From: Apium graveolens
Taxonomy: Eukaryota; Streptophyta; Magnoliopsida; Apiales; Apiaceae
Direction of reading: 5' to 3'
Length of the DNA: 64,000 nt
Assembly (NCBI RefSeq): GCF_009905375.1
Contig: NC_133650.1
Span: 175,283,565 to 175,347,564 of the forward strand
The position numbers were made by a program, and so were the translations under genes. Positions 1 to 64,000 of this stretch are shown here, one piece after another (the stretch's first letter is position 1; each line of letters starts with the position of its first letter). The notes below the pieces were generated by a model, which did no database searches, was not told where the DNA came from, and saw nothing but the letters and a program-made list of their open reading frames with translations.

Positions 1-707
1 TTCTTGAACACAACCATAGAGATCATCACCAAAACACTTACACAAATACTTACATGCAAATGGAATTTGAGAAGTATACCGAAAATAGAAACTATAGAGA
101 GCAATATCTTTGAGTTTGAGTGAAGATTAGGTGTTGCAACAAGAGAGAGAAAAGAGAGATGGAGGGAGCCGAGAGAGAGAGAGAGTAGCCGAGAGGGAGT
201 AAAAAAATAAAGAGAGAAGGGGAGAATGGGGTGCACAGGAAAGAAAAGAAAAGGGGGGGAGATGGGTTTATAAACTATCAAAGACAAGGGCAATTTAGTA
301 ATCTACTAAATTCCTTTTATGCTTATTTGATCCTTTCTTTTTACTCAAATGTAATAAAAATCAATTATAAAATATCTCTCTCTCGGAAAGTCGAAAGTTA
401 TTACAAGTGACAATTTTAATACGTAGATCTCGAAATTAGCTTTCCAATCATTACTCATAATAAACTTTTGAGCGAACGGTTGATTTTATATGAATTACGC
501 AAGCTCGTCTTAATAATAACATTTTTCCACATAAAAATCAATTAAAATGCAATGACCACCAAATAAATCCATTCATCATTTTTAAAAAGTCTCTAGGACT
601 ACTATGAAGATAACAAAACAAATCCCATGTTTTTATCTTACTCGGATAATTTTATAAAAATGCATGAAGGTTAAATAAACCTTTATTTATATCAAATAAT
701 TCCTTTA
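1..707. other. non-coding flank left of element 1
   Basis: No coding potential was found. The stretch is AT-rich apart from a purine-rich GA tract near 141-233. It is the left half of the DNA into which element 1 inserted; the right half resumes at 8219. Its general look resembles a decayed LTR read on the minus strand, but I could not find LTR ends or a partner copy, so this stays unclassified. Confidence 0.4.
141..233. repeat. GA-rich low-complexity tract
   Basis: Runs of GA dinucleotides are interrupted by two copies of a GTAGCCGAGAG-like block. On the minus strand this would be a CT-rich leader, as often seen just downstream of plant LTR promoters. No function is assigned. Confidence 0.6.
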
Positions 708-2032
708 TGTAAGTCATATGTCATAGGCCTATTTGTATATTCGAGGATTCAACTCAACTCAAATAAGAATGTAATAAGTAAATAGTGGATCGACCGTCAG
801 AGAGATCTCGCAAAGTAATATCTGTCAAAGGATTCAGAAACAAGGTTCATCTACAGACTTGAGGAGTTAATTCACTGGAAGAAGTTCAAGAATTTGATCA
901 TGCCTCAGTGATATAAATCAAGATCGTGGATTTAATCAATTGACAGAGATCTCGTCAGGGTATCATTTATTACAAGGATTTAATCTAAAGAAAATCAGAG
1001 TATCAAAGTCAAGACATGAAGAAAAGTCACGGAAGTTAGTCACTCATGAACCAGACAGTACATCGAGTGTCAACGTTGAAGTGGTGGAATTGATTCATAA
1101 TTTTCAGTGATTTTCAGAAGATTTGCAGAAGAATGGTTGCTGCTCAAGACTAGAATTAATTCTCTATTAATTAATTAAGTCATCTAATTTAATTAAGAAA
1201 ATAAATTATATCTGCGAAGAATAATTTATTTATTAATTGAATTAATTGATTAATTAATTCTGAATTAATTTTAGGAATTTTCAGAAGTTTAATTGGTTTA
1301 AAAACAGTTTTAAATCAGCAAGACAATTGAAAATGAACTAGCATGACAATCTGGATTGTCATACCGATTGTCATGCCAAGTCATTTCAATTGTCATACCG
1401 AAAGTTACACTAGGAAGGAGATTGTCTTTCTAGTTCAACTGATTGTCATACCGATAGTCATTGTAGTTCAATCAGATTGTCTTGCTAATACAATTGAAAG
1501 TCCTACTGAAAGTCTTGCTGAGCCAAAGAGATTGTCCTACCGATTGTCATTGCAGTTCAAGTAATTTTGTTGGATTGCATACAAAAAGAAAAAGAAGCAG
1601 AAGACATTCACTAACTGAAAAAATACAAGAACACAGCAGCCGCCTAAGAAATATTTCATTGTTCTCTGCTGAAATTCAAAGATCAATTTCTAGATTGCAA
1701 AGTTAAATCCAATCAACTAGAAATCTTTATCTTGTTCTTGTGTAACAATCTAGCGGATCAAAATCCCTAGAACTTAATCTCAAATCGCGTTTAGCATTTG
1801 ATTCTAATTATTGCAAAAATAGAAAAAGTTCATGTCGAATTTATTCTAAATTTGTGATAATTAATTTGAGATTAATTCCTTGTAATCGATATAGTTGTTG
1901 TAACACCTTTCAAGTTTAATAATATTTTTATTTAACTTGAATTTTGTTTCACATTTTTTATTCCGCATTTATTCGATTATTTGGTACTGTTTGTATTCAA
2001 CCCTCCTTCTACAAACACATTTGGACCTAACA
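708..2032 (+). repeat. 5' LTR of element 1
   Basis: 1325 bases, TG...CA ends, matched almost base for base by 6888-8213. It includes an AT-rich stretch built from AATTAATT words near 1155-1275 and a motif array at 1351-1548. ORFs inside it occur identically in both LTRs and are not genes. Confidence 0.95.
1351..1548 (+). repeat. ATTGTC / TACCGA motif array in the LTR
   Basis: The hexamer ATTGTC occurs at 1355, 1367, 1389, 1421, 1442, 1476, 1531 and 1543, often followed by ATACCGA or CTACCGA. The 3' LTR carries the same cluster around 7531-7728. Spacing is irregular (12, 22, 32, 21 bases and so on). The array sits upstream of the expected transcription start, so it may be a U3 enhancer-like region. 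Confidence 0.7.
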
Positions 2033-2034
2033 AT

Positions 2035-2046
2035 TGGTATCAGAGC
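2035..2046 (+). promoter_or_regulatory. primer binding site, initiator-Met tRNA type
   Basis: TGGTATCAGAGC, two bases after the 5' LTR end. It is complementary to the 3' end of plant initiator-Met tRNA, the usual copia primer. Confidence 0.92.
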
Positions 2047-2128
2047 CTTCTGATTAACGAACAAATCAAGATCCTAGACTTTTGTGATTTTTCAACTCCT
2101 TGAATTTTTATTTATTCAAAAATTCATA

Positions 2129-4360
2129 ATGACTTCACATAAAGTTGGAACCGTTAAAATTCCACAATTTGATAAAGAGAATTATATCATGTGGAAGAAG
2201 AAGATGCTATTATTTTTACAAGTTGCAAATCCCAAATATTCAAACTTGTTAAAGAAGGGTATAAAAACTCCGATGGTTATTGAACCGGAGGTAATAATAG
2301 ATGGTGTGGTGACTACTGAAGCTAGAACCTATCCAAAAGAGCCTGAAGATTTTACTCCTGCTGAGAAGGAAGAAGCCTCCTTGGATGCCAGCCTTCAATT
2401 AATATTAATTGATTCCCTTGATCCCTTGATGAACAGACATGTGATGAACTGTAAAAATTCCAAACACATGTGGGAAACTATTGAGGTGATTAATGAAGGC
2501 ACAGAGGAAGTTAGGGAGAACAAGTTGGAAATCCTAACCTCTGAATATGAACATTTCAAATCAAATCCAGGAGAAGGAATTACTGAAGTGTTTGAGAGGT
2601 ACAATGCGTTGATCAACAACCTGAATATCAATGGAAAGTATTATTCAATCAGGGAGGTCAACAAAAAGTTCCTTTTAACACTGCTAGCTCATCTTGAACA
2701 TAGAATCACTGCCATTAGAGAAGCTAGAGATCTGAGTGAGATTTCTTTGGACAGGCTCTATGGAGTGTTAAAAACCTATGAGTTGGAGCAGATTCAACAG
2801 AAGGAAGTCTACGGGAAGGATAGAATGGTCACTACATCTACTGCACTTGTAGCTGAAGGTCAACAACAACAGCAATCTCAACAATTGGAGAGAATGGTAC
2901 AGTGTTCCAAGGCTGAGGAAAATATGTTAGTAGTAGAATATGATCCTCCTACTACAAATCAATCAAGTGATGATTTTTATTCCTTGGAAGAGCTGGAGCA
3001 ATTGGAAGACGAGTCAATGGCCCAAATTGTCAAGAGATTCTCCCATGTCAGATTCAAGAAGAATCCCAAGCTTAAGTACAAGTCCAACTACAACAAATTC
3101 CAGAAAGGTGGATCTTCATCCTCTAACACCAGCAGTGGTGGATACCAAACAGGGATGGTTGATCGGAGCACCATTAGATGCTATAACTGCAATGAGTTGG
3201 GACACTTTGCCACAGAATGTAGGAAGCTAAAGCAAGTAAGAAAGAACTCTGAAAGGGCTTATCTGGAAAAGGGAAGAAGCTGGGATGATACTGACAGTGA
3301 AGATGAAGAAGAAGGAAATCTTGCTCTTATGGCTATTGATGGAAAAGCTTCATCGTCAAGAATAGAGGTAAAACTTTCTGATGCTGAAATGGTTTATCAT
3401 CTAAGAGGTAACTTAGATTGTGCACGTCGTGATAATGAACTGTTAAGTTTACAGATTACAGACCTTGAGAAAGAGGTCAATGAATTAAGACTTGTGCACA
3501 TTAATCAAGACAAATTAAAAGAACAGGTATCTTTTCTAGAGAATAGAGTTGACTGTTATAGAAAACTCGAAACTATTCTCAAAGACAAGATCACCGGTCT
3601 TGAGACTAAGGTTAGAGCCTACTTCAATTCTTGTTCGAAGGCTAAAGAGTTCTACAGTAAGCAAGCTGTTAATCAAACATCTGGAATAGGTTATGATTAC
3701 AATGCTGCTATTGGAGAATTAGGCATAAACTCCCCTCCTCATGTCTGTGCTAAAGGGAGGGAAGTACCACATGTGCTTAAGGGTGTTGATGAACCCCTCT
3801 ATAAAGCATCAATTGCTGAACCATTTGATGCGACCTCTTCTGTTATTCAAGAAGAAATACGTGCTGAGGATCATGCTAATGAGAAGATTGTTTCCAAGTC
3901 AAGTGAGTCAAAAGTTCCAGTCAAAATTGTGAAAGCAACTGAGACTAACTCAGACACACATGAGTTGGATAACAATAATGCCATGTCTACCATGCATAAA
4001 TTGCCTGCTGTTAATCACTCTCATAAAGCATGTGGTGTTGCTAATTGTATGTCTTGTGCTTTTAATATGATGTATGCTTATTTTAATGGTAAGCATGTGT
4101 CTAATGATAAGACTACTCCTCGTCAGCATGTGAATAACAAGAAGCATGATAGGTCTAAGACTGCTAGTCCTTCTAAGGTTAGAAAGGAGACATTTGTGCC
4201 TAAGCTTAAACAGAAATTTGTTAAGGCTGTTTACAAGGTCAAATGTTCAGTCATTGAGGATGTTGAGATCGTTAAAATTAAAAATGTTGTTTTGCCTGAC
4301 AAAGGACAATTCTACAAGTATGCCGGGCCCAACCAAGTTTGGGTTCCGAAGAAGGGTTAA
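2129..4360 (+). CDS. gag: Gag polyprotein of element 1
   Basis: An uninterrupted ORF of 743 residues from ATG 2129 (MTSHKVGTVKIPQF); an upstream in-frame GTG is ignored. The N-terminal half is a UBN2-type copia Gag domain with the DKENYIMWKKKM start motif. A single CCHC zinc knuckle, CYNCNELGHFATEC, lies near residue 351. An acidic stretch and a predicted coiled coil (residues about 415-500) follow. The ORF ends WVPKKG, the same Gag end that Sirevirus B shows (WVPKST). Gag would form the cytoplasmic particle that packages element RNA. It is intact although pol is gone, as expected if Gag still helps the element, or if the pol deletion is recent. Confidence 0.88.
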   Translation: MTSHKVGTVKIPQFDKENYIMWKKKMLLFLQVANPKYSNLLKKGIKTPMVIEPEVIIDGVVTTEARTYPKEPEDFTPAEKEEASLDASLQLILIDSLDPLMNRHVMNCKNSKHMWETIEVINEGTEEVRENKLEILTSEYEHFKSNPGEGITEVFERYNALINNLNINGKYYSIREVNKKFLLTLLAHLEHRITAIREARDLSEISLDRLYGVLKTYELEQIQQKEVYGKDRMVTTSTALVAEGQQQQQSQQLERMVQCSKAEENMLVVEYDPPTTNQSSDDFYSLEELEQLEDESMAQIVKRFSHVRFKKNPKLKYKSNYNKFQKGGSSSSNTSSGGYQTGMVDRSTIRCYNCNELGHFATECRKLKQVRKNSERAYLEKGRSWDDTDSEDEEEGNLALMAIDGKASSSRIEVKLSDAEMVYHLRGNLDCARRDNELLSLQITDLEKEVNELRLVHINQDKLKEQVSFLENRVDCYRKLETILKDKITGLETKVRAYFNSCSKAKEFYSKQAVNQTSGIGYDYNAAIGELGINSPPHVCAKGREVPHVLKGVDEPLYKASIAEPFDATSSVIQEEIRAEDHANEKIVSKSSESKVPVKIVKATETNSDTHELDNNNAMSTMHKLPAVNHSHKACGVANCMSCAFNMMYAYFNGKHVSNDKTTPRQHVNNKKHDRSKTASPSKVRKETFVPKLKQKFVKAVYKVKCSVIEDVEIVKIKNVVLPDKGQFYKYAGPNQVWVPKKG

Positions 4361-4401
4361 TCCATTTGTGTTGCAGGGCATTAAAACAGGTGAAACCGGA
4401 A

Positions 4402-4590
4402 GTGTGGATTCTTGACAATGGATCATCAAGACATATGACCGGAGATAGAGCCCTGCTATCAAATGAGGATTGAGAAAGCTGGCCCCCTGGTTACCTTTGG
4501 AGATAACAGCAAAGGTTTATCTGAGGGATATGGCTATTTACAAGCTGGGAATGTTATCATTGTAATTTTGTATATTGTGCTAGGTTATTA
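4402..4590 (+). pseudogene. protease remnant of element 1
   Basis: In a different frame from gag the sequence reads WILDNGSSRHMTGD and then, after a frameshift, a FGDNSKG...GYG...GNVII block. Both are colinear with the protease start of Sirevirus B (14064-14230). The catalytic triad reads D-N-G instead of D-S-G. Recognisable pol stops near 4570, so integrase, RT and RNase H are absent. This marks the deletion that made the element non-autonomous. Confidence 0.75.
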
Positions 4591-6870
4591 TCAGGAAGCA
4601 GTATCTAACATATAGCACCAGTGACGAGACTTGAGAATATTACGACATATCAGACACCTGCTGCACATTACACTTGGAATTGTACTCTAGTAAGATGTGT
4701 ACAAGTGTACTCCTGTTTGGTGAGTCAAAAGAGGAAGTCAGTGCACCACAGTTCATGGACTTTGCAGCTGCAGATCTATTGGACTATGCAATCTCTTCTT
4801 CACAATCTCACTTTAGGTTGGTATGAACTAGTATACTGCTCAAGCAATCGTCAAGGACATGGTATGGCACTCTAACAGAAGTTATAATCTTATATGAATA
4901 AGTAGAGTCATCATATTAGTAACTATCTTATCACTAAGCACAATCATATTGTTTTATATGTGCAGTGGTATATTGCTTATGCAACATAACAATTAGTATC
5001 TAAAGTACTTGACAAGTATCGGTCAATGATATCTTGTTAACATTATGTTGCAGATATTTGTAAGCTTTTGACATGAATGAGAATTACTTAGACTTTACCC
5101 TAAGTGATCAATGTTTTATCAAAAACTCATTCATATTGAAAAACAAAATCAAACTTCTTTCTACATTAGTGATTTCTTATTTCATGTAAAATCTTTTGAA
5201 ATCACTATTGTAAATTATTTTCTCTCTATTACCATATGTTCTGTGTTACAGGTTCAGTCTCTAATGACTTTCTTTCATTGACAGTCATGAGGTTGAAAAC
5301 CCACAACATCTATCCCAGACTGTAAAGACAAACACAAAAACAGAACCAACCAACACTCTCTTACCACTAAATGTAGTATGAATGAGCGTGAGGGAGATAG
5401 TGCCTAGTGCACCACATAAGGAAGGTTCTGTAGTCAACCCAGTAGCTCTGTCTCCTACATAGATGAGTAGTATTTAAACCGAGACAACTGCTAGCCCCCA
5501 TACATCTTCTTAAAAAGATGTAATGGCTGAAAAGGCACAAAAACAGTTACTAGATTCATTCTCTCAACAGGGTGAGTCTATTGAATTTTGCCTGTCGGCC
5601 AAGGTATCCGATGTAGTGTCACCACTTCAAATATAATCAATTCTTGATGCACAAGGAGAGGTTACACACACAAAGGATGAGTTGACGGAAATAAGAGTTT
5701 CGACCATTTTAAGGTCAGATTCGATTGTTTAAGGTTCGTTAATGGACCAATTGCCTTTACAGGTGTTAGGAGAGGATACTGATCCAAAAGCCATATGTCA
5801 GTGGTCAGTGTCTACCTCCCCAGGCTTAAATCCCCTGGATGCATCTGCGGATAGTGGATCTGACATAGGCGCAGATCGGCAACTTGTTGACAATGATTCA
5901 GATATTACCTGATAAGTCACAAGGAAATGTCTTCACAGACATTAGAAGGGAACTTTGATCTTTATGCTAAATTCGTTGGATCATTGTTTACCTTCCCAGA
6001 ATTCAAATCTGGAACCCTAAAAGGGAAACTAGCAACTTGTAAATTATGACTCAGATTCATCTGACGAGTTTAACAAGGATGGGGATTTGTGAACTCCCAT
6101 TGCACCACTTGTGACCTCCTTAAGGATGGCTAAGGTGATTTTCCTTGCAGGTACAGCTGGATTATGGAGCTATGAGAGAAGAGTGATACACTTGTGAGAA
6201 TGAGTGTAAACACGAGTGGAGAGAAGAGTGAAACACATGTGAGGTACACTAAAACACAATCACACACACACAGTGAGGAAGAAAGAGAAACTACTTGTTA
6301 TTTCTTTTCCAACCAAGTGAAATATGAGAACTCCTTCAGACGACGTCATACATTCCTTTTTTAAGGGGGAGATAAAAGCTTAAGTAATAGTTTGGAGGAT
6401 TCCTCAACTAAGGGGGAGAAATAGCAGGGAGGAAGAAAAAGATCCTAAAAATGCACACTACACCACACCATTGTTGTTTCTAACTACGGATCCTATTGTA
6501 CGGGAGAGGTGGTAAACACAAGGTGATTTCCTAGTAAGGGAAGAAGCTGTTAGGGGAGTACCATTGGTTTTTATCTGCGGATCCTATTGTACGGGAGAGG
6601 TGGTAAAACGAAGGTGATCTTTTTTAATCAGTTGATTCTCATAGGGGGAGAAGCAAGAGATATGGGCTTCTCAACAGGAAATGTGGTTGTACAAATGAAG
6701 ATGGAACTACTTGAAGATATGTTCAGTCTAGAGGAACATCTACTTGGAATCTGGAAAATGTTAAATCTAGTCCAGAACTTTTCTACTATTTACTTTGCAT
6801 TTCTGTTTATATCTTTTTCTTATTTGTTAGTTGAGTTATCCTCGAGGTATTTATGTGTTATTGTTTAACA
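4591..6870 (+). other. non-coding 3' internal region of element 1
   Basis: About 2.3 kb between the protease scrap and the 3' LTR with only short, stop-ridden frames. It holds a 91-base-spaced direct repeat (6487-6611) and a series of polypurine tracts. Sireviruses usually carry an accessory ORF here. I see no convincing protein homology to the accessory ORF of B or D, so this may be a fully decayed version. Confidence 0.6.
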
Positions 6871-6887
6871 AACAAATAGGGGGAGAT
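6362..6887 (+). promoter_or_regulatory. multiple polypurine tracts, the last abutting the 3' LTR
   Basis: AGGGGGAGA-type tracts occur at about 6364, 6411, 6643 and 6878. The last, directly before the LTR at 6888, should prime plus-strand synthesis. Repeated tracts of this type upstream of the 3' LTR are a described Sirevirus trait. Confidence 0.8.
6487..6611 (+). repeat. short direct repeat
   Basis: A block of about 30 bases beginning CGGATCCTATTGTACGGG occurs at 6487 and again at 6578, 91 bases apart, inside the polypurine-rich 3' region. Confidence 0.75.
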
Positions 6888-8213
6888 TGTAAGTCATATG
6901 TCATAGGCATATTTGTATATTCGAGGATTCAACTCAACTCAAATAAGAATGTAATAAGTAAATAGTGGATCGACCGTCAGAGAGATCTCGCAAAGTAATA
7001 TCTGTCAAAGGATTCAGAAACAAGGTTCATCTACAGACTTGAGGAGTTAATTCACTGGAAGAAGTTCAAGAATTTGATCATGCCTCAGTGATATAAATCA
7101 AGATCGTGGATTTAATCAAGTGACAGAGATCTCGTCAGGGTATCATTTATTACAAGGATTTAATCTGAAGAAAATCAGAGTATCAAAGTCAAGACATGAA
7201 GAAACGTCACGGAAGTTAGTCACTCATGAACCAGACAGTACATCGAGTGTCAACGTTGAAGTGGTGGAATTGATTCATAATTTTCAGTGATTTTCAGAAG
7301 ATTTGCAGAAGAATGGTTGCTGCTCAAGACTAGAATTAATTCTCTATTAATTAATTAAGTCATCTAATTTAATTAAGAAAATAAATTATATCTGCGAAGA
7401 ATAATTTATTTATTAATTGAATTAATTGATTAATTAATTCTGAATTAATTTTAGGAATTTTCAGAAGTTTAATTGGTTTAAAAACAGTCTTAAATCAGCA
7501 AGACAATTGAAAATGAACTAGCATGACAATCTGGATTGTCATACCGATTGTCATGCCAAGTCATTTCAATTGTCATACCGAAAGTTACACTAGGAAGGAG
7601 ATTGTCTTGCTAGTTCAACTAATTGTCATACCGATAGTCATTGTAGTTCAATCAGATTGTCTTGCTAGTACAATTGAAAGTCCTACTGAAAGTCTTGCTG
7701 AGCCAAAGAGATTGTCCTACCGATTGTCATTGCAGTTCAAGTAATTTTGTTGGATTGCATACAAAAAGAAAAAGAAGCAGAAGACATTCACTAACTGAAA
7801 AAATACAAGAACACAGCAGCCGCCTAAGAAATATTTCATTATTCTCTGCTGAAATTCAAAGATCAATTTCTAGATTGCAAAGTTAAATCCAATCAACTAG
7901 AAATATTTATCTTGTTCTTGTGTAACAATCTAGCGGATCAAAATCCCTAGAACTTAATCTCAAATCGCGTTTAGCATTTGATTCTAATTATTGCAAAAAT
8001 AGAAAAAGTTCATGTCGAATTTATTCTAAATTTGTGATAATTAATTTGAGATTAATTCCTTGTAATCAATACAGTTGTTGTAACACCTTTCAAGTTTAAT
8101 AATATTTTTATTTAACTTGAATTTTATTTCACATTTTTTATTCCGCATTTATTCAATTATTTGGTACTGTTTGTATTCAACCCCCCCTTCTACAAACACA
8201 TTGGGACCTAACA
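6888..8213 (+). repeat. 3' LTR of element 1
   Basis: 1326 bases, colinear with 708-2032 and differing at only about 15-20 positions by eye. It is followed by the TSD CTTTA at 8214-8218. Confidence 0.95.
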
Positions 8214-8218
8214 CTTTA

Positions 8219-8716
8219 AATTCATAAAAATGTCACAGAGCACATAGTCATGCACACAAACCAGTAAACACACATATACGAACACATAACAACTCAGGTC
8301 TGATCAGAGAATTTGTCCTTCTTTAATCTTTATCCTTTTCTATGTGTACCGGGTCTCGCTCAGCCTGACGGCCCGACGCTCAGCGTTTCGATTACGCTTC
8401 TCATTATCATTATCGACTGACACGTCACTGAGGACGAAATACTTTATTTACACATTCATTTCATTCAATCACACATAATTCATATTTTATATTCTTAAAC
8501 TCCTTATTAGGACGGGTTCCGTTCTACCTAACGGCCCGACAATACAGCTTAACTCCTAAGCTGACTCTTTAAATTGGAACGCTTTTATTTACGCTCCTAT
8601 ATTCTAATATACAGAAAAGACAATTAATCAACACTTAATCGTATAATTATAATCACATCACATAAAGCATACTTTATTGACTTAATTACGTCACAAAATT
8701 CTCAGTCATCACAATC
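8219..8716. other. non-coding flank right of element 1
   Basis: Continuation of the DNA interrupted by element 1. It contains two related blocks, near 8350-8395 and 8513-8560, each with ACGGCCCGAC after a GGGT-C-G context. They look like decayed internal repeats of an old LTR, probably minus strand. No gene is seen. The junction with Sirevirus D near 8717 has no LTR, so D is truncated here. Confidence 0.4.
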
Positions 8717-10485
8717 GTGTTTACAGCGAAGGAGGTTAAGTATGTTGTTACTCCGACAAAAGTTCGAAAAGCTCTACACCTACCTGAAAACTGTCAATTC
8801 AGTTCTGCTGTGGAGGAGCCCTTGCTACAGCAAATGATGGCTAATCTAGGGTATGAAAAGAGTTTGGCTAAGATTGGTCAACTGAAACGCCCATATATTC
8901 GAAGGGAATGGAGCTTTTTCTTCGATTGCATCACGAAGACGTTTGCCAACAAGTGCTCAAATTTTGATGCCATTCCTATTCTGACACAACATATTGGGTA
9001 TGCACACTTAAACCAGTCTCATTTTGATTATGCAAAGACTGTGTTATGTTTTATAGGAGATAGAATGAAAGAGGACAGGAATGTAGTTTACTTTGCTAGG
9101 TTTTTTCAGTTTATTTACAGTTACTGTACATCAGATGAACCACAACCAGCAAGTGAACACATAGAACCATTTAGATTAGCTAAGAGGGCTTTTACTGATC
9201 TCTTAACTACTGACAACAAGAAGGAAGTTTTGAGATCCCTTAGAATTCCTTTATCAGTAAAGCAAGCTCTAGTAAATGCTGATTCTGATACCTATTCATT
9301 GCTATATCCTGATGTCCAACCCACTAACACATAACAGCCATCAGAACCCACCACTAACCAAACACAGCAACCACATCCATCAGCACATAATCAAGTGAAG
9401 CCTTCTTCTTCTAGAGCAAAGAGCACTAAGACAGTACCTCAGGCACAGCAGAAAAGAAGGAAGATGATTTTAAGAGATGAGTCTGATGATGAGGCACAGG
9501 TTCAACCATCAGAAACTATTGCTGAAGTAGCTGAGAAGGTCTCTTCTCAGACAGCTCAAGAAACTGGGAGTTCTAGGCCCCTAAAAAGGCTTAGAAAGCT
9601 AAATTCTGATGATCAAGCTCCTAGAGTCTCTCCACCAGCTAAGAGACTTAAAAAGCAAAGAGCAAGGAGGGTTGTAGAAGAATCAACCTCTGAAGAAGGA
9701 ATGGAAGCAGCAGCTGTGGAAGGGGGTCAGGAATCTCTGATCCCACAAGAACCTACTGTAGTTGAATCTCTTCCAAGTGCTGAGCCAGAACTTCATGAAG
9801 CTCACAAATCTCCAATCCAAGAGCCAAAGACTACTCCAATGCCTACACCTCATGTGTCTCCAATAAACTCTCCAGTACATGCTGAAAACCCAGGCACAAG
9901 TGCTGAAATTGATATCAACAACTTGGATGTGCCTTTGGTCTTGTATCTGGAAGCTCCATCCACTTCACATCTTTCTCAGCACACTCCACCCGCAACTCCA
10001 TTGCTAGATGCTGATGACCATGAAGATGAATCTTCTATTGCTTCACATACAATTATTCTATCACAAGATGCTGATACTGAAGATTCTGCAAGTTCTGTTG
10101 AAATAAATATTGAAAATACTGGTGAAGCTGCTACAAATATCAATGCTGATGCAGCTGGTCCTTCTGGACATGCACCTCCATAAACAGTTTGTAAAGCTGA
10201 TTTGATTAAGAAATTTGTGAGAAAGGATGCACCAGTTCCTTGGAGTGAAACTAACAGAGGAAGAGAATGGATCAACGAGTGGAACAAAGTTGATTTTGTT
10301 CCTACTGCAGATATTCTTGCTGAGCACCTGGCTAAAGCTGATGAAATGGTGATGAATGATGACTTCAAAGCACAGCTCAGAGTTACTGCATTGACTACCA
10401 GGAACCTTCAAGGTCAACACTCAATAACTCAAGCCAAGTTGGACAAACTTCAAGATACAGTGACCAAGCAAACCATGAATATTAT
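8717..10485 (+). mobile_element. Sirevirus D, left fragment (5' truncated)
   Basis: The left part of an old Sirevirus of which only the accessory ORF region and 3' LTR remain. Element B inserted at 10485/10486. D continues at 41447 and ends with its 3' LTR at 43992. No 5' LTR, gag or pol of D is present, so a deletion or recombination removed them. Its protein is homologous to the accessory ORF of B (shared REWSF, SNFDAI and YFARFF/YYARFF blocks). Confidence 0.8.
8717..10485 (+). pseudogene. accessory ORF of Sirevirus D, N-terminal part
   Basis: One frame runs the whole stretch, broken by in-frame TAA at 9332 and 10181. The 5' end is missing: the homologous B protein starts well upstream. 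Residues about 1-150 form a globular domain with REWSFFFD, SNFDAI and VVYFARFFQF, matching B at 18318-18520. A basic and acidic low-complexity region follows (RRKMILRDESDDE, several KRLRK/KRLKKQR clusters that could be nuclear-localisation signals) and then a Pro/Ser/Thr-rich part. At the end are VPWSETNRGREW and a short coiled coil, where B interrupts it. The molecular function is unknown. The position downstream of pol corresponds to the env-like or accessory ORF reported in Sireviruses. Confidence 0.72.
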
Positions 10486-10550
10486 TGTTAGGAATATGTG
10501 TATTAGTTTGATGATAAGTTACTTAAGTAGAAATCTAGTGTTTGTAGCCT

Positions 10551-10959
10551 CAACGGATAAGACCATCTTGGCTATCCGTTGAAGGAGTAGCTTTACTTAG
10601 CAATAAGTTTAGTATTGTAGCATATTTCATTCTCTGGTTTCAAGTTGTAATTCTTAGATGTTGTAGGAAATTATGAGTCATGTTGACTACTAATGGATAT
10701 ACAAATAGGAGGGCTAATTATAAATATTTCATGCCTTGTAATTTTGTATAAGTGAAGAAGTATCAACGGATATTGAAGACCTTCAACGGATAAGAAACAA
10801 AGCTTCAACGGATGTCTCTAATGCTTCAACGGATAATATCCATCAATGGATAAGTGCTTCAACAGATAAAGACTTCAACTGATAATGCATCAACGGATAA
10901 AGCTTCAACGGATAAAGCCTCAATGGATAAGGCATCAACGGATGAAAGCTTCAACGGAT
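10551..10959 (+). repeat. phased CAACGGAT motif array, 5' LTR
   Basis: Exact CAACGGAT starts at 10551, 10764, 10784, 10806, 10827, 10891, 10906, 10936 and 10952, with the reverse complement at 10574. Degenerate copies at 10844, 10860, 10876 and 10921 keep the spacing. From 10844 on the step is 15-17 bases; before that it is about 17-22. The array lies 250-450 bases upstream of the TATA box, i.e. in U3. The core AACGG resembles plant MYB sites, including the mitosis-specific MSA element, so a MYB3R-type activator is one possible reader. Confidence 0.9.
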
Positions 10960-11215
10960 GCTTGGTTCATTAGCAGTTGATAGTGACAATTCACAAGCTG
11001 ACAGAGGCACATGGGTTGACAGAGACAAACTGGAATGTGGAAGCCTCTAGGAGGAATTAAGAAAATGCAGCATTCCCATTCTGATGCAAATAAGGAAGTA
11101 TTCAAAGATTCACAGATTATCCTAGATTGCATTGGATAGAGAAATGAAGAAGAAACATGTGAAGAATCCTTTCAATTGTATTTTACAGTTTTGTCTTCAC
11201 TTGTAAACTTGGTGA

Positions 11216-11223
11216 TATATAAA
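11216..11223 (+). promoter_or_regulatory. TATA box of Sirevirus B LTR
   Basis: TATATAAA in the 3' third of the LTR, preceded by GGTGA. The position fits the U3/R boundary. The same box is in the 3' LTR. Confidence 0.7.
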
Positions 11224-11581
11224 CCAAGTAGCAGCTAGTAATTAGAAGAGAATTTTCCTGAGCTGTTTAGAAATATCAAGAGAGAAAATCATCTAGTTTG
11301 TACTAGGAAGCAGCTGTGATTTAATTCTTTGAATCACAGATTTTCTGAAATAACACATCTCTGGTGGAACAACAAATCCACCAGAAAAGTTTTTAAGTTC
11401 TTTGTGTTCTTTACATTTGTGTTTGAATATATATCTGTCTGTATCCGCTTCAAGCAATTCACACACATTTGTTCACTTAAACACTTAGCCTTAGAAACTG
11501 CTTAAAACTTGAAAAAGTTTTGAGATTTACATTCAACCCCCCTTCTGTAAATCTCATTGTTAGTCCACTGGGAATAACAAT

Positions 11582-11593
11582 TGGTATCAGAGC
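11582..11593 (+). promoter_or_regulatory. primer binding site of Sirevirus B
   Basis: TGGTATCAGAGC, two bases after the LTR end; initiator-Met tRNA type. Confidence 0.92.
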
Positions 11594-11639
11594 GAGCTCT
11601 TAACATACAAAGAGTTTAAAGATCTATTCTGCTAACATC

Positions 11640-14029
11640 ATGAGTAAGAAGGATATTGGTGTAAAGATTCCAATCCTGGAAAGAGATAACTATCATCACT
11701 GGAAGGTGAAGATGCATTTACATCTTCTCTCTCAAGATGAAAGCTACATCAACTGCATTGAGAATGGTCCTCACATCCCACACAAGGTGGCCACAGCTGC
11801 TACTACTACAGTTGCTTTTGGACAGTCTATTCCCAAGCCAAAGGCAGAATGGACTGTTGAAGATATTGAAGAGGTCCACAAGGACAAGAAAGCCATGAAC
11901 ATTTTATTTAATGGACTGGATCAAGATATGTTTGACAATGTCATCAACAGTCAAACTGCTAAGGAAATTTGGGATACTGTGCAGCTTATCTGTGAAGGCA
12001 CTGAGCAAGTTAGAGAAAACAAAATGCAGCTTCTCATTCAACAATATGAATATTTTCATTTTGAAGAAGGAGAATAATTGAATGATACATTCAACAGATT
12101 TCAGAAACTATTGAATGGATTAAAGCTGTATGGGAGAGTGTACCAAGTCAAGGACTCCAATTTAAAATTTCTAAGGTCTCTACCAAAGGAATGGAAGCAT
12201 ATGACTGTTTCTCTAAGAAATTCTGAAGATTATAAGGACTTCACACTTGAAAGATTATATGGAATTTTGAAGACTTATGAACTTGAGATGGAGCAAGATG
12301 AGCTGTTGGAAAAGGGAAAGAGAAAAGGAGGATCAGTTGTACTTGTAGCTGACAGTGAAAAAGTTGAATCCAGAAATGAGGAAAAGACAATGCCAAGTCT
12401 CAAAATTGGCACAAGCAAATCAGAATCAAACAAGAGTAAAGAGCAAGTTGCTGAGGATGAAGACAATTCCAGTCAGGATGAATCTGATGATATTGATGAA
12501 CATCTGGCCTTTCTGTCCAGGAGGTTTGCAAAGATGAAGTTCAGGAAAAACACAAAGTTCACTAAGCCAAACATAAACATGGTGGACAAATCAAAGTTCA
12601 AATGTTACAACTGTGGCATTAGTGGACACTTTGCAAGTGAGTGTAGAAGCCAAATTCTGAGAAAAAGAAATTTGAGCAAGTTGATTACAAAAAGAAGTAT
12701 TTTGATTTGCTCAAACAAAAGGAAAGAGCTTTTCTCACTCAAGATGATTGGGCAGCAGATGGGGTAAATGAAGATGATGATGTGAAATATGTCAACCTAG
12801 CCCTGATGGCTAATTCTGATGAAAATGAAACTAGTTCATCAAGCAACCAGGTAATTACTACGGATCTCTCTCAGCTTTCTAAACATGAATGCAATGAAGC
12901 CATAAATGATATGTCCAATGAATTATATCATTTGCTTGTTTCTCTTAAATCACTAGCTAAAGAAAACACTAGGATCAAAGAAAATAATGTGTTTTTAAGT
13001 GATAGGAATGCTGTGTTAGAGAGTCAGGTAATTGAGCTTGAAAAGATTAAACTTAAATGCTTGACTGTTGAGAGTGAACTAGAAGAAGCTGTTAAGAAAG
13101 TATAAATTCTTTTTAAACAGTTAGAAAGTGAGCAAGAGGTAATCAAGACCTGGAAAACATCTAGGGATATTGGTGTTCAAATTGCCAAGGTTCAGGGAAT
13201 TGAATCATTCTGTGAGGATGCCTGGAAGAAAAACAAAAAGAAGTTAGAATTAATTGATGGATTGTCAACGGATGTGGAATCAACGGATGATGAAAGTTAT
13301 CCGTTGAAGGAAGAAAAAGAGCATCTGTTGAAGGCTCATCAATTAAAACAGGCAAGTAATAAAAATCTTAATAAGAAGAATGATTTAACTCTCAAGAACT
13401 TTGTCAAAGAAGGAGCCAGCACATCCAAAGATGTCAGTAAGGTGAATATAGGACACATGACTTTAGATCAGCTGAAAAATAGGCTTAAGTTGGTTGAGGA
13501 TAAGAAGGAAACTAAAAGAAAATCTAAAAGAAATGGGAAAGTAGGGATTAATAAATATAACAATTACACACCTGATAGGTATGCTCCTAGAAAAAGCTAT
13601 GTGCATTGTAAAAGTATTAATCACCTATCTGATAATTGCAAATCTGTTAAAAATGCTCCCATGCCTTCAAATCCCTCCATGCCTAACATGTCTATGTCAC
13701 CTCTGCATGCTATGCCTGTTATGTCTCATCAGAATCCTCATGCACATCTTGCAAACATGCCATATATTAATAATCCCTATTTTACTGCATTTAGTATGCC
13801 TCACATGCCATACAATATGCCTATGTGGAATAACATGTTTGCACAATCTATGCTTTATCGATCAAATGTGCTAAATGATTCTGTGACTAACCCTATACTT
13901 CAACCAACCACATCTGAGATCAAGGTTGACCCAAAGTTACCTAAATTAAAAGATGCAGGAGGAATGAAGTCTAGGAAAAAGACTAACAAGGCTGGACCCA
14001 AGGAAACTTGGGTACCAAAATCAACTTGA
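11640..14029 (+). pseudogene. gag: Gag of Sirevirus B, broken
   Basis: Starts at ATG 11640 (MSKKDIGVKIPILERDNYHHW), a UBN2-type Gag. In-frame TAA at 12075 splits it. The zinc knuckle CYNCGISGHFASEC follows near 12602. A one-base deletion near 12648 (within AGAAGCC) shifts the frame, and reading resumes as LKQKERAFLTQDDW. Another in-frame TAA is at 13103. The last part, from about 13262, contains three CAACGGAT/ATCCGTTG motifs translated as STD or YPL, a second cysteine cluster, and a Met/Pro/Asn-rich stretch near 13650-13850. It ends WVPKST. Organisation and end match Gag of element 1, but B's copy cannot make a full protein. Confidence 0.85.
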
Positions 14030-14048
14030 TTGATTTTGTTGTGTGTAG

Positions 14049-17000
14049 GGACAAAGAAGGAATCTATGGTACTTGGACAGTGGTTGTTCAAGACACAAGA
14101 TAGGAGATTTCACCCTGCTCACAGAGTTTAAGGAGAGAGCTGACCCTAGCATAACCTTTGGAGATGACAGCAAAGGATTCACTATGGGATATGGCTTGAT
14201 TTCAAAAGGAAATGTCATCATTGTTGAAGTTGCATTGGTTGATGGTCTCAAACACAACTTATTGAGCATCAGTCAACTTTGTGACAGAGGGAATACTGTC
14301 TCCTTCAATTCTGAAGCCTGTATTGTCACAAGTAAGAAGGACAATAAAGTGGTTCTAACTGGAGTTAGAAAAGGAAATGTGTACCTAGCTGACTTCAACT
14401 CTACAGATGCAGAATCCATTACTTGTCTTTTCAGCAAAGCAAGTGCAGTTGAAAGTTGGCTATGGCACAAGAAGCTATCTCATTTGAATTTCAAGACAAT
14501 GAATGATCTAGTCAAAAAGGACTTAGTTAGAGGAATGCCTCTAGTGGAATTCACAAGGGATGGACTGTGTGATGCTTGTCAGAAAGGAAAGCAAAAGAAA
14601 GTATCATTCAGTAAGAAGCTTGAATCTGCAATTGATGAACCATTACAACTGCTACACATGGATCTTTTTAGACCAATCAATGTATTGTCAGTTTCAAGGA
14701 AAAGATATTGCCTAGTGATTGTTGATGATTTCTCTAAGTTTTCGTGGGTCTATTTTCTTGGATCAAAGGATGAAGCTAGTGAAATCATTATCAATCATAT
14801 CAAGCAAGTCAACAATCATCCTGATTTCAAAGTAAAAAATATTAGGAGTGACAATGGAACTGAGTTCAAGAATTCAACCATGAAGTTATTCTGTGAAGAA
14901 AATGGGATCATGCATGAGTACTCAGCTCCAAGGACTCCATAACAAAATGGTGTGGTGGAAAGGAAAAACAGATCACTAATTGAAGCTGCAAGGACAATGC
15001 TTGAAGAGTCAAAACTCCCAACTTACTTTTGGGCTGAGGCTGTTAACTGTGCATGTTACACTCAGAATATTTCTCTAATCAATCAGGCAAAAGGCATGAC
15101 TCCCTATCAACTATTCAAGAGAAGAAAACCAATTTTAAACTTTCTGCATGTCTTTGGTTGCAAATGTTACATCTTAAGGAATCAATCTGATCACAAAGGG
15201 AAGTTTGATGCAAAGGCTGATGAAGGAATATTTGTTGGTTATTCTGCTGGAAAATCTTATAGGGTCTACAATCTTAGAACAAACATTGTCATGGAATCTG
15301 TGCATATTGTGTTTGATGATAAAAAAATTGATGGACTAACAGATGAGGGACATCATGAAGGGCTCAAATTTGATAACATTGAGATATATTGTGATGATAG
15401 TGAAGATGAGAATGATGAAGAAGGCATCTCAAGAAGAATTCAGAATCTGCCTTTGGATAATGCACAGAATGCTGCATCCGTTGAAAGTCATAATTCAGCT
15501 TCCGTTGAAAGGAGCAATGCAGCATCCGTTGAAAGACAAAGTGCATCATCCGTTGAAGTTCATAATGAAGCATCCGTTGATCACAGTCTATCAACGGATA
15601 ATCAATTCACTTCATCAGTTGATAGAGCTCCCAATTCCTTTCAAAGGATCAGCAACTCAGGGGGAGTTTCAACCAATCAACATTCTATTTCACATCATGA
15701 CAATACTGAGGCAACCTCATCTAGAGCTAATCTACCACCTCAAAGGAAATGGACCAAGAATCACCCTTTTGAACTGATCATTGGTGATGCTACATCTAAA
15801 GTGCAAACTAGAAGGGCTACTCAAGATGAATGTCTGTATAGTAGCTTTCTATCACAGGAGGAACCTAAGATAGTGGAAGAAGCTCTATTGGATCCAGATT
15901 GGATTTTAGCAATGCAAGAAGAGCTAAACCAATTTGAGAGAAACAAAGTATGGAAGCTGGTACCCAAGCCAAAGAACAAGAGTTCTATTGACACAAAATG
16001 GGTATTCAGAAATAAGATGGATGAAAATGGCATTGTCATAAAGAATAAAGCCAGATTGGTTGCTAAAGGCTACTCTCAACAAGAGGGAATATATTTTGAT
16101 GAAACATTTGCTCCAGTTGCCAGACTTGAAGCCATCAGAATCTTTCTAGCCTATGCAACTAATGCCAATTTCAAAGTCTATCAAATGGATGTCAAGAGTG
16201 CATTTCTAAATGGGGAATTAGAGGAAGAAGTTTATGTAAGCCAACCTCCAGGATTTGAAGATCCAAATTTTCCAGACTATGTGTATTATCTGTTGAAAGC
16301 ACTCTATGGACTAAAGCAAGCACCTAGAGCCTGGTATGAGACTTTGTCAAAATTCCTTCTAGATAATCACTTCACAAGAGGTACTGTTGACAAAACTCTC
16401 TTCTTTAGAAATGTTAATGGCTCTAAAATACTTGTTCAAATTTATGTAGATGATATTATATTTGGATCTACAGATGATAAGCTTTGTAAAAAGTTTGCTA
16501 AGTTAATGCAAAGTAAATATGAAATGAGCATGATGGGAGAGCTAACTTATTTTCTTGGTTTACAAGTTAAACAAGTTAGTGATGGAATTTTCATTAGTCA
16601 AACTAAATACATTTATGATCTTTTAAAGAAGTTTGACTTAATGGATTGTTCATCTGCAAAAACTCCCATGGCCACTGCCACCAAGCTTGAATTAAACAAG
16701 GCTGAAAAGTCTGTGGATATTTCAAGTTATAGAGGCATGGTTGGCTCACTTTTATATTTAACTGCTAGTAGACCTGATATAATGTTTTCTACATGTCTCT
16801 GTGCTAGATTTCAAGCTGACCCTAAAGAATCTCACTTAGTGGCTATTAAAAGAATTTTCAGATATCTCAAAGGGACTCCAAATCTAGGAATTTGGTACCC
16901 TAGAGAGTCTGGTTTTGATCTAATTAGCTACTCAGATGCAGATTATGCAGGCTGCAAAATAGACAGGAAAAGCACAACTGGTACCTGTCAATTTCTAGGG

Positions 17001-17387
17001 AACAAGCTTGTGTCATGGTTCAGCAAGAAGCAGAATTTTGTTTCCACATCAACAGCTAAAGCTGAGTACATTGCTGCTGGTAGTTGCTGTGCACAGATAT
17101 TATGGATGAGGAATCAACTATTTGACTATGGTCTGATTGTTGACAAAATTCCAATATTCTGTGACAACACAAGTGCCATTGCCATTACTGAAAATCCAGT
17201 GCAACACTCAAGAACCAAGCATATTGATATCAAGTACCACTTCATTAGGGAACATGTGATGAAAGGTACAGTGGAACTTCATTTTGTTCCAAGTGAAAAG
17301 CAGATTGCAGACATATTTACCAAGCCACTTGATGAATCAACATTCACAAGATTAGTAAGTGAGTTAGGTATGCTTAATTATTCATAA
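14049..17387 (+). pseudogene. pol: Pol of Sirevirus B (protease-integrase-RT-RNase H), one stop
   Basis: Opens in a frame shifted from gag with the protease motif WYLDSGCSRH (14067). The integrase follows: zinc-binding region with HKKLSHLN and CDACQKGK, catalytic Asp in MDLF, Asp in IRSDNGTEF, then an in-frame TAA at 14940 just before the catalytic Glu in [10 protein letters not shown]. After the integrase comes a disordered linker repeating SVE/SVD, encoded by ATCCGTTGA motifs. The RT has [18 protein letters not shown] and the active-site YVDDIIFGS near 16444. RNase H has SDADYAG, TAKAEY, CDNTSA and the HIDIKYHF end. Apart from the TAA (likely CAA to TAA) the frame is open, so decay is limited. 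Confidence 0.92.
15476..15599 (+). repeat. 24-base-phased ATCCGTTG cluster inside pol
   Basis: ATCCGTTG starts at 15476, 15524, 15548 and 15572, with a one-mismatch copy at 15500, giving an exact 24-base step. CAACGGAT follows at 15592. The units encode a repeating SVE/SVD peptide between integrase and RT. This is the same 8-mer as the LTR array, in mostly opposite orientation. Confidence 0.9.
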
Positions 17388-17931
17388 TTTATGTCATCTA
17401 TATAATCTGCCTTGAATCCTGAAATGAATTTGCTGCAAGAACAAAGTTGGCTTTAAGTAAGACTTATCCTATCAACGGATATTCCCTATCCGTTGAAAGC
17501 CAAAATTGTTCTATCAACGGATGTTCATTATCCGTTGAAAGACAAATACATTTCTGGTAATTTTATCCTTCAACGGATAAAATGGTGTTGATCATCAACG
17601 GATAACTATTTACCTTATCAGTTGAAGTGTCACATCAGTTACTATAAGTGAGTCACAGCCGTTGATTCTTTTACTCAACCGTTGATACAAATATACAGTG
17701 TTGTATGTCTTTGTATTTAAGGTAGTTTTCAGAATTTCTACAGTTTTATTTATTCTTGAACGGCTGTAACTTACTTAAAAGTATCATTTAATCATTTTAT
17801 TTATGTTTTAATTCAAGAAAGTATAAAAGCCCAATTGAACTCTTATTTTCACTTTACGCTTTCTTGCAATTCTTATTCTCCTTCTCTCCCAAAAATTCTC
17901 AAGTTTTTCTCTGCAACCTCTACTCACAACA
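17388..17931 (+). other. pol-accessory ORF spacer of Sirevirus B with motif hairpins
   Basis: Non-coding spacer between the pol stop and the accessory ATG. CAACGGAT/ATCCGTTG pairs at 17473/17488 and 17515/17530 form two perfect inverted repeats with 7 bases between the 8-mers. Single copies lie at 17571 and 17596, and degenerate copies follow. The spacer ends with a pyrimidine-rich tract before ATG 17932, consistent with a leader or splice acceptor for a separate accessory mRNA. Confidence 0.75.
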
Positions 17932-19395
17932 ATGGCACCAGTAGTCAAAATTATGTCTCAAATAGGATTTGTTTATGAAAAGAATAATTTCATAGCCTTG
18001 GTTAAAAAGAATGAAGCCCATTCTGATTATCACAAGATGATGGACTTCATCAAAAACTGCGAACTACTGTGAGGTGATTGAGGAGATTTGGACAACTGTA
18101 GAGTTCAACTCCACAGATATGACTATTGCCTTCTCTCTCAAAGGTAAGGACTATTGCATTAACTGTGATGATATACAATCTTGCTTTAAGTTGCCTGAGA
18201 ATAATGCCATGACACCACACACTGATAAAGATGTATCTGCTATGTTAGATTCCATAGGCTATGCTTTTGATTCTACTAGTTTAGGTAGTATTAGAAGGAA
18301 AGGCCTTAGGAAAGAATGGAGTTTTCTTGGAGATGCCTTCATTAAAGTTTTCTCTGGGAAGATTAGCAATTTTGATGCCATAACTTCATCTCTTGTTAAT
18401 ATGCTCTATATGCTAGTTTCTGATAGGTACTTTAATTTTAGCAACTGTGTTATGCTAGAATTAGGATCCAGATTAGGTAATAAAGCTAATAGACCACATA
18501 ACATCTACTATGCTAGATTCTTTATGTTATTGGCTAACCATGTTGCTGAAGGTTTGGTTATATCAAATGAGAATAATAAACTCAAATGTTGGGCACAAGA
18601 GAAAAGGGTCCTTGCAGACCTTTTGAGAATGAACCTCAACAGCCAGGTGCCATTGGTATACTTGCCAATCATGAATGCACCACAGGTAAGTGAGGTAAAC
18701 ACTTTTATAACTCCTACTATTTCCAACCCCATTGTTTCTTTGCCCTCTAGTGTGGCCATAGAATCTGTGTCTTTGTCCAAACAGGTTCCTGCCAAAGCCA
18801 CCAAAACCAAAGTTTCAAAACTCAAGTCAAAGAAACCTACCTCTGTTGTTTCTCAAAAGACAACAGTTGTAACAACTACCATAAACCCTTAAGGGAGTGA
18901 ATAGGGTGTGAGTGGTGAGAGGAGGGGTGAACATCAAGAAACGCTCCAGGATAAGGTGGGAGAGGTGAGTGGTACCCAAGCCAGCCAAGCCACAGTCTCT
19001 CAAAAGACTGTGGTGATTCAAAAGGAGTCCAACACATCCCTAGTTGCATCCTCCCAAAAGGATGTAACTATTGAAAATAGTCCCCAACCAGGGACACAGA
19101 ACAAAAGAGGGAGGGACACTGAAGCCACACATTCACAAATTAAAGCCTTTTCAAGGAAGAAGAAGGCCAAGACCCTAGTTTCCACACAAGGGACACACAC
19201 AACACAGATACATCCACCTGTATCTGAGCCTTCCCAAATTCAGCTTGATGTGATTCCAGCAAATGTTGAATCACAGCCCCATTCTCTCATAATAGAAACA
19301 CACCAATCATCAAACTCTCCATCACCCTCTTTGGATATGGATATGATATTCACATCAATTCCTGATTCTCCCTCATTAAAACTCAGGGAGGAGCC
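17932..19395 (+). pseudogene. accessory ORF of Sirevirus B, N-terminal part
   Basis: ATG 17932 (MAPVVKIMSQIGFVYEKNNF) begins the ORF. A TGA at about 18070 marks a frameshift, and the protein resumes at 18074 (IEEIWTTVEFNSTD). The globular domain contains LRKEWSFLGDAF, SNFDAI and NIYYARFFML, matching Sirevirus D. In-frame TAA and TAG near 18890-18902 follow. The frame then runs on through a Ser/Thr/Lys-rich region with a RKKKAKT cluster until Athila A interrupts it after LKLREEP. It continues in frame at 37139. With the downstream parts the ancestral product approaches 1,490 codons, far longer than most copia accessory proteins. Function unknown. Confidence 0.75.
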
Positions 19396-19638
19396 TGATA
19401 AGTGGCATTTTATACCACTTAGAACGTCTTAAAATGGCTTAAATTGGTGTCTTGAAATCAAGTATTTTGTGTATTTGATGCGTTTTTTTAGTGTTCATGT
19501 ATTTCAGGGTATTAGTTGCATTTCGGGGGAGGAATCATCAAGAATAAGCCTTGGTATGTGTTCACCATTGCGAGAGGAAAGGAACGGGCAGATTACGGCG
19601 AAGAAACGGAGCAAACTTGGATTTTTTCCAGTAGAGGC

Positions 19639-19716
19639 CTGCGCGCCCGCGCAGCTATGCTGAGCGGCCGCGCAGCAACCTGCGCGCCCGCGCAGCAATG
19701 CTGAGCGGCCGCGCAG
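19639..19716 (+). repeat. tandem GC-rich palindromic unit in Athila LTR
   Basis: Two copies of a unit containing CTGCGCGCCCGCGCAG (a perfect 7-base inverted repeat around CC), a 5-base spacer, and the near-palindrome CTGAGCGGCCGCGCAG. The step is 41 bases. The 3' LTR has a single copy at about 35950-35986. It stands out sharply from the AT-rich surroundings and lies about 85-160 bases upstream of the TATA box. Confidence 0.9.
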
Positions 19717-19800
19717 GGTCGGGAATTTTGCTGAATTATTTTAGACTTCTACTTCTGTTTGGCTCCCAACTTCTATGTAATCTGAGTTTCATGGGACTAT

Positions 19801-19808
19801 TATATAAG
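19801..19808 (+). promoter_or_regulatory. TATA box of Athila LTR
   Basis: TATATAAG, also present in the 3' LTR near 36071. Confidence 0.65.
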
Positions 19809-20873
19809 TAGATTTGAGACGTTTTCACAGGGGGGTTTTAATAAGAAGAAGAAGATTGTGTTTTGTGCAAGAAGGGAAGATTGGGATACCAAGGAGAAGA
19901 CCTAGAAGCATAGAACAACTCCGGAAAAGAAGATCTTGTTTTCAACTTGTGATTCTTTGAATTAGTTGTAACTTTGGATGCACGTTTTCATTCTTGTTGA
20001 ACCTAGATCTCGTTTATTCGTACTTTGATTATTATTTAGTTTATTAAGACTTTGTTTATACCATACTTTCATTGGAACCCATGGTGACGATGAGTTCGAT
20101 TATGGGCTAATCGTTGTCACGGGGTTCTAGCGGATGTACTTATGGATTTCAATAATTAATTGTTTCGATATCTTGGTGTGTGGTGATTGATTGATATCCT
20201 AGTATTGGTTGTGCTTATTCATCTTATGTGCGTAGCTAACATATAAGATAGTGTGTTAATCTCTATTGAAGCGACAGTGAATATAGAGGTTTAGAACTTG
20301 CCATGCTAGCATAGGTTCATGTACGTGTATGCATGATTCGTAGGTAACTCTAACCGTTTTACTTGCCCTATGTAATCAAGATAGATAACTTGTGCTTAAA
20401 CTGTTATGTTGTCAAATTCTATAGACATATAGGGTCTCAATATAATTGGTGCCTATTCAGCTTCTATCTCTTTTGTGGATGTCTGGTAGAATGGTACTCG
20501 TGCAACAAAAGTTGGTGTTTATCAGTTTCGTGTTATCTGATTACTGTCATCACCATCACATGCTAAGGTTAAGAACAATAAGGCTATTGAATGAAGTATT
20601 TAATGAAGTTAGGATCCCATGTTTATCATATATATTAATTCAACCTCAATTCTCTTAGTTAATGTTATTTAGTATAATCTCTTAGTTTAATAAAAACCCA
20701 ATTTGTTATTTGTCTTAGCATTGAGCGATAACCATACATTGTTGCATAGGTGCATAAATTGAACTTAACCTAAACCAGTCTCTGTGGGAACGAATCTGAT
20801 TTATATCTTATACTACTTGCGAACGCGTATACTTGCGTGAATATTAGCGCGTGTTTTCGCCCTAACAAGTTTT

Positions 20874-20891
20874 TGGCGCCGCTGCCGGGGA
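20874..20891 (+). promoter_or_regulatory. primer binding site of Athila A
   Basis: TGGCGCCGCTGCCGGGGA, six bases downstream of the LTR end. It corresponds to the Asp-tRNA-like primer site typical of Athila elements, with one difference from the form I remember. Confidence 0.8.
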
Positions 20892-21003
20892 CTCGGTGTT
20901 AATTTTTAGTTTATGTGCTTGTCATCAGTGGTCGTTAAAGTTCATTGACTCGGATTCTTTTACTTTCACGGTTTATTTGTTTGTGTTTCAGGTACTCATT
21001 ACA

Positions 21004-23284
21004 ATGGGAGATCCAGCAGCACGAACGAAAGCCTTGATGGATTTTTCTCAACCCAAGATCATTGACATTCAATCTAGCATTGTCCGGCCAGCTATCACAG
21101 CTAATACCTTTGAGATCAAGCCTGGCATAATTCAATGGGTACAGACTTCAGTCCAGTTTGGGGGTTCTCCAATGGAAGATCCCAATACACACATTAGGGA
21201 TTTCATTGAAATATGCAACACTTTCAAGTTCAACGGTGTTTCTGAAGATGCTGTGAAGCTGAGACTGTTCCCATTCTCTCTGAAGGACAAGGCTAAGAGC
21301 TGGTTACACTCTCTACCAGCTGGTTCGATTACTACTTGGGAAGATCTTGCTCAGAAGTTTCTTACTAAATTCTTCCCTATGGCGAAGACAGCTGCACTCA
21401 GGAATGCTATTACTCAATTTGCGCAGCAAACGGGAGAATCGCTAAGTGAAGCTTGGGAGCGCTACAAGGAGATGCTTAGGAAGTGTCCTCATCATGGAAT
21501 TCCTGATTGGATGATCATCACTTCTTTTTACAATGGGTTGGGAGCACAGTCCAGACCCATGCTCGATGCAGCATCAGGCGGAGCATTATGGGCAAAGAGC
21601 TATAAGGAAGCTTATGATCTAATTGAACTGATGGCTGCTAATGAATATAAGTATCCAACCCAGAGATATCCACAGGGCAAGGTAGCAGGAGTTCTTGAAG
21701 TGGATACAGCTACAGCTATCACTGCTCAACTAAAGGCGTTGTCTATGAAGATCGATTCTCTGGCTAACTATGGTGTTAAGCAGATAATTAGTGTTTGTGA
21801 GCTGTGTGCAGGTCCACATGCGACAGAGCAATGCGCTATATCTAGCGACTCAGCTCAGTTTGTGAGCAACTTTCAGAGATCGCAACAACCAGTTCCAGAC
21901 ACTTATCATCCTGACAACTGAAATCATCCTAACTTCAGCTGGAGCAACAATCAGAATGTGATGCAACAGCCGTTCCAACCATTTGGAAATAAGCTGTTCA
22001 ACTCTCTTGGTTTTCAGCAACAACTCCAACTTCAACAACAAACTCATGATGCAGGTCTATCTTCGAATGAAAAATCTGAATTAGAGGAGTTGAGGCTTAT
22101 GTGCAAAAACCAGGCTCTTATATGCCAAAGCCAAGCTGTTTCTATCAAGACTTTGGAGAACCAAATAGGGCAAATTACTAATGCCTTATTGAATCGACCA
22201 CCAGGAACGCTTCCTAGTGATACAGAAGCCAATCCAGGAAAGAGGGAAGTTGAAGAACATGTGAACGCCATCACCTTAAGGTCTGGAAAGGTCGCAAGCC
22301 CCCAAATTCAGCAAGACGAAGAGCCTGAAAAATCTCAAGATTCAGAAAATGCAGTTGTGGCTGAAGAAGATGTGCAGAAGGAAGTAGAGGTGGAACCAAG
22401 GAAGACTACTGTGGAACACACTCCTCCTGAGGGTAATACAGGGGAGAAACAGATTTATCCTCCACCTCCTTTTCCTAAAAGGCTGCAGAAGAAAAAGCTG
22501 GATAAGCAGTTTGAGAAGTTTCTGGAGGTGTTCAAGAAACTTCATATCAACATACCTTTCGCTGAAGCTCTTGAACAGATTCCTAGCTATGCGAGGTTTA
22601 TGAAAGGTATTCTCTCTCGGAAAGTGAAGCTCGATGACTTAGAGACCGTTGCTCTAACGGAGGAATGTAGTGCTGTGCTGCAACAGAAGTTGCCTCCGAA
22701 GCTTAAAGATCCTGGAAGCTTCACTATTCCTTGCACCATCGGAAACTTGTCGTTCGACAAGTGTTTATGTGATTTAGGAGCTAGCATCAATCTGATGCCC
22801 TTATCTATCTTCAAGAAGCTTGGTCTGCCTGAGCCGAAACCAACATACATGTCATTGCAACTAGCTGACCGTTCCATCGCTTATCCACGAGGTATAGTGG
22901 AAGATGTCTTGGTCAAGGTGGATAAACTCTTCTTCCCTGCTGACTTTGTAATTCTTGATTTCGAGGAAGATAAGAAGATTCCCATTATCTTGGGAAGACC
23001 ATTCTTGGCTACAGGCCGAACTATGATCGATGTGCAAAAAGGAGAGCTTACGATGAAGGTTCATGATCAGAAGGTCACTTTCAATGTGTTCAAGGAAATA
23101 AAATTACCCACAGCTAAAGAGGAGTGCTTTAAAGTAGAGCAAATTCAGGTTTTGAATGCACCTCTGTGGAAGAGGAAGTTGGATGTGCCATTCGATTCTC
23201 TTGGGTTAGCAGAGCTGAAAATTTCTCAGGATCGTCTCGAGTCGTCTATTGAAGATGCTCCTACACTTGAGCTCAACCCACTGC
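21004..23284 (+). pseudogene. gag-pro: Gag-protease of Athila A
   Basis: Starts at ATG 21004 (MGDPAARTKALMDFSQPK). The Athila Gag core (WLHSLPAGSITTWEDL, FLTKFFPMAKTAALRNAI) lies at residues about 90-150. A zinc-finger-like CELCAGPHATEQC follows near residue 265. In-frame TGA at 21919 falls where related proteins have Arg, so a CGA to TGA change at a CpG is likely. The same frame continues with FSWSNNQN to a coiled coil, the MKGILSRKVK motif and the protease motif CDLGASINLMP (residue about 588). The frame ends at the C insertion after LELNPL, at the very start of the RT region, and resumes at 34202. Confidence 0.88.
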
Positions 23285-23854
23285 TGATAGGGATAAATAA
23301 ATTATGATTGTATAATTAAATACTGCATTAATTGTACAAACTGTGGGCTGCTAGGCCCAATAAAAAGATATATGATACTCAGACCAGAAAGGTTAAGCCT
23401 GATGGACCAGATCCGGCCTGATGGAATAAAAAAGGCCCAAAAGCCCTGATTATTAATTAAATTCGTAATTAATTAATAAGGGACAAATCAGATGTTGAAA
23501 AGAGTCCCGATAAGGATATAAATCCTTGGAGATTAGCCTCAAGGGGACCTAAAAGGATAAGGAATCAGTTTCCTACTACCTAGGACTCCAAAGTCCATTC
23601 TAATTATGAGACTTGCCCACCAAGTCTCCTATACCAAGTCCAATTCAAGGACTCCCAACATCTATATAAGGGGTCTCACCCCCACCAATCAGAACTACGT
23701 TTTTTGGCTTGATTCTCTAATTCACAGAGATACGTAGGCATCTCGTAAAGGCAGATTGAGTCACGAAACACGAGAGCAGCCATTAAAGGCCTTGAGCTCC
23801 CGAATCTTAGTATTAAATACAGTAAGTAATAACCTTAGTTTTTTATCCACAACA
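23285..23854 (+). repeat. 5' LTR of Tat element C
   Basis: 570 bases. TATA-like CTATATAAG near 23662. Essentially identical to 33632-34201. Confidence 0.96.
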
Positions 23855-23856
23855 TT

Positions 23857-23874
23857 TAGCGCCGTCTGTGGGAA
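23857..23874 (+). promoter_or_regulatory. primer binding site of Tat element C
   Basis: TAGCGCCGTCTGTGGGAA, two bases after the LTR end. It differs by one base (A for G at position 3) from the TGGCGCCGTCTGTGGGAA form common in Tat elements. Confidence 0.75.
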
Positions 23875-23888
23875 TCACAACAACAACC

Positions 23889-26800
23889 ATGGCGAGAACA
23901 CGGAGAACAATTGGAGCTCTAGAGGAAGGAACACCATTAGAGATAACCCAAGTGATTTCATCAACCGTGGAGGTTCCTCCCCATTCAACTTATGCATCTA
24001 CTCAGGAGGAAGCCCAGACAGGAGCAACTCAACCCCAGCTACAAGGGACAACTCCCTCGATTCAAGGTACGAATCCTCAAGTTCAACAAATACATATACC
24101 TGTGAATTCTCGACCCGTCGGGTATGAATATTCAACTATTATTACTACTAACCCCCCTTATGGGATGCCCCTTCACCCTGAGGTTGGAGGAAGCGGATAT
24201 GCTGGGCGAAGAGAAGCACGAGGGCGGTCGCCCCCCTATATACGAGGTTTGGATCCTATCCCTGAGGATCGGGAATTTTCTGGTCCATACACTGAAAGAG
24301 ACTCCGAATCTTCGGATGATGAAGTGGCCCCGAGAAGGAGGCGTCCTGGAAAAGAGCCAATGGCCGATGGAAGGCAACGCCCCCAAAGCACCCCAGGGGC
24401 GAATCCCCAAAAAGTGCAGGAAAAGATCAGGGCTCATGAGGCTGAAATCCAAAGGCTGAGGCGTGATTTGGAGGCTCACCAAGCCACCAGACCCCACATG
24501 CCTCCTAGGGGGAGAAATCCTCCTCCTTTTATAGACCTGGATGGTCCGGTAAGAAGAAGGGCAGCTGTCCCAAGAACTGATCCAAGCAATCTCCTTCCCC
24601 TTGGAGATCCTGATGATCCAACTCCACCCTTCACAGAAGAGATAATGAATGCCCATATCTCAAGGAAATTCAAGATGCCCACTATCAAAGCCTATGATGG
24701 CACGGGAGACCCCGCTAATCATGTTAGGACATTCTCTAATGCACTGCTGCTGCAACCCGTGAATGATGCTATAAAATGTCGGGCCTTCCCTCAAACCCTG
24801 TCGGGTATGGCTCAAAGATGGTACAGTCGCCTACCCCCAAATTCTATTGGATCATTCAGAGAATTAAGTCAGGCTTTTATTAAGCAATTCATTAGTGGAA
24901 GAGTCCATGAGAAAAGTTCAGCATCTCTTATGAGTCTTGTGCAGGGAGCTAAGGAATCCTTAAGAGATTACCTGAATCGTTTTACAAAGGAGGCTTTAAA
25001 AGTCCCAGACCTTGATGATAAGGTAGCCATGATAGCACTACAACAAGGAACTAGGGATGAGTTTTTCAAGATGTCTTTGGCCAAACGACCCCCTGAGAGC
25101 ATGTTGCAGCTCCAAGAGAGGGCAGGGAAGTATATCAAGGTTGAAGAAAGTATGAGGAAGACCGTAGTAAGTAATGAGCCCACTGGAGGCAAGAAACGAA
25201 AAACTGATTTGGAGTATATCGCTAAGGACAAATATCCTAGAACCGAACAAAACCCTGATTCAACCCCCAAGAAGGGAGGACCTGGGCAAAAGTTCACTGA
25301 ATACGCTAAGCTGAATGCTCCCAGAAGTCAGATTTTGATGGAGATTGAGAAAGACAGAGATATTCGCTGGCCTAAGCCCTTGAAGGCTGATCCCGCCAAG
25401 CTAGATAAGGGCAAGTATTGCAGGTTTCACAAAGATGTTGGCCATGACACCGATGAGTGTAGGCAATTGAAAGATGAAATTGAGTTTTTGATTCGAAAAG
25501 GAAGATTGAACAAGTATACTGGAGATGGAGGGGACAGAAATAATAATGGAAGGAAGAACTTTGAAGATCGTAGGAGGGACCAAGACGATCAGGGGCGAAA
25601 CCCCCAGCCTAGAGGACCAGTTATAAACACCATTTATGGAGGGCCGAGACCTCGAGGGCCTGTGATAAACACGATCTTTGGAGGTCCAACTGCTGCTGGA
25701 TTGTCCAAAAATTCCAGAAAGGCATATACTAGAGAGGTTATGCATATTGTTGGAGAAGCCCCGAAGAGGGCCAGGACAGAAGTAACATTGGCTTTTGATG
25801 ATTCCGACCTAGAGGGTGTGAAGTTTCCCCATGACGACCCGCTGGTCATAACACCAATAATAGGAAATAGCCCGGTTAAGAGGGTCCTTGTGGTTAATGG
25901 TGCTTCTGTGGATATCTTGCTCCACGACACCTTTCTAAGGATGGGGTATAACGACTCCCAGTTAACACCAACCGACATGCCGATATATGGATTTGCTGGA
26001 GTAGAATGTCCTGTGGAAGGGATAATCAAATTGCCAACCACCATAGGTACGGAGCCAAGGCAAGCAACGCAGATGCTGGATTTCATGGTGGTAAAGGCTA
26101 GTTCAACTTATAATGCTATCATGGGGAGAACAGGGATACATGCCTTCAAGGCAGTCCCCTCTTCCTACCATTCAGTCATGAAGTTTCCCACCCGAAACGG
26201 GATTGGAGAAGAAAGAGGAGATCAAAAAATGGCTAGAAGCTGTTATGTGGCCTCTTTGAGGGCAGATGGAGTCGAGGGGCAGGTTCTTCCTATTGAAGAT
26301 ATGGATGATCGAGAAAATGATGAGAATAGAGGAAGGCCAGCAGAAGAATTGGTCTCGGTTCCTTTAGACCCCGAGAATCCTGAGAGGACGACTTTCATTG
26401 GAGCCACATTAGAGGAGCCCCTTAGAGGGAAGTTAGTGAAATTTTTGCAAGAAAATAGTGATGTGTTTGCATGGTCAGCAGCTGATATGCCAGGCATAGA
26501 CCCGGAGTTAATTACTCACAAGCTAAACGTAGATCCAAGCCGGAAGACAGTGAAACAAAAGAAAAGAATTTTTGCCCCGGAAAGACAAGAGGCTATAAAG
26601 CAGGAAGTGGAAAAGCTCTTAGAGGCTGGTTTAATTGAGGAGATTCAATTTCCGGAGTGGTTAGCAAACCCTGTAATGGTGAAGAAGGCTAATGGAAAGT
26701 GGAGGATGTGTATAGACTTCACCGATCTGAATGATGCATGCCCCAAAGACTGTTTTCCGCTGCCTAGAATTGATACTTTGATTGATGCCACCGCTAGACA

Positions 26801-29591
26801 TGAGATGCTGAGTTTCATGGATGGGTTTAGCGGATACAATCAGATCAAAATGCATAAGGATGACATTCCAAAGGTATCATTTATCACTGACTTTGGTGTT
26901 TATTGTTATCTTGTTATGACATTTGGTCTCAAGAATGCAGGAGCCACCTATCAAAGGTTGGTGAATAGAATTTTTAAGGATCTTATTGGTAAGACTATGG
27001 AAGTCTATATTGATGACATGTTAGTCAAGAGTCTAGTAAAGACTGATCATATAGCCCATTTAAGGGAAGCTTTTGAGGTCCTGAGGTACCACAAGATGAT
27101 GTTGAATCCGACGAAGTGTGCTTTCGGAGTAGGATCTGGAAAATTCTTGGGATTGATGGTCTCGAAAAGGGGAATTGAGGCAAATCCCGATAAAATAAAG
27201 GCAATCCTGGACATGGAACCCCCCAAAACTGTCAAGGATGTTCAGAAGCTCACAGGAAGGGTTGCTGCGTTAGGACGATTCATCTCCAAGTCAGGAGACA
27301 AGTGCTTGTCATTTTTCAAGTCACTAAAGAACATCAAAGACTTTGTATGGAGTGATGAAAATCAGAAGGCATTTGAAGAGTTAAAGAAGTATATGGGCCA
27401 GGCCCCATTGTTGGCCAAGCCAGTTCTGAATGAAGTTTTATTCTTGTACTTGGCTGTTTCAGAGAGCGCCTTGAGCGCCGTGTTGGTTAAGGAGGAACTG
27501 AAAGTCCAGAAACCCGTATACTATGTCAGCAAAATTTTGCATGGTGCTGAGTTGAATTATTCAGCCATTGAGAAATTCGCTTTAGCCTTGGTAATGGCTT
27601 CAAGAAAGCTGCGTCCTTATTTTCAAGCTCACCAAATTGAAGTGCTAACAAATCAGCCACTGAGAAATATCATTCACAGTCCCAAGGCAAGTGGGAGACT
27701 GATTAAGTGGGCAATAGAGTTGGGAGAGTTCGATCTCAAGTATAAGCCACGTACGGCCATAAAAGCCCAGGCACTAGCTGACTTCGTGGTGGAATGTACC
27801 ATACCCAACCAAGAAGTCGGGGGGCAGGAAGATATCATACCTCAAGACAAGGGAGTCGACAATGGGGACAAGGAGAAAGAATATTGGGTTCTCTATTTTG
27901 ATGGAGCATCAAAAACAAATTCCAGTGGAGCAGGGTTGGTTTTGCAAAGCCCTGATGGATTCTTAATTGAGTATGCCATGAAGCTAGACTTCCCAACCAC
28001 AAACAATGAGGCAGAGTATGAAGCCCTGATTGCTAACCTTGGTCTAGATGGGACATTTATAGTCAAAAACTTAAAGGTCCGTGGAGACTCGAAGTTGATC
28101 ATATCCCGGGTAAAGGGAGAATTTGAGGCAAGGGATGATACGATGGCTAAGTATGTTCGCCTAGTAAGGGCTGTGATGACCCAATTTAATGAATGCCATG
28201 TTGAACACATTCCAAGGGAAGAAAATGCTAAAGCAGATGCGCTATCAAAGTTTGCTTCATCTGACATTGAAGAAAGTTCAGGAAGTGTGTACTTCCGTGT
28301 TTTGAAGACACGAAGCATAGATGTTAAGCTTGTGGCTCCCGTAGGCTTGGGGACGTCATGGATTGATCCCATCAAGGCTCACATTCAGACCGGTTGGTTG
28401 CCAAGCGATGCAATTGAGGCACGAAAGTTAACTATTCGAGCACTAAGGTACTCTTTGATAGATGGGAATCTATATAAAAGATCTTTCGTGGTTCCTTACT
28501 TGAGGTGTCTCAGGCCCGATGAGGCACGCTTAGCTCTTGAGGAAGTGCATGGAGGTATTTGTGGGCAACACTTGGGGGGCAGGGCCTTGGCTCATAAGAT
28601 AACCCGTTTAGGCTTCTATTGGCCAGAAATGATGGCTGATGCCAAAGAATATGTAAAGAAGTGTGATCGCTGTCAGAAGCATGCACCAGTCGCCAGACAA
28701 CCCCCCGAGATGCTGACCTCTATCAACTCACCTATTCCCTTTGCTATGTGGGGGATGGATATTCTAGGGCCTTTTCCTATGGCCACAGCACAAAGGAAGT
28801 TTCTGATTATAGCCATTGATTATTTCACCAAGTGGATCGAAGCCAAACCTTTGGCCAAAATCACAACTAAGCAGGTTGCACAATTCCTGTGGGAAAACAT
28901 TATGTGCCGATATGGAATTCCCCGTATCCTCGTCACTGACAATGGAACACAATTCAATAACGAGGAATTCAAGAAGTATTGTGAAGAAAATGAAATTGAG
29001 TTACGGTTCACTTCTGTGGCTCACCCGCAAGCCAATGGGCAAGCGGAGGTAGCAAATCGGATAATCCTGGATGGACTAAAGAAGAGGATCGAAAAGTCAA
29101 GAAATAATTGGGTGGATGAGATACTTCCCATATTATGGGCCTATAGGACTACCTGTAGAGTCACGACAGATGCAACTCCTTTCATGTTGGCATATGGGGC
29201 AGAAGCAGTAGTTCCCGTGGAGATATCACATTCCTCTCCAAGGATTCAGGCTTTTGATGAAAAAGAAAATGAAGAAGGGCAGAAGTTAGCCCTGGATTTA
29301 ATCGATGAAGTGCGAGATAAAGCACATGCAAAGATAGTAGAATATCAGAAAAAAGCTTCATTCTACTACAACTTAAGGGTTAAAGAGAGGTTTTTTAAAC
29401 AAGGTGATCTAGTTTTGAGAAAAATAGAGGCTTCCGGTGTTGGACAGAAAGGAAAGATCGCCCCAAATTGGGAAGGGCCGTACAGAGTCAAGAGCGTTCA
29501 GGGTAGAGGAACCTACAAGCTGGAAACTATGGATGGTTTTGAAGTCCCGAGGACCTGGCATGCACAAAACCTGAAGGTTTACTACGTGTAA
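23889..29591 (+). CDS. gag-pol: Gag-Pol polyprotein of Tat element C
   Basis: 1900 residues from ATG 23889 (MARTRRTIGALEEG); the frame is open a little upstream but no earlier ATG exists. Domains in order: disordered Pro/Gly/Arg-rich N terminus; Gag core (about 260-400; YDGTGDPANHV, WYSRLPPNSI); zinc-knuckle-like CRFHKDVGHDTDEC (about 510); protease (about 669), which reads LVVNGASVDI where the family has Asp before N/T/S-G; RT with CIDFTDLNDACP and YIDDM (about 1040); a degenerate first RNase H; a second, archaeal-type RNase H (about 1330-1460; YFDGAS, NNEAEYEA, VRGDSK, NAKADALS); integrase with H-H-C-C zinc site (CDRCQKH), MDILGPFP, TDNGTQF and the Glu of NGQAEVANR (about 1717). No stops or shifts. 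If the protease Asp is truly lost, the product may not be processed without help. Confidence 0.95.
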   Translation: MARTRRTIGALEEGTPLEITQVISSTVEVPPHSTYASTQEEAQTGATQPQLQGTTPSIQGTNPQVQQIHIPVNSRPVGYEYSTIITTNPPYGMPLHPEVGGSGYAGRREARGRSPPYIRGLDPIPEDREFSGPYTERDSESSDDEVAPRRRRPGKEPMADGRQRPQSTPGANPQKVQEKIRAHEAEIQRLRRDLEAHQATRPHMPPRGRNPPPFIDLDGPVRRRAAVPRTDPSNLLPLGDPDDPTPPFTEEIMNAHISRKFKMPTIKAYDGTGDPANHVRTFSNALLLQPVNDAIKCRAFPQTLSGMAQRWYSRLPPNSIGSFRELSQAFIKQFISGRVHEKSSASLMSLVQGAKESLRDYLNRFTKEALKVPDLDDKVAMIALQQGTRDEFFKMSLAKRPPESMLQLQERAGKYIKVEESMRKTVVSNEPTGGKKRKTDLEYIAKDKYPRTEQNPDSTPKKGGPGQKFTEYAKLNAPRSQILMEIEKDRDIRWPKPLKADPAKLDKGKYCRFHKDVGHDTDECRQLKDEIEFLIRKGRLNKYTGDGGDRNNNGRKNFEDRRRDQDDQGRNPQPRGPVINTIYGGPRPRGPVINTIFGGPTAAGLSKNSRKAYTREVMHIVGEAPKRARTEVTLAFDDSDLEGVKFPHDDPLVITPIIGNSPVKRVLVVNGASVDILLHDTFLRMGYNDSQLTPTDMPIYGFAGVECPVEGIIKLPTTIGTEPRQATQMLDFMVVKASSTYNAIMGRTGIHAFKAVPSSYHSVMKFPTRNGIGEERGDQKMARSCYVASLRADGVEGQVLPIEDMDDRENDENRGRPAEELVSVPLDPENPERTTFIGATLEEPLRGKLVKFLQENSDVFAWSAADMPGIDPELITHKLNVDPSRKTVKQKKRIFAPERQEAIKQEVEKLLEAGLIEEIQFPEWLANPVMVKKANGKWRMCIDFTDLNDACPKDCFPLPRIDTLIDATARHEMLSFMDGFSGYNQIKMHKDDIPKVSFITDFGVYCYLVMTFGLKNAGATYQRLVNRIFKDLIGKTMEVYIDDMLVKSLVKTDHIAHLREAFEVLRYHKMMLNPTKCAFGVGSGKFLGLMVSKRGIEANPDKIKAILDMEPPKTVKDVQKLTGRVAALGRFISKSGDKCLSFFKSLKNIKDFVWSDENQKAFEELKKYMGQAPLLAKPVLNEVLFLYLAVSESALSAVLVKEELKVQKPVYYVSKILHGAELNYSAIEKFALALVMASRKLRPYFQAHQIEVLTNQPLRNIIHSPKASGRLIKWAIELGEFDLKYKPRTAIKAQALADFVVECTIPNQEVGGQEDIIPQDKGVDNGDKEKEYWVLYFDGASKTNSSGAGLVLQSPDGFLIEYAMKLDFPTTNNEAEYEALIANLGLDGTFIVKNLKVRGDSKLIISRVKGEFEARDDTMAKYVRLVRAVMTQFNECHVEHIPREENAKADALSKFASSDIEESSGSVYFRVLKTRSIDVKLVAPVGLGTSWIDPIKAHIQTGWLPSDAIEARKLTIRALRYSLIDGNLYKRSFVVPYLRCLRPDEARLALEEVHGGICGQHLGGRALAHKITRLGFYWPEMMADAKEYVKKCDRCQKHAPVARQPPEMLTSINSPIPFAMWGMDILGPFPMATAQRKFLIIAIDYFTKWIEAKPLAKITTKQVAQFLWENIMCRYGIPRILVTDNGTQFNNEEFKKYCEENEIELRFTSVAHPQANGQAEVANRIILDGLKKRIEKSRNNWVDEILPILWAYRTTCRVTTDATPFMLAYGAEAVVPVEISHSSPRIQAFDEKENEEGQKLALDLIDEVRDKAHAKIVEYQKKASFYYNLRVKERFFKQGDLVLRKIEASGVGQKGKIAPNWEGPYRVKSVQGRGTYKLETMDGFEVPRTWHAQNLKVYYV

Positions 29592-29926
29592 GATAGGCTA
29601 AGTACGATTCTCACTTGTCATTATGACAAATAGGTTTAAAAGCACCTGGAAGCTTTGCTTGCGTAGAATTTAATATTCCAGTAGAATTTACAATGTCTAG
29701 TTATTATTGATTAGGGTCGAACCCATGCTGTGTAAGGTTTTGAAAAACCAGACTTCATATTAAAGAGCTTGAAATTATTTCAATCCAAGGATGTTTAAGG
29801 TTCAAATGCATATTAAGATTGTAAAGTTAAAACAGAAAAAGGCAAGAAAAGCAACGTATAAAACATAACCCCGAAGGGTAACAAGTTCTGATATAAATAA
29901 AGTTCAAAAAGAAGATATACAAAAAG
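29592..29926. other. spacer between convergent Tat genes
   Basis: 335 bases between the gag-pol stop and the stop of the antisense gene. No ORF is recognised. Both transcripts would run toward each other here, so overlapping RNA is expected. Confidence 0.6.
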
Positions 29927-31959
29927 CTAGGCCTTGGAAGGCTGAGATTCCTCAGAACCACTATCCGAAGTCTCTTCGGAAGTTTCAGTCGTTTCTTCGG
30001 ACGTCTCGGTCGTCCCCTCCGAAGTCCCTGTAGAAGTTCCCTCAGCAGGAGATGATGGCTGTTGAGGCGCTGCTTTGGGAGATTCTTCCACCCTGGCCTT
30101 CTTAGCGACAAACTCGAATTCCTCCTCGGAGGAATCTTCCTCCTCTCCATCCTTGATCATGCCAGCTAGCTTTTCAGTAACACCTCCAAGCTCTGGAACC
30201 CGTACTGGGCAAGGAAAGGGCGACTGCTCAAGGACCTCGGGAAACTCATCCTGGATGGCCTCCACAGCAGCGTCCCAGCCTTCCTTATAGCTAACAGGAT
30301 GAAGAAGGGCGTCATGCTCCACCATCAAGTCTTTGAATTCTTGAGTGTCCATCCAGCCATCAAAGGCTTTTTCCTTCTGCGCCTTCAAGATGACATTTTC
30401 AGCCCGGGCCGTCTCCAGGTCAGAAGTGGAAGAGGCCAATTGAGCTTCAAGGGCCTCAATTTTTTGATTGGCCTCCTCCAACTTCTTGTTGGCATCTTCC
30501 AGACCAACCTTCCAAGCCTTGGCTTGGTGAATTGCCCCTTGAAAATGGGCGTTAGCCTGCAAGAGAAAACAGCAAAGGTTTAGAAAAGAAAGAAAAGAGA
30601 ATTGTAAAAAGCATAAGTAAAGTACGTACCGTCGCCAGAGCTTGGGCTCCAAACAGCTCATTCCCCTCCAAGTCCTGTTGAAGGACAAAATCTTGATAAT
30701 CCACCGGGGAAATGGAATGCTTAGACCATTCCTTGGACAGGGGCGTGCTGCCCACAATTGAGTCCTTGCCCCGGATCCCCCAAGCAGGTTGAAAATAGGC
30801 ACCTGGCCTCTGCTTGGTGCGCAGAACTTGGCTGGGGCCTTCCTCATCTGGCTCCGTTGCCTGAAGAAGGAACTCCGGGAAGCGGTCACCCAGTCGAGGG
30901 TCCTTAAAGATCTTCCCGGCCCTCTTCATCCTGGTTGTCTCCAGGTCCTTCGGCTTGGTAGCCTCCTCAATCTTCTCAGCCACTGCAACAAACAAAGTCA
31001 GTTGAAAATCAATGAAATAAAAGTGCAGGAAATAAAGGAGATAAGAAAGGGAACTTACTTTTCTTATTAACGGGCGAAAGGCCGCGTTCTACCAGGACGG
31101 TCTCCCGGATAAGGTCCCAACAATGGGAAGTGCCGTTGTCTTGCGTAAGGAGGTTGAAACCTCTAGCCTCCTCCTCAGACAAAGTTATGTCATTCGGGCT
31201 CCCGTCTACGGCCAGCCCAAAGGATGATCGAAACAGGGAGCCCCAATCTCCACCTTCCCAAATAACAAACAAAAAATCTTTCTTCCACCCCAAGTTGTTA
31301 TCAGGGATGGACTTCCCATTCACGATATGGGGGATAGTGGGGCGCTAGTTGATAGAAACCCAACCCGGACTTTTATCAGGGCTGTTTTTGAACTGAAAAA
31401 TCTTCCTGAAGACAGCAACAGATGTGGGGACGTTGTGCTTGGCGCATTGCGACAGATAGCACAGAATCAACCTCCAGGAATTAGGGGGAAGTTGGCAAGG
31501 GCTGATGCCCACATCAGCCAGTAGCAAAGGAATGAATGGATGAAAAGGGAGTCTAATACCTGCCCTCAGAGTATCTCTATAGACGCATAGCGCGTCCTTC
31601 TTCCACTGACAGGCCCTGTCGGCCGGACCCGCAAGAACCAGCTTAAAAGGCTCCTTGATTTTGAAGCAGCTCCTCAACTTTTCCAGCTCCTTGGGATCCT
31701 GTAAAGCACTGATATGATCGTGCGCGTCCAGATGCGCATCAGACGGATACTCGTCCCCTCGAGTGTTGATCATGTCGATTAAGGAAGTATACCTCGATCG
31801 AATAGGAAAATCATTGGACTTTCTAGCCACGTTCATCTTGGCCAAACGAGTCATTCTTTTGTCAGCCATCTGAAAAAAGTATGAGGCACGTAAATAGGCT
31901 ATCTTAAAATGGCACACAATGGAAAAATAGACACGAAAAGCAAAGGGAGGAATCTTACC
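29927..31959 (-). pseudogene. antisense spliced gene of Tat element C (Transposase_28-like protein)
   Basis: Read on the minus strand. A 5' exon ends at 31959 (donor GTAAGA) and a leader intron 31958-31870 ends TTTTTTCAG directly before ATG 31869 (MADKRMTRLAKMN). Coding exons are 31869-31059, 30982-30630 and 30556-29927. Introns 31058-30983 (GTAAGT...TTGCAG) and 30629-30557 (GTACGT...TTGCAG) rejoin the frame exactly, for 598 codons. The first exon carries LRAGIRLPFHPFI and QLPPNSWRLIL, typical of the 'putative gypsy type transposon' domain (Transposase_28). The last exon has a coiled coil and an acidic Ser/Thr/Glu tail. One in-frame TAG (31345-31347) interrupts exon 1, so this copy is probably dead. 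Extra ORFs in both orientations are known in plant gypsy elements; the function is unknown. Confidence 0.8.
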
Positions 31960-32086
31960 TAAAGAAGCACTCCTGAAAAAGGCTTTGAGCTCCGACTTGC
32001 TGTTATTGCTCTGAGAATCTTAGCAGGAGGATAAAAGAAGAAAACTAAGAAATGAGAAAGTGAGGAGTAATAGCCTTTCCTCATTC

Positions 32087-32095
32087 CTTTATATA
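32087..32095 (-). promoter_or_regulatory. TATA box of the antisense gene
   Basis: On the minus strand TATATAAAG, about 130 bases upstream of the leader-intron donor at 31958. Transcription would start near 32055. This gives the antisense gene its own promoter inside the retrotransposon. Confidence 0.65.
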
Positions 32096-32199
32096 GGAGG
32101 AAAAAGAAGTTGAAGGGACGAAAAGCCCATTAAGAACAAAGGCCCATAAGAAGAGGCCCAGAAAAAAGAATATTCCAGAATATACCTAGGAATTCTAGG

Positions 32200-32470
32200 G
32201 CATTCTAAACAGGGTGTGTTAAGCCCAGCAATATTTGATAAAGCCCAATGAGAAGGCCCAGCAATATTTGACAAAGCCCAATAAAGAGGCCCAACAATAT
32301 TTGATAAAGCCCAATAAAAGAGGCCCAATAAGATTTGAAAAGGCCCAATAAAAGAGGCCCAATGAGATTTGAAAAGCCCAATAATAGAAGCTAAGTAAAA
32401 TTTTATAGGGCCCAACAAAAAGGCCAGGCCCAAATCCAATTAGGATTTGGAAAATATAATACCCTAAATT
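32200..32470. repeat. imperfect GGCCCAATA-type repeats upstream of the antisense promoter
   Basis: Blocks of AAGCCCAATA or AGGCCCAATA with (A/G)ATATTTGA or GATTTGAAA recur roughly every 30-45 bases. They sit just upstream of the antisense TATA box. GGCCCA words are known plant promoter elements, so this could be the antisense promoter's upstream region. This is inference. Confidence 0.6.
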
Positions 32471-32497
32471 AAAGCTAAATAAAGAAAGCTAGTGAAA

Positions 32498-32743
32498 GAC
32501 CAGGAACCAGGTCGAAATCCAGGTCGTGAATCCTGCCCAAAATCTTTCGAGCAGATACCCGAAAATCACGGGTAAAAAAGACCAGAATCCAGGTCGAAAT
32601 CCAGGTCGTGAATCCTGCCCGAAATCTTTCGAGCAGACACCCGAAAATAACGGGTAAAAAAGACCAGAATCCAGGTCGAATTCCAGGTCGTGAATCCTGC
32701 CCGAAATCTTTCGAGCAGACACCCGAAAATAGCTGGAATAACG
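32498..32743. repeat. 82-base tandem repeat, three units
   Basis: Units start with GACCAG at 32498, 32580 and 32662, so the period is exactly 82 bases. Each contains AGGTCG...AATCCTGCCC...TTTCGAGCAGA...CCCGAAAAT. Three overlapping reading frames show the same repetition, so ORFs here are repeat artefacts. Confidence 0.92.
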
Positions 32744-33215
32744 GGACTGAATTGAGGTCGAAGCTTCGACCAAGAATGAGGTCGAATAAACCAAGCAACT
32801 TTCAAAAAATGGGGATTAAAAACTCAGGTCGAAGTTCGACTAGGATCCTGGTCGAATTCCAGGTCGTGGATCCTAGTCGAAAACCTTCGACCAGGAAACA
32901 AGAAAATCAAGGAATTTTCGAACAGGATTCAGGTCGAAATATCGACTAGAATCCTAGTCGAAATCCTAGTCAATAGGCTCATGACAAAAAAAAAAGGGGT
33001 GGAATTTTCGACCTCGATCCAGGTCGAATTTTCGACTAGGATCCTGGTCGAATTCCAGGTCCTAGATCCAGGTCGAAAATTCGACTAGGATCCTGGTCGA
33101 ATTCCAGGTCGTGGATCCTAGTCGAATTCCTTCGACCAGGATGACAAGGCTGGCCCCTATTTTCGACTAGGATCCAGGTCGAAAATTCGACTAGGATCCT
33201 GGTCGAAAAAAGGGC
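32744..33215. repeat. degenerate AGGTCGAA / TCCTGGTCGAA satellite-like region
   Basis: Short words AGGTCGAA, TTCGACTAGGATCC, TGGTCGAATTCCAGGTCG and their reverse complements alternate for about 470 bases, giving many nested inverted repeats. It grades out of the 82-base array. Hypervariable tandem-repeat 3' regions are a known feature of Tat elements and a proposed source of satellite DNA. Confidence 0.85.
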
Positions 33216-33224
33216 TGGAAATTT

Positions 33225-33500
33225 GAAGAATCCAGAAAATAGGGAAAATTCCAGAAAATAAGGAAAAATCCCAGAAAATTAGGGAAAATTCCAGAAAATA
33301 AGGAAAAATCCCAGAAAATTAGGGAAAATCCCAGAAAATTAGGGAAAAATCTCAGAAAATTAGGAAAAATCCCAGAAAATTTGGGAAAAATTCCAGAAAA
33401 TTAGGGAAAAATCCCAGAAAATTAGGGAAAAATCCAGAAAATAAGGGAAAAATCCCGGAAATAAGGGAAAAATTCCTGGAAATTAAGATAATTCCTGAAT
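33225..33500. repeat. about 20-base AT-rich tandem repeat
   Basis: Roughly a dozen units of CCAGAAAATTAGGGAAAAAT-like sequence, period about 19-21 bases with small indels. A second, independent tandem array next to the GTCGAA region. Confidence 0.88.
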
Positions 33501-33613
33501 AAAAGGAAAAATTCATTGTAAATGTGTAGGTCGCTCCACACTTTACAAAAAAAATGAAACCTTGTAAGGGAACAAATAGACTTAACTTCTGCGAAACCTA
33601 ATCAATGTTTCCC

Positions 33614-33631
33614 AAAAGTTGGGGGGGCAAA
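33614..33631 (+). promoter_or_regulatory. polypurine tract of Tat element C
   Basis: AAAAGTTGGGGGGGCAAA directly before the 3' LTR at 33632. Confidence 0.85.
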
Positions 33632-34201
33632 TGATAGGGATAAATAAATTATGATTGTATAATTAAATACTGCATTAATTGTACAAACTGTGGGCTGCTA
33701 GGCCCAATAAAAAGATATATGATACTCAGACCAGAAAGGTTAAGCCTGATGGACCAGATCCGGCCTGATGGAATAAAAAAGGCCCAAAAGCCCTGATTAT
33801 TAATTAAATTCGTAATTAATTAATAAGGGACAAATCAGATGTTGAAAAGAGTCCCGATAAGGATATAAATCCTTGGAGATTAGCCTCAAGGGGACCTAAA
33901 AGGATAAGGAATCAGTTTCCTACTACCTAGGACTCCAAAGTCCATTCTAATTATGAGACTTGCCCACCAAGTCTCCTATACCAAGTCCAATTCAAGGACT
34001 CCCAACATCTATATAAGGGGTCTCACCCCCACCAATCAGAACTACGTTTTTTGGCTTGATTCTCTAATTCACAGAGATACGTAGGCATCTCGTAAAGGCA
34101 GATTGAGTCACGAAACACGAGAGCAGCCATTAAAGGCCTTGAGCTCCCGAATCTTAGTATTAAATACAGCAAGTAATAACCTTAGTTTTTTATCCACAAC
34201 A
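33632..34201 (+). repeat. 3' LTR of Tat element C
   Basis: 570 bases, followed by TSD ACTGC. Only one substitution from the 5' LTR was found by eye. Confidence 0.96.
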
Positions 34202-34529
34202 ACTGCCAAATCACTTGAGTTATTCATTCTTAGGTGCACCCCCTGACAAGGGGTTGGGATATATCTTTGATGATGTAAAGGGTAGCCGAACGGATCCTCC
34301 AGTGCCTATAGAGGGTTCTTCTCATGTGCAGCAGATAATTGATAGGACTGGTGTTGGTGATGAGCAGTACAGGCGAGTAACTATGCGTATGGAGGCCATG
34401 CACGATATTCACCGTCATTTTGCTGCAGATTTGACACATGCTTTCGGTACTGTTGTTCGAGACACTGGTGGCGAGGTTGATTGGCCACCTGATCCTCCAC
34501 CCGACGAGGGTGAATCTCCCGCTAATTAG
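34202..34529 (+). pseudogene. Athila A: pol start fused to a C-terminal ORF remnant
   Basis: Across the C insertion the Athila frame continues with LPNHLSYSFLG, the conserved lead-in to RT. It then passes abruptly into APPDKGLGYIFDD and a short, acidic, Pro-rich tail ending GESPAN. The catalytic RT, RNase H and integrase are missing. The tail is not pol; by position it is most likely the end of the Athila env-like ORF. The fusion looks like an internal deletion that happened before C inserted. Confidence 0.7.
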
Positions 34530-35092
34530 GTATGCCTGAAATCCTTATTACTGCCTTCAATGAGGATATTGAAAATTTTAAGTATGGGGGTGGTAGTTAA
34601 GGAATATTGTGTGTGTGTCATTTAGTTGCATATTCATGATAGTTTAGTTCATATAGTTGCATAATTTATGCCATATAGTTTTTTTTTATGAATGTCATGT
34701 AGCTCATGCATTTACCATGATCCCTTTTGCAATGATTTATCGACTGAATTGTGATATTGACGTGAGTGTAGTGATAACATTAAAGTGATATTAAGTTGTG
34801 TAGGTTGATATGCATGCTAGAAACAATTGTAAGTCCACTAAGTCTTAGAGAATGCGAAAGGGCTAGATTGTGTTATGATTTGGTTGTTTTCAAGGTCAAT
34901 CTATTTATTATGCTTAGAATTCGATTATAGGTTCTTAGTGATAAAGACATGAAAAAGAAAAATTTTGGAGAAAAAAATATGGAAGTTGTTGCTAGTTGTG
35001 GCTAGGCGTCAAATGGCTAGTAGTCGGCTCGCGTATGTTGCGAGTAGTCTAGGGTTGAGCAAGATGGAGCGAAACGCACTTGCTCAGAGTTT

Positions 35093-35150
35093 AAAAAAAA
35101 AATAAAAAAAAATAAAAAAAAAATAAAAAAAAATAAAAAAAAAATAAAAA
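35093..35150 (+). repeat. (A8-10 T)n low-complexity run
   Basis: Five to six A-tracts of about 8-10 bases separated by single T, internal to the Athila element. It is not followed by a TSD, so it is not a retroposon tail. Confidence 0.9.
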
Positions 35151-35693
35151 TTGGCATAATTGATCAAGAGTGGGCTCTTTGGTATTCGAGTTATTAAGTT
35201 CTTAGGGGACTTTGTGCCTAGCGACCTAAGGCTTTTAGAGTCTGGGATCCGCTAACCTAACGCTCGTTACATGGATATCATTGTATAAGTCTTTTGTGGA
35301 TCTCACTCATTGCACGGTCAAATAAGCATTTGAGTGTAAATAAAAAGTACGATTCCGTAGTATGCTCCAGAGTTCTTGTAGTGTTGTATATCACTTTGTG
35401 CCTGGAATTTTTATTCTTTGTATAATCGTAGGATTGCCTTGAGGATAGTCTAGTCATAGTAATTGGTCTAGTTTCGAAGCATATTTGTTAAGCATTTGCA
35501 CACACCACGTTTCTGATTGTATGTCCGTTTGCATGAGTTTATTGATCTTTAGTTGTCTAACTGCATTCGTTGAGATGTGGCATTTTGGTTGATTAATTGT
35601 AGTAAGGGGGATCGCTGCATTTTCATATAGATTGTATTCATTCATATTTTTATTTGTTTTTGAGTCTGTGACGCTTGAGGGCAAGCATCGATT

Positions 35694-35707
35694 TAAGTTT
35701 GGGGGTG
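35694..35707 (+). promoter_or_regulatory. polypurine tract of Athila A
   Basis: AAGTTTGGGGGTG-type tract directly before the 3' LTR. Confidence 0.8.
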
Positions 35708-37138
35708 TGATAAGTGGCATTTTATACCACTTAGAACGTCTTAAAATGGCTTAAATTGGTGTCTTGAAATCAAGTATTTTGTGTATTTGATGCGTTTTTC
35801 TAGTGTTCATGTATTTCAGGGTATTAGTTGCATTTCGGGGGAGGAATCATCAAGAATAAGCCTTGGTATGTGTTCACCATTGCGAGAGGAAAGGAACGGG
35901 CAGATTACGGCGAAGAAACGGAGCAAACTTGGATTTTTTCCAGTAGAGGCCTGCGCGCCCGCGCAGCTATGCTGAGCGGCCGCGCAGGGTCGGGAATTTT
36001 GCTGAATTATTTTAGACTTCTACTTCTGTTTGGCTCCCAACTTCTATGTAATCTGAGTTTCATGGGACTATTATATAAGTAGATTTGAGACGTTTTCATA
36101 GGGGGATTTTAAGAAGAAGAAGAAGATTGTGTTTTGCGCAAGAAGGGAAGATTGGGATACCAAGGAGAAGACCTAGAAGCATAGAACAACTCCGGAAAAG
36201 AAGATCTTGTTTTCAACTTGTGATTCTTTGAATTAGTTGTAACTTTGGATGCTCATTTTCGTTCTTGTTGAACCTAGATCTCGTTTATTCGTACTTTGAT
36301 TATTATTTAGTTTATTAAGACCTTGTTTATACCATGCTTTCATTGGAACCCATGGTGACGATGAGTTCGATTATGGGCTAATCGTTGTCATGGGGTTCTA
36401 GCGGATTTACTTATGGATTTCAATAATTAATTGTTTCGATATCTTGGTGTGTGGTGATTGATTGATATCCTAGTATTGGTTGTACTTATTCATCTTATGT
36501 GCGTAGCTAACATATAAGATAGCGTGTTAATCTCTATTGAAGCGACAGTGAATATAGAGGTTTAGAACTTGCCATGCTAGCATAGGTTCATGTACGTGTA
36601 TGCATGAATCGTAGGTAACTCTAACCGTTTTACTTGCCCTATGTAATCAAGATAGATAACTTGTGCTTAAACTGTTATGTTGTCAAATTCTATAGACATA
36701 TAGGGTCTCAATATAATTGGTGCCTATTCAGCTTCTATCTCTTTTGTGGATGTCTGGTAGAATGGTACTCGTGCAACGAAAGTTGGCGTTTATCAGTTTC
36801 GTGTTATGTGATTAGTGTCATCACCATCACATGCTAAGGTTAAGAACAATAAGGCTATTGAATGAAGTATTTAATGAAGTTAGGATCCCATGTTTATCAT
36901 ATATATTAATTCAACCTCAATTCTCTTAGTTAATGTTATTTAGTATAATCTCTTAGTTTAATAAAAACCCAATTTGTTATTTGTCTTAGCATTGAGCGAT
37001 AACCATACATTGTTGCATAGGTGCATAAATTGAACTTAACCTAAACCAGTCTCTGTGGGAACGAATCTGATTTATATCTTATACTACTTGCGAACGCGTA
37101 TACTTGCGTGAATATTAGCGCGTGTTTTCGCCCTAACA
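35708..37138 (+). repeat. 3' LTR of Athila A
   Basis: 1431 bases, one GC-rich unit only; otherwise about 20 substitutions from the 5' LTR. TSD GAGCC follows. Confidence 0.95.
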
Positions 37139-37666
37139 GAGCCCCACTCAAAACCTGATGATCATCATCTTTTAGATGATTTATTGGATCATCAGCCAAT
37201 TCTTTCAGATGTAGTTGAAGAATCTGTGTTACCTCACTTAAAATCAATTCCCACAGATTCAACAATTATGTCACTTTCTATATCTACATCTTTTCCTTCT
37301 TCAACGGATATCTCTCATCCGTTGACAAGTAGTTGTTCTTCAACGGATAAGCTTAATAGCAGTTATCCGTTGATACCATCAGTTTCCACTTCAACGGATA
37401 CTCCCTATCCGTTGATGGTCTCTACACACATAACAGAAACAATACCAACTGTAGAGGACATGGCTACTGTACAATCACTTTTAGGTTTGAGGGAAGGGAG
37501 TGATCTTTTGAGTGAGAGGCTGGGTTGCTCCCAGGCAAAAGGAGAGGTTGAGAGTCACCATATGCATGCTATTTCTTCCAGCATGGCAAAAGTGAGTGAG
37601 GGGAGTGCCACCTTAGAAGGTGAGGGTGTGTGTGAGCCAAGGGGAGCCCCTGATGCAAGAAAATAG
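37139..37666 (+). pseudogene. accessory ORF of Sirevirus B, middle part
   Basis: Resumes in frame after Athila A (REEP joined to HSKPDDHH). It is Ser/Thr-rich. The motif pairs at 37302/37317, 37341/37365 and 37392/37407 are translated as repeating STD and HPL/YPL. The frame ends at TAG 37664. The next recognisable segment (37803) is in another frame, so an indel lies between them. Confidence 0.72.
37302..37414 (+). repeat. inverted CAACGGAT/ATCCGTTG pairs inside the accessory ORF
   Basis: Three head-to-head pairs: 37302/37317 and 37392/37407 with 7 bases between the 8-mers (same geometry as 17473/17488 and 17515/17530), and 37341/37365 with a longer spacer. Arms extend to 9-10 bases. They could act as DNA palindromes or RNA stem-loops. 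Confidence 0.9.
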
Positions 37667-37802
37667 AGAAAAAGAGAGAAAGGCAGGTACAGAAGCTATA
37701 AGGGTGGATCCAGCCATTGCTAGTGAGTCAATGAAAGTGGATGATGCAGAAAAGGAAAGACAATTTTAGCAACATTTCAAAGCTGCAATTGATAACATTT
37801 CC

Positions 37803-40154
37803 TTGGATGCTGACACTTTTACTCATCCTGTTTCAGCCTATCAATTATTGGCTGCTCAGGGCAATGTGGAGGCAGAACATACATTACACATTGTACACAC
37901 TTCAGAATCTCTTCTCAGAGACAAAGCTGCTATTAACAGGCTGCCTTCTCAAGCTGGTGAGCCATCTGAAGAATTTGGAGTGAATTCTAATGATGATGAC
38001 TCTAATTCTTTGGATGAGAGCATGAACTTAGGGGGAGTAGCAGGCCCAAGTTCTGTTCCTGATCTTCCTGAATGGGCATGGGAAAAAGCCTCAACACCAA
38101 GAGAGTTTAGTGTCACTTTGATTAGACAAGTCATGACAATTCAGCAGGCCCTTCAGGAGACTACAGATGCTGGTACCAAGGCAATTCTTCAAGCTCATCT
38201 GGAATCTCTGCATCTCTTGCAGTTGCAGCATTTCCAACAAAATCTAAGTGTGGATGAGCTCAAACAGGACATTGCTAATCTGAAATCCTACAATGCTGAG
38301 AAGTTGGATTCAGTCATACCTTATGGTACTATGCAAGATTTGTTGGGGAGACTGAGGAAAGAATCTGATGCTGACAAGAGACTGGCCAGATTGGAAAATA
38401 GGGTTCAAATCATTGAAGATTCTATGGTCACAATTCTTCAGAATCAACAAACTTAAACAAATCTACTCATGCAGCTGGCCAAAGCACAAGGCTTGACTCC
38501 TACCCTTGATGATAACAAAAAGGGGGAGAATAAAGGGAAAGGGGAAGGAGAGCCATCAACAACAGTTCAAATTTCTTAAGTGCTAGTTCCTGTCATCACC
38601 ACTTCTCCAATTATTCAAATCAAAGGAAAGCTTGATGGAATTGATCTAATCCAGATAGCAGCAGCTGAATTGCAAGTCAAAGAGCAAAGGAAGAAGATTG
38701 ATGAAAAGATGCAACAAATATTTGGTTCTACAACTTCTCAATCACAATCTGTGAAGCACAGCACAAAAGTGGAATCAATTATTATGGAACTCAAGCCAGT
38801 AGGGAGGAATAAGGTTGGAGAGACTTCTTCCAAGGATTTGAAACCTATGGTCCTCAAGCCCAACAACAGATCCAATAAGGACTCTACAAAGAATCCTCTG
38901 AAAGAAGTGGATTTTCCTCTTCCAAAGGCTGATGAGGACAAGCTTTTGGGTAGAAGTATCTCACATCTCAAAGAGACCATGGATGTGGCTGTAAGGAGAA
39001 ATATGGCTATTATCTTCAGAGAGGGAAAGAGCATATGTGTGATGCAAGGACATCCCAAATTCTCAATAGCCAAGAGGGAAGAAACCAGAAGGTTGAAGGA
39101 AGAAGCCAAACAGCTAAAGGCTGACAAAAGAGCACAAGCAAAGCTTGAAAAACAGCTAAAGTCAAGTCAGGCTGAAAAACAGAAAGAAATTGAAGAAAAA
39201 AGTGAAGATGAAGCTATGGGGGACATGGTTGGTACTGAGATGGAGGAAAGAAGTAAGGGAAGAGAAGAATGGCAGAAAGGGAACAGAAAGAAGGTCAATG
39301 CAAAGAGAAAAATGGTAGATAAGACTGAAGAAACCCAATCAATATCCAAACCACTACCCTCTATTCCTGAACCCATTGTGCCTGACCCCTTCATGAACAT
39401 TCATGGTGAAACAATCATTCCCAAGGAGGAACCAATTGATTGGGACACCATCAAATTTCCCACCTTCCTAACCTCTTCTCCACCATCAAAGAAGCAGAAA
39501 AGAAGAATCAAATCAACACCCTCTAGAGCCTCAATCAAATTCACACAGAAGCCTAAGCCTAAACCTCAAGCCTCTAAAGATGATTATGTTCACATCTGTG
39601 ACATAGAAGAATTTTCAGACATTGAACTCTATCTGGATGAGCTGGAGGAAGTAAGGGGAATAGCTGCCTACAGACAGCTACCAGAAAGACTAGTGTTCAA
39701 ATACAAAGGAGATGGGGAAAGAACCTGGCCTCTTTACAGAATTTTGAATGAAGGCTACTCTACCTTGATTACAGTCTACTCAGCCATACAAAGGGATTTT
39801 GGCTTTACCAGGACTGCCAAGACTGAGATTCTCAACAAGATTGCCAACATAAGGAAAACTTGGAGGGAGCCTAATGCTTTGCCTAGAACTTTACTCATTC
39901 AAGAAAGAGGAATTACAATTCACAAATCACCTCATTGGTTGATGGAGTTCAGAGACAACAAAGGAGTCAGAAGATTTTTTAGAATTGAAGATCAACTCAA
40001 GATTGCCAGTAATGAAACTCTCAAGGATATGCAATCTAAGTTAGACATCAATGAAGAAGATGAAGCTGAATTCTACAGACAACTTCAACTTCAAATAGAG
40101 GAGAATGACAGGAGGCTAGGAAAGAAAACAAGGAATCAAAGGAAAAGAAACTAA
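37803..40154 (+). pseudogene. accessory ORF of Sirevirus B, C-terminal part
   Basis: One frame, with in-frame TAA at about 38454 and 38577. The first part is alpha-helical (VRTSESLLRD-like start, LPEWAWEKAS, a long coiled coil ending LQNQQT). Then comes KKGENKGKGEG, whose DNA is a polypurine tract. A Lys/Glu-rich coiled coil (about 39070-39330) and a C-terminal domain with ELYLDELEEVRGIAAYRQLPER and WPLYRILNEG follow, ending in a basic tail (KKTRNQRKRN). No catalytic motif is recognised. Sirevirus D has a parallel layout including the KKGE polypurine segment, so the whole very long ORF is a shared feature, not a local fusion. Confidence 0.72.
38517..38530 (+). promoter_or_regulatory. internal polypurine tract of Sirevirus B
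   Basis: AAAAAGGGGGAGAA inside the accessory ORF, matched by 41757-41770 in D. Similar tracts lie near 15658 and 38029. Repeated polypurine tracts are typical of Sireviruses. Confidence 0.7.
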
Positions 40155-40328
40155 TCTGCTCAGGCTAAAGGAGCACCCTTGGAAACAATGTAATTCTCCA
40201 ATACCATCTCAGAATATACATTTTTGTAGCACTTTTTGAATTTCTGCTTTATTACAGTTTATATATTTGTCAAGTGTTTTGTTATCATCAAGCTAAACCC
40301 AAATTTATGCCTACAGTTCTAGTAGACA

Positions 40329-40343
40329 TAAATAGGGGGAGAT
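40329..40343 (+). promoter_or_regulatory. polypurine tract of Sirevirus B
   Basis: TAAATAGGGGGAGAT directly before the 3' LTR. Confidence 0.88.
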
Positions 40344-41446
40344 TGTTAGGAATATGTGTATTAGTTTGATGATAAGTTAAACAAAACACTTAAGTAGAAA
40401 TCTAGTGTTTGTAGCCTCAACGGATAAGACCATCTTGGCTATCCGTTGAAGGAGTAGCTTTACTTAGCAATAAGTTTAGTATTGTAGCACATTTCAATCT
40501 CTGGTTTCAAGTTGTAATTCTTAGATGTTGTAGGAAATTATCAGTCATGTTGACTACTAATGGATATACAAATAGGAGGGCTAATTGTAAATATTTCATG
40601 CCTTGTAATTTTGTATAAGTGAAGAAGTATCAACGGATATTGAAGACCTTCAACGGATAAGAAACAAAGCTTCAACGGATGTCTCTAATGCTTCAACGGA
40701 TAATATCCATCAACGGATAAGTGCTTCAACGGATAAAGACTTCAACTAATAATGCATCAACGGATAAAGCTTCAACGGATAAAGCCTCAATGGATAAGGC
40801 ATCAACGGATGAAAGCTTCAACGGATGCTTGGTTCATTAGCAGTTGATAGTGACAATTCACAAGCTGACAGAGGCACATGGGTTGACAGAGACAAACTGG
40901 AATGTGGAAGCCTCTAGGAGGAATCAAGAAAATGCAGCATTCCCATTCTGATGCAAACAAGGAAGTATTCAAAGATTCACAGATTATCCTAGATTGCATT
41001 GGATAGAGAAATGAAGAAGAAACATGTGAAGAATCCTTTCAATTGTATTTTACAGTTTTGTCTTCACTTGTAAACTTGGTGATATATAAACCAAGTAGCA
41101 GCTAGTAATTAGAAGAGAATTTTCCTGAGCTGTTTAGAAATATCAAGAGAGAAAATCATCTAGTTTGTACTAGAAAGCAGCTGTGATTTAATTCTTTGAA
41201 TCACAGATTTTCTGAAATAACACATCTCTGGTGGAACAACAAATCCACCAGAAAAGTTTTTAAGTTCTTTGTGTTCTTTACATTTGTGTTTGAATATATA
41301 TCTGTCTGTATCAGCTTCAAGCAATTCACACACATTTGTTCACTTAAACACTTAGCCTTAGAAACTGCTCAAAACTTGAAAAAGTTTTGAGATTTACATT
41401 CAACCCCCCTTCTGTAAATCTCATTGTTAGTCCACTGGGAATAACA
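40344..41446 (+). repeat. 3' LTR of Sirevirus B
   Basis: 1103 bases, colinear with 10486-11579. Confidence 0.95.
40418..40826 (+). repeat. phased CAACGGAT motif array, 3' LTR
   Basis: Exact CAACGGAT at 40418, 40631, 40651, 40673, 40694, 40711, 40727, 40758, 40773, 40803 and 40819, with ATCCGTTG at 40441. Degenerate copies lie at 40743 and 40788. Two sites decayed in the 5' LTR are intact here. Confidence 0.9.
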
Positions 41447-43175
41447 GTTATATTGGACAAGAAAAGGTTTTTCCACCTTGAGTACCAGGAACCTTCAAGG
41501 TCAACACTCAATAACTCAAGCCAAGGTGGACAAACTTCAAGATACAGTGACTAAGAAAACCATGAATGTCATATTGGACAATAAAAGGTTTTTTAAGCCA
41601 GCCTTTGACCGCATTGAGTATATAGAAAAGACTCAAGAACAGTAGCAAGCTCAAATATATGATATTTTAAAGAATCAAGCTGCTCAACAAGAACAACTCA
41701 ATGAAATCCAAAACTCTGTGGAATTGCTTGTCTCCCTGCTTCTACCAGATGATGCCAAAAAGGGGGAGAAAGTAATTAAGTCCAAATGCAAAACTGATCA
41801 ACCACTGAAGGGTAAGGATGATGATAATGAAGACTAGGGAAACTCTGAAAGGAGTAGAGGTCTAAGTCAATGCAGGGGTTCTTTATCAAGGGAAGCCAGA
41901 ACTACAAGTTAAAGAACAAGTTCTGATACTGGTAAAAGGATAAGTTCTGATGAACAAACTCTGAAACTTGATGAAGAGATCTCCAAAAGGCTGTTTCTAA
42001 AGGATAATCCAGGCATGGATTTTGAAAGCCTGAAAGAAGAAGAGATCAGACTAAAAGCTGAAAATGACAAATCTAAGTCAAAGTCTAAAGCTCAAGTCAC
42101 AGCAAAGAAACCACCTAAGCCTAAGGGCATTGTGATCAAAGAGAGGAAAGATACTGAGGCATCTAAGGCCAAGTAGAAATCACAGGTGGAAGTTGAACCT
42201 AGATTCAAGGGTAAGGCAAAAGTTGATGAACCTGTAAAGATATATATGCCAACCATGGATCTGGAAGTAAATGCTGATGAAGATACAACTCTGATTTTGA
42301 AGGAGAAAAGGAATATTCAAGCAACCTCTGACAGAGCTCAAGTTGTCTTGACATCAGAAGAAAAGGAAACCTCTGACATTGCTCATGTTAAACCTTCAAC
42401 AGTTCTACTACTTGGGTTTACTAAAGCTCAACAATCTGCTCAACCTATGAAGACTTCAACAAATGTTTTTAAGGGTAGATTGCTCCAAGGGAAGGAAGCT
42501 AGAGATAAAACAGGACTGGGTAATGCTGATAAGAAAAGAGTAAACAACTCTAACTCAGATCCTACATCTCTTTCTGAACCAGGAGTAGGGACAACTCCAG
42601 AAAGACTAAATCAATTGGAATCTGTACAGATGGTTTACAACTCTAAGCTGAAAGAAGACATAATGCTTTATTTTATGACAGATGGAAGAGTATTCCAGAT
42701 AAGAAAGGATGCAATTCGGTTGAAGTATTATGAAGAACTGTAACATGTTTTATTTCTACTTCAAGTGAAGAACAGGTCAACAGATGGTGCTGCCAGTTAC
42801 TTAAAATCTGATATCCAAAGGCAGAAGAAACTTTACTCTGTAAAGTCTGACAGACCATACTATCCAAAGTACAGAGCTCACAATAGTGAATTAGTTGAGA
42901 TGAAGCCCAATACCGCCAAGATCACTACTTTTCTGGGTATTAAGGGTGTTGAATTTAATCTGGAGTCTGACAAAGCTTATCTGATCAGACTGGATCAGGA
43001 AATAAGGAAAGCAAAAATTAATGATCTCAGGGCTGCTATCTTTCAGACAGGAGAAGATACAGTTGAACTTAAAGATGCTAAAAGGAGGATGATAAATGAA
43101 CTTGAATATGCTGAGAGAACTCTTCTGAAGAACTATCTTAGAACAACTCCTGACATTCAAGAGATCAAACACTGA
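41447..43175 (+). pseudogene. accessory ORF of Sirevirus D, C-terminal part
   Basis: Reading is open only in pieces (41447-41642, 42186-42743, 42765-43175) with stops between. The sequence is rich in Lys, Glu, Ser and Thr. A KKGEK segment at 41758 matches the KKGEN segment of B, and the last piece ends in a helical domain (LIRLDQEIRKAKINDLRAAI). Two AAGTTCTGAT words (41918, 41942) are inverted copies of the D LTR motif. Function unknown; clearly decayed. Confidence 0.65.
41918..41951 (+). repeat. inverted copies of the D LTR motif inside the accessory ORF
   Basis: AAGTTCTGAT at 41918 and 41942 (24 bases apart) is the reverse complement of ATCAGAACTT, the core of the LTR array at 43491-43573. 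Confidence 0.75.
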
Positions 43176-43379
43176 AGCCAAGTCGAGGAGTATAACTGTT
43201 AAATTTTGAAGGATATACAGGTTAAAGCTGATATCAGACTTTAAGGATGGTAAAAGCTACAAGGACTATGAGTTGTAGTTATCTAGTCAAATTCTCATAT
43301 GCATTTGTACTTAATGTTTTTGACATCATCAAATATCTATTGAACTTGTATATTATGCTAATTTACAAGTTGGGGAGAT

Positions 43380-43992
43380 TGTTAGATATATTTATGATGT
43401 CATATCTAATAATGATTTGTGTTTAGTTTTCAGATCTTGACTAACAGGACAAATCAGGACTTAACTGGAAATCAGTACTTATACTGAAGTCAGAACTTAA
43501 AATATCAGAACTTAAGTTATCAGAACTTAAGTTATCAGAAGATATTCATCAGGAGATAATATCAGGACTTAAGAAGACTTTCAGATAAGAAAGGCGGCTG
43601 ATTGAAGGGAAAGAAGATCAAGACTAAAACAAGAAGAGATATGCATGGAGAAGAATTCTATGAAGAATAGAAGACTTGGAGGAAAAGATAACTAATTGAT
43701 ATTTGTTAGGATACAGAATTATATTCGATATCAATTAGAGATTATCTTGTAACTGTGTGGTATATAAACACAGCATAGGGTTTACACTAGAAGTGTTATC
43801 ATTATCGAGAATATTATTCATTGTAACCCTAACAGCTCTCGAGATATTTGTTCATCACTGAGAGAGAACAGTTCCATTGCAATACTGTTTTATTAATAAG
43901 ATTATTCTTTGTTACATACGTGTGTTCTTAATTCGATTTGATTGTATTATACACTGTATTCAACCCCCTTCTACAGTGTGTGTGACCTAACA
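43380..43992 (+). repeat. 3' LTR of Sirevirus D
   Basis: Starts TGTTAGATATA right after the purine tract and ends GACCTAACA; 613 bases. TATATAAA box at 43761. The partner 5' LTR is not in the window. Confidence 0.82.
43445..43573 (+). repeat. 15-base-phased CAGAACTTAA array in D LTR
   Basis: CAGAACTTAA at 43491, 43506 and 43521, with degenerate CAGAAG at 43536, then CAGGAG at 43550 and CAGGACTTAA at 43564. The step is 15, 15, 15, 14, 14. Looser CAGGAC/CAGTAC copies lie upstream. The position in the LTR parallels the array of B. Confidence 0.85.
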
Positions 43993-46814
43993 GTGTTTAT
44001 TAGCGTCTTTATCAAGATACTTGTTTTATCTGGTTTTATGTGCGTTTACATGCATTATAAATATTTTCGGGGTTTTCTGTTAATTTAGGAATTATTTTGG
44101 TTTCTTAAAAATTAACAGACCGGGACCCCACCTGGACGTCAAAGCCCAAAAAATTCATATTTTCATTTTTATAAAATCATACATATTTCAAGTATCCATT
44201 ATTTTTGCATTGTTGGATTATTCATAATTTTTGGTGAATTTGGCATAAATTTTATAATTATTTGATTTAAAAATTATTCCCCATATTTATTATTTTTGGG
44301 CCTAATTATTTTAATTAAGGGATTAAAACACCCTTAATTGATTTTGGGGTAGTTATTTTTCTAAAAATATAAATAGCTGAAAAATTCATTTTATTATTAT
44401 TTTTATCAAAACAAATCAGAAAATAGAAAATAGATTTTTGGGGGTATAATTTGTTCTTGATCATATATCAAGTGATTCCAGGAGCTGTGATTGTTGGTTT
44501 TTTTAGCTTGAATAACCGAATTAGAGCTCTAATCGAGCCCTTCCTGTTGATATACTCCCCTCTATCCTTTGAATTGTTATCAAAAGGATTGGACACGGAG
44601 TTTAAGAAATATGTATAAAATAGTGAAAAAGAGAAAGAAAAGTGGGTGAAGTGGTGGGACCCATTGATTTTTAATATATAAAAGAGAGATAATGGGGAAA
44701 AAGTAGTGTGAACAGGAAGGAAAAGTGGGGGAAATAGGGGGACCCATTGATTATTTTTGGTAAGTTTTGAAATGTAAAGAAATGGATGGGACATCCCAGA
44801 AAGGAAAGTGTAAAGAAATGAAAAAGACAGAGGGAGTAAAAATCATCAACTGAGGTTAATTCATTTATAAATTCGATTTTTCTTGTTCTTCAACTTGAAA
44901 TTTGGGGTTTGATTTTTAAGTTGTTTTGAATGATTTAGATGTTATAGATAGTTTCCCCATGAGTTTTAGGATCGATCTACGTATAAATTATGATTGTTTG
45001 ATTCCTTGAATAGCTTAGTCGAGTTTTATTTTAATTTCATTTTTTTAGATCGATTTTCTGGATTACTGATAAGTTGGTGATGGATTTTGATTATGGTAAT
45101 AGATTCCATGAATTCTCGGCTTTAATTCGAGCTATAAATCGTCGAGTTTAGTGTAGAAACCGACGAGTTCATAATCACCGGAAAACGTTGAACGCTCGCC
45201 GGCGTTATTGGAGGTAGTGGCCGGATGCTGAGTTTGGCGACTGGTCTGTGATTATTAATGATATAGTCGTGTTTCTTGGCAATTATAATTTGGACTGAAA
45301 CCATGCGAAACTCGAGTAGTTTGATGTTGCCAGAAGTTCTCCCCGGTGGCCGGAATTACGCCGGATTCTGGGTTCATATGAACTCCGGCGGGTTATTCTT
45401 GAACAACCTGATGACCCGATTCCCCGACCCGTTTCCCTGAATTCAAAACCCGGTTTCGATCTGTTTTCCCCGAAAACTCAAACCCTGAAACTATTTTTGT
45501 ATTTTCTTTTTAAAATTTAATTCAAAATTCAATTTCTATTTTTAAAAATCATTTCTTTTATTTCTAAAATAAATTTAGTTAATTATTTTAATTAACTAAA
45601 TTATTTTAAATTCCAAAAATTATTTTCTTTTATTATTTGCAAAATTTCAATTTGATTTAATTACTCATAATTTATTTTAATTGATTATTTATAGATTTAA
45701 TTAATTGGTTAATTCATTTAATCAATTAATTTTATTTATAAATAGTTAAATAAAGTATAATTATTTATACTTAAGCCGAATAACTCCTAAAAGTTATTTT
45801 GAATTTTAAAATTATATTTAATTATTTAAAAATCAATTAATATCATTATTAATTGGTTGATTCATATTTTATTTAAAATAAATAGACTGTTTGTCCATTT
45901 AATACGAAACGAATAGGTCTAGACTCAGAAAATTTTTTCGCTTCCAATAAAAATATTTTCGAGGCCTAAATTCTTTTGTATCGAAAGTTCGTTTGTTTTG
46001 CGAGTCGTTCTGAGTTGGTAATAGATCGATAAATACTATTTTGAACCGATTTCAATTCTAAATGTATCGAGACCTATCTTTTCACGATCTGACTTATGTG
46101 TTACGTGAATTATGTGTTTACGTGTTATATGAATAACATGATTACATGTTATGTGATATGCATGCTATCTGTTTATAGTTTTAAAATGCCATGATTAGTT
46201 ATAAACAATCAGGTAGAAGTCAAGACGTATAGTTACGTCGATTGGGTTTCGTTTTGTTAATTGAAATAGTACTTTTGTTTATAGAATCGAGTAACACGGA
46301 GCGTAGTCAGGTTTTAGACAGAGTTGGTAGCCAGCAGTTATAAGCCGAGGTTATAGTGAAGAGTATTGAGCATATCAGGAAAGTTTTCTCCCCTATTCTA
46401 AATTCAGAATAGTAAATTACTTTATTTATTCTTATACCAGATGCAAGTATCCCTATCTTCACTTATTGTTCAAGTGATATTTATTTTGAACTCTATTATG
46501 CAAGTTTTCTATACTATTCTAATTTCAGAATAGTTTATCATTTTATATATATAAGGTTGTTTAAATTATAATCATGCAAGCATTTCTTCCCTATTCTAGG
46601 TTCAAAATAGCTAAACATTTAAAATTTCGCTTCAATTACTCTATACAGTGGAACTTTGAGATGAGATTAGCGAATAACTAATTGTTCTAGTTCTTTTGGC
46701 ATTTGTTGAGATTACTCCGGAACATGTGAAATGGGGAGTTATATTGTTAAGGATGTCGTTTGATTCGGCTCCTTTGATTAAAAATATTTTTATTGAAGTG
46801 AGCCCTTCAATGCA
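43993..46814. other. AT-rich LTR-like debris, no gene
   Basis: About 2.8 kb without a credible ORF. Some stretches (44100-44200; 46180-46400 with AAGCCGAGG and CAAGTTTTC words) resemble decayed chromovirus-type LTRs, but no ends or partner copy are visible. It contains a Stowaway-like MITE at 44555-44836. Confidence 0.45.
44555..44836. mobile_element. Stowaway-like MITE (Tc1/mariner)
   Basis: Starts CTCCCCTCTATCC and ends with the reverse complement of CTCCCTCTGTC, flanked by TA on both sides (44553-44554, 44837-44838). 282 bases, no coding capacity. The CTCCCTCNGT end is the known Stowaway signature and TA is its target duplication. It has a GGGACCCATTGAT internal repeat (near 44656 and 44739). 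Confidence 0.8.
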
Positions 46815-47053
46815 TATCAAAAATAGATAAGAGGACCAAAGACACGACCAGCATGGGCTATTTGATATTGAACCGAGGTAATGCAGGTCATGTAGAACTA
46901 TACTATTCTTGAATCAAATCTCATTTTCAATAGGACCGCTTCCAGAAAACCCCAATAAACACGGTCATATGCTTTACTCATGTCCACCTTGAGAGCCATC
47001 CAAGCTTGCTTCCCTGTAGATTTTCTTTTTATAAAATGCATCAACTCATGTGA
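46815..47053 (-). pseudogene. LINE ORF2, RT fragment (downstream part)
   Basis: Minus-strand translation gives HELMHFIKRKSTGKQAWMAL, KVDMSKAYDRVYWGFLEAVL and, after a stop, a GRVFGP block. DMSKAYDRV is the conserved RT motif with a catalytic Asp. It joins in frame to the fragment ending at 49611 (IAH followed by HELMHF) once the inserted element is removed. The YADD part of RT is missing. Confidence 0.85.
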
Positions 47054-48246
47054 TGTAATATCCCGTAATTTTTAGAATTAGATTAATAATTGAATAATAG
47101 AATAAAAGTATTAAAATTAGATAAGGACTAGGATTTAAAATTGAATTATACTAATGGGCCTAAAATTTGACTCAGATACTAATATGGATAACTTGTAGGT
47201 TAAGATATAGGGTTTGGTATCGTTATAAATACACCATATTTGTCTTCCTCATTTTTTATATAAAAATTCTTAGGGCTCTTCTCAGCAAAAATCAGCAGTC
47301 TTGTAAAATTCGTAGAAAATTCATCGTAAGTCGGAATTCAGTAATCCTAGACTTTTCGGAAAGCTCTTTTCGTTCTCTACAACTTTCGTGTTTCGTGTTT
47401 TCCAAGAAAATGTCGTTTAGAGGGTCAAAAAAGCTATATTCAGATCTGGTCAGGTTTTTGGGTAAGTACTTTTTGACTTACTTTTATTTTCGGAAAAGTT
47501 TTGATACTCTGATTTTCGAATTTCCTATATGGTATAAGAATTCTGTTTCGAACTATATAAGAATAAGATACGAGAATCTTTTGAAACCCAATCTCTACAT
47601 TTTTGAACCTGTTCGTAATTTACGTTATAGTTCCGGAACTAGCCTTAGATACCCTTAGTAGGCGCACAAGTGTGCAACTTTAGATACCTATTAAGGGCGC
47701 GTAATTATTGAACTTTAGATGCCGGCCACTGGAAAAGTGTGGTATATGAGAATAAGAATTAGATGCCGGCTACTGGCAAAGTGTGGCCGTAGATTAAGAG
47801 TGTGATATTTATAAGAATTATCGTTTCGTTATGTTTTACTCTGTTCTGATCTGTTATAAAAATCTGATCTCTTCTGTTTTAAATTCTGAATTTTAAAATA
47901 TAAAACTTTGGGTTGGATTTATTTTAAAAATTGTTTTTACAAAATTATTATCGTTTTGAGAAAATTTGTTTTATTAAAAACACCCATTGTTTTCCGGTTA
48001 AATAGTTAGTCAATTTGTACTTGCAGTGTTTTGTAGCTCACCCCTTTTATATTTCAGGTTTCGTATAAGATTCGAGTTGGAAACCATTGGAGTTCGAGGA
48101 CTTAGGATTGGAGTATATTAAATTTTGGGCTTCCGTTAGGTGCGCTTTTGTAATAGACACCTTTGTAATAGGTTTTTGTATTAGTAAATTGTATTTTATT
48201 TTAGTTTTAATTTAGAATTAATAGTCCAGAAGTGTGGGTTGTTACA
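47054..48246 (+). repeat. 5' LTR of miniature Tekay-like element
   Basis: 1193 bases. ORFs inside (for example 47167-47658) reappear in the second LTR and are not genes. It contains a GATGCCGGC(C/T)ACTGG(A/C)AAAGTGTG repeat at 47718 and 47762. Confidence 0.9.
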
Positions 48247-48248
48247 GT

Positions 48249-48260
48249 TGGTATCAGAGC
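48249..48260 (+). promoter_or_regulatory. primer binding site of miniature Tekay-like element
   Basis: TGGTATCAGAGC, two bases after the LTR. Confidence 0.9.
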
Positions 48261-48418
48261 AGGCTGTCCTTCGGAATGTGTTATGTATGGGACTAGCACA
48301 TTCCCTAGGATTCGATCTTGTGGACCATAGTTTGACCTTTGGTAGATCAAGGGGTAGATGTGTCACGAACTTTAGGATTGTTGTGAATTTGGGGACCAAA
48401 TTCTTTCTGAGGGTAGTA

Positions 48419-49610
48419 TGTAATATCCCGTAATTTTTAGAATTAGATTAATAATTGAATAATAGAATAAAAGTATTAAAATTAAATAAGCACTAGGATT
48501 TAAATTTGAATTAGACTAATGGGCCTAAAATTTGGATCAAATACTAATATGGATAACTTGTAGGTTAAGATATAGGGTTTGGTATCGTTATAAATACACC
48601 ATATTCGTCTTCCTCGTTTTTTATATAAAAATTCGTAGGGCTCTTCTCAGCAAAAATCAGCAGTCTTGTAAAATTCGTAGAAAACTCATCGTAAGTCGGA
48701 ATTCAGTGATCCTAGACTTTTCGGAAAGCTCTTTTCGTTCTCTGCAACTTTCGTGTTTCGTGTTTTCCAAGAAACATCGTTTAGAGGGTCAAAAAGGCTA
48801 TATTCAGATAAGGTCAGGTTTTGGGGTAAGTACTTTTTGACTTACTTTTATTTTCGGAAAAGTTTTGATACTCTGATTTTTGAATTTCGTATATGGTATA
48901 AGAATTCTGTTTCGAACTATATAAGAATAAGATACGAGAATCTTTTGAAACCCAATCTCTACGTTTTCGAACCTGTTCGTAATTTACGTTATAGTTCCGG
49001 AACTAGCCTTAGATACCCTTAGTAGGCGCACAAGTGTGCAACTTTAGATACCTATTAAGGGCGCGTAATTATTGAACTTTAGATGCCGGCCACTGGAAAA
49101 GTGTGCTATTTGAGAATAAGAATTAGATTCTGGCTACTGGCAAAGTGTGGCCGTAGATCAAGACTGTGGTATTTATAAGAATTATCGTTTCGTTATGTTT
49201 TACTCTGTTCTGATCTGTTATAAAAATATGCTCTCTTCTGTTTTAAATTCTGAATTTTAAAATATAAAACTTTGGGTTGGATTTATTTTAGAAATTGTTT
49301 TTACAAAATTATTATCGTTTTGAGAAAATTTATTTTATTAAAAACACTCATTGTTTTCCGGTTAAATAGTTAGTCAATTTGTACTTGCGGGGCTTTATAG
49401 CTCACCTCTTTTATATTTCAGGTTTCGTATAAGATTTGAGTTGGAAACCATTGGAGTTCGAGGACTTAGGATTGGAGTATATTAAATTTTGGGCTTCCGT
49501 TAGCTGCGCTTTTGTAATAGACACCTTTGTAATAGATTTCCGTATTAGTAAATTGTATTTTATTTTAATTTTAATTTAGAATTAATAGTCCGGAAGTACG
49601 GGCTGTTACA
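48419..49610 (+). repeat. 3' LTR of miniature Tekay-like element
   Basis: 1192 bases, colinear with 47054-48246. Confidence 0.9.
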
Positions 49611-51247
49611 TGTGCAATCATGATTTTAACTGTAATTAATCTACCAGGAATAAATGCGCTTTGGTTTTTAGAGATAATAGAGTTAATAATTTCCTTCAAT
49701 CGATTTGCCAATACCTTGGATATTACCTTGTAAATAACGTTGCACAATGAGATTAGCCTTATTTCTGACATAGAAACTGGATTTCTTTTCTTAGGTACCA
49801 AAGCTATATTTGTATGTATGAGATGTGAGTCGATAGCACCTGTGGCAAAGAAATTTCTAACTTCTACCACATCCTGGCCTATTATTTTCCAGTATTTCTG
49901 GTAGAATCCGGGTGTCATGCCGTCTGGGCCTGGGCTCTTGTCCGGATGCATGTGAAATAACGCACTCTTAACTTCTTTTTCAGTTACAGGACTTGGTAAA
50001 ATCTCATTCTGCTCTGCTGTTACTTTGTGGTCGATACAACAAATCACATCACTCCAGTCAGCATTTGTTGTTGTGAATAGATTAGAGAAATAATCTGTAA
50101 TGACCTCTCCCAACCCTGTGCTCCAGTCTACATCCTGTCCTGTACTGCTTTTCAAGTTTCTAATATGATTAGTAGCTCTTCTGGATTTCACCAAGGCATG
50201 AAAATACTTACCGTTTTGATCACCTTCCTTAAGTCATAGTTGCTTACATCTTTGCCTCCAAAATATTTCTTGCTGCGTGTAAATTTCTGACAATTGCTTC
50301 TGTTCACTTCTTAGCTTGAGTATTGATTCCTCGTCCCTTCTTCCTTTAAGAAGCCTTATCTTTCTCTTACATGCATGAATTCTTTTCTTGAAACTTCCCG
50401 TTATTTCACTACCCCATCTTGATAAAATTTCTGAGCATTCTTGGAGTTTCTCATAAAAGGACCTGCTCATACCACTACTCCACACTTCCTCCACAATCTT
50501 TTGACACATGGGTTCTCTCATCCATGCATTTTCAAATTTAAATTTCTTTTGCTGATACACTTTGCTAGCTTTGTGCAATTGCAGAAATATTGGACAATGA
50601 TCAAATGTAGAGACCTCGAGATTCAATAATTTAGCTTCTGGAAAAATATTTAAGAAACCGATAGAAACTAAGGCTCTATCTAGCCTTGCCTCGATCAAAC
50701 TAGAGGTCCCTGCTCCTCTTTCCCACGTGAATGGATAGCCAACTAGGTCGAGATCAGTAAGGTTGCAGTCTTGCAGCACTGCATTGAAGCCTTGTATCAA
50801 CCAATGCGGGTAAGGTCTTCCGCCTTTCTTATCAGACTGAGAGAGAACGTTATTCATATCTCATATGATACACCATGGGAGGGTATTGGTGCTTGAGAGT
50901 AAACGAATTAAATTCCAAGTTTCCTCTCTCTTACGCCTGTCAGGTTCCTGTATAGGCCTGTTAATCGAAACTCGTCCCCTTCTTTATTTTTTACAGCAGC
51001 ATCGATGTGATTTTTGTTGTAGGATTTAACTGTTACCTCATGTTTGTATCTCCATAGTAGGGCAATACCCCCACCTTGACCACCGGTTTCAACCACCATG
51101 CTCCCTTCAAAGCCAACACTTTGCTGAAACTTATTCACTGTTACCTTCTTGCATAAGGTTTCACTTATAAAAACATAATCTGGGCTCTTTTGGAGAATTA
51201 TCTCCTTAAGGAATTGAAAAGCCCATGGCAATTCCAGCTCAATATGC
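49611..51247 (-). pseudogene. LINE ORF2, endonuclease and upstream RT
   Basis: Minus strand. The endonuclease begins near 51247 with LSWNCHGL, shifts frame to FLKEIILQKSPDYVFISETL and GGQGGGIALLW, and continues after a stop as MNNVLSQSDKKGGRP, DLVGYPFTWERG, LIEARLDRAL and STFDHCPI. These are the conserved blocks of the L1 apurinic endonuclease. RT follows with HPDKSPGPDGM, LVPKKRNPVSMSEIRLISLCN and SAFIPGRLI, ending at the Tekay-like insertion. Several stops; inactive. Confidence 0.88.
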
Positions 51248-51448
51248 TCATGATGATTGGCGAGCACCCCTTTGAGTACTCGCCAAATATCGGTTTTTTG
51301 GCTAGGTTGAATCATTGATGTTATCTTCCATAATTCCATCTTCTAGGTCCATTATGACATCTTTGTTTAGGCCCATTGCACTACCATCAACAAGCCCATT
51401 ATCAGTACTTTTTTTCTTTGTTTCAATAACAGAGATATCTTTTTTATT

Positions 51449-52466
51449 TTAGTTATCTGGCCCAACACCCAAGTTTGTTGCGATCTTGTTACCAAATTGG
51501 TTTACCGCTTCTGAATTTAAATTCTGAATCTTATCAATCCCTGATTTCTCTCCATGCTGAGCTGCCTCCGAGAATTTATGAGACAATTGTGGATCGTGAT
51601 TGTTAGCAACTATCTCTCCTTCGCCACCGTGTTTCATCGTTGCTGGATTAGGGCCTTCAGTTACTCCTCCGTGTGGTAACCATTTAGCACCAATAGGCTT
51701 CACCTGGTTTTTGAAGGGTGCACGCATCCATGCACCATATGATTTTATTACTTCTCCTTTTGCAATATCAAACAGCTTGCTGCAGAATTTTTCAGAATGC
51801 CCTACAATGCCACAAATGAAACAAAACGTTGGAACATTTTCGTATTTAAAGTTAACCCAGAACCAATCATTCCCCTGCCATTTTCATCTTCATTCTTCGT
51901 TTCAAAGGTTTGTCAAGATGTATGCTCACTCTTATTCTCATGTAATCTCTCCACACTCCGTTGAAATTGTTAGGGCAACCATGAACGTACTTACCTATAT
52001 AGTTCCCTATACCATGGAGTATCTTCTCTGACATGTATCCAGCCCGTAAGTCGTGAACTTGCACCCATAACTCCATGGAATTTAGATCAACACATCTAGG
52101 ATTTTCCCCTTCCTTGAGCCTGTTCATAACTAATGCTCGCTTGTTGAAGGACCATTCCTTGAGCCTGTTCATAACTAATGCTCGCCTGTTGAAGGACCAG
52201 GGACACCCCTCCATAACTCTCTTCACATCTAATTCATTCATGGTATAACTGGAAGATATATAAATTCATATCTAGTTCCTTAAAAAAAACTTCCCTACCC
52301 GGCTTCCACAATGCTGCCAGCGTGTGTTGCATTGCCAAAAAATCGACCTTCCCTGTTCTTGAAATGCACTAATGTCTTCATGTACTCCTTCTATACACAT
52401 GCCTCCCTCCTCCTCTTCAAGAGAAATAGCAATCATACCTTGTATCAGAGAACTCGAACCCTCCAT
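51449..52466 (-). pseudogene. LINE ORF1 (DUF4283 and zinc knuckle)
   Basis: Minus strand from ATG 52466 (MEGSSSLIQGMIAISLEEEE), with a frameshift near 52300. The DUF4283-like block is VMEGCPWSFNRRALVMNRL, then LWVQVHDLRAGYMSEK and MRIRVSIHLDKPLKRRM. A CFICGIVGHSEKFC knuckle lies near 51800, in yet another frame. A 48-base tandem duplication (52115-52200) repeats the ALVMNRLKEWSFNKR segment. ORF1 binds LINE RNA; this copy is broken. Confidence 0.82.
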
Positions 52467-55373
52467 AACTGATTTATTTTTGAAAGAACAGAAGTAAAGC
52501 TATGATGAAGAAAGACTCGGACGTAAAAGGACAACGACGCAATAACCATGTCAGATGACAAGACCTTTTTCTAATCTTTGCACTCCTTAAAAATATAAGA
52601 TTTCACTAATTTTACAAGACCAGTGGTTTCACCCTTGGCTGCCCCGCTCCCTGGTTCTACCAATACCAGCAATGTTAAAGGGCATTCAAAGGCATATCGA
52701 AAGTATCTTCCACTTCCATCAAGATCTCATCTTCCATATCCTTACGACGATAGAAGGGAAACACCGTATTCCCAATTACGGGGAACCGCGTCCTTCTGAC
52801 AAGCCTTCCGTCCTGATCAAATGCAACAAGTCCAAAATGACAACCATCAAAAACACGATGAATAACCTGTCTTGTGCTTGACGTCTTATCAAAAGGAGGA
52901 TGCATCAACCATGGGATAGCTGCTGCAACGTCCTCAGGCAGCCCCCCTTCACACATGTGGATCACTTCAAACTCATCAGTTGTACCCTTCATCTGCATAT
53001 ACAATGCTTTTAGCTTCCTCAATGTAGGTTCTGGTGTATCAAAGCAATAATGAAATAAGACTATGATTCTCTTGCCAACAACTTGGGAAAACTGAACCTG
53101 TAGAGTTGAACAGAATAAGAATAGGAAAAAACCAGTTAGCTTGCTTTAAAAAAGTAGGAAAAAAAATAGAACAATTAAACAATCAAAGAATAGTAGGGGT
53201 GTTGATTCCATGTTGCTGGGCGTGTTCATAGTCATGTTCGTGTCGAGCTAAGTTGCTGAAGATAAGGGTAAATCTGAACAGTCAAACACAACACACAACA
53301 TAATTGAACCACAACATGTTAACCCTAACACGAATAATCTGGTACTCAACCCGCCAACCTTCACTTCTATAATAGTAGAACTCACTTTCATATTATATAT
53401 AATAAATTAATTCAGGGCCTGTAAGACTTATTTTGTTAATTTTAACTGAAAACACTTTTTTTACTCAATTACATCTGCGTGACCTTAGCCTGCAAATTGT
53501 CAGTAAAATTTGTGTCATGTTCAAAGGTCGTGCCAAGTAAACACCCCATTAGAGAGATATCATAATACACAATACAAATGATCTCGCCTGAAACCCATCG
53601 TGTAGTGAAAAGACTGCATCTCGATCCCAAAGCATCTCTGGCTTTAAATCCTTAACGTTTTCAACCTTTAATTTGGTAGGGCTGTGGCGAGTAAACGGGT
53701 ATGCTGGAACACCATGGAACATCATAATGTTGGCTCCAAACGGTTCAACATATTTTCCAAGAGGATCTATTATCACCAGCGAAGAAACAGGATCCAGCCC
53801 CCTAATGCATAGGGGAAGTTCGAAGATCCTCTGCAACTTTTTAATAGAATCTGTGTCCTTATATGGGACCGCCAACCAAGGCATTTCCTCAAATGTTTTC
53901 CAGAATGCATCTTCAGCAGTATTAGACGAGGTAGGAAGTAGGTAAACGAGCACAACCTCGAAGTTTACCTTTTTCTTAGACAACTCTTCATAGACCATTT
54001 TAAGTTTCCATGTGACGGATTTATTCATGATATCAGTATATAAAAGAAGGCCTACCACCTTATCTTCAAGTTTATGACCAGGTACCTGCCAAAAGAATCA
54101 GCAGTAGTAAGGGGATGCGTACATCATAATCAAAATAGTTTAGAAAATGCAAATGAGATAAATTTTACTGCAAAATAGATATATATCGAAGTTGTTAACA
54201 TTACCTGTTCCCCTTTGTTGGTGATCACATAATCGCTTTCTGGGGAGGACAGTAGTGTTTCCAGAGAACCACTGATTCTGGCAACATCATCCTCAGTATC
54301 AAGGCATTCTAACCTTTCCTTGGTAAAAGGATAACCTGCAGCTCCATACCTTTAAAACAAAGAGGAGGCATCGGATTCAAGAACCACACCTCTCGAGTCA
54401 ATGACATATGAGATGGGCCAAATATCCACGTCACTGTAGAAGGAGTTACAAAATTTTCTTTCCAGCCGCTTTCTGGATTTTAGATCTGAAAATGGGATGG
54501 CAGTCCATGGCATTGTGGAAAATCTTTCCTCAAAACGTTCATGAGGTGTAGAATATGTTAATGTTGACTCCCGTGTGTTTTGACAAGGTATAGCATTCCT
54601 AACTGCAACAAAAATGACCTCAAAACCTCCTTTTGGCTCTAACTTATTGTATATATCCACCAAGTCTGTTGTGTTGGAATTCCAGTTGTTGTATCCGTTT
54701 ACCAGTGACACAAAATGTAATACAATAATCTTTCCAGCAAGCTGCTTGTCTTTGACCTACAAAAGATTTGAAGAAATAATTAGCTAATAACATAGAACAT
54801 TTCTGAAAATTTCATTGAGAGACATAACTTATGGTGTCCGTTTATTGACCTGTAACTAAAGTGCATCTTACAAAGATGACATTTATGTGAATATGTTCTT
54901 GTAAACATAAGGGTGCTATGATTAATACCAGTCTATTATTGATGACTATTCGTAAAAAGAAATTTATTTTGCCAGAAAGAATACAGAACTTAAGTTATTT
55001 AGGCTACTAAAATGTCAAATAAATTCTTCATAGGAAAACTGTTGACCTAATTTAAATTAGCCAAATGAAAACACAATTTTATTTATAGTAGGTACATCTT
55101 TCTTAAAAAAAATTAGAATTCTCAATTAAACCAAAGCTTCTATCTTTCTTGTGGTATTTTCATACAAGACTTTATATCTACAAGAAAAAAAAATGAATTG
55201 ACCCAATGTCGTAGCTTTGGCAAAATAATTAAAAAATTGAATTCTTTCCTCTTCACTTACTTGTAGCAGATTGTAATGCTCCTAGAAAGGCATAAATATA
55301 TGGATGGAAGCCGGATATAATGATACCACAGATCTGAAAAAAGTAATAAATTTTAAAGATTTAACAACTAGAG

Positions 55374-55605
55374 TGTTGGACACGTCACATGACAGATAGA
55401 TGCCAGACAGATTTCAGCTAGCTAGTATTGTTATACATATAAGATTATATCAGTCACTTAGTTATTTTTTTTTCCCGCCTAATGGCTTGTATTTAAACAA
55501 CTCTCTTGTACAGTTTTACTCAATCAATACAATACACCTTTTATCATCTTTCTTTAACATTGCAGTTACATACAGTTATACATACAACAAATTATGAGTT
55601 TTACA
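55374..55605 (+). repeat. 5' LTR of copia E
   Basis: 232 bases. It contains a T-run near 55464 and a likely TATA-like TATTTAAAC near 55491. Confidence 0.93.
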
Positions 55606-55618
55606 TGGTATCAGAGCC
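55606..55618 (+). promoter_or_regulatory. primer binding site of copia E
   Basis: TGGTATCAGAGCC immediately after the LTR. Confidence 0.93.
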
Positions 55619-55952
55619 AAGATTGAAGATCAAGCTTCTTCTCCAATGGTGACATAGAATCATTTCACTCGTATCTCACTTTTTCTTTCGCTCGCTCATT
55701 CACTCTACTTCGTTATTTTTCGTAGTTGTTTCTTTTATCAATCTTGTTTCGCGAAATTGTTATTTTGTGTATAACTGATCCAATTTTGTGTTACTATGCA
55801 CTTGTTGTGATCATTTCATTGATAATCTTGCATCAATTTGATTAGGCAGAGGCTTTCTTACAGTTTTTTTTCTCTTGTATCAATTTCTGATATTTGCACA
55901 CAAAGTGTTTGTTTCAATTTCTCTGTGAAATTCTCCTATCATTTTCTTATTA

Positions 55953-57098
55953 ATGGCTGCAACCAATGACATTCATACTTCTCACACAAACGACTCTCGA
56001 GATACTCAATCAATCTTTGAATTCTGTCGAAATTTCTCCTCAAATTTATCATCCTCAATGAATCTAGATAATCCTCTGCATTTACAATCCTCTGATAGTC
56101 CTGGTATGAAGCTAGTGAGTGAACCTTTTGACGGTACTAGCTTTGGGAACTGGAAACGCTCTATGACTATTGCACTTTCCGCACACAATAAACTATGTTT
56201 TGTGGACGGTTCTCTGCCAAGACCACAGACTGATTCATCAACTTACAAGAGCTGGACTCGGTGCAATGATATGGTCATCTCCTGGATTCTTGGTGCTTTA
56301 TCTAAGACTATAGGTCGAAGTGTCATCTATGCTTCTTCTGCTCATCAGATGTGGCTCGAACTTGAAGAGCGTTATGGAGTTTCTAATGGTGCTCAACTTT
56401 TTGGTTTGCACAAAGAGCTAACAGAAGTTTCTCAGGGAAATCAAAGCATCTCAAGTTACTTTACAAAAATCAAAATGTTGTGGGATGATATTGATTCTCT
56501 TTGTCTAGCTCCAACCTGCACTTATGGCTGCACTTGTGGAGCAACTCAGAAAACTGCTCAGTTCCAGCAAAATCAACGTGTTATTCAATTTCTCATGGGA
56601 CTAAATGATTCTTATCATATGATAAGAGGTACTATTCTTATGAAATCACCATTACCAGCCTTGGGTCATGTCTATAGCCTTCTTTTACAGGAAGAAGCTC
56701 AAAGAGAAATACATTCTACTAATCATTTTCAGACAGACTCAGCTTCTCTTAATGCCAACTCTTCAATGCCTCCATTTAAGCCTAAAGTCACAGACAACAA
56801 GAAGTCTTCTCTTCACTGTAACTATTGCAAGAAACCAGGGCACTTGATTGAAAAATGTTATAAACTCCATGGCTTCCCTTCTGATTTCAAGTTCACTAAA
56901 AACAAGAAGTTCGCTGCTCAAGTTGAGAGTTCTACTCCAGCTACTCAGTTATTTGATGATAAGGTTGTGACACCCACCATTTCTCTGCCATCAGGGTTTA
57001 CTCCTGAACTTTGCTCGCAACTCATGAACATGCTCAAATCTGTTCAGAACACAGAAAACCCTTCTTCTGCAAACTTTGCAGGTACCTTTTCTAGTTAA
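55953..57098 (+). CDS. gag: Gag of copia E
   Basis: 381 residues from ATG 55953 ([14 protein letters not shown]). The N-terminal half has [20 protein letters not shown] and [10 protein letters not shown], the Retrotran_gag_3 type of Gag (LVSEPLTGTNY-like), then the UBN2-like helical part with [10 protein letters not shown]. The zinc knuckle [14 protein letters not shown] is near residue 288. It ends TFSS and overlaps pol by 23 bases in another frame. In relatives gag and pol usually form one ORF, so the shift near 57090 may be a mutation, not programmed frameshifting. Confidence 0.88.
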
Positions 57099-60000
57099 TT
57101 CTCATGTAGCATGTTTTTCCGATAAAACGCATTCAGCTTGGATTCTTGACAGTGGTGCTAGTGACCACATGTGTTTTGATAAATCTTTATTTAGCCAGTT
57201 AAACACTCTTTCTGTCCCAGTCATTGTTTCTTTACCAAATGGCCAGACTTTAGACATTACAGCAGTTGGTAAAGTCATCATTTCACATGACATTGTCTTG
57301 AATGATGTATTATATGTCCCCATGTTCAAATATAATCTCATTTCTATTCCTAAATTGACAAAACAGTTACGTTGTTTAGTCAGTTTTACTTCTGATACTT
57401 GCTACTTGCAGGGCTCTTCTCAGAAGAAGCCTCTGGTTCTTGGTAGAAACTGCAAGGATCTTAACTTACTCTCACCAGTCTCTTCTTCTCCCATTGCTGC
57501 TGATTGTTCCAGTTTAGCTGTTCACAACACTACTTGTTCTAAAGATGCCTTATTGTGGCATTCTAGATTAGGACATTTACCAATGTCTAAACTCAAATCC
57601 TTATCTCTTTGTCAATTTGATAATGCATGTATGCTTGATTTTTCTGCATGTGAAATCTGTGCAAAAGCTAGACAGCACAGGTTACCCTTTCCTCGTAGTA
57701 CTATTCAAAGTACTTCTAAATTCCAACTTTTACACATTGATTTGTGGGGTCCTTATGCTGTTTCTACTTACAATAAATATAGATATTTCATAACCATTGT
57801 CGATGATTTTACAAGGTGCACTTGGACACATCTGTTGAGTAATAAAAGCAGTGCTTTTGACTTTATTAAATATTTCATTCTTATGGTCAAAACACAGTTT
57901 AATTGTACAGTTCAATGTATAAGAACTGACAATGCTTTTGAGTTGGGATCTTCTGCTGTTGCTACTTCTTATTTTTCTTCTAAAGGTATCCTTCATCAGA
58001 CTTCTTGTGCATACACACCCCAACAAAATGGGGTGGTAGAGAGAAAACACAAGCATATACTTAAAACTTCTAGGGCTTTATTGTTTCAATCCAATCTTCC
58101 CTTGTCTTATTGGGGTGACTGTGTTCTCACAGCCACATATCTCATCAATAGATTCGCTTCTAAGTTGTTGAAAGGTAAATCTCCTTATGAACTATTATTT
58201 GGTTCCAAACCTTCTTATTCACACCTTAAACCTTTGGGTTGTCTATGTTATGTCTCTACACTTAAACCATACAGAGACAAGTTTTCTCCGAGGGCAGATG
58301 CCTGTGTGTTTCTCGGCTATCCTTTTGGCAAGAAAGCATACAAGGTGTTAAATCTTTCGACTCACCAGATACAATACTCCAGAGATGTCATTTTCTATGA
58401 ACATCTTTTTCCTTTTGTCAAAAGCAATACTCCTTGCTTTATTCCCCACTCCATTCCTGATTTTCCTGATTATTCTACAGAAAACTCTGTACCTATCACA
58501 ACTACCGTATCTTCTCCTGTTGATTACAATAATCCCTCACCACTTAATACTCACACTACAATTCCATCTCCCACTATTTCTCCTAATACTTCTTCTCCAC
58601 CTACTACATTCATACCTCAACCTCCACCTCCTAGACAATCCACTAGAGTGTCTAAATTACCTCCCTATCTCCAAGATTATATACACCCTTATCATACTTG
58701 TAATTTTGTTGTCTGTGATCACACTATTACTTCTCTGTGTGTTACCAACTCTGTTCCAGGACATTTACATACTGTTTGTTGCCATGTCTCTAGTCCCTCT
58801 TCTATTTCTATACCCCCTGCAGAACCCTGTAGTTTTGAGGAAGCTATAAAATACCCTGAATGGCAACATGCAGTTGCTAATGAATTTTCTGCCTTAGAGG
58901 CAAACAACACTTGGTCTTTAGTCCCCTTGCCCTCTGGCAAGAAAGCAATCAGTTCTAAGTGGGTATTCAAAGTAAAACATCACTCAGATGGTAGCATTGA
59001 GCGTTATAAAGCTCGGTTGGTGGTGAAAGGCTTCACACAAAAGGCTGGCATAGACTATACTGAAACTTTCTCACCAGTAGTTAAAATGACAACCATTCAT
59101 AGTTTGATTGCCGTTGCTGTTAAGAAGGGCTGGATAATGTCACAACTAGACGTTAATAACGCATTTCTCCATGGGGATCTTCATGAGGATGTTTATATGA
59201 AAATACCTCTTGATCTTCATGTTTCTGATCCTACTCTAGTTTGTAAACTCCTGAAGTCCTTATATGGTCTTAAGCAGGCCTCTCGTAATTGGTTTGAAAA
59301 GCTAACCACTGCTCTTTTCTCCATGGGCTACACAGCTTCTAAAAATGATTACTCTTTACTTTACAAGAAATCAGGGTCATCAGTTGTCTATTTAGCTATC
59401 TATGTTGATGACATTTTAATTGTTGGCAACGACAATGCTGAAATATCTCATGTAAAAACCTTTCTTGATTCCACCTTCAAGATCAAAGATCTTGGTATTC
59501 CTGGTTATTTTTTGGGGTTGGAACTTCAACAAGTCTCTAATGGAGTTGTTTTATCTCAGCACAAGTTTACCAAGGATTTGTTGTCTGAATTTAGTTGTGA
59601 TTCTTTATCTCCTGTTGTTTCCCCTTTAGATTTAAATACTAAGCTTACACCAGACATGGGTGATCTTTATTCTGATCCTTCAGCTTATCGAAAACTAGTT
59701 GGTAAGCTCAATTTTCTGACACATACACGACCTGATTTATCTTTTGTTGTCCAACATTTAAGCCAGTTTATGGCTTCTCCTCATCTCCCTCATTGGACTG
59801 CTGCCATACATGTTCTCCGTTATCTCAAAAATGATCCTTCTAAAGGATTGTTTTTTAATTCATCTTCATCTTTTGCTCTGGAAGCGTATTGTGACGCAGA
59901 TTGGGCTGCGTGCTCTCATACTCGCAAATCTGTCAGTGGCTATGCTATACTTCTAGGTGGTACTCTCATTTCTTGGAAATCCAAGAAGCAACACACAGTG

Positions 60001-60340
60001 TCTTTATCTTCCGCTGAAGCTGAATATCGGTCACTTCGTGGAATTACTGCAGAACTGGCTTGGTTATCTCGACTGCTTCATGAACTTGATGTGTTAGATA
60101 TACTCCCTGTACCTGTTAAGTGTGACAATCAAGCTGCCATATACATTGCCAAGAACCCAGTTTTCATGAACGCACTAAACACATAGATCTAGACTGCCAT
60201 TTCGTTCGTACTAAGCTTCTTTCCGGCCTCATTTCTCTATCTTATGTGCGTACTACTAAGCAATTGGCTGATGTTCTTACCAAACCTCTCACGGGGATTC
60301 TTCACAATGATATTCTTTGCAAGTTAGGAATGGTTTCCTC
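57076..60340 (+). pseudogene. pol: Pol of copia E, frameshifted at the RNase H end
   Basis: Protease [11 protein letters not shown] (57139); integrase with [34 protein letters not shown] and NGVVERKHK; a Pro/Ser/Thr-rich linker; RT with [18 protein letters not shown] and YVDDILIVG (59401); RNase H with YCDADWA, SSAEAEY and CDNQAA. Near 60167 one base is missing (TTTTCATG). The frame shifts to a stop at 60184, while the conserved end ([24 protein letters not shown]) continues in another frame to about 60340. Otherwise the 1,030-codon frame is open. Confidence 0.92.
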
Positions 60341-60351
60341 CCCTTCCAACT

Positions 60352-60361
60352 TGAAGGGGGC
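60352..60361 (+). promoter_or_regulatory. polypurine tract of copia E
   Basis: TGAAGGGGGC directly before the 3' LTR. Confidence 0.75.
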
Positions 60362-60596
60362 TGTTGGACACGTCACATGACAGATAGATGCCAGACAGAT
60401 TCCAGCTAGCTAGTATTGTTATACATATAAGATTATATCAGTCACTTAGTTAGTTATTTTTTTTCCCGCCTAATGGCTTGTATTTAAACAACTCTCTTGT
60501 ACAGTTTTACTCAATCAATACAATACACCTTTTATCATCTTTCTTTAACATTGCAGTTACATACAGTTATACATACAACAAATTATGAGTTTTACA
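60362..60596 (+). repeat. 3' LTR of copia E
   Basis: 235 bases, matching the 5' LTR except for the short indel and one or two substitutions. Followed by TSD TAGAG. Confidence 0.93.
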
Positions 60597-61230
60597 TAGA
60601 GCATGGGGCACTATTGAGTGGTTTACATAATTAATACAGAAAACAAAGCATAGTTAACAGAAATTGAAAATGGAGAAGCTTAAATAGTCTTAGGTTTGTT
60701 GTCGATGGAGTGAGTTGGTAACTAAACAAGGAGATGATGTAAAAAAGATGATGAGTAAACATACCAGTTGATTGTGATTGTGTTTGACTAGATAGTCTCT
60801 TGTATGGGTAAAGAGAATGGCCGATAAATCCACTGTAACACCGACCTCAACGGAAGATTCTTCCTCCTCCTCCTCGATTAAGCGTTGCTTGCCCTTAGAT
60901 GCCGCTGCTTTATGTGTTGGAAATATGGGTATAAGTCTCATATTGGTAAGTCATATTTTTGAGCATTATGACTAAAAGATGCGTGAGATATGATGATATT
61001 CTCTTAATAATGGAAATTATTATTTTTCATTAGAATTTGGCTCAAATATTATGGCATAAATTAATTTGATTTTGTTTCAGATTAATTGATATGGTGTATG
61101 TCTTGATATATTTAATCTGATTCTGTTTCAGATTATTTATGGAATAGAGTAGCTTGCAAGTATTACACCGATTCCATAATTAATGATATTTAATTATGGA
61201 AAAGAGTAGCGCACAAGTCTATCTACACCT

Positions 61231-61239
61231 ATATAAACA
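61231..61239 (+). promoter_or_regulatory. TATA box of copia F
   Basis: TATATAAAC preceded by CACC, about 60 bases before a CT-rich leader. Confidence 0.7.
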
Positions 61240-61293
61240 CCTCTAAGGCGTTAGGGTTAGACACACCAAAAACATATTCGCCTTTAAACACAA

Positions 61294-61294
<1 letters not shown>

Positions 61295-61324
<30 letters not shown>
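61295..61324 (+). repeat. CT microsatellite in the leader of copia F
   Basis: Pyrimidine run of CT dinucleotides with one TTT interruption, just downstream of the expected transcription start. Confidence 0.9.
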
Positions 61325-61648
61325 GGTGATAGTTTCGTACCCGTTCAAGCTCGCTGAAGGTGCTCGTTATCCGTAACGCCGCCGCTACCTCGTTTTATCC
61401 TGGGAGGCTATCGACTCGCACATACGGTGAAAGGCGAAATAGCTTTAAGGAGACAGTTTCAACTGGACTCGAGGATCTCTCTTCTGTTTATATCTTTTCT
61501 TCCTCCGTTTGATTTCGTTTACTCATGCACACATTTGTTTAATTATATGTATTAATCGCAGATTGTATTCACAATCTTAAAGCTATTTATTTTATACATC
61601 TGTGACTGATACATCTGTATCTGCTTGTTTTGATTGAGTAACAGATCG

Positions 61649-63952
61649 ATGGAGAACCAAACTGTAAACGATCCGATGAACATGACGGCTGATCCCAACG
61701 CACAGATCACTGGATCTGATGGGGTTCACCAGCAGCCGATTAACCCTAACGAACGGATCGTACGATCTGATGGGGGTCAAACGCCTGTTGGACATGTGCC
61801 TTCGGGACATGTGCCTGTGGGACACACTGTCATTGGACAGTTTAGTGTTCCTCTTGGACAGATATCGGCAGGATTCACTCCTCCGATCATACCTGCGGTG
61901 CCTACTGGTGTGCATACACCTGTAGTACAGACGCACGTACCATCTGTTCCACCTGTGGTGCCTGCTGCACCTGTTATGCCAACTGTGCCTGCTACACATG
62001 CTGAAAAACCTGAGAAGTTCAATGGAACGAACTTCAAACGTTGGCAACAAAAGATGCACTTTTATCTGACCACGTTGCATATGGATCGCTTCCTTAAGGA
62101 AGAACCACCGTTGCTCACTGCTGAGAGTAATATGCAGACTGTGTATGCTGCTGATGCTTGGAAGCACTCCGACTACATCTGTCGGAACTATGTGTTAAAT
62201 TGTTTGTCTGACTCATTGTATAACGTATACAGCGCGAAGCCAACAGCTAAGGTCTTATGGGAGTCACTTGACCATAAGTATAAAACCGAGGACGCTGGGG
62301 CAAAGAAGTGGATTGTTGGTCGCTTTCTTGATTATAAGATGGCAGACTCTAGGACTGTGGTCAGTCAAGTGCAGGAACTACAGGTGATCATTCATGACAT
62401 TCATGCTGAGGGAATGGTCATAAGTGAGTCTTTCCAAGTTGCTGCTGTTATTGAAAAGCTTCCACCTGGATGGAAAGATTTCAAGAACTACCTTAAGTAC
62501 AAGCGAAAGGAGATGTCTATGGAGGATCTTATTGTTAGACTTCGTATTGAAGAAGACAACAGAGGGTCCAAGAAGAAAGTTAATGTTGCCACTGAGAAGG
62601 CAAACATGGTGGAGCATGCTCAAAGCTCCAAGCCCAAGAAGACTAATTCTAGTAAAGGGGCAAAGCTGGTACCCAAAGGAGGGATTTCGAAGTCAAAATT
62701 TCAGGGGAAGTGCTACAACTGTGATAAAGTTGGTCATAGGTCTTCTGACTGCAAGAAGCCCAAGAAGCCCAACAAGAAGAAAGAAGCAAACATGGTAGAG
62801 AATATCTCCAAGGATATGGGTGATATAGACCTCTGTGCTACGGTCTCTGAAGTGAACCTGGTCGGTTCTAATCCACGTGAATGGTGGATTGATACTGGTG
62901 CTACTAGGCATGTTTGCTCAGACAAGGCGATTTTCTCTAGCCTCAAAGCTTCTGATGCTGGTGAGAAGCTCTACATGGGGAATTCAGCAACTTCTACCAT
63001 TGAGGGTGAAGGCACGGTGATCCTGAAGATGACCTCTGGGAAGAATCTGACTTTGAAGAATGTACTTTATGTGCTTGATATTCGCAAGAACCTTGTGTCT
63101 GGTTCTCTGTTGAGTAAGCATGGCTTTCGCATTGTAATAGAGTCAGATAAAGTAATTTTTTCTAAGAGTGGTATGTTTGTAGGCAAGGGTTATTTAACCG
63201 ATGGGCTTTTTAAGCTCAATGTAATGTCCGTTAAGGACGATAATGAAATGAAGAATTCTTCTGCTTACTTGCTTGAGTCTCCTAATTTATGGCATGCTAG
63301 ATTAGGACATGTAAATTATGACACTTTACGACGTTTAAGTGCAAAAGAATACATACCTAAACTTACTATCGATTCAAAACATAAGTGTGAGACTTGTGTT
63401 GAGGCAAAATTAACGAGATCATCATTTAAACGTGTGGAAAGGAACACCAAAGTGCTAGACCTAATACATAGCGACATATGTGATTTAAAATTTGCTCCAA
63501 CAAGAGGAGGAAACAAGTATTTTATTACATTCATTGACGATTGTACAAAATACTGCTATGCATATTTGTTGAAAAACAAAGACGAAGCTATAGATAAATT
63601 TAAAATCTATAAGGAAGAAGTTGAGACACAACAGACTGAGAAAATCAAAGCGATACGAAGTGATCGTGGAGGTGAATATGTTGAACCATTTGGAGAATTC
63701 TGTTCACAACATGGTATAATCCATGAGGTCACTGCACCATACTCCCCTCAGTCAAATGGCGTGGCTGAAAGGAAGAATCGCACTCTGAAAGAAATGATGA
63801 ATGCGATGTTGTTAAGCTCTGGGCTTCCACAATCGATGTGGGGAGAAGCCATCTTAAGCGCAAATAATATTTTAAATATTACGATGCGCAAGAATAAGGA
63901 TGTAAGTCCTTATGAAATGTGGAAGAAAAAAAAACAAGTTACCAACACCTGA
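61649..63952 (+). CDS. gag-pol: Gag-Pol of copia F, N-terminal two thirds
   Basis: Starts at ATG 61649 (MENQTVNDPMNMTADP); an upstream in-frame TTG is ignored. A Pro/Val-rich N terminus (GHVPSGHVPVGH repeats) precedes the UBN2-type Gag (KFNGTNFKRWQQKMHFYL). Zinc knuckle CYNCDKVGHRSSDC lies near residue 357. The protease motif WWIDTGATRHVCSD follows near 62884, then integrase with LWHARLGHVNYDTLRRL, CETCVEAK, LIHSDICDLKF, IRSDRGGEY and NGVAERKNRTL. The frame is open for 767 residues, then breaks at a nine-A run (63927-63935), where SPYEMWKKKK is followed by a TGA. Conserved integrase-linker sequence continues in another frame, so this is a slippage-type frameshift. The rest lies outside the window. 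Confidence 0.9.
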   Translation: MENQTVNDPMNMTADPNAQITGSDGVHQQPINPNERIVRSDGGQTPVGHVPSGHVPVGHTVIGQFSVPLGQISAGFTPPIIPAVPTGVHTPVVQTHVPSVPPVVPAAPVMPTVPATHAEKPEKFNGTNFKRWQQKMHFYLTTLHMDRFLKEEPPLLTAESNMQTVYAADAWKHSDYICRNYVLNCLSDSLYNVYSAKPTAKVLWESLDHKYKTEDAGAKKWIVGRFLDYKMADSRTVVSQVQELQVIIHDIHAEGMVISESFQVAAVIEKLPPGWKDFKNYLKYKRKEMSMEDLIVRLRIEEDNRGSKKKVNVATEKANMVEHAQSSKPKKTNSSKGAKLVPKGGISKSKFQGKCYNCDKVGHRSSDCKKPKKPNKKKEANMVENISKDMGDIDLCATVSEVNLVGSNPREWWIDTGATRHVCSDKAIFSSLKASDAGEKLYMGNSATSTIEGEGTVILKMTSGKNLTLKNVLYVLDIRKNLVSGSLLSKHGFRIVIESDKVIFSKSGMFVGKGYLTDGLFKLNVMSVKDDNEMKNSSAYLLESPNLWHARLGHVNYDTLRRLSAKEYIPKLTIDSKHKCETCVEAKLTRSSFKRVERNTKVLDLIHSDICDLKFAPTRGGNKYFITFIDDCTKYCYAYLLKNKDEAIDKFKIYKEEVETQQTEKIKAIRSDRGGEYVEPFGEFCSQHGIIHEVTAPYSPQSNGVAERKNRTLKEMMNAMLLSSGLPQSMWGEAILSANNILNITMRKNKDVSPYEMWKKKKQVTNT

Positions 63953-64000
63953 AAGTGTGGGGGTGCCTTGCAAAGGTACTGATCCCTACACCGAAGAAGG

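Follow-up and report, generated by a model that had tools for sequence, protein, structure and literature searches.

The question raised by this locus is why a single eight-base word, CAACGGAT, should be written over and over through one retrotransposon, in its long terminal repeats (LTRs) and its coding DNA alike. The stretch of DNA analyzed here, a window of 64 kb, holds 42 exact copies of this box, and all of them lie in one element, element B. The element is delimited, by pairwise LTR comparison and end sequences, by a 5' LTR at 10486..11579 and a 3' LTR at 40344..41446 (both on the plus strand and 98.1% identical), each of which starts with TGTTAGGAAT and ends with GGGAATAACA (TGTT...AACA). 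Its Pfam domains follow the copia order of gag (11604-12767), integrase (rve, in 14049-14942) and reverse transcriptase (RVT_2, in the open frame 14943-17387). In described Sireviruses the polypurine tract AGGGGGAG begins exactly 10 bp ahead of the 3' LTR and recurs in the linker (PMC2829016). In element B the tract (40334..40341, plus strand) starts exactly 10 bp 5' of the 3' LTR at 40344, with further copies at 38030 and 38521, and the element is classed as a Sirevirus (Ty1/copia) on domain order and the polypurine rule rather than on RT phylogeny. Its accessory gene is interrupted by nested element A (19396-37138, with a Retrotrans_gag-type gag); nested element C (23285-34201) has a Ty3-type frame in the order gag-RT-integrase. 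This copy of the accessory gene is broken, its first frame (17932..18069, plus strand) stopping after 46 codons and the later piece sitting in a different frame.

The boxes are distributed as 10 copies in the 5' LTR, 14 in the internal region before nested A, 6 after it and 12 in the 3' LTR, and a search for exact matches over the whole window returned none in the left flank, nested A and C or the right flank. The 20 internal copies fall in gag (3), pol (5), the pol/accessory spacer (6) and the accessory ORF (6). The original prediction, made by eye, had given these same figures, from the total of about 42 to the LTR and internal counts and the absence from A and C. Its chance expectation of about 0.4 copies was, on the other hand, too high because B is CpG-poor: shuffles of the four successive pieces of B average 0.005, 0.016, 0.007 and 0.003 copies (0.03 in sum), against 10, 14, 6 and 12 observed, and 100 dinucleotide shuffles of the whole window give a mean of 0.88 and a maximum of 4, against 42. 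Element B also holds 20 one-mismatch boxes, most commonly CAACAGAT (5), CAACTGAT (4), CAATGGAT (3) and CAAAGGAT (3), while no comparably enriched word was detected in the five other stretches of the window that were scanned, a scan that left out positions 1-707 and 8214-10485. When those of the 5' LTR are set aside, the remaining 32 copies define the extended consensus YWTCAACGGATR, with a T before and a purine after the box in 32/32, W at -2 in 29/32 and Y at -3 in 30/32. Beyond these few bases flank information is close to 0, and the clusters have the box in common and little else.

The clusters differ in their arrangement. The LTR arrays, at 10551..10959 (nine plus-strand boxes and one minus, in tandem units of 15 and 46 bp) and 40418..40826 (eleven plus and one minus), are mainly direct. 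The gag cluster (13266..13306) comprises boxes at 13266+, 13281+ and 13299-, which are read as STD, STD and YPL in the open frame 13106-14029. The pol cluster (15476..15599) occupies the integrase-RT linker, which in frame 14943-17387 separates the SH3 domain from RVT_2, with minus-strand boxes at 15476, 15524, 15548 and 15572, a plus-strand box at 15592, a period of 24 bp and a one-mismatch box at 15500. In the pol/accessory spacer, six exact boxes (17473..17603) include two inverted pairs with a 7-bp gap, and the array continues as one-mismatch boxes up to 17684. The accessory-ORF cluster (37302..37414, in open frame 37112-37666) lies some 1.6 kb into the accessory gene, away from its start, and consists of three inverted pairs with gaps of 7, 16 and 7 bp. 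Over the whole element, the gap measures 7 bp in four of the inverted pairs and is wider in the others. Tandem units of 15, 20, 24 and 46 bp, together with the position of the gag and pol clusters outside Pfam-defined domains, could be taken to indicate a functionless short repeat that slippage multiplied where the element is under little constraint. Simple slippage, however, does not produce inverted pairs, and clusters with so little in common besides the box argue against such an origin, as do the CpG content and the conservation of the boxes considered below; we regard neutral duplication as very unlikely.

The coding copies make it possible to ask whether it is the peptide or the DNA that is kept. 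Plus-strand boxes are read as TCA ACG GAT (STD) in all six cases, whereas minus-strand boxes encode (Y/H)PL in gag (one) and the accessory ORF (three) and SVE or SVD in pol (four); the third minus-strand frame, ATC CGT TGA, would give a stop. The claim that the box is read in different frames hence applies to the minus orientation and fails for the plus orientation, since every plus-strand coding copy reads STD. The codons used point to the DNA. Over the three coding pieces (13106-14029, 14943-17387 and 37139-37666), ACG accounts for 6 of 74 Thr codons and CCG for 4 of 62 Pro codons, all of them in boxes, and only 2 CpGs lie outside exact boxes in 3,897 bp. When each piece was put through 2,000 synonymous-codon shuffles, the observed number of boxes was never reached, the maxima being 2, 3 and 4 against the 3, 5 and 6 observed. 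The same bias pervades the element, in which CpG observed/expected ratios are 0.34, 0.09, 0.05 and 0.36 in the four pieces, compared to 0.39 in the left flank, 0.59 in A and C and 0.55 in the right flank. Exact boxes hold 42 of the 54 CpGs in B, and 4 of the remaining 12 fall in one-mismatch boxes (12861, 15503, 17660 and 17680), while within the box clusters the ratio rises to 0.73-1.12 at a GC content of only 0.35-0.42. That CpG survives only in the boxes again speaks against neutral duplication. Because codon usage, CpG content, synonymous shuffles and the three different peptides concur, it is well supported that the DNA word, not the peptide, is conserved in both orientations across the LTR, spacer, gag, pol and accessory gene. 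The codon and CpG tests offer a simple way to detect DNA recognition sites concealed in the genes of other mobile elements. Two of the 12 substitutions between the LTRs affect boxes, both being CpG transitions in the 5' LTR; in this copy the boxes decay like other CpGs, and it is in the active lineage that they have been preserved.

Relatives were compared as proteins, with L011 as the only one for which DNA was available. The best pol relative among the matches listed is P0058, from Apium graveolens, which matches 90% of the query part at 91% identity, and the named accessory relatives come from Heracleum and Apium, plus one from a Klebsiella record. A host within the celery family is probable. 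In the pol linker, surveyed in 57 of the 120 relatives listed (of 7,988 matches overall; in the other 63 the rule used could not delimit a linker), SV[ED] reaches a density of 6.41 per 1,000 residues, compared with 0.46 elsewhere in the same proteins. At least three SV[ED] or STD are found in the linker of 8 of these 57 listed relatives; two others among the 57 carry at least four N[PT]D, which might represent the box of another family. In the accessory array, 14 of 17 matches (E up to 0.01) hold at least one STD and at least one xPL, although the STD of P0192 apparently lies outside the array. Identity to B is 0.77 at box-coded positions (18 codons) against 0.45 at neighboring ones (21 codons), and box residues thus outlast their neighbors, as a neutral repeat would not lead one to expect. 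The box Thr is replaced most often by Met (9 of 12 changes), as is expected if ACG decays to ATG, although 4 of these 9 are predicted protein starts. P0189, P0190 and P0193 share Ser for Leu at all three reverse sites and differ at forward sites too, as though the box itself had changed in concert. No box cluster was seen in the 57 homologues of the accessory N-terminal piece, many of which apparently end before the array. At the peptide level, relatives do encode internal boxes, both in the linker of pol and in the accessory array; the DNA of L011, the sole pol relative that offers any, has no box.

The original prediction had left room for an RNA motif as well as a DNA one. Inverted boxes might act in the transcript as hairpins for small-RNA production, packaging or dimerization. 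The four internal clusters do fold far better than their shuffles (z -8.05, -6.52, -4.31 and -6.85), a short inverted pair in the LTR does so less strongly (z -2.85), and LTR palindromes of maize Sireviruses are reported as small-RNA hotspots (PMC5311732). Yet a hairpin requires pairing rather than one fixed word, and the main direct arrays of the LTRs keep this same word without folding (z -0.77 and -1.12). An RNA signal is for this last reason less likely as the common cause of all boxes, and we consider it on the whole unlikely, even if hairpins may matter at the inverted pairs.

The natural reading is that the boxes are putative DNA recognition sites of some kind, which, judging from the sequence, is very probable. 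In the LTR, the last box ends 257 bp before a putative TATA box (TATATAAA, 11216..11223, plus strand), and in the spacer the last exact box ends 219 bp before a candidate internal TATA box (TATAAAAG, 17822..17829, plus strand); downstream of the latter come a pyrimidine-rich leader and then the accessory ATG at 17932. TATAAA alone is no proof of a promoter because it is present 8 times in B, but the succession of box array and TATA box fits the idea of an internal promoter put forward by Bousios et al. (PMC2829016). These authors described RM boxes as a Sirevirus feature that forms arrays in the LTR and the pol/ENV spacer, the linker boxes being found in 9/9 RM elements with ENV and in 0/4 without it, and Osr10 and HOPIE having additional boxes where the ENV gene begins (Bousios et al. 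2010, PMC2829016).

A host factor of the MYB class, such as MYB3R, could read these arrays, linking transcription from the LTR and the internal promoter to the cell cycle or to stress, with the coding copies as internal enhancers or spill-over. The AACGG that is invariant in exact boxes is the MSA core, which MYB3R binds in either orientation and in variable number (PMC8964727, PMC10905365); the arrays stand before TATA boxes, and a CGG-CCG core is common to most described Sirevirus families (PMC2829016), as a shared host factor would favor. The same source, however, reports that outside this core the RM boxes vary from family to family and that no single common factor was identified for them (PMC2829016), and a host MYB alone leaves the gag and pol boxes unexplained. 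Moreover, all boxes have an A after AACGG where a pyrimidine is expected, and the full MSA consensus, YCYAACGGYYA, is not matched. We hold this account to be less likely than not.

As a joint explanation we favor, tentatively and at somewhat less than even confidence, that YWTCAACGGATR is an expanded RM recognition box of a Sirevirus, read by a sequence-specific DNA-binding protein that would keep the element open to transcription. On this view the main promoter would draw on the LTR array and an internal promoter for the accessory gene on the spacer array, while the clusters in coding DNA would extend the effect over the body of some 13 kb. With less assurance, the reader may be the accessory ("envelope-like") protein of the element itself, acting in the manner of VANC, the anti-silencing proteins encoded by VANDAL elements. 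The stronger version, by analogy, in which Sirevirus accessory proteins would be VANC-type, self-specific anti-silencing DNA binders rather than envelopes, with RM boxes as their sites co-evolving by family, seems to us rather unlikely. The N-terminal piece (18041..18892, plus strand), used for homology and structure work, has 57 homologues and a predicted model and provided a VANC21 lead; a VANC21 crystal structure, then still unpublished, was announced at a meeting in 2021 (PMC8756742). The C-terminal piece (38580..40154, plus strand) is basic, with a predicted long helix. Neither DUF1985 nor DUF287, the domains to be expected in a VANC protein, is among the 14 Pfam families matched by any of 32 accessory members, the best match being PF20167 (7 members, best E 3.5e-05; P0012 at 18.6 bits against a cut-off of 45). 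In sunflower SIRE elements, CG methylation is reported to drop dramatically between the LTRs while CHG methylation remains high (PMC12844716), a pattern compatible with a body shielded against CG methylation, which does not decide between the readings. What the plant "envelope-like" gene does, and what RM boxes do, have both been called unproven (PMC2829016, PMC3414828), and an accessory protein that reads the boxes would provide one answer to both puzzles and extend self-specific anti-silencing from VANDAL DNA transposons (PMC5735166, PMC10398659) to LTR retrotransposons.

The likeness to VANC and VANDAL lies in a family-specific short motif that is dense inside copies, rare outside and partly tandem, that differs between related families and that goes with a transposon-encoded protein of variable sequence (PMC5735166, PMC10398659); within the window, the corresponding figures are 42 boxes in B and 0 elsewhere. 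VANDAL, in contrast, is a Mutator-like DNA transposon whose motifs are mainly non-coding and in the same orientation, and for which binding and loss of methylation have been shown experimentally (PMC5735166, PMC10398659). With MSA promoters element B shares a repeated AACGG core, in both orientations, near the transcription start, but these promoters have two and four copies, as against 42 spread across a mobile element and its coding DNA (PMC8964727, PMC10905365). Element B also resembles elements with RM boxes, which are likewise high-copy, family-specific motifs (here 10 and 12 in the LTRs and 6 in the spacer) with a CGG/CCG core, placed before the TATA box in the LTR and ahead of ENV in the spacer (PMC2829016). 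Described RM boxes are palindromic, while most LTR copies in B are direct half-sites; RM clusters form CpG islands, and the clusters in B combine CpG ratios of 0.73-1.12 with a GC content of only 0.35-0.42, the remainder of B being starved of CpG; and the available text of PMC2829016 makes no mention of clusters in gag, in pol or some 1.6 kb into the accessory gene. Arrays in the LTR and the spacer are of an already known kind, and what is new in element B are the boxes in gag, pol and the deep accessory gene, the half-site arrays and the starvation of CpG everywhere except in the boxes.

A 90-bp repeat lying beside the 5' LTR of the Sirevirus element B (10391-10480) shares 95.6% identity with a second copy at 41478-41567, which starts 31 bp past the 3' LTR. 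It seems that B landed between these two members of a local repeat. The five bases adjoining its LTRs (ATTAT and GTTAT) present one difference.

Direct repeats are found elsewhere in the window. Two LTR-like pairs lie at 708-2032 and 6888-8213 (98.7% identical) and at 55374-55606 and 60362-60597 (98.3% identical). A sequence of about 1.19 kb also occurs twice in direct orientation (47053-48246 and 48418-49610), the copies being 95.7% identical and separated by only about 170 bp; they are either the product of a tandem duplication or the LTR pair of a non-autonomous element of very small size. In nested element C, positions 32223-33514, directly ahead of its 3' LTR, hold tandem arrays, with words of the CCAGGTCG/AGGTCGAA type, that are unrelated to the 8-base box of B.

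A pol relative of B is encoded in NZ_VCHY01000046.1, a contig of a Labilibacter sediminis assembly, with 59% identity in its best segment. Since this pol is of the plant Sirevirus type, the contig is probably a contamination. Its pol linker, the stretch between integrase and reverse transcriptase, carries a short 18-bp repeat containing GAGGGGGAG.

The pol linker of B itself harbors the octamer AGGGGGAG (15659-15666), identical in sequence to the Sirevirus polypurine tract. In translation, it codes for part of S-G-G-V-S, and SGGAS is visible in a consensus line for 16 pol relatives. The octamer may be a central polypurine tract; outside the Sirevirus linker domain, the polypurine octamer is described as rare, at 0.3 per element, in PMC2829016.
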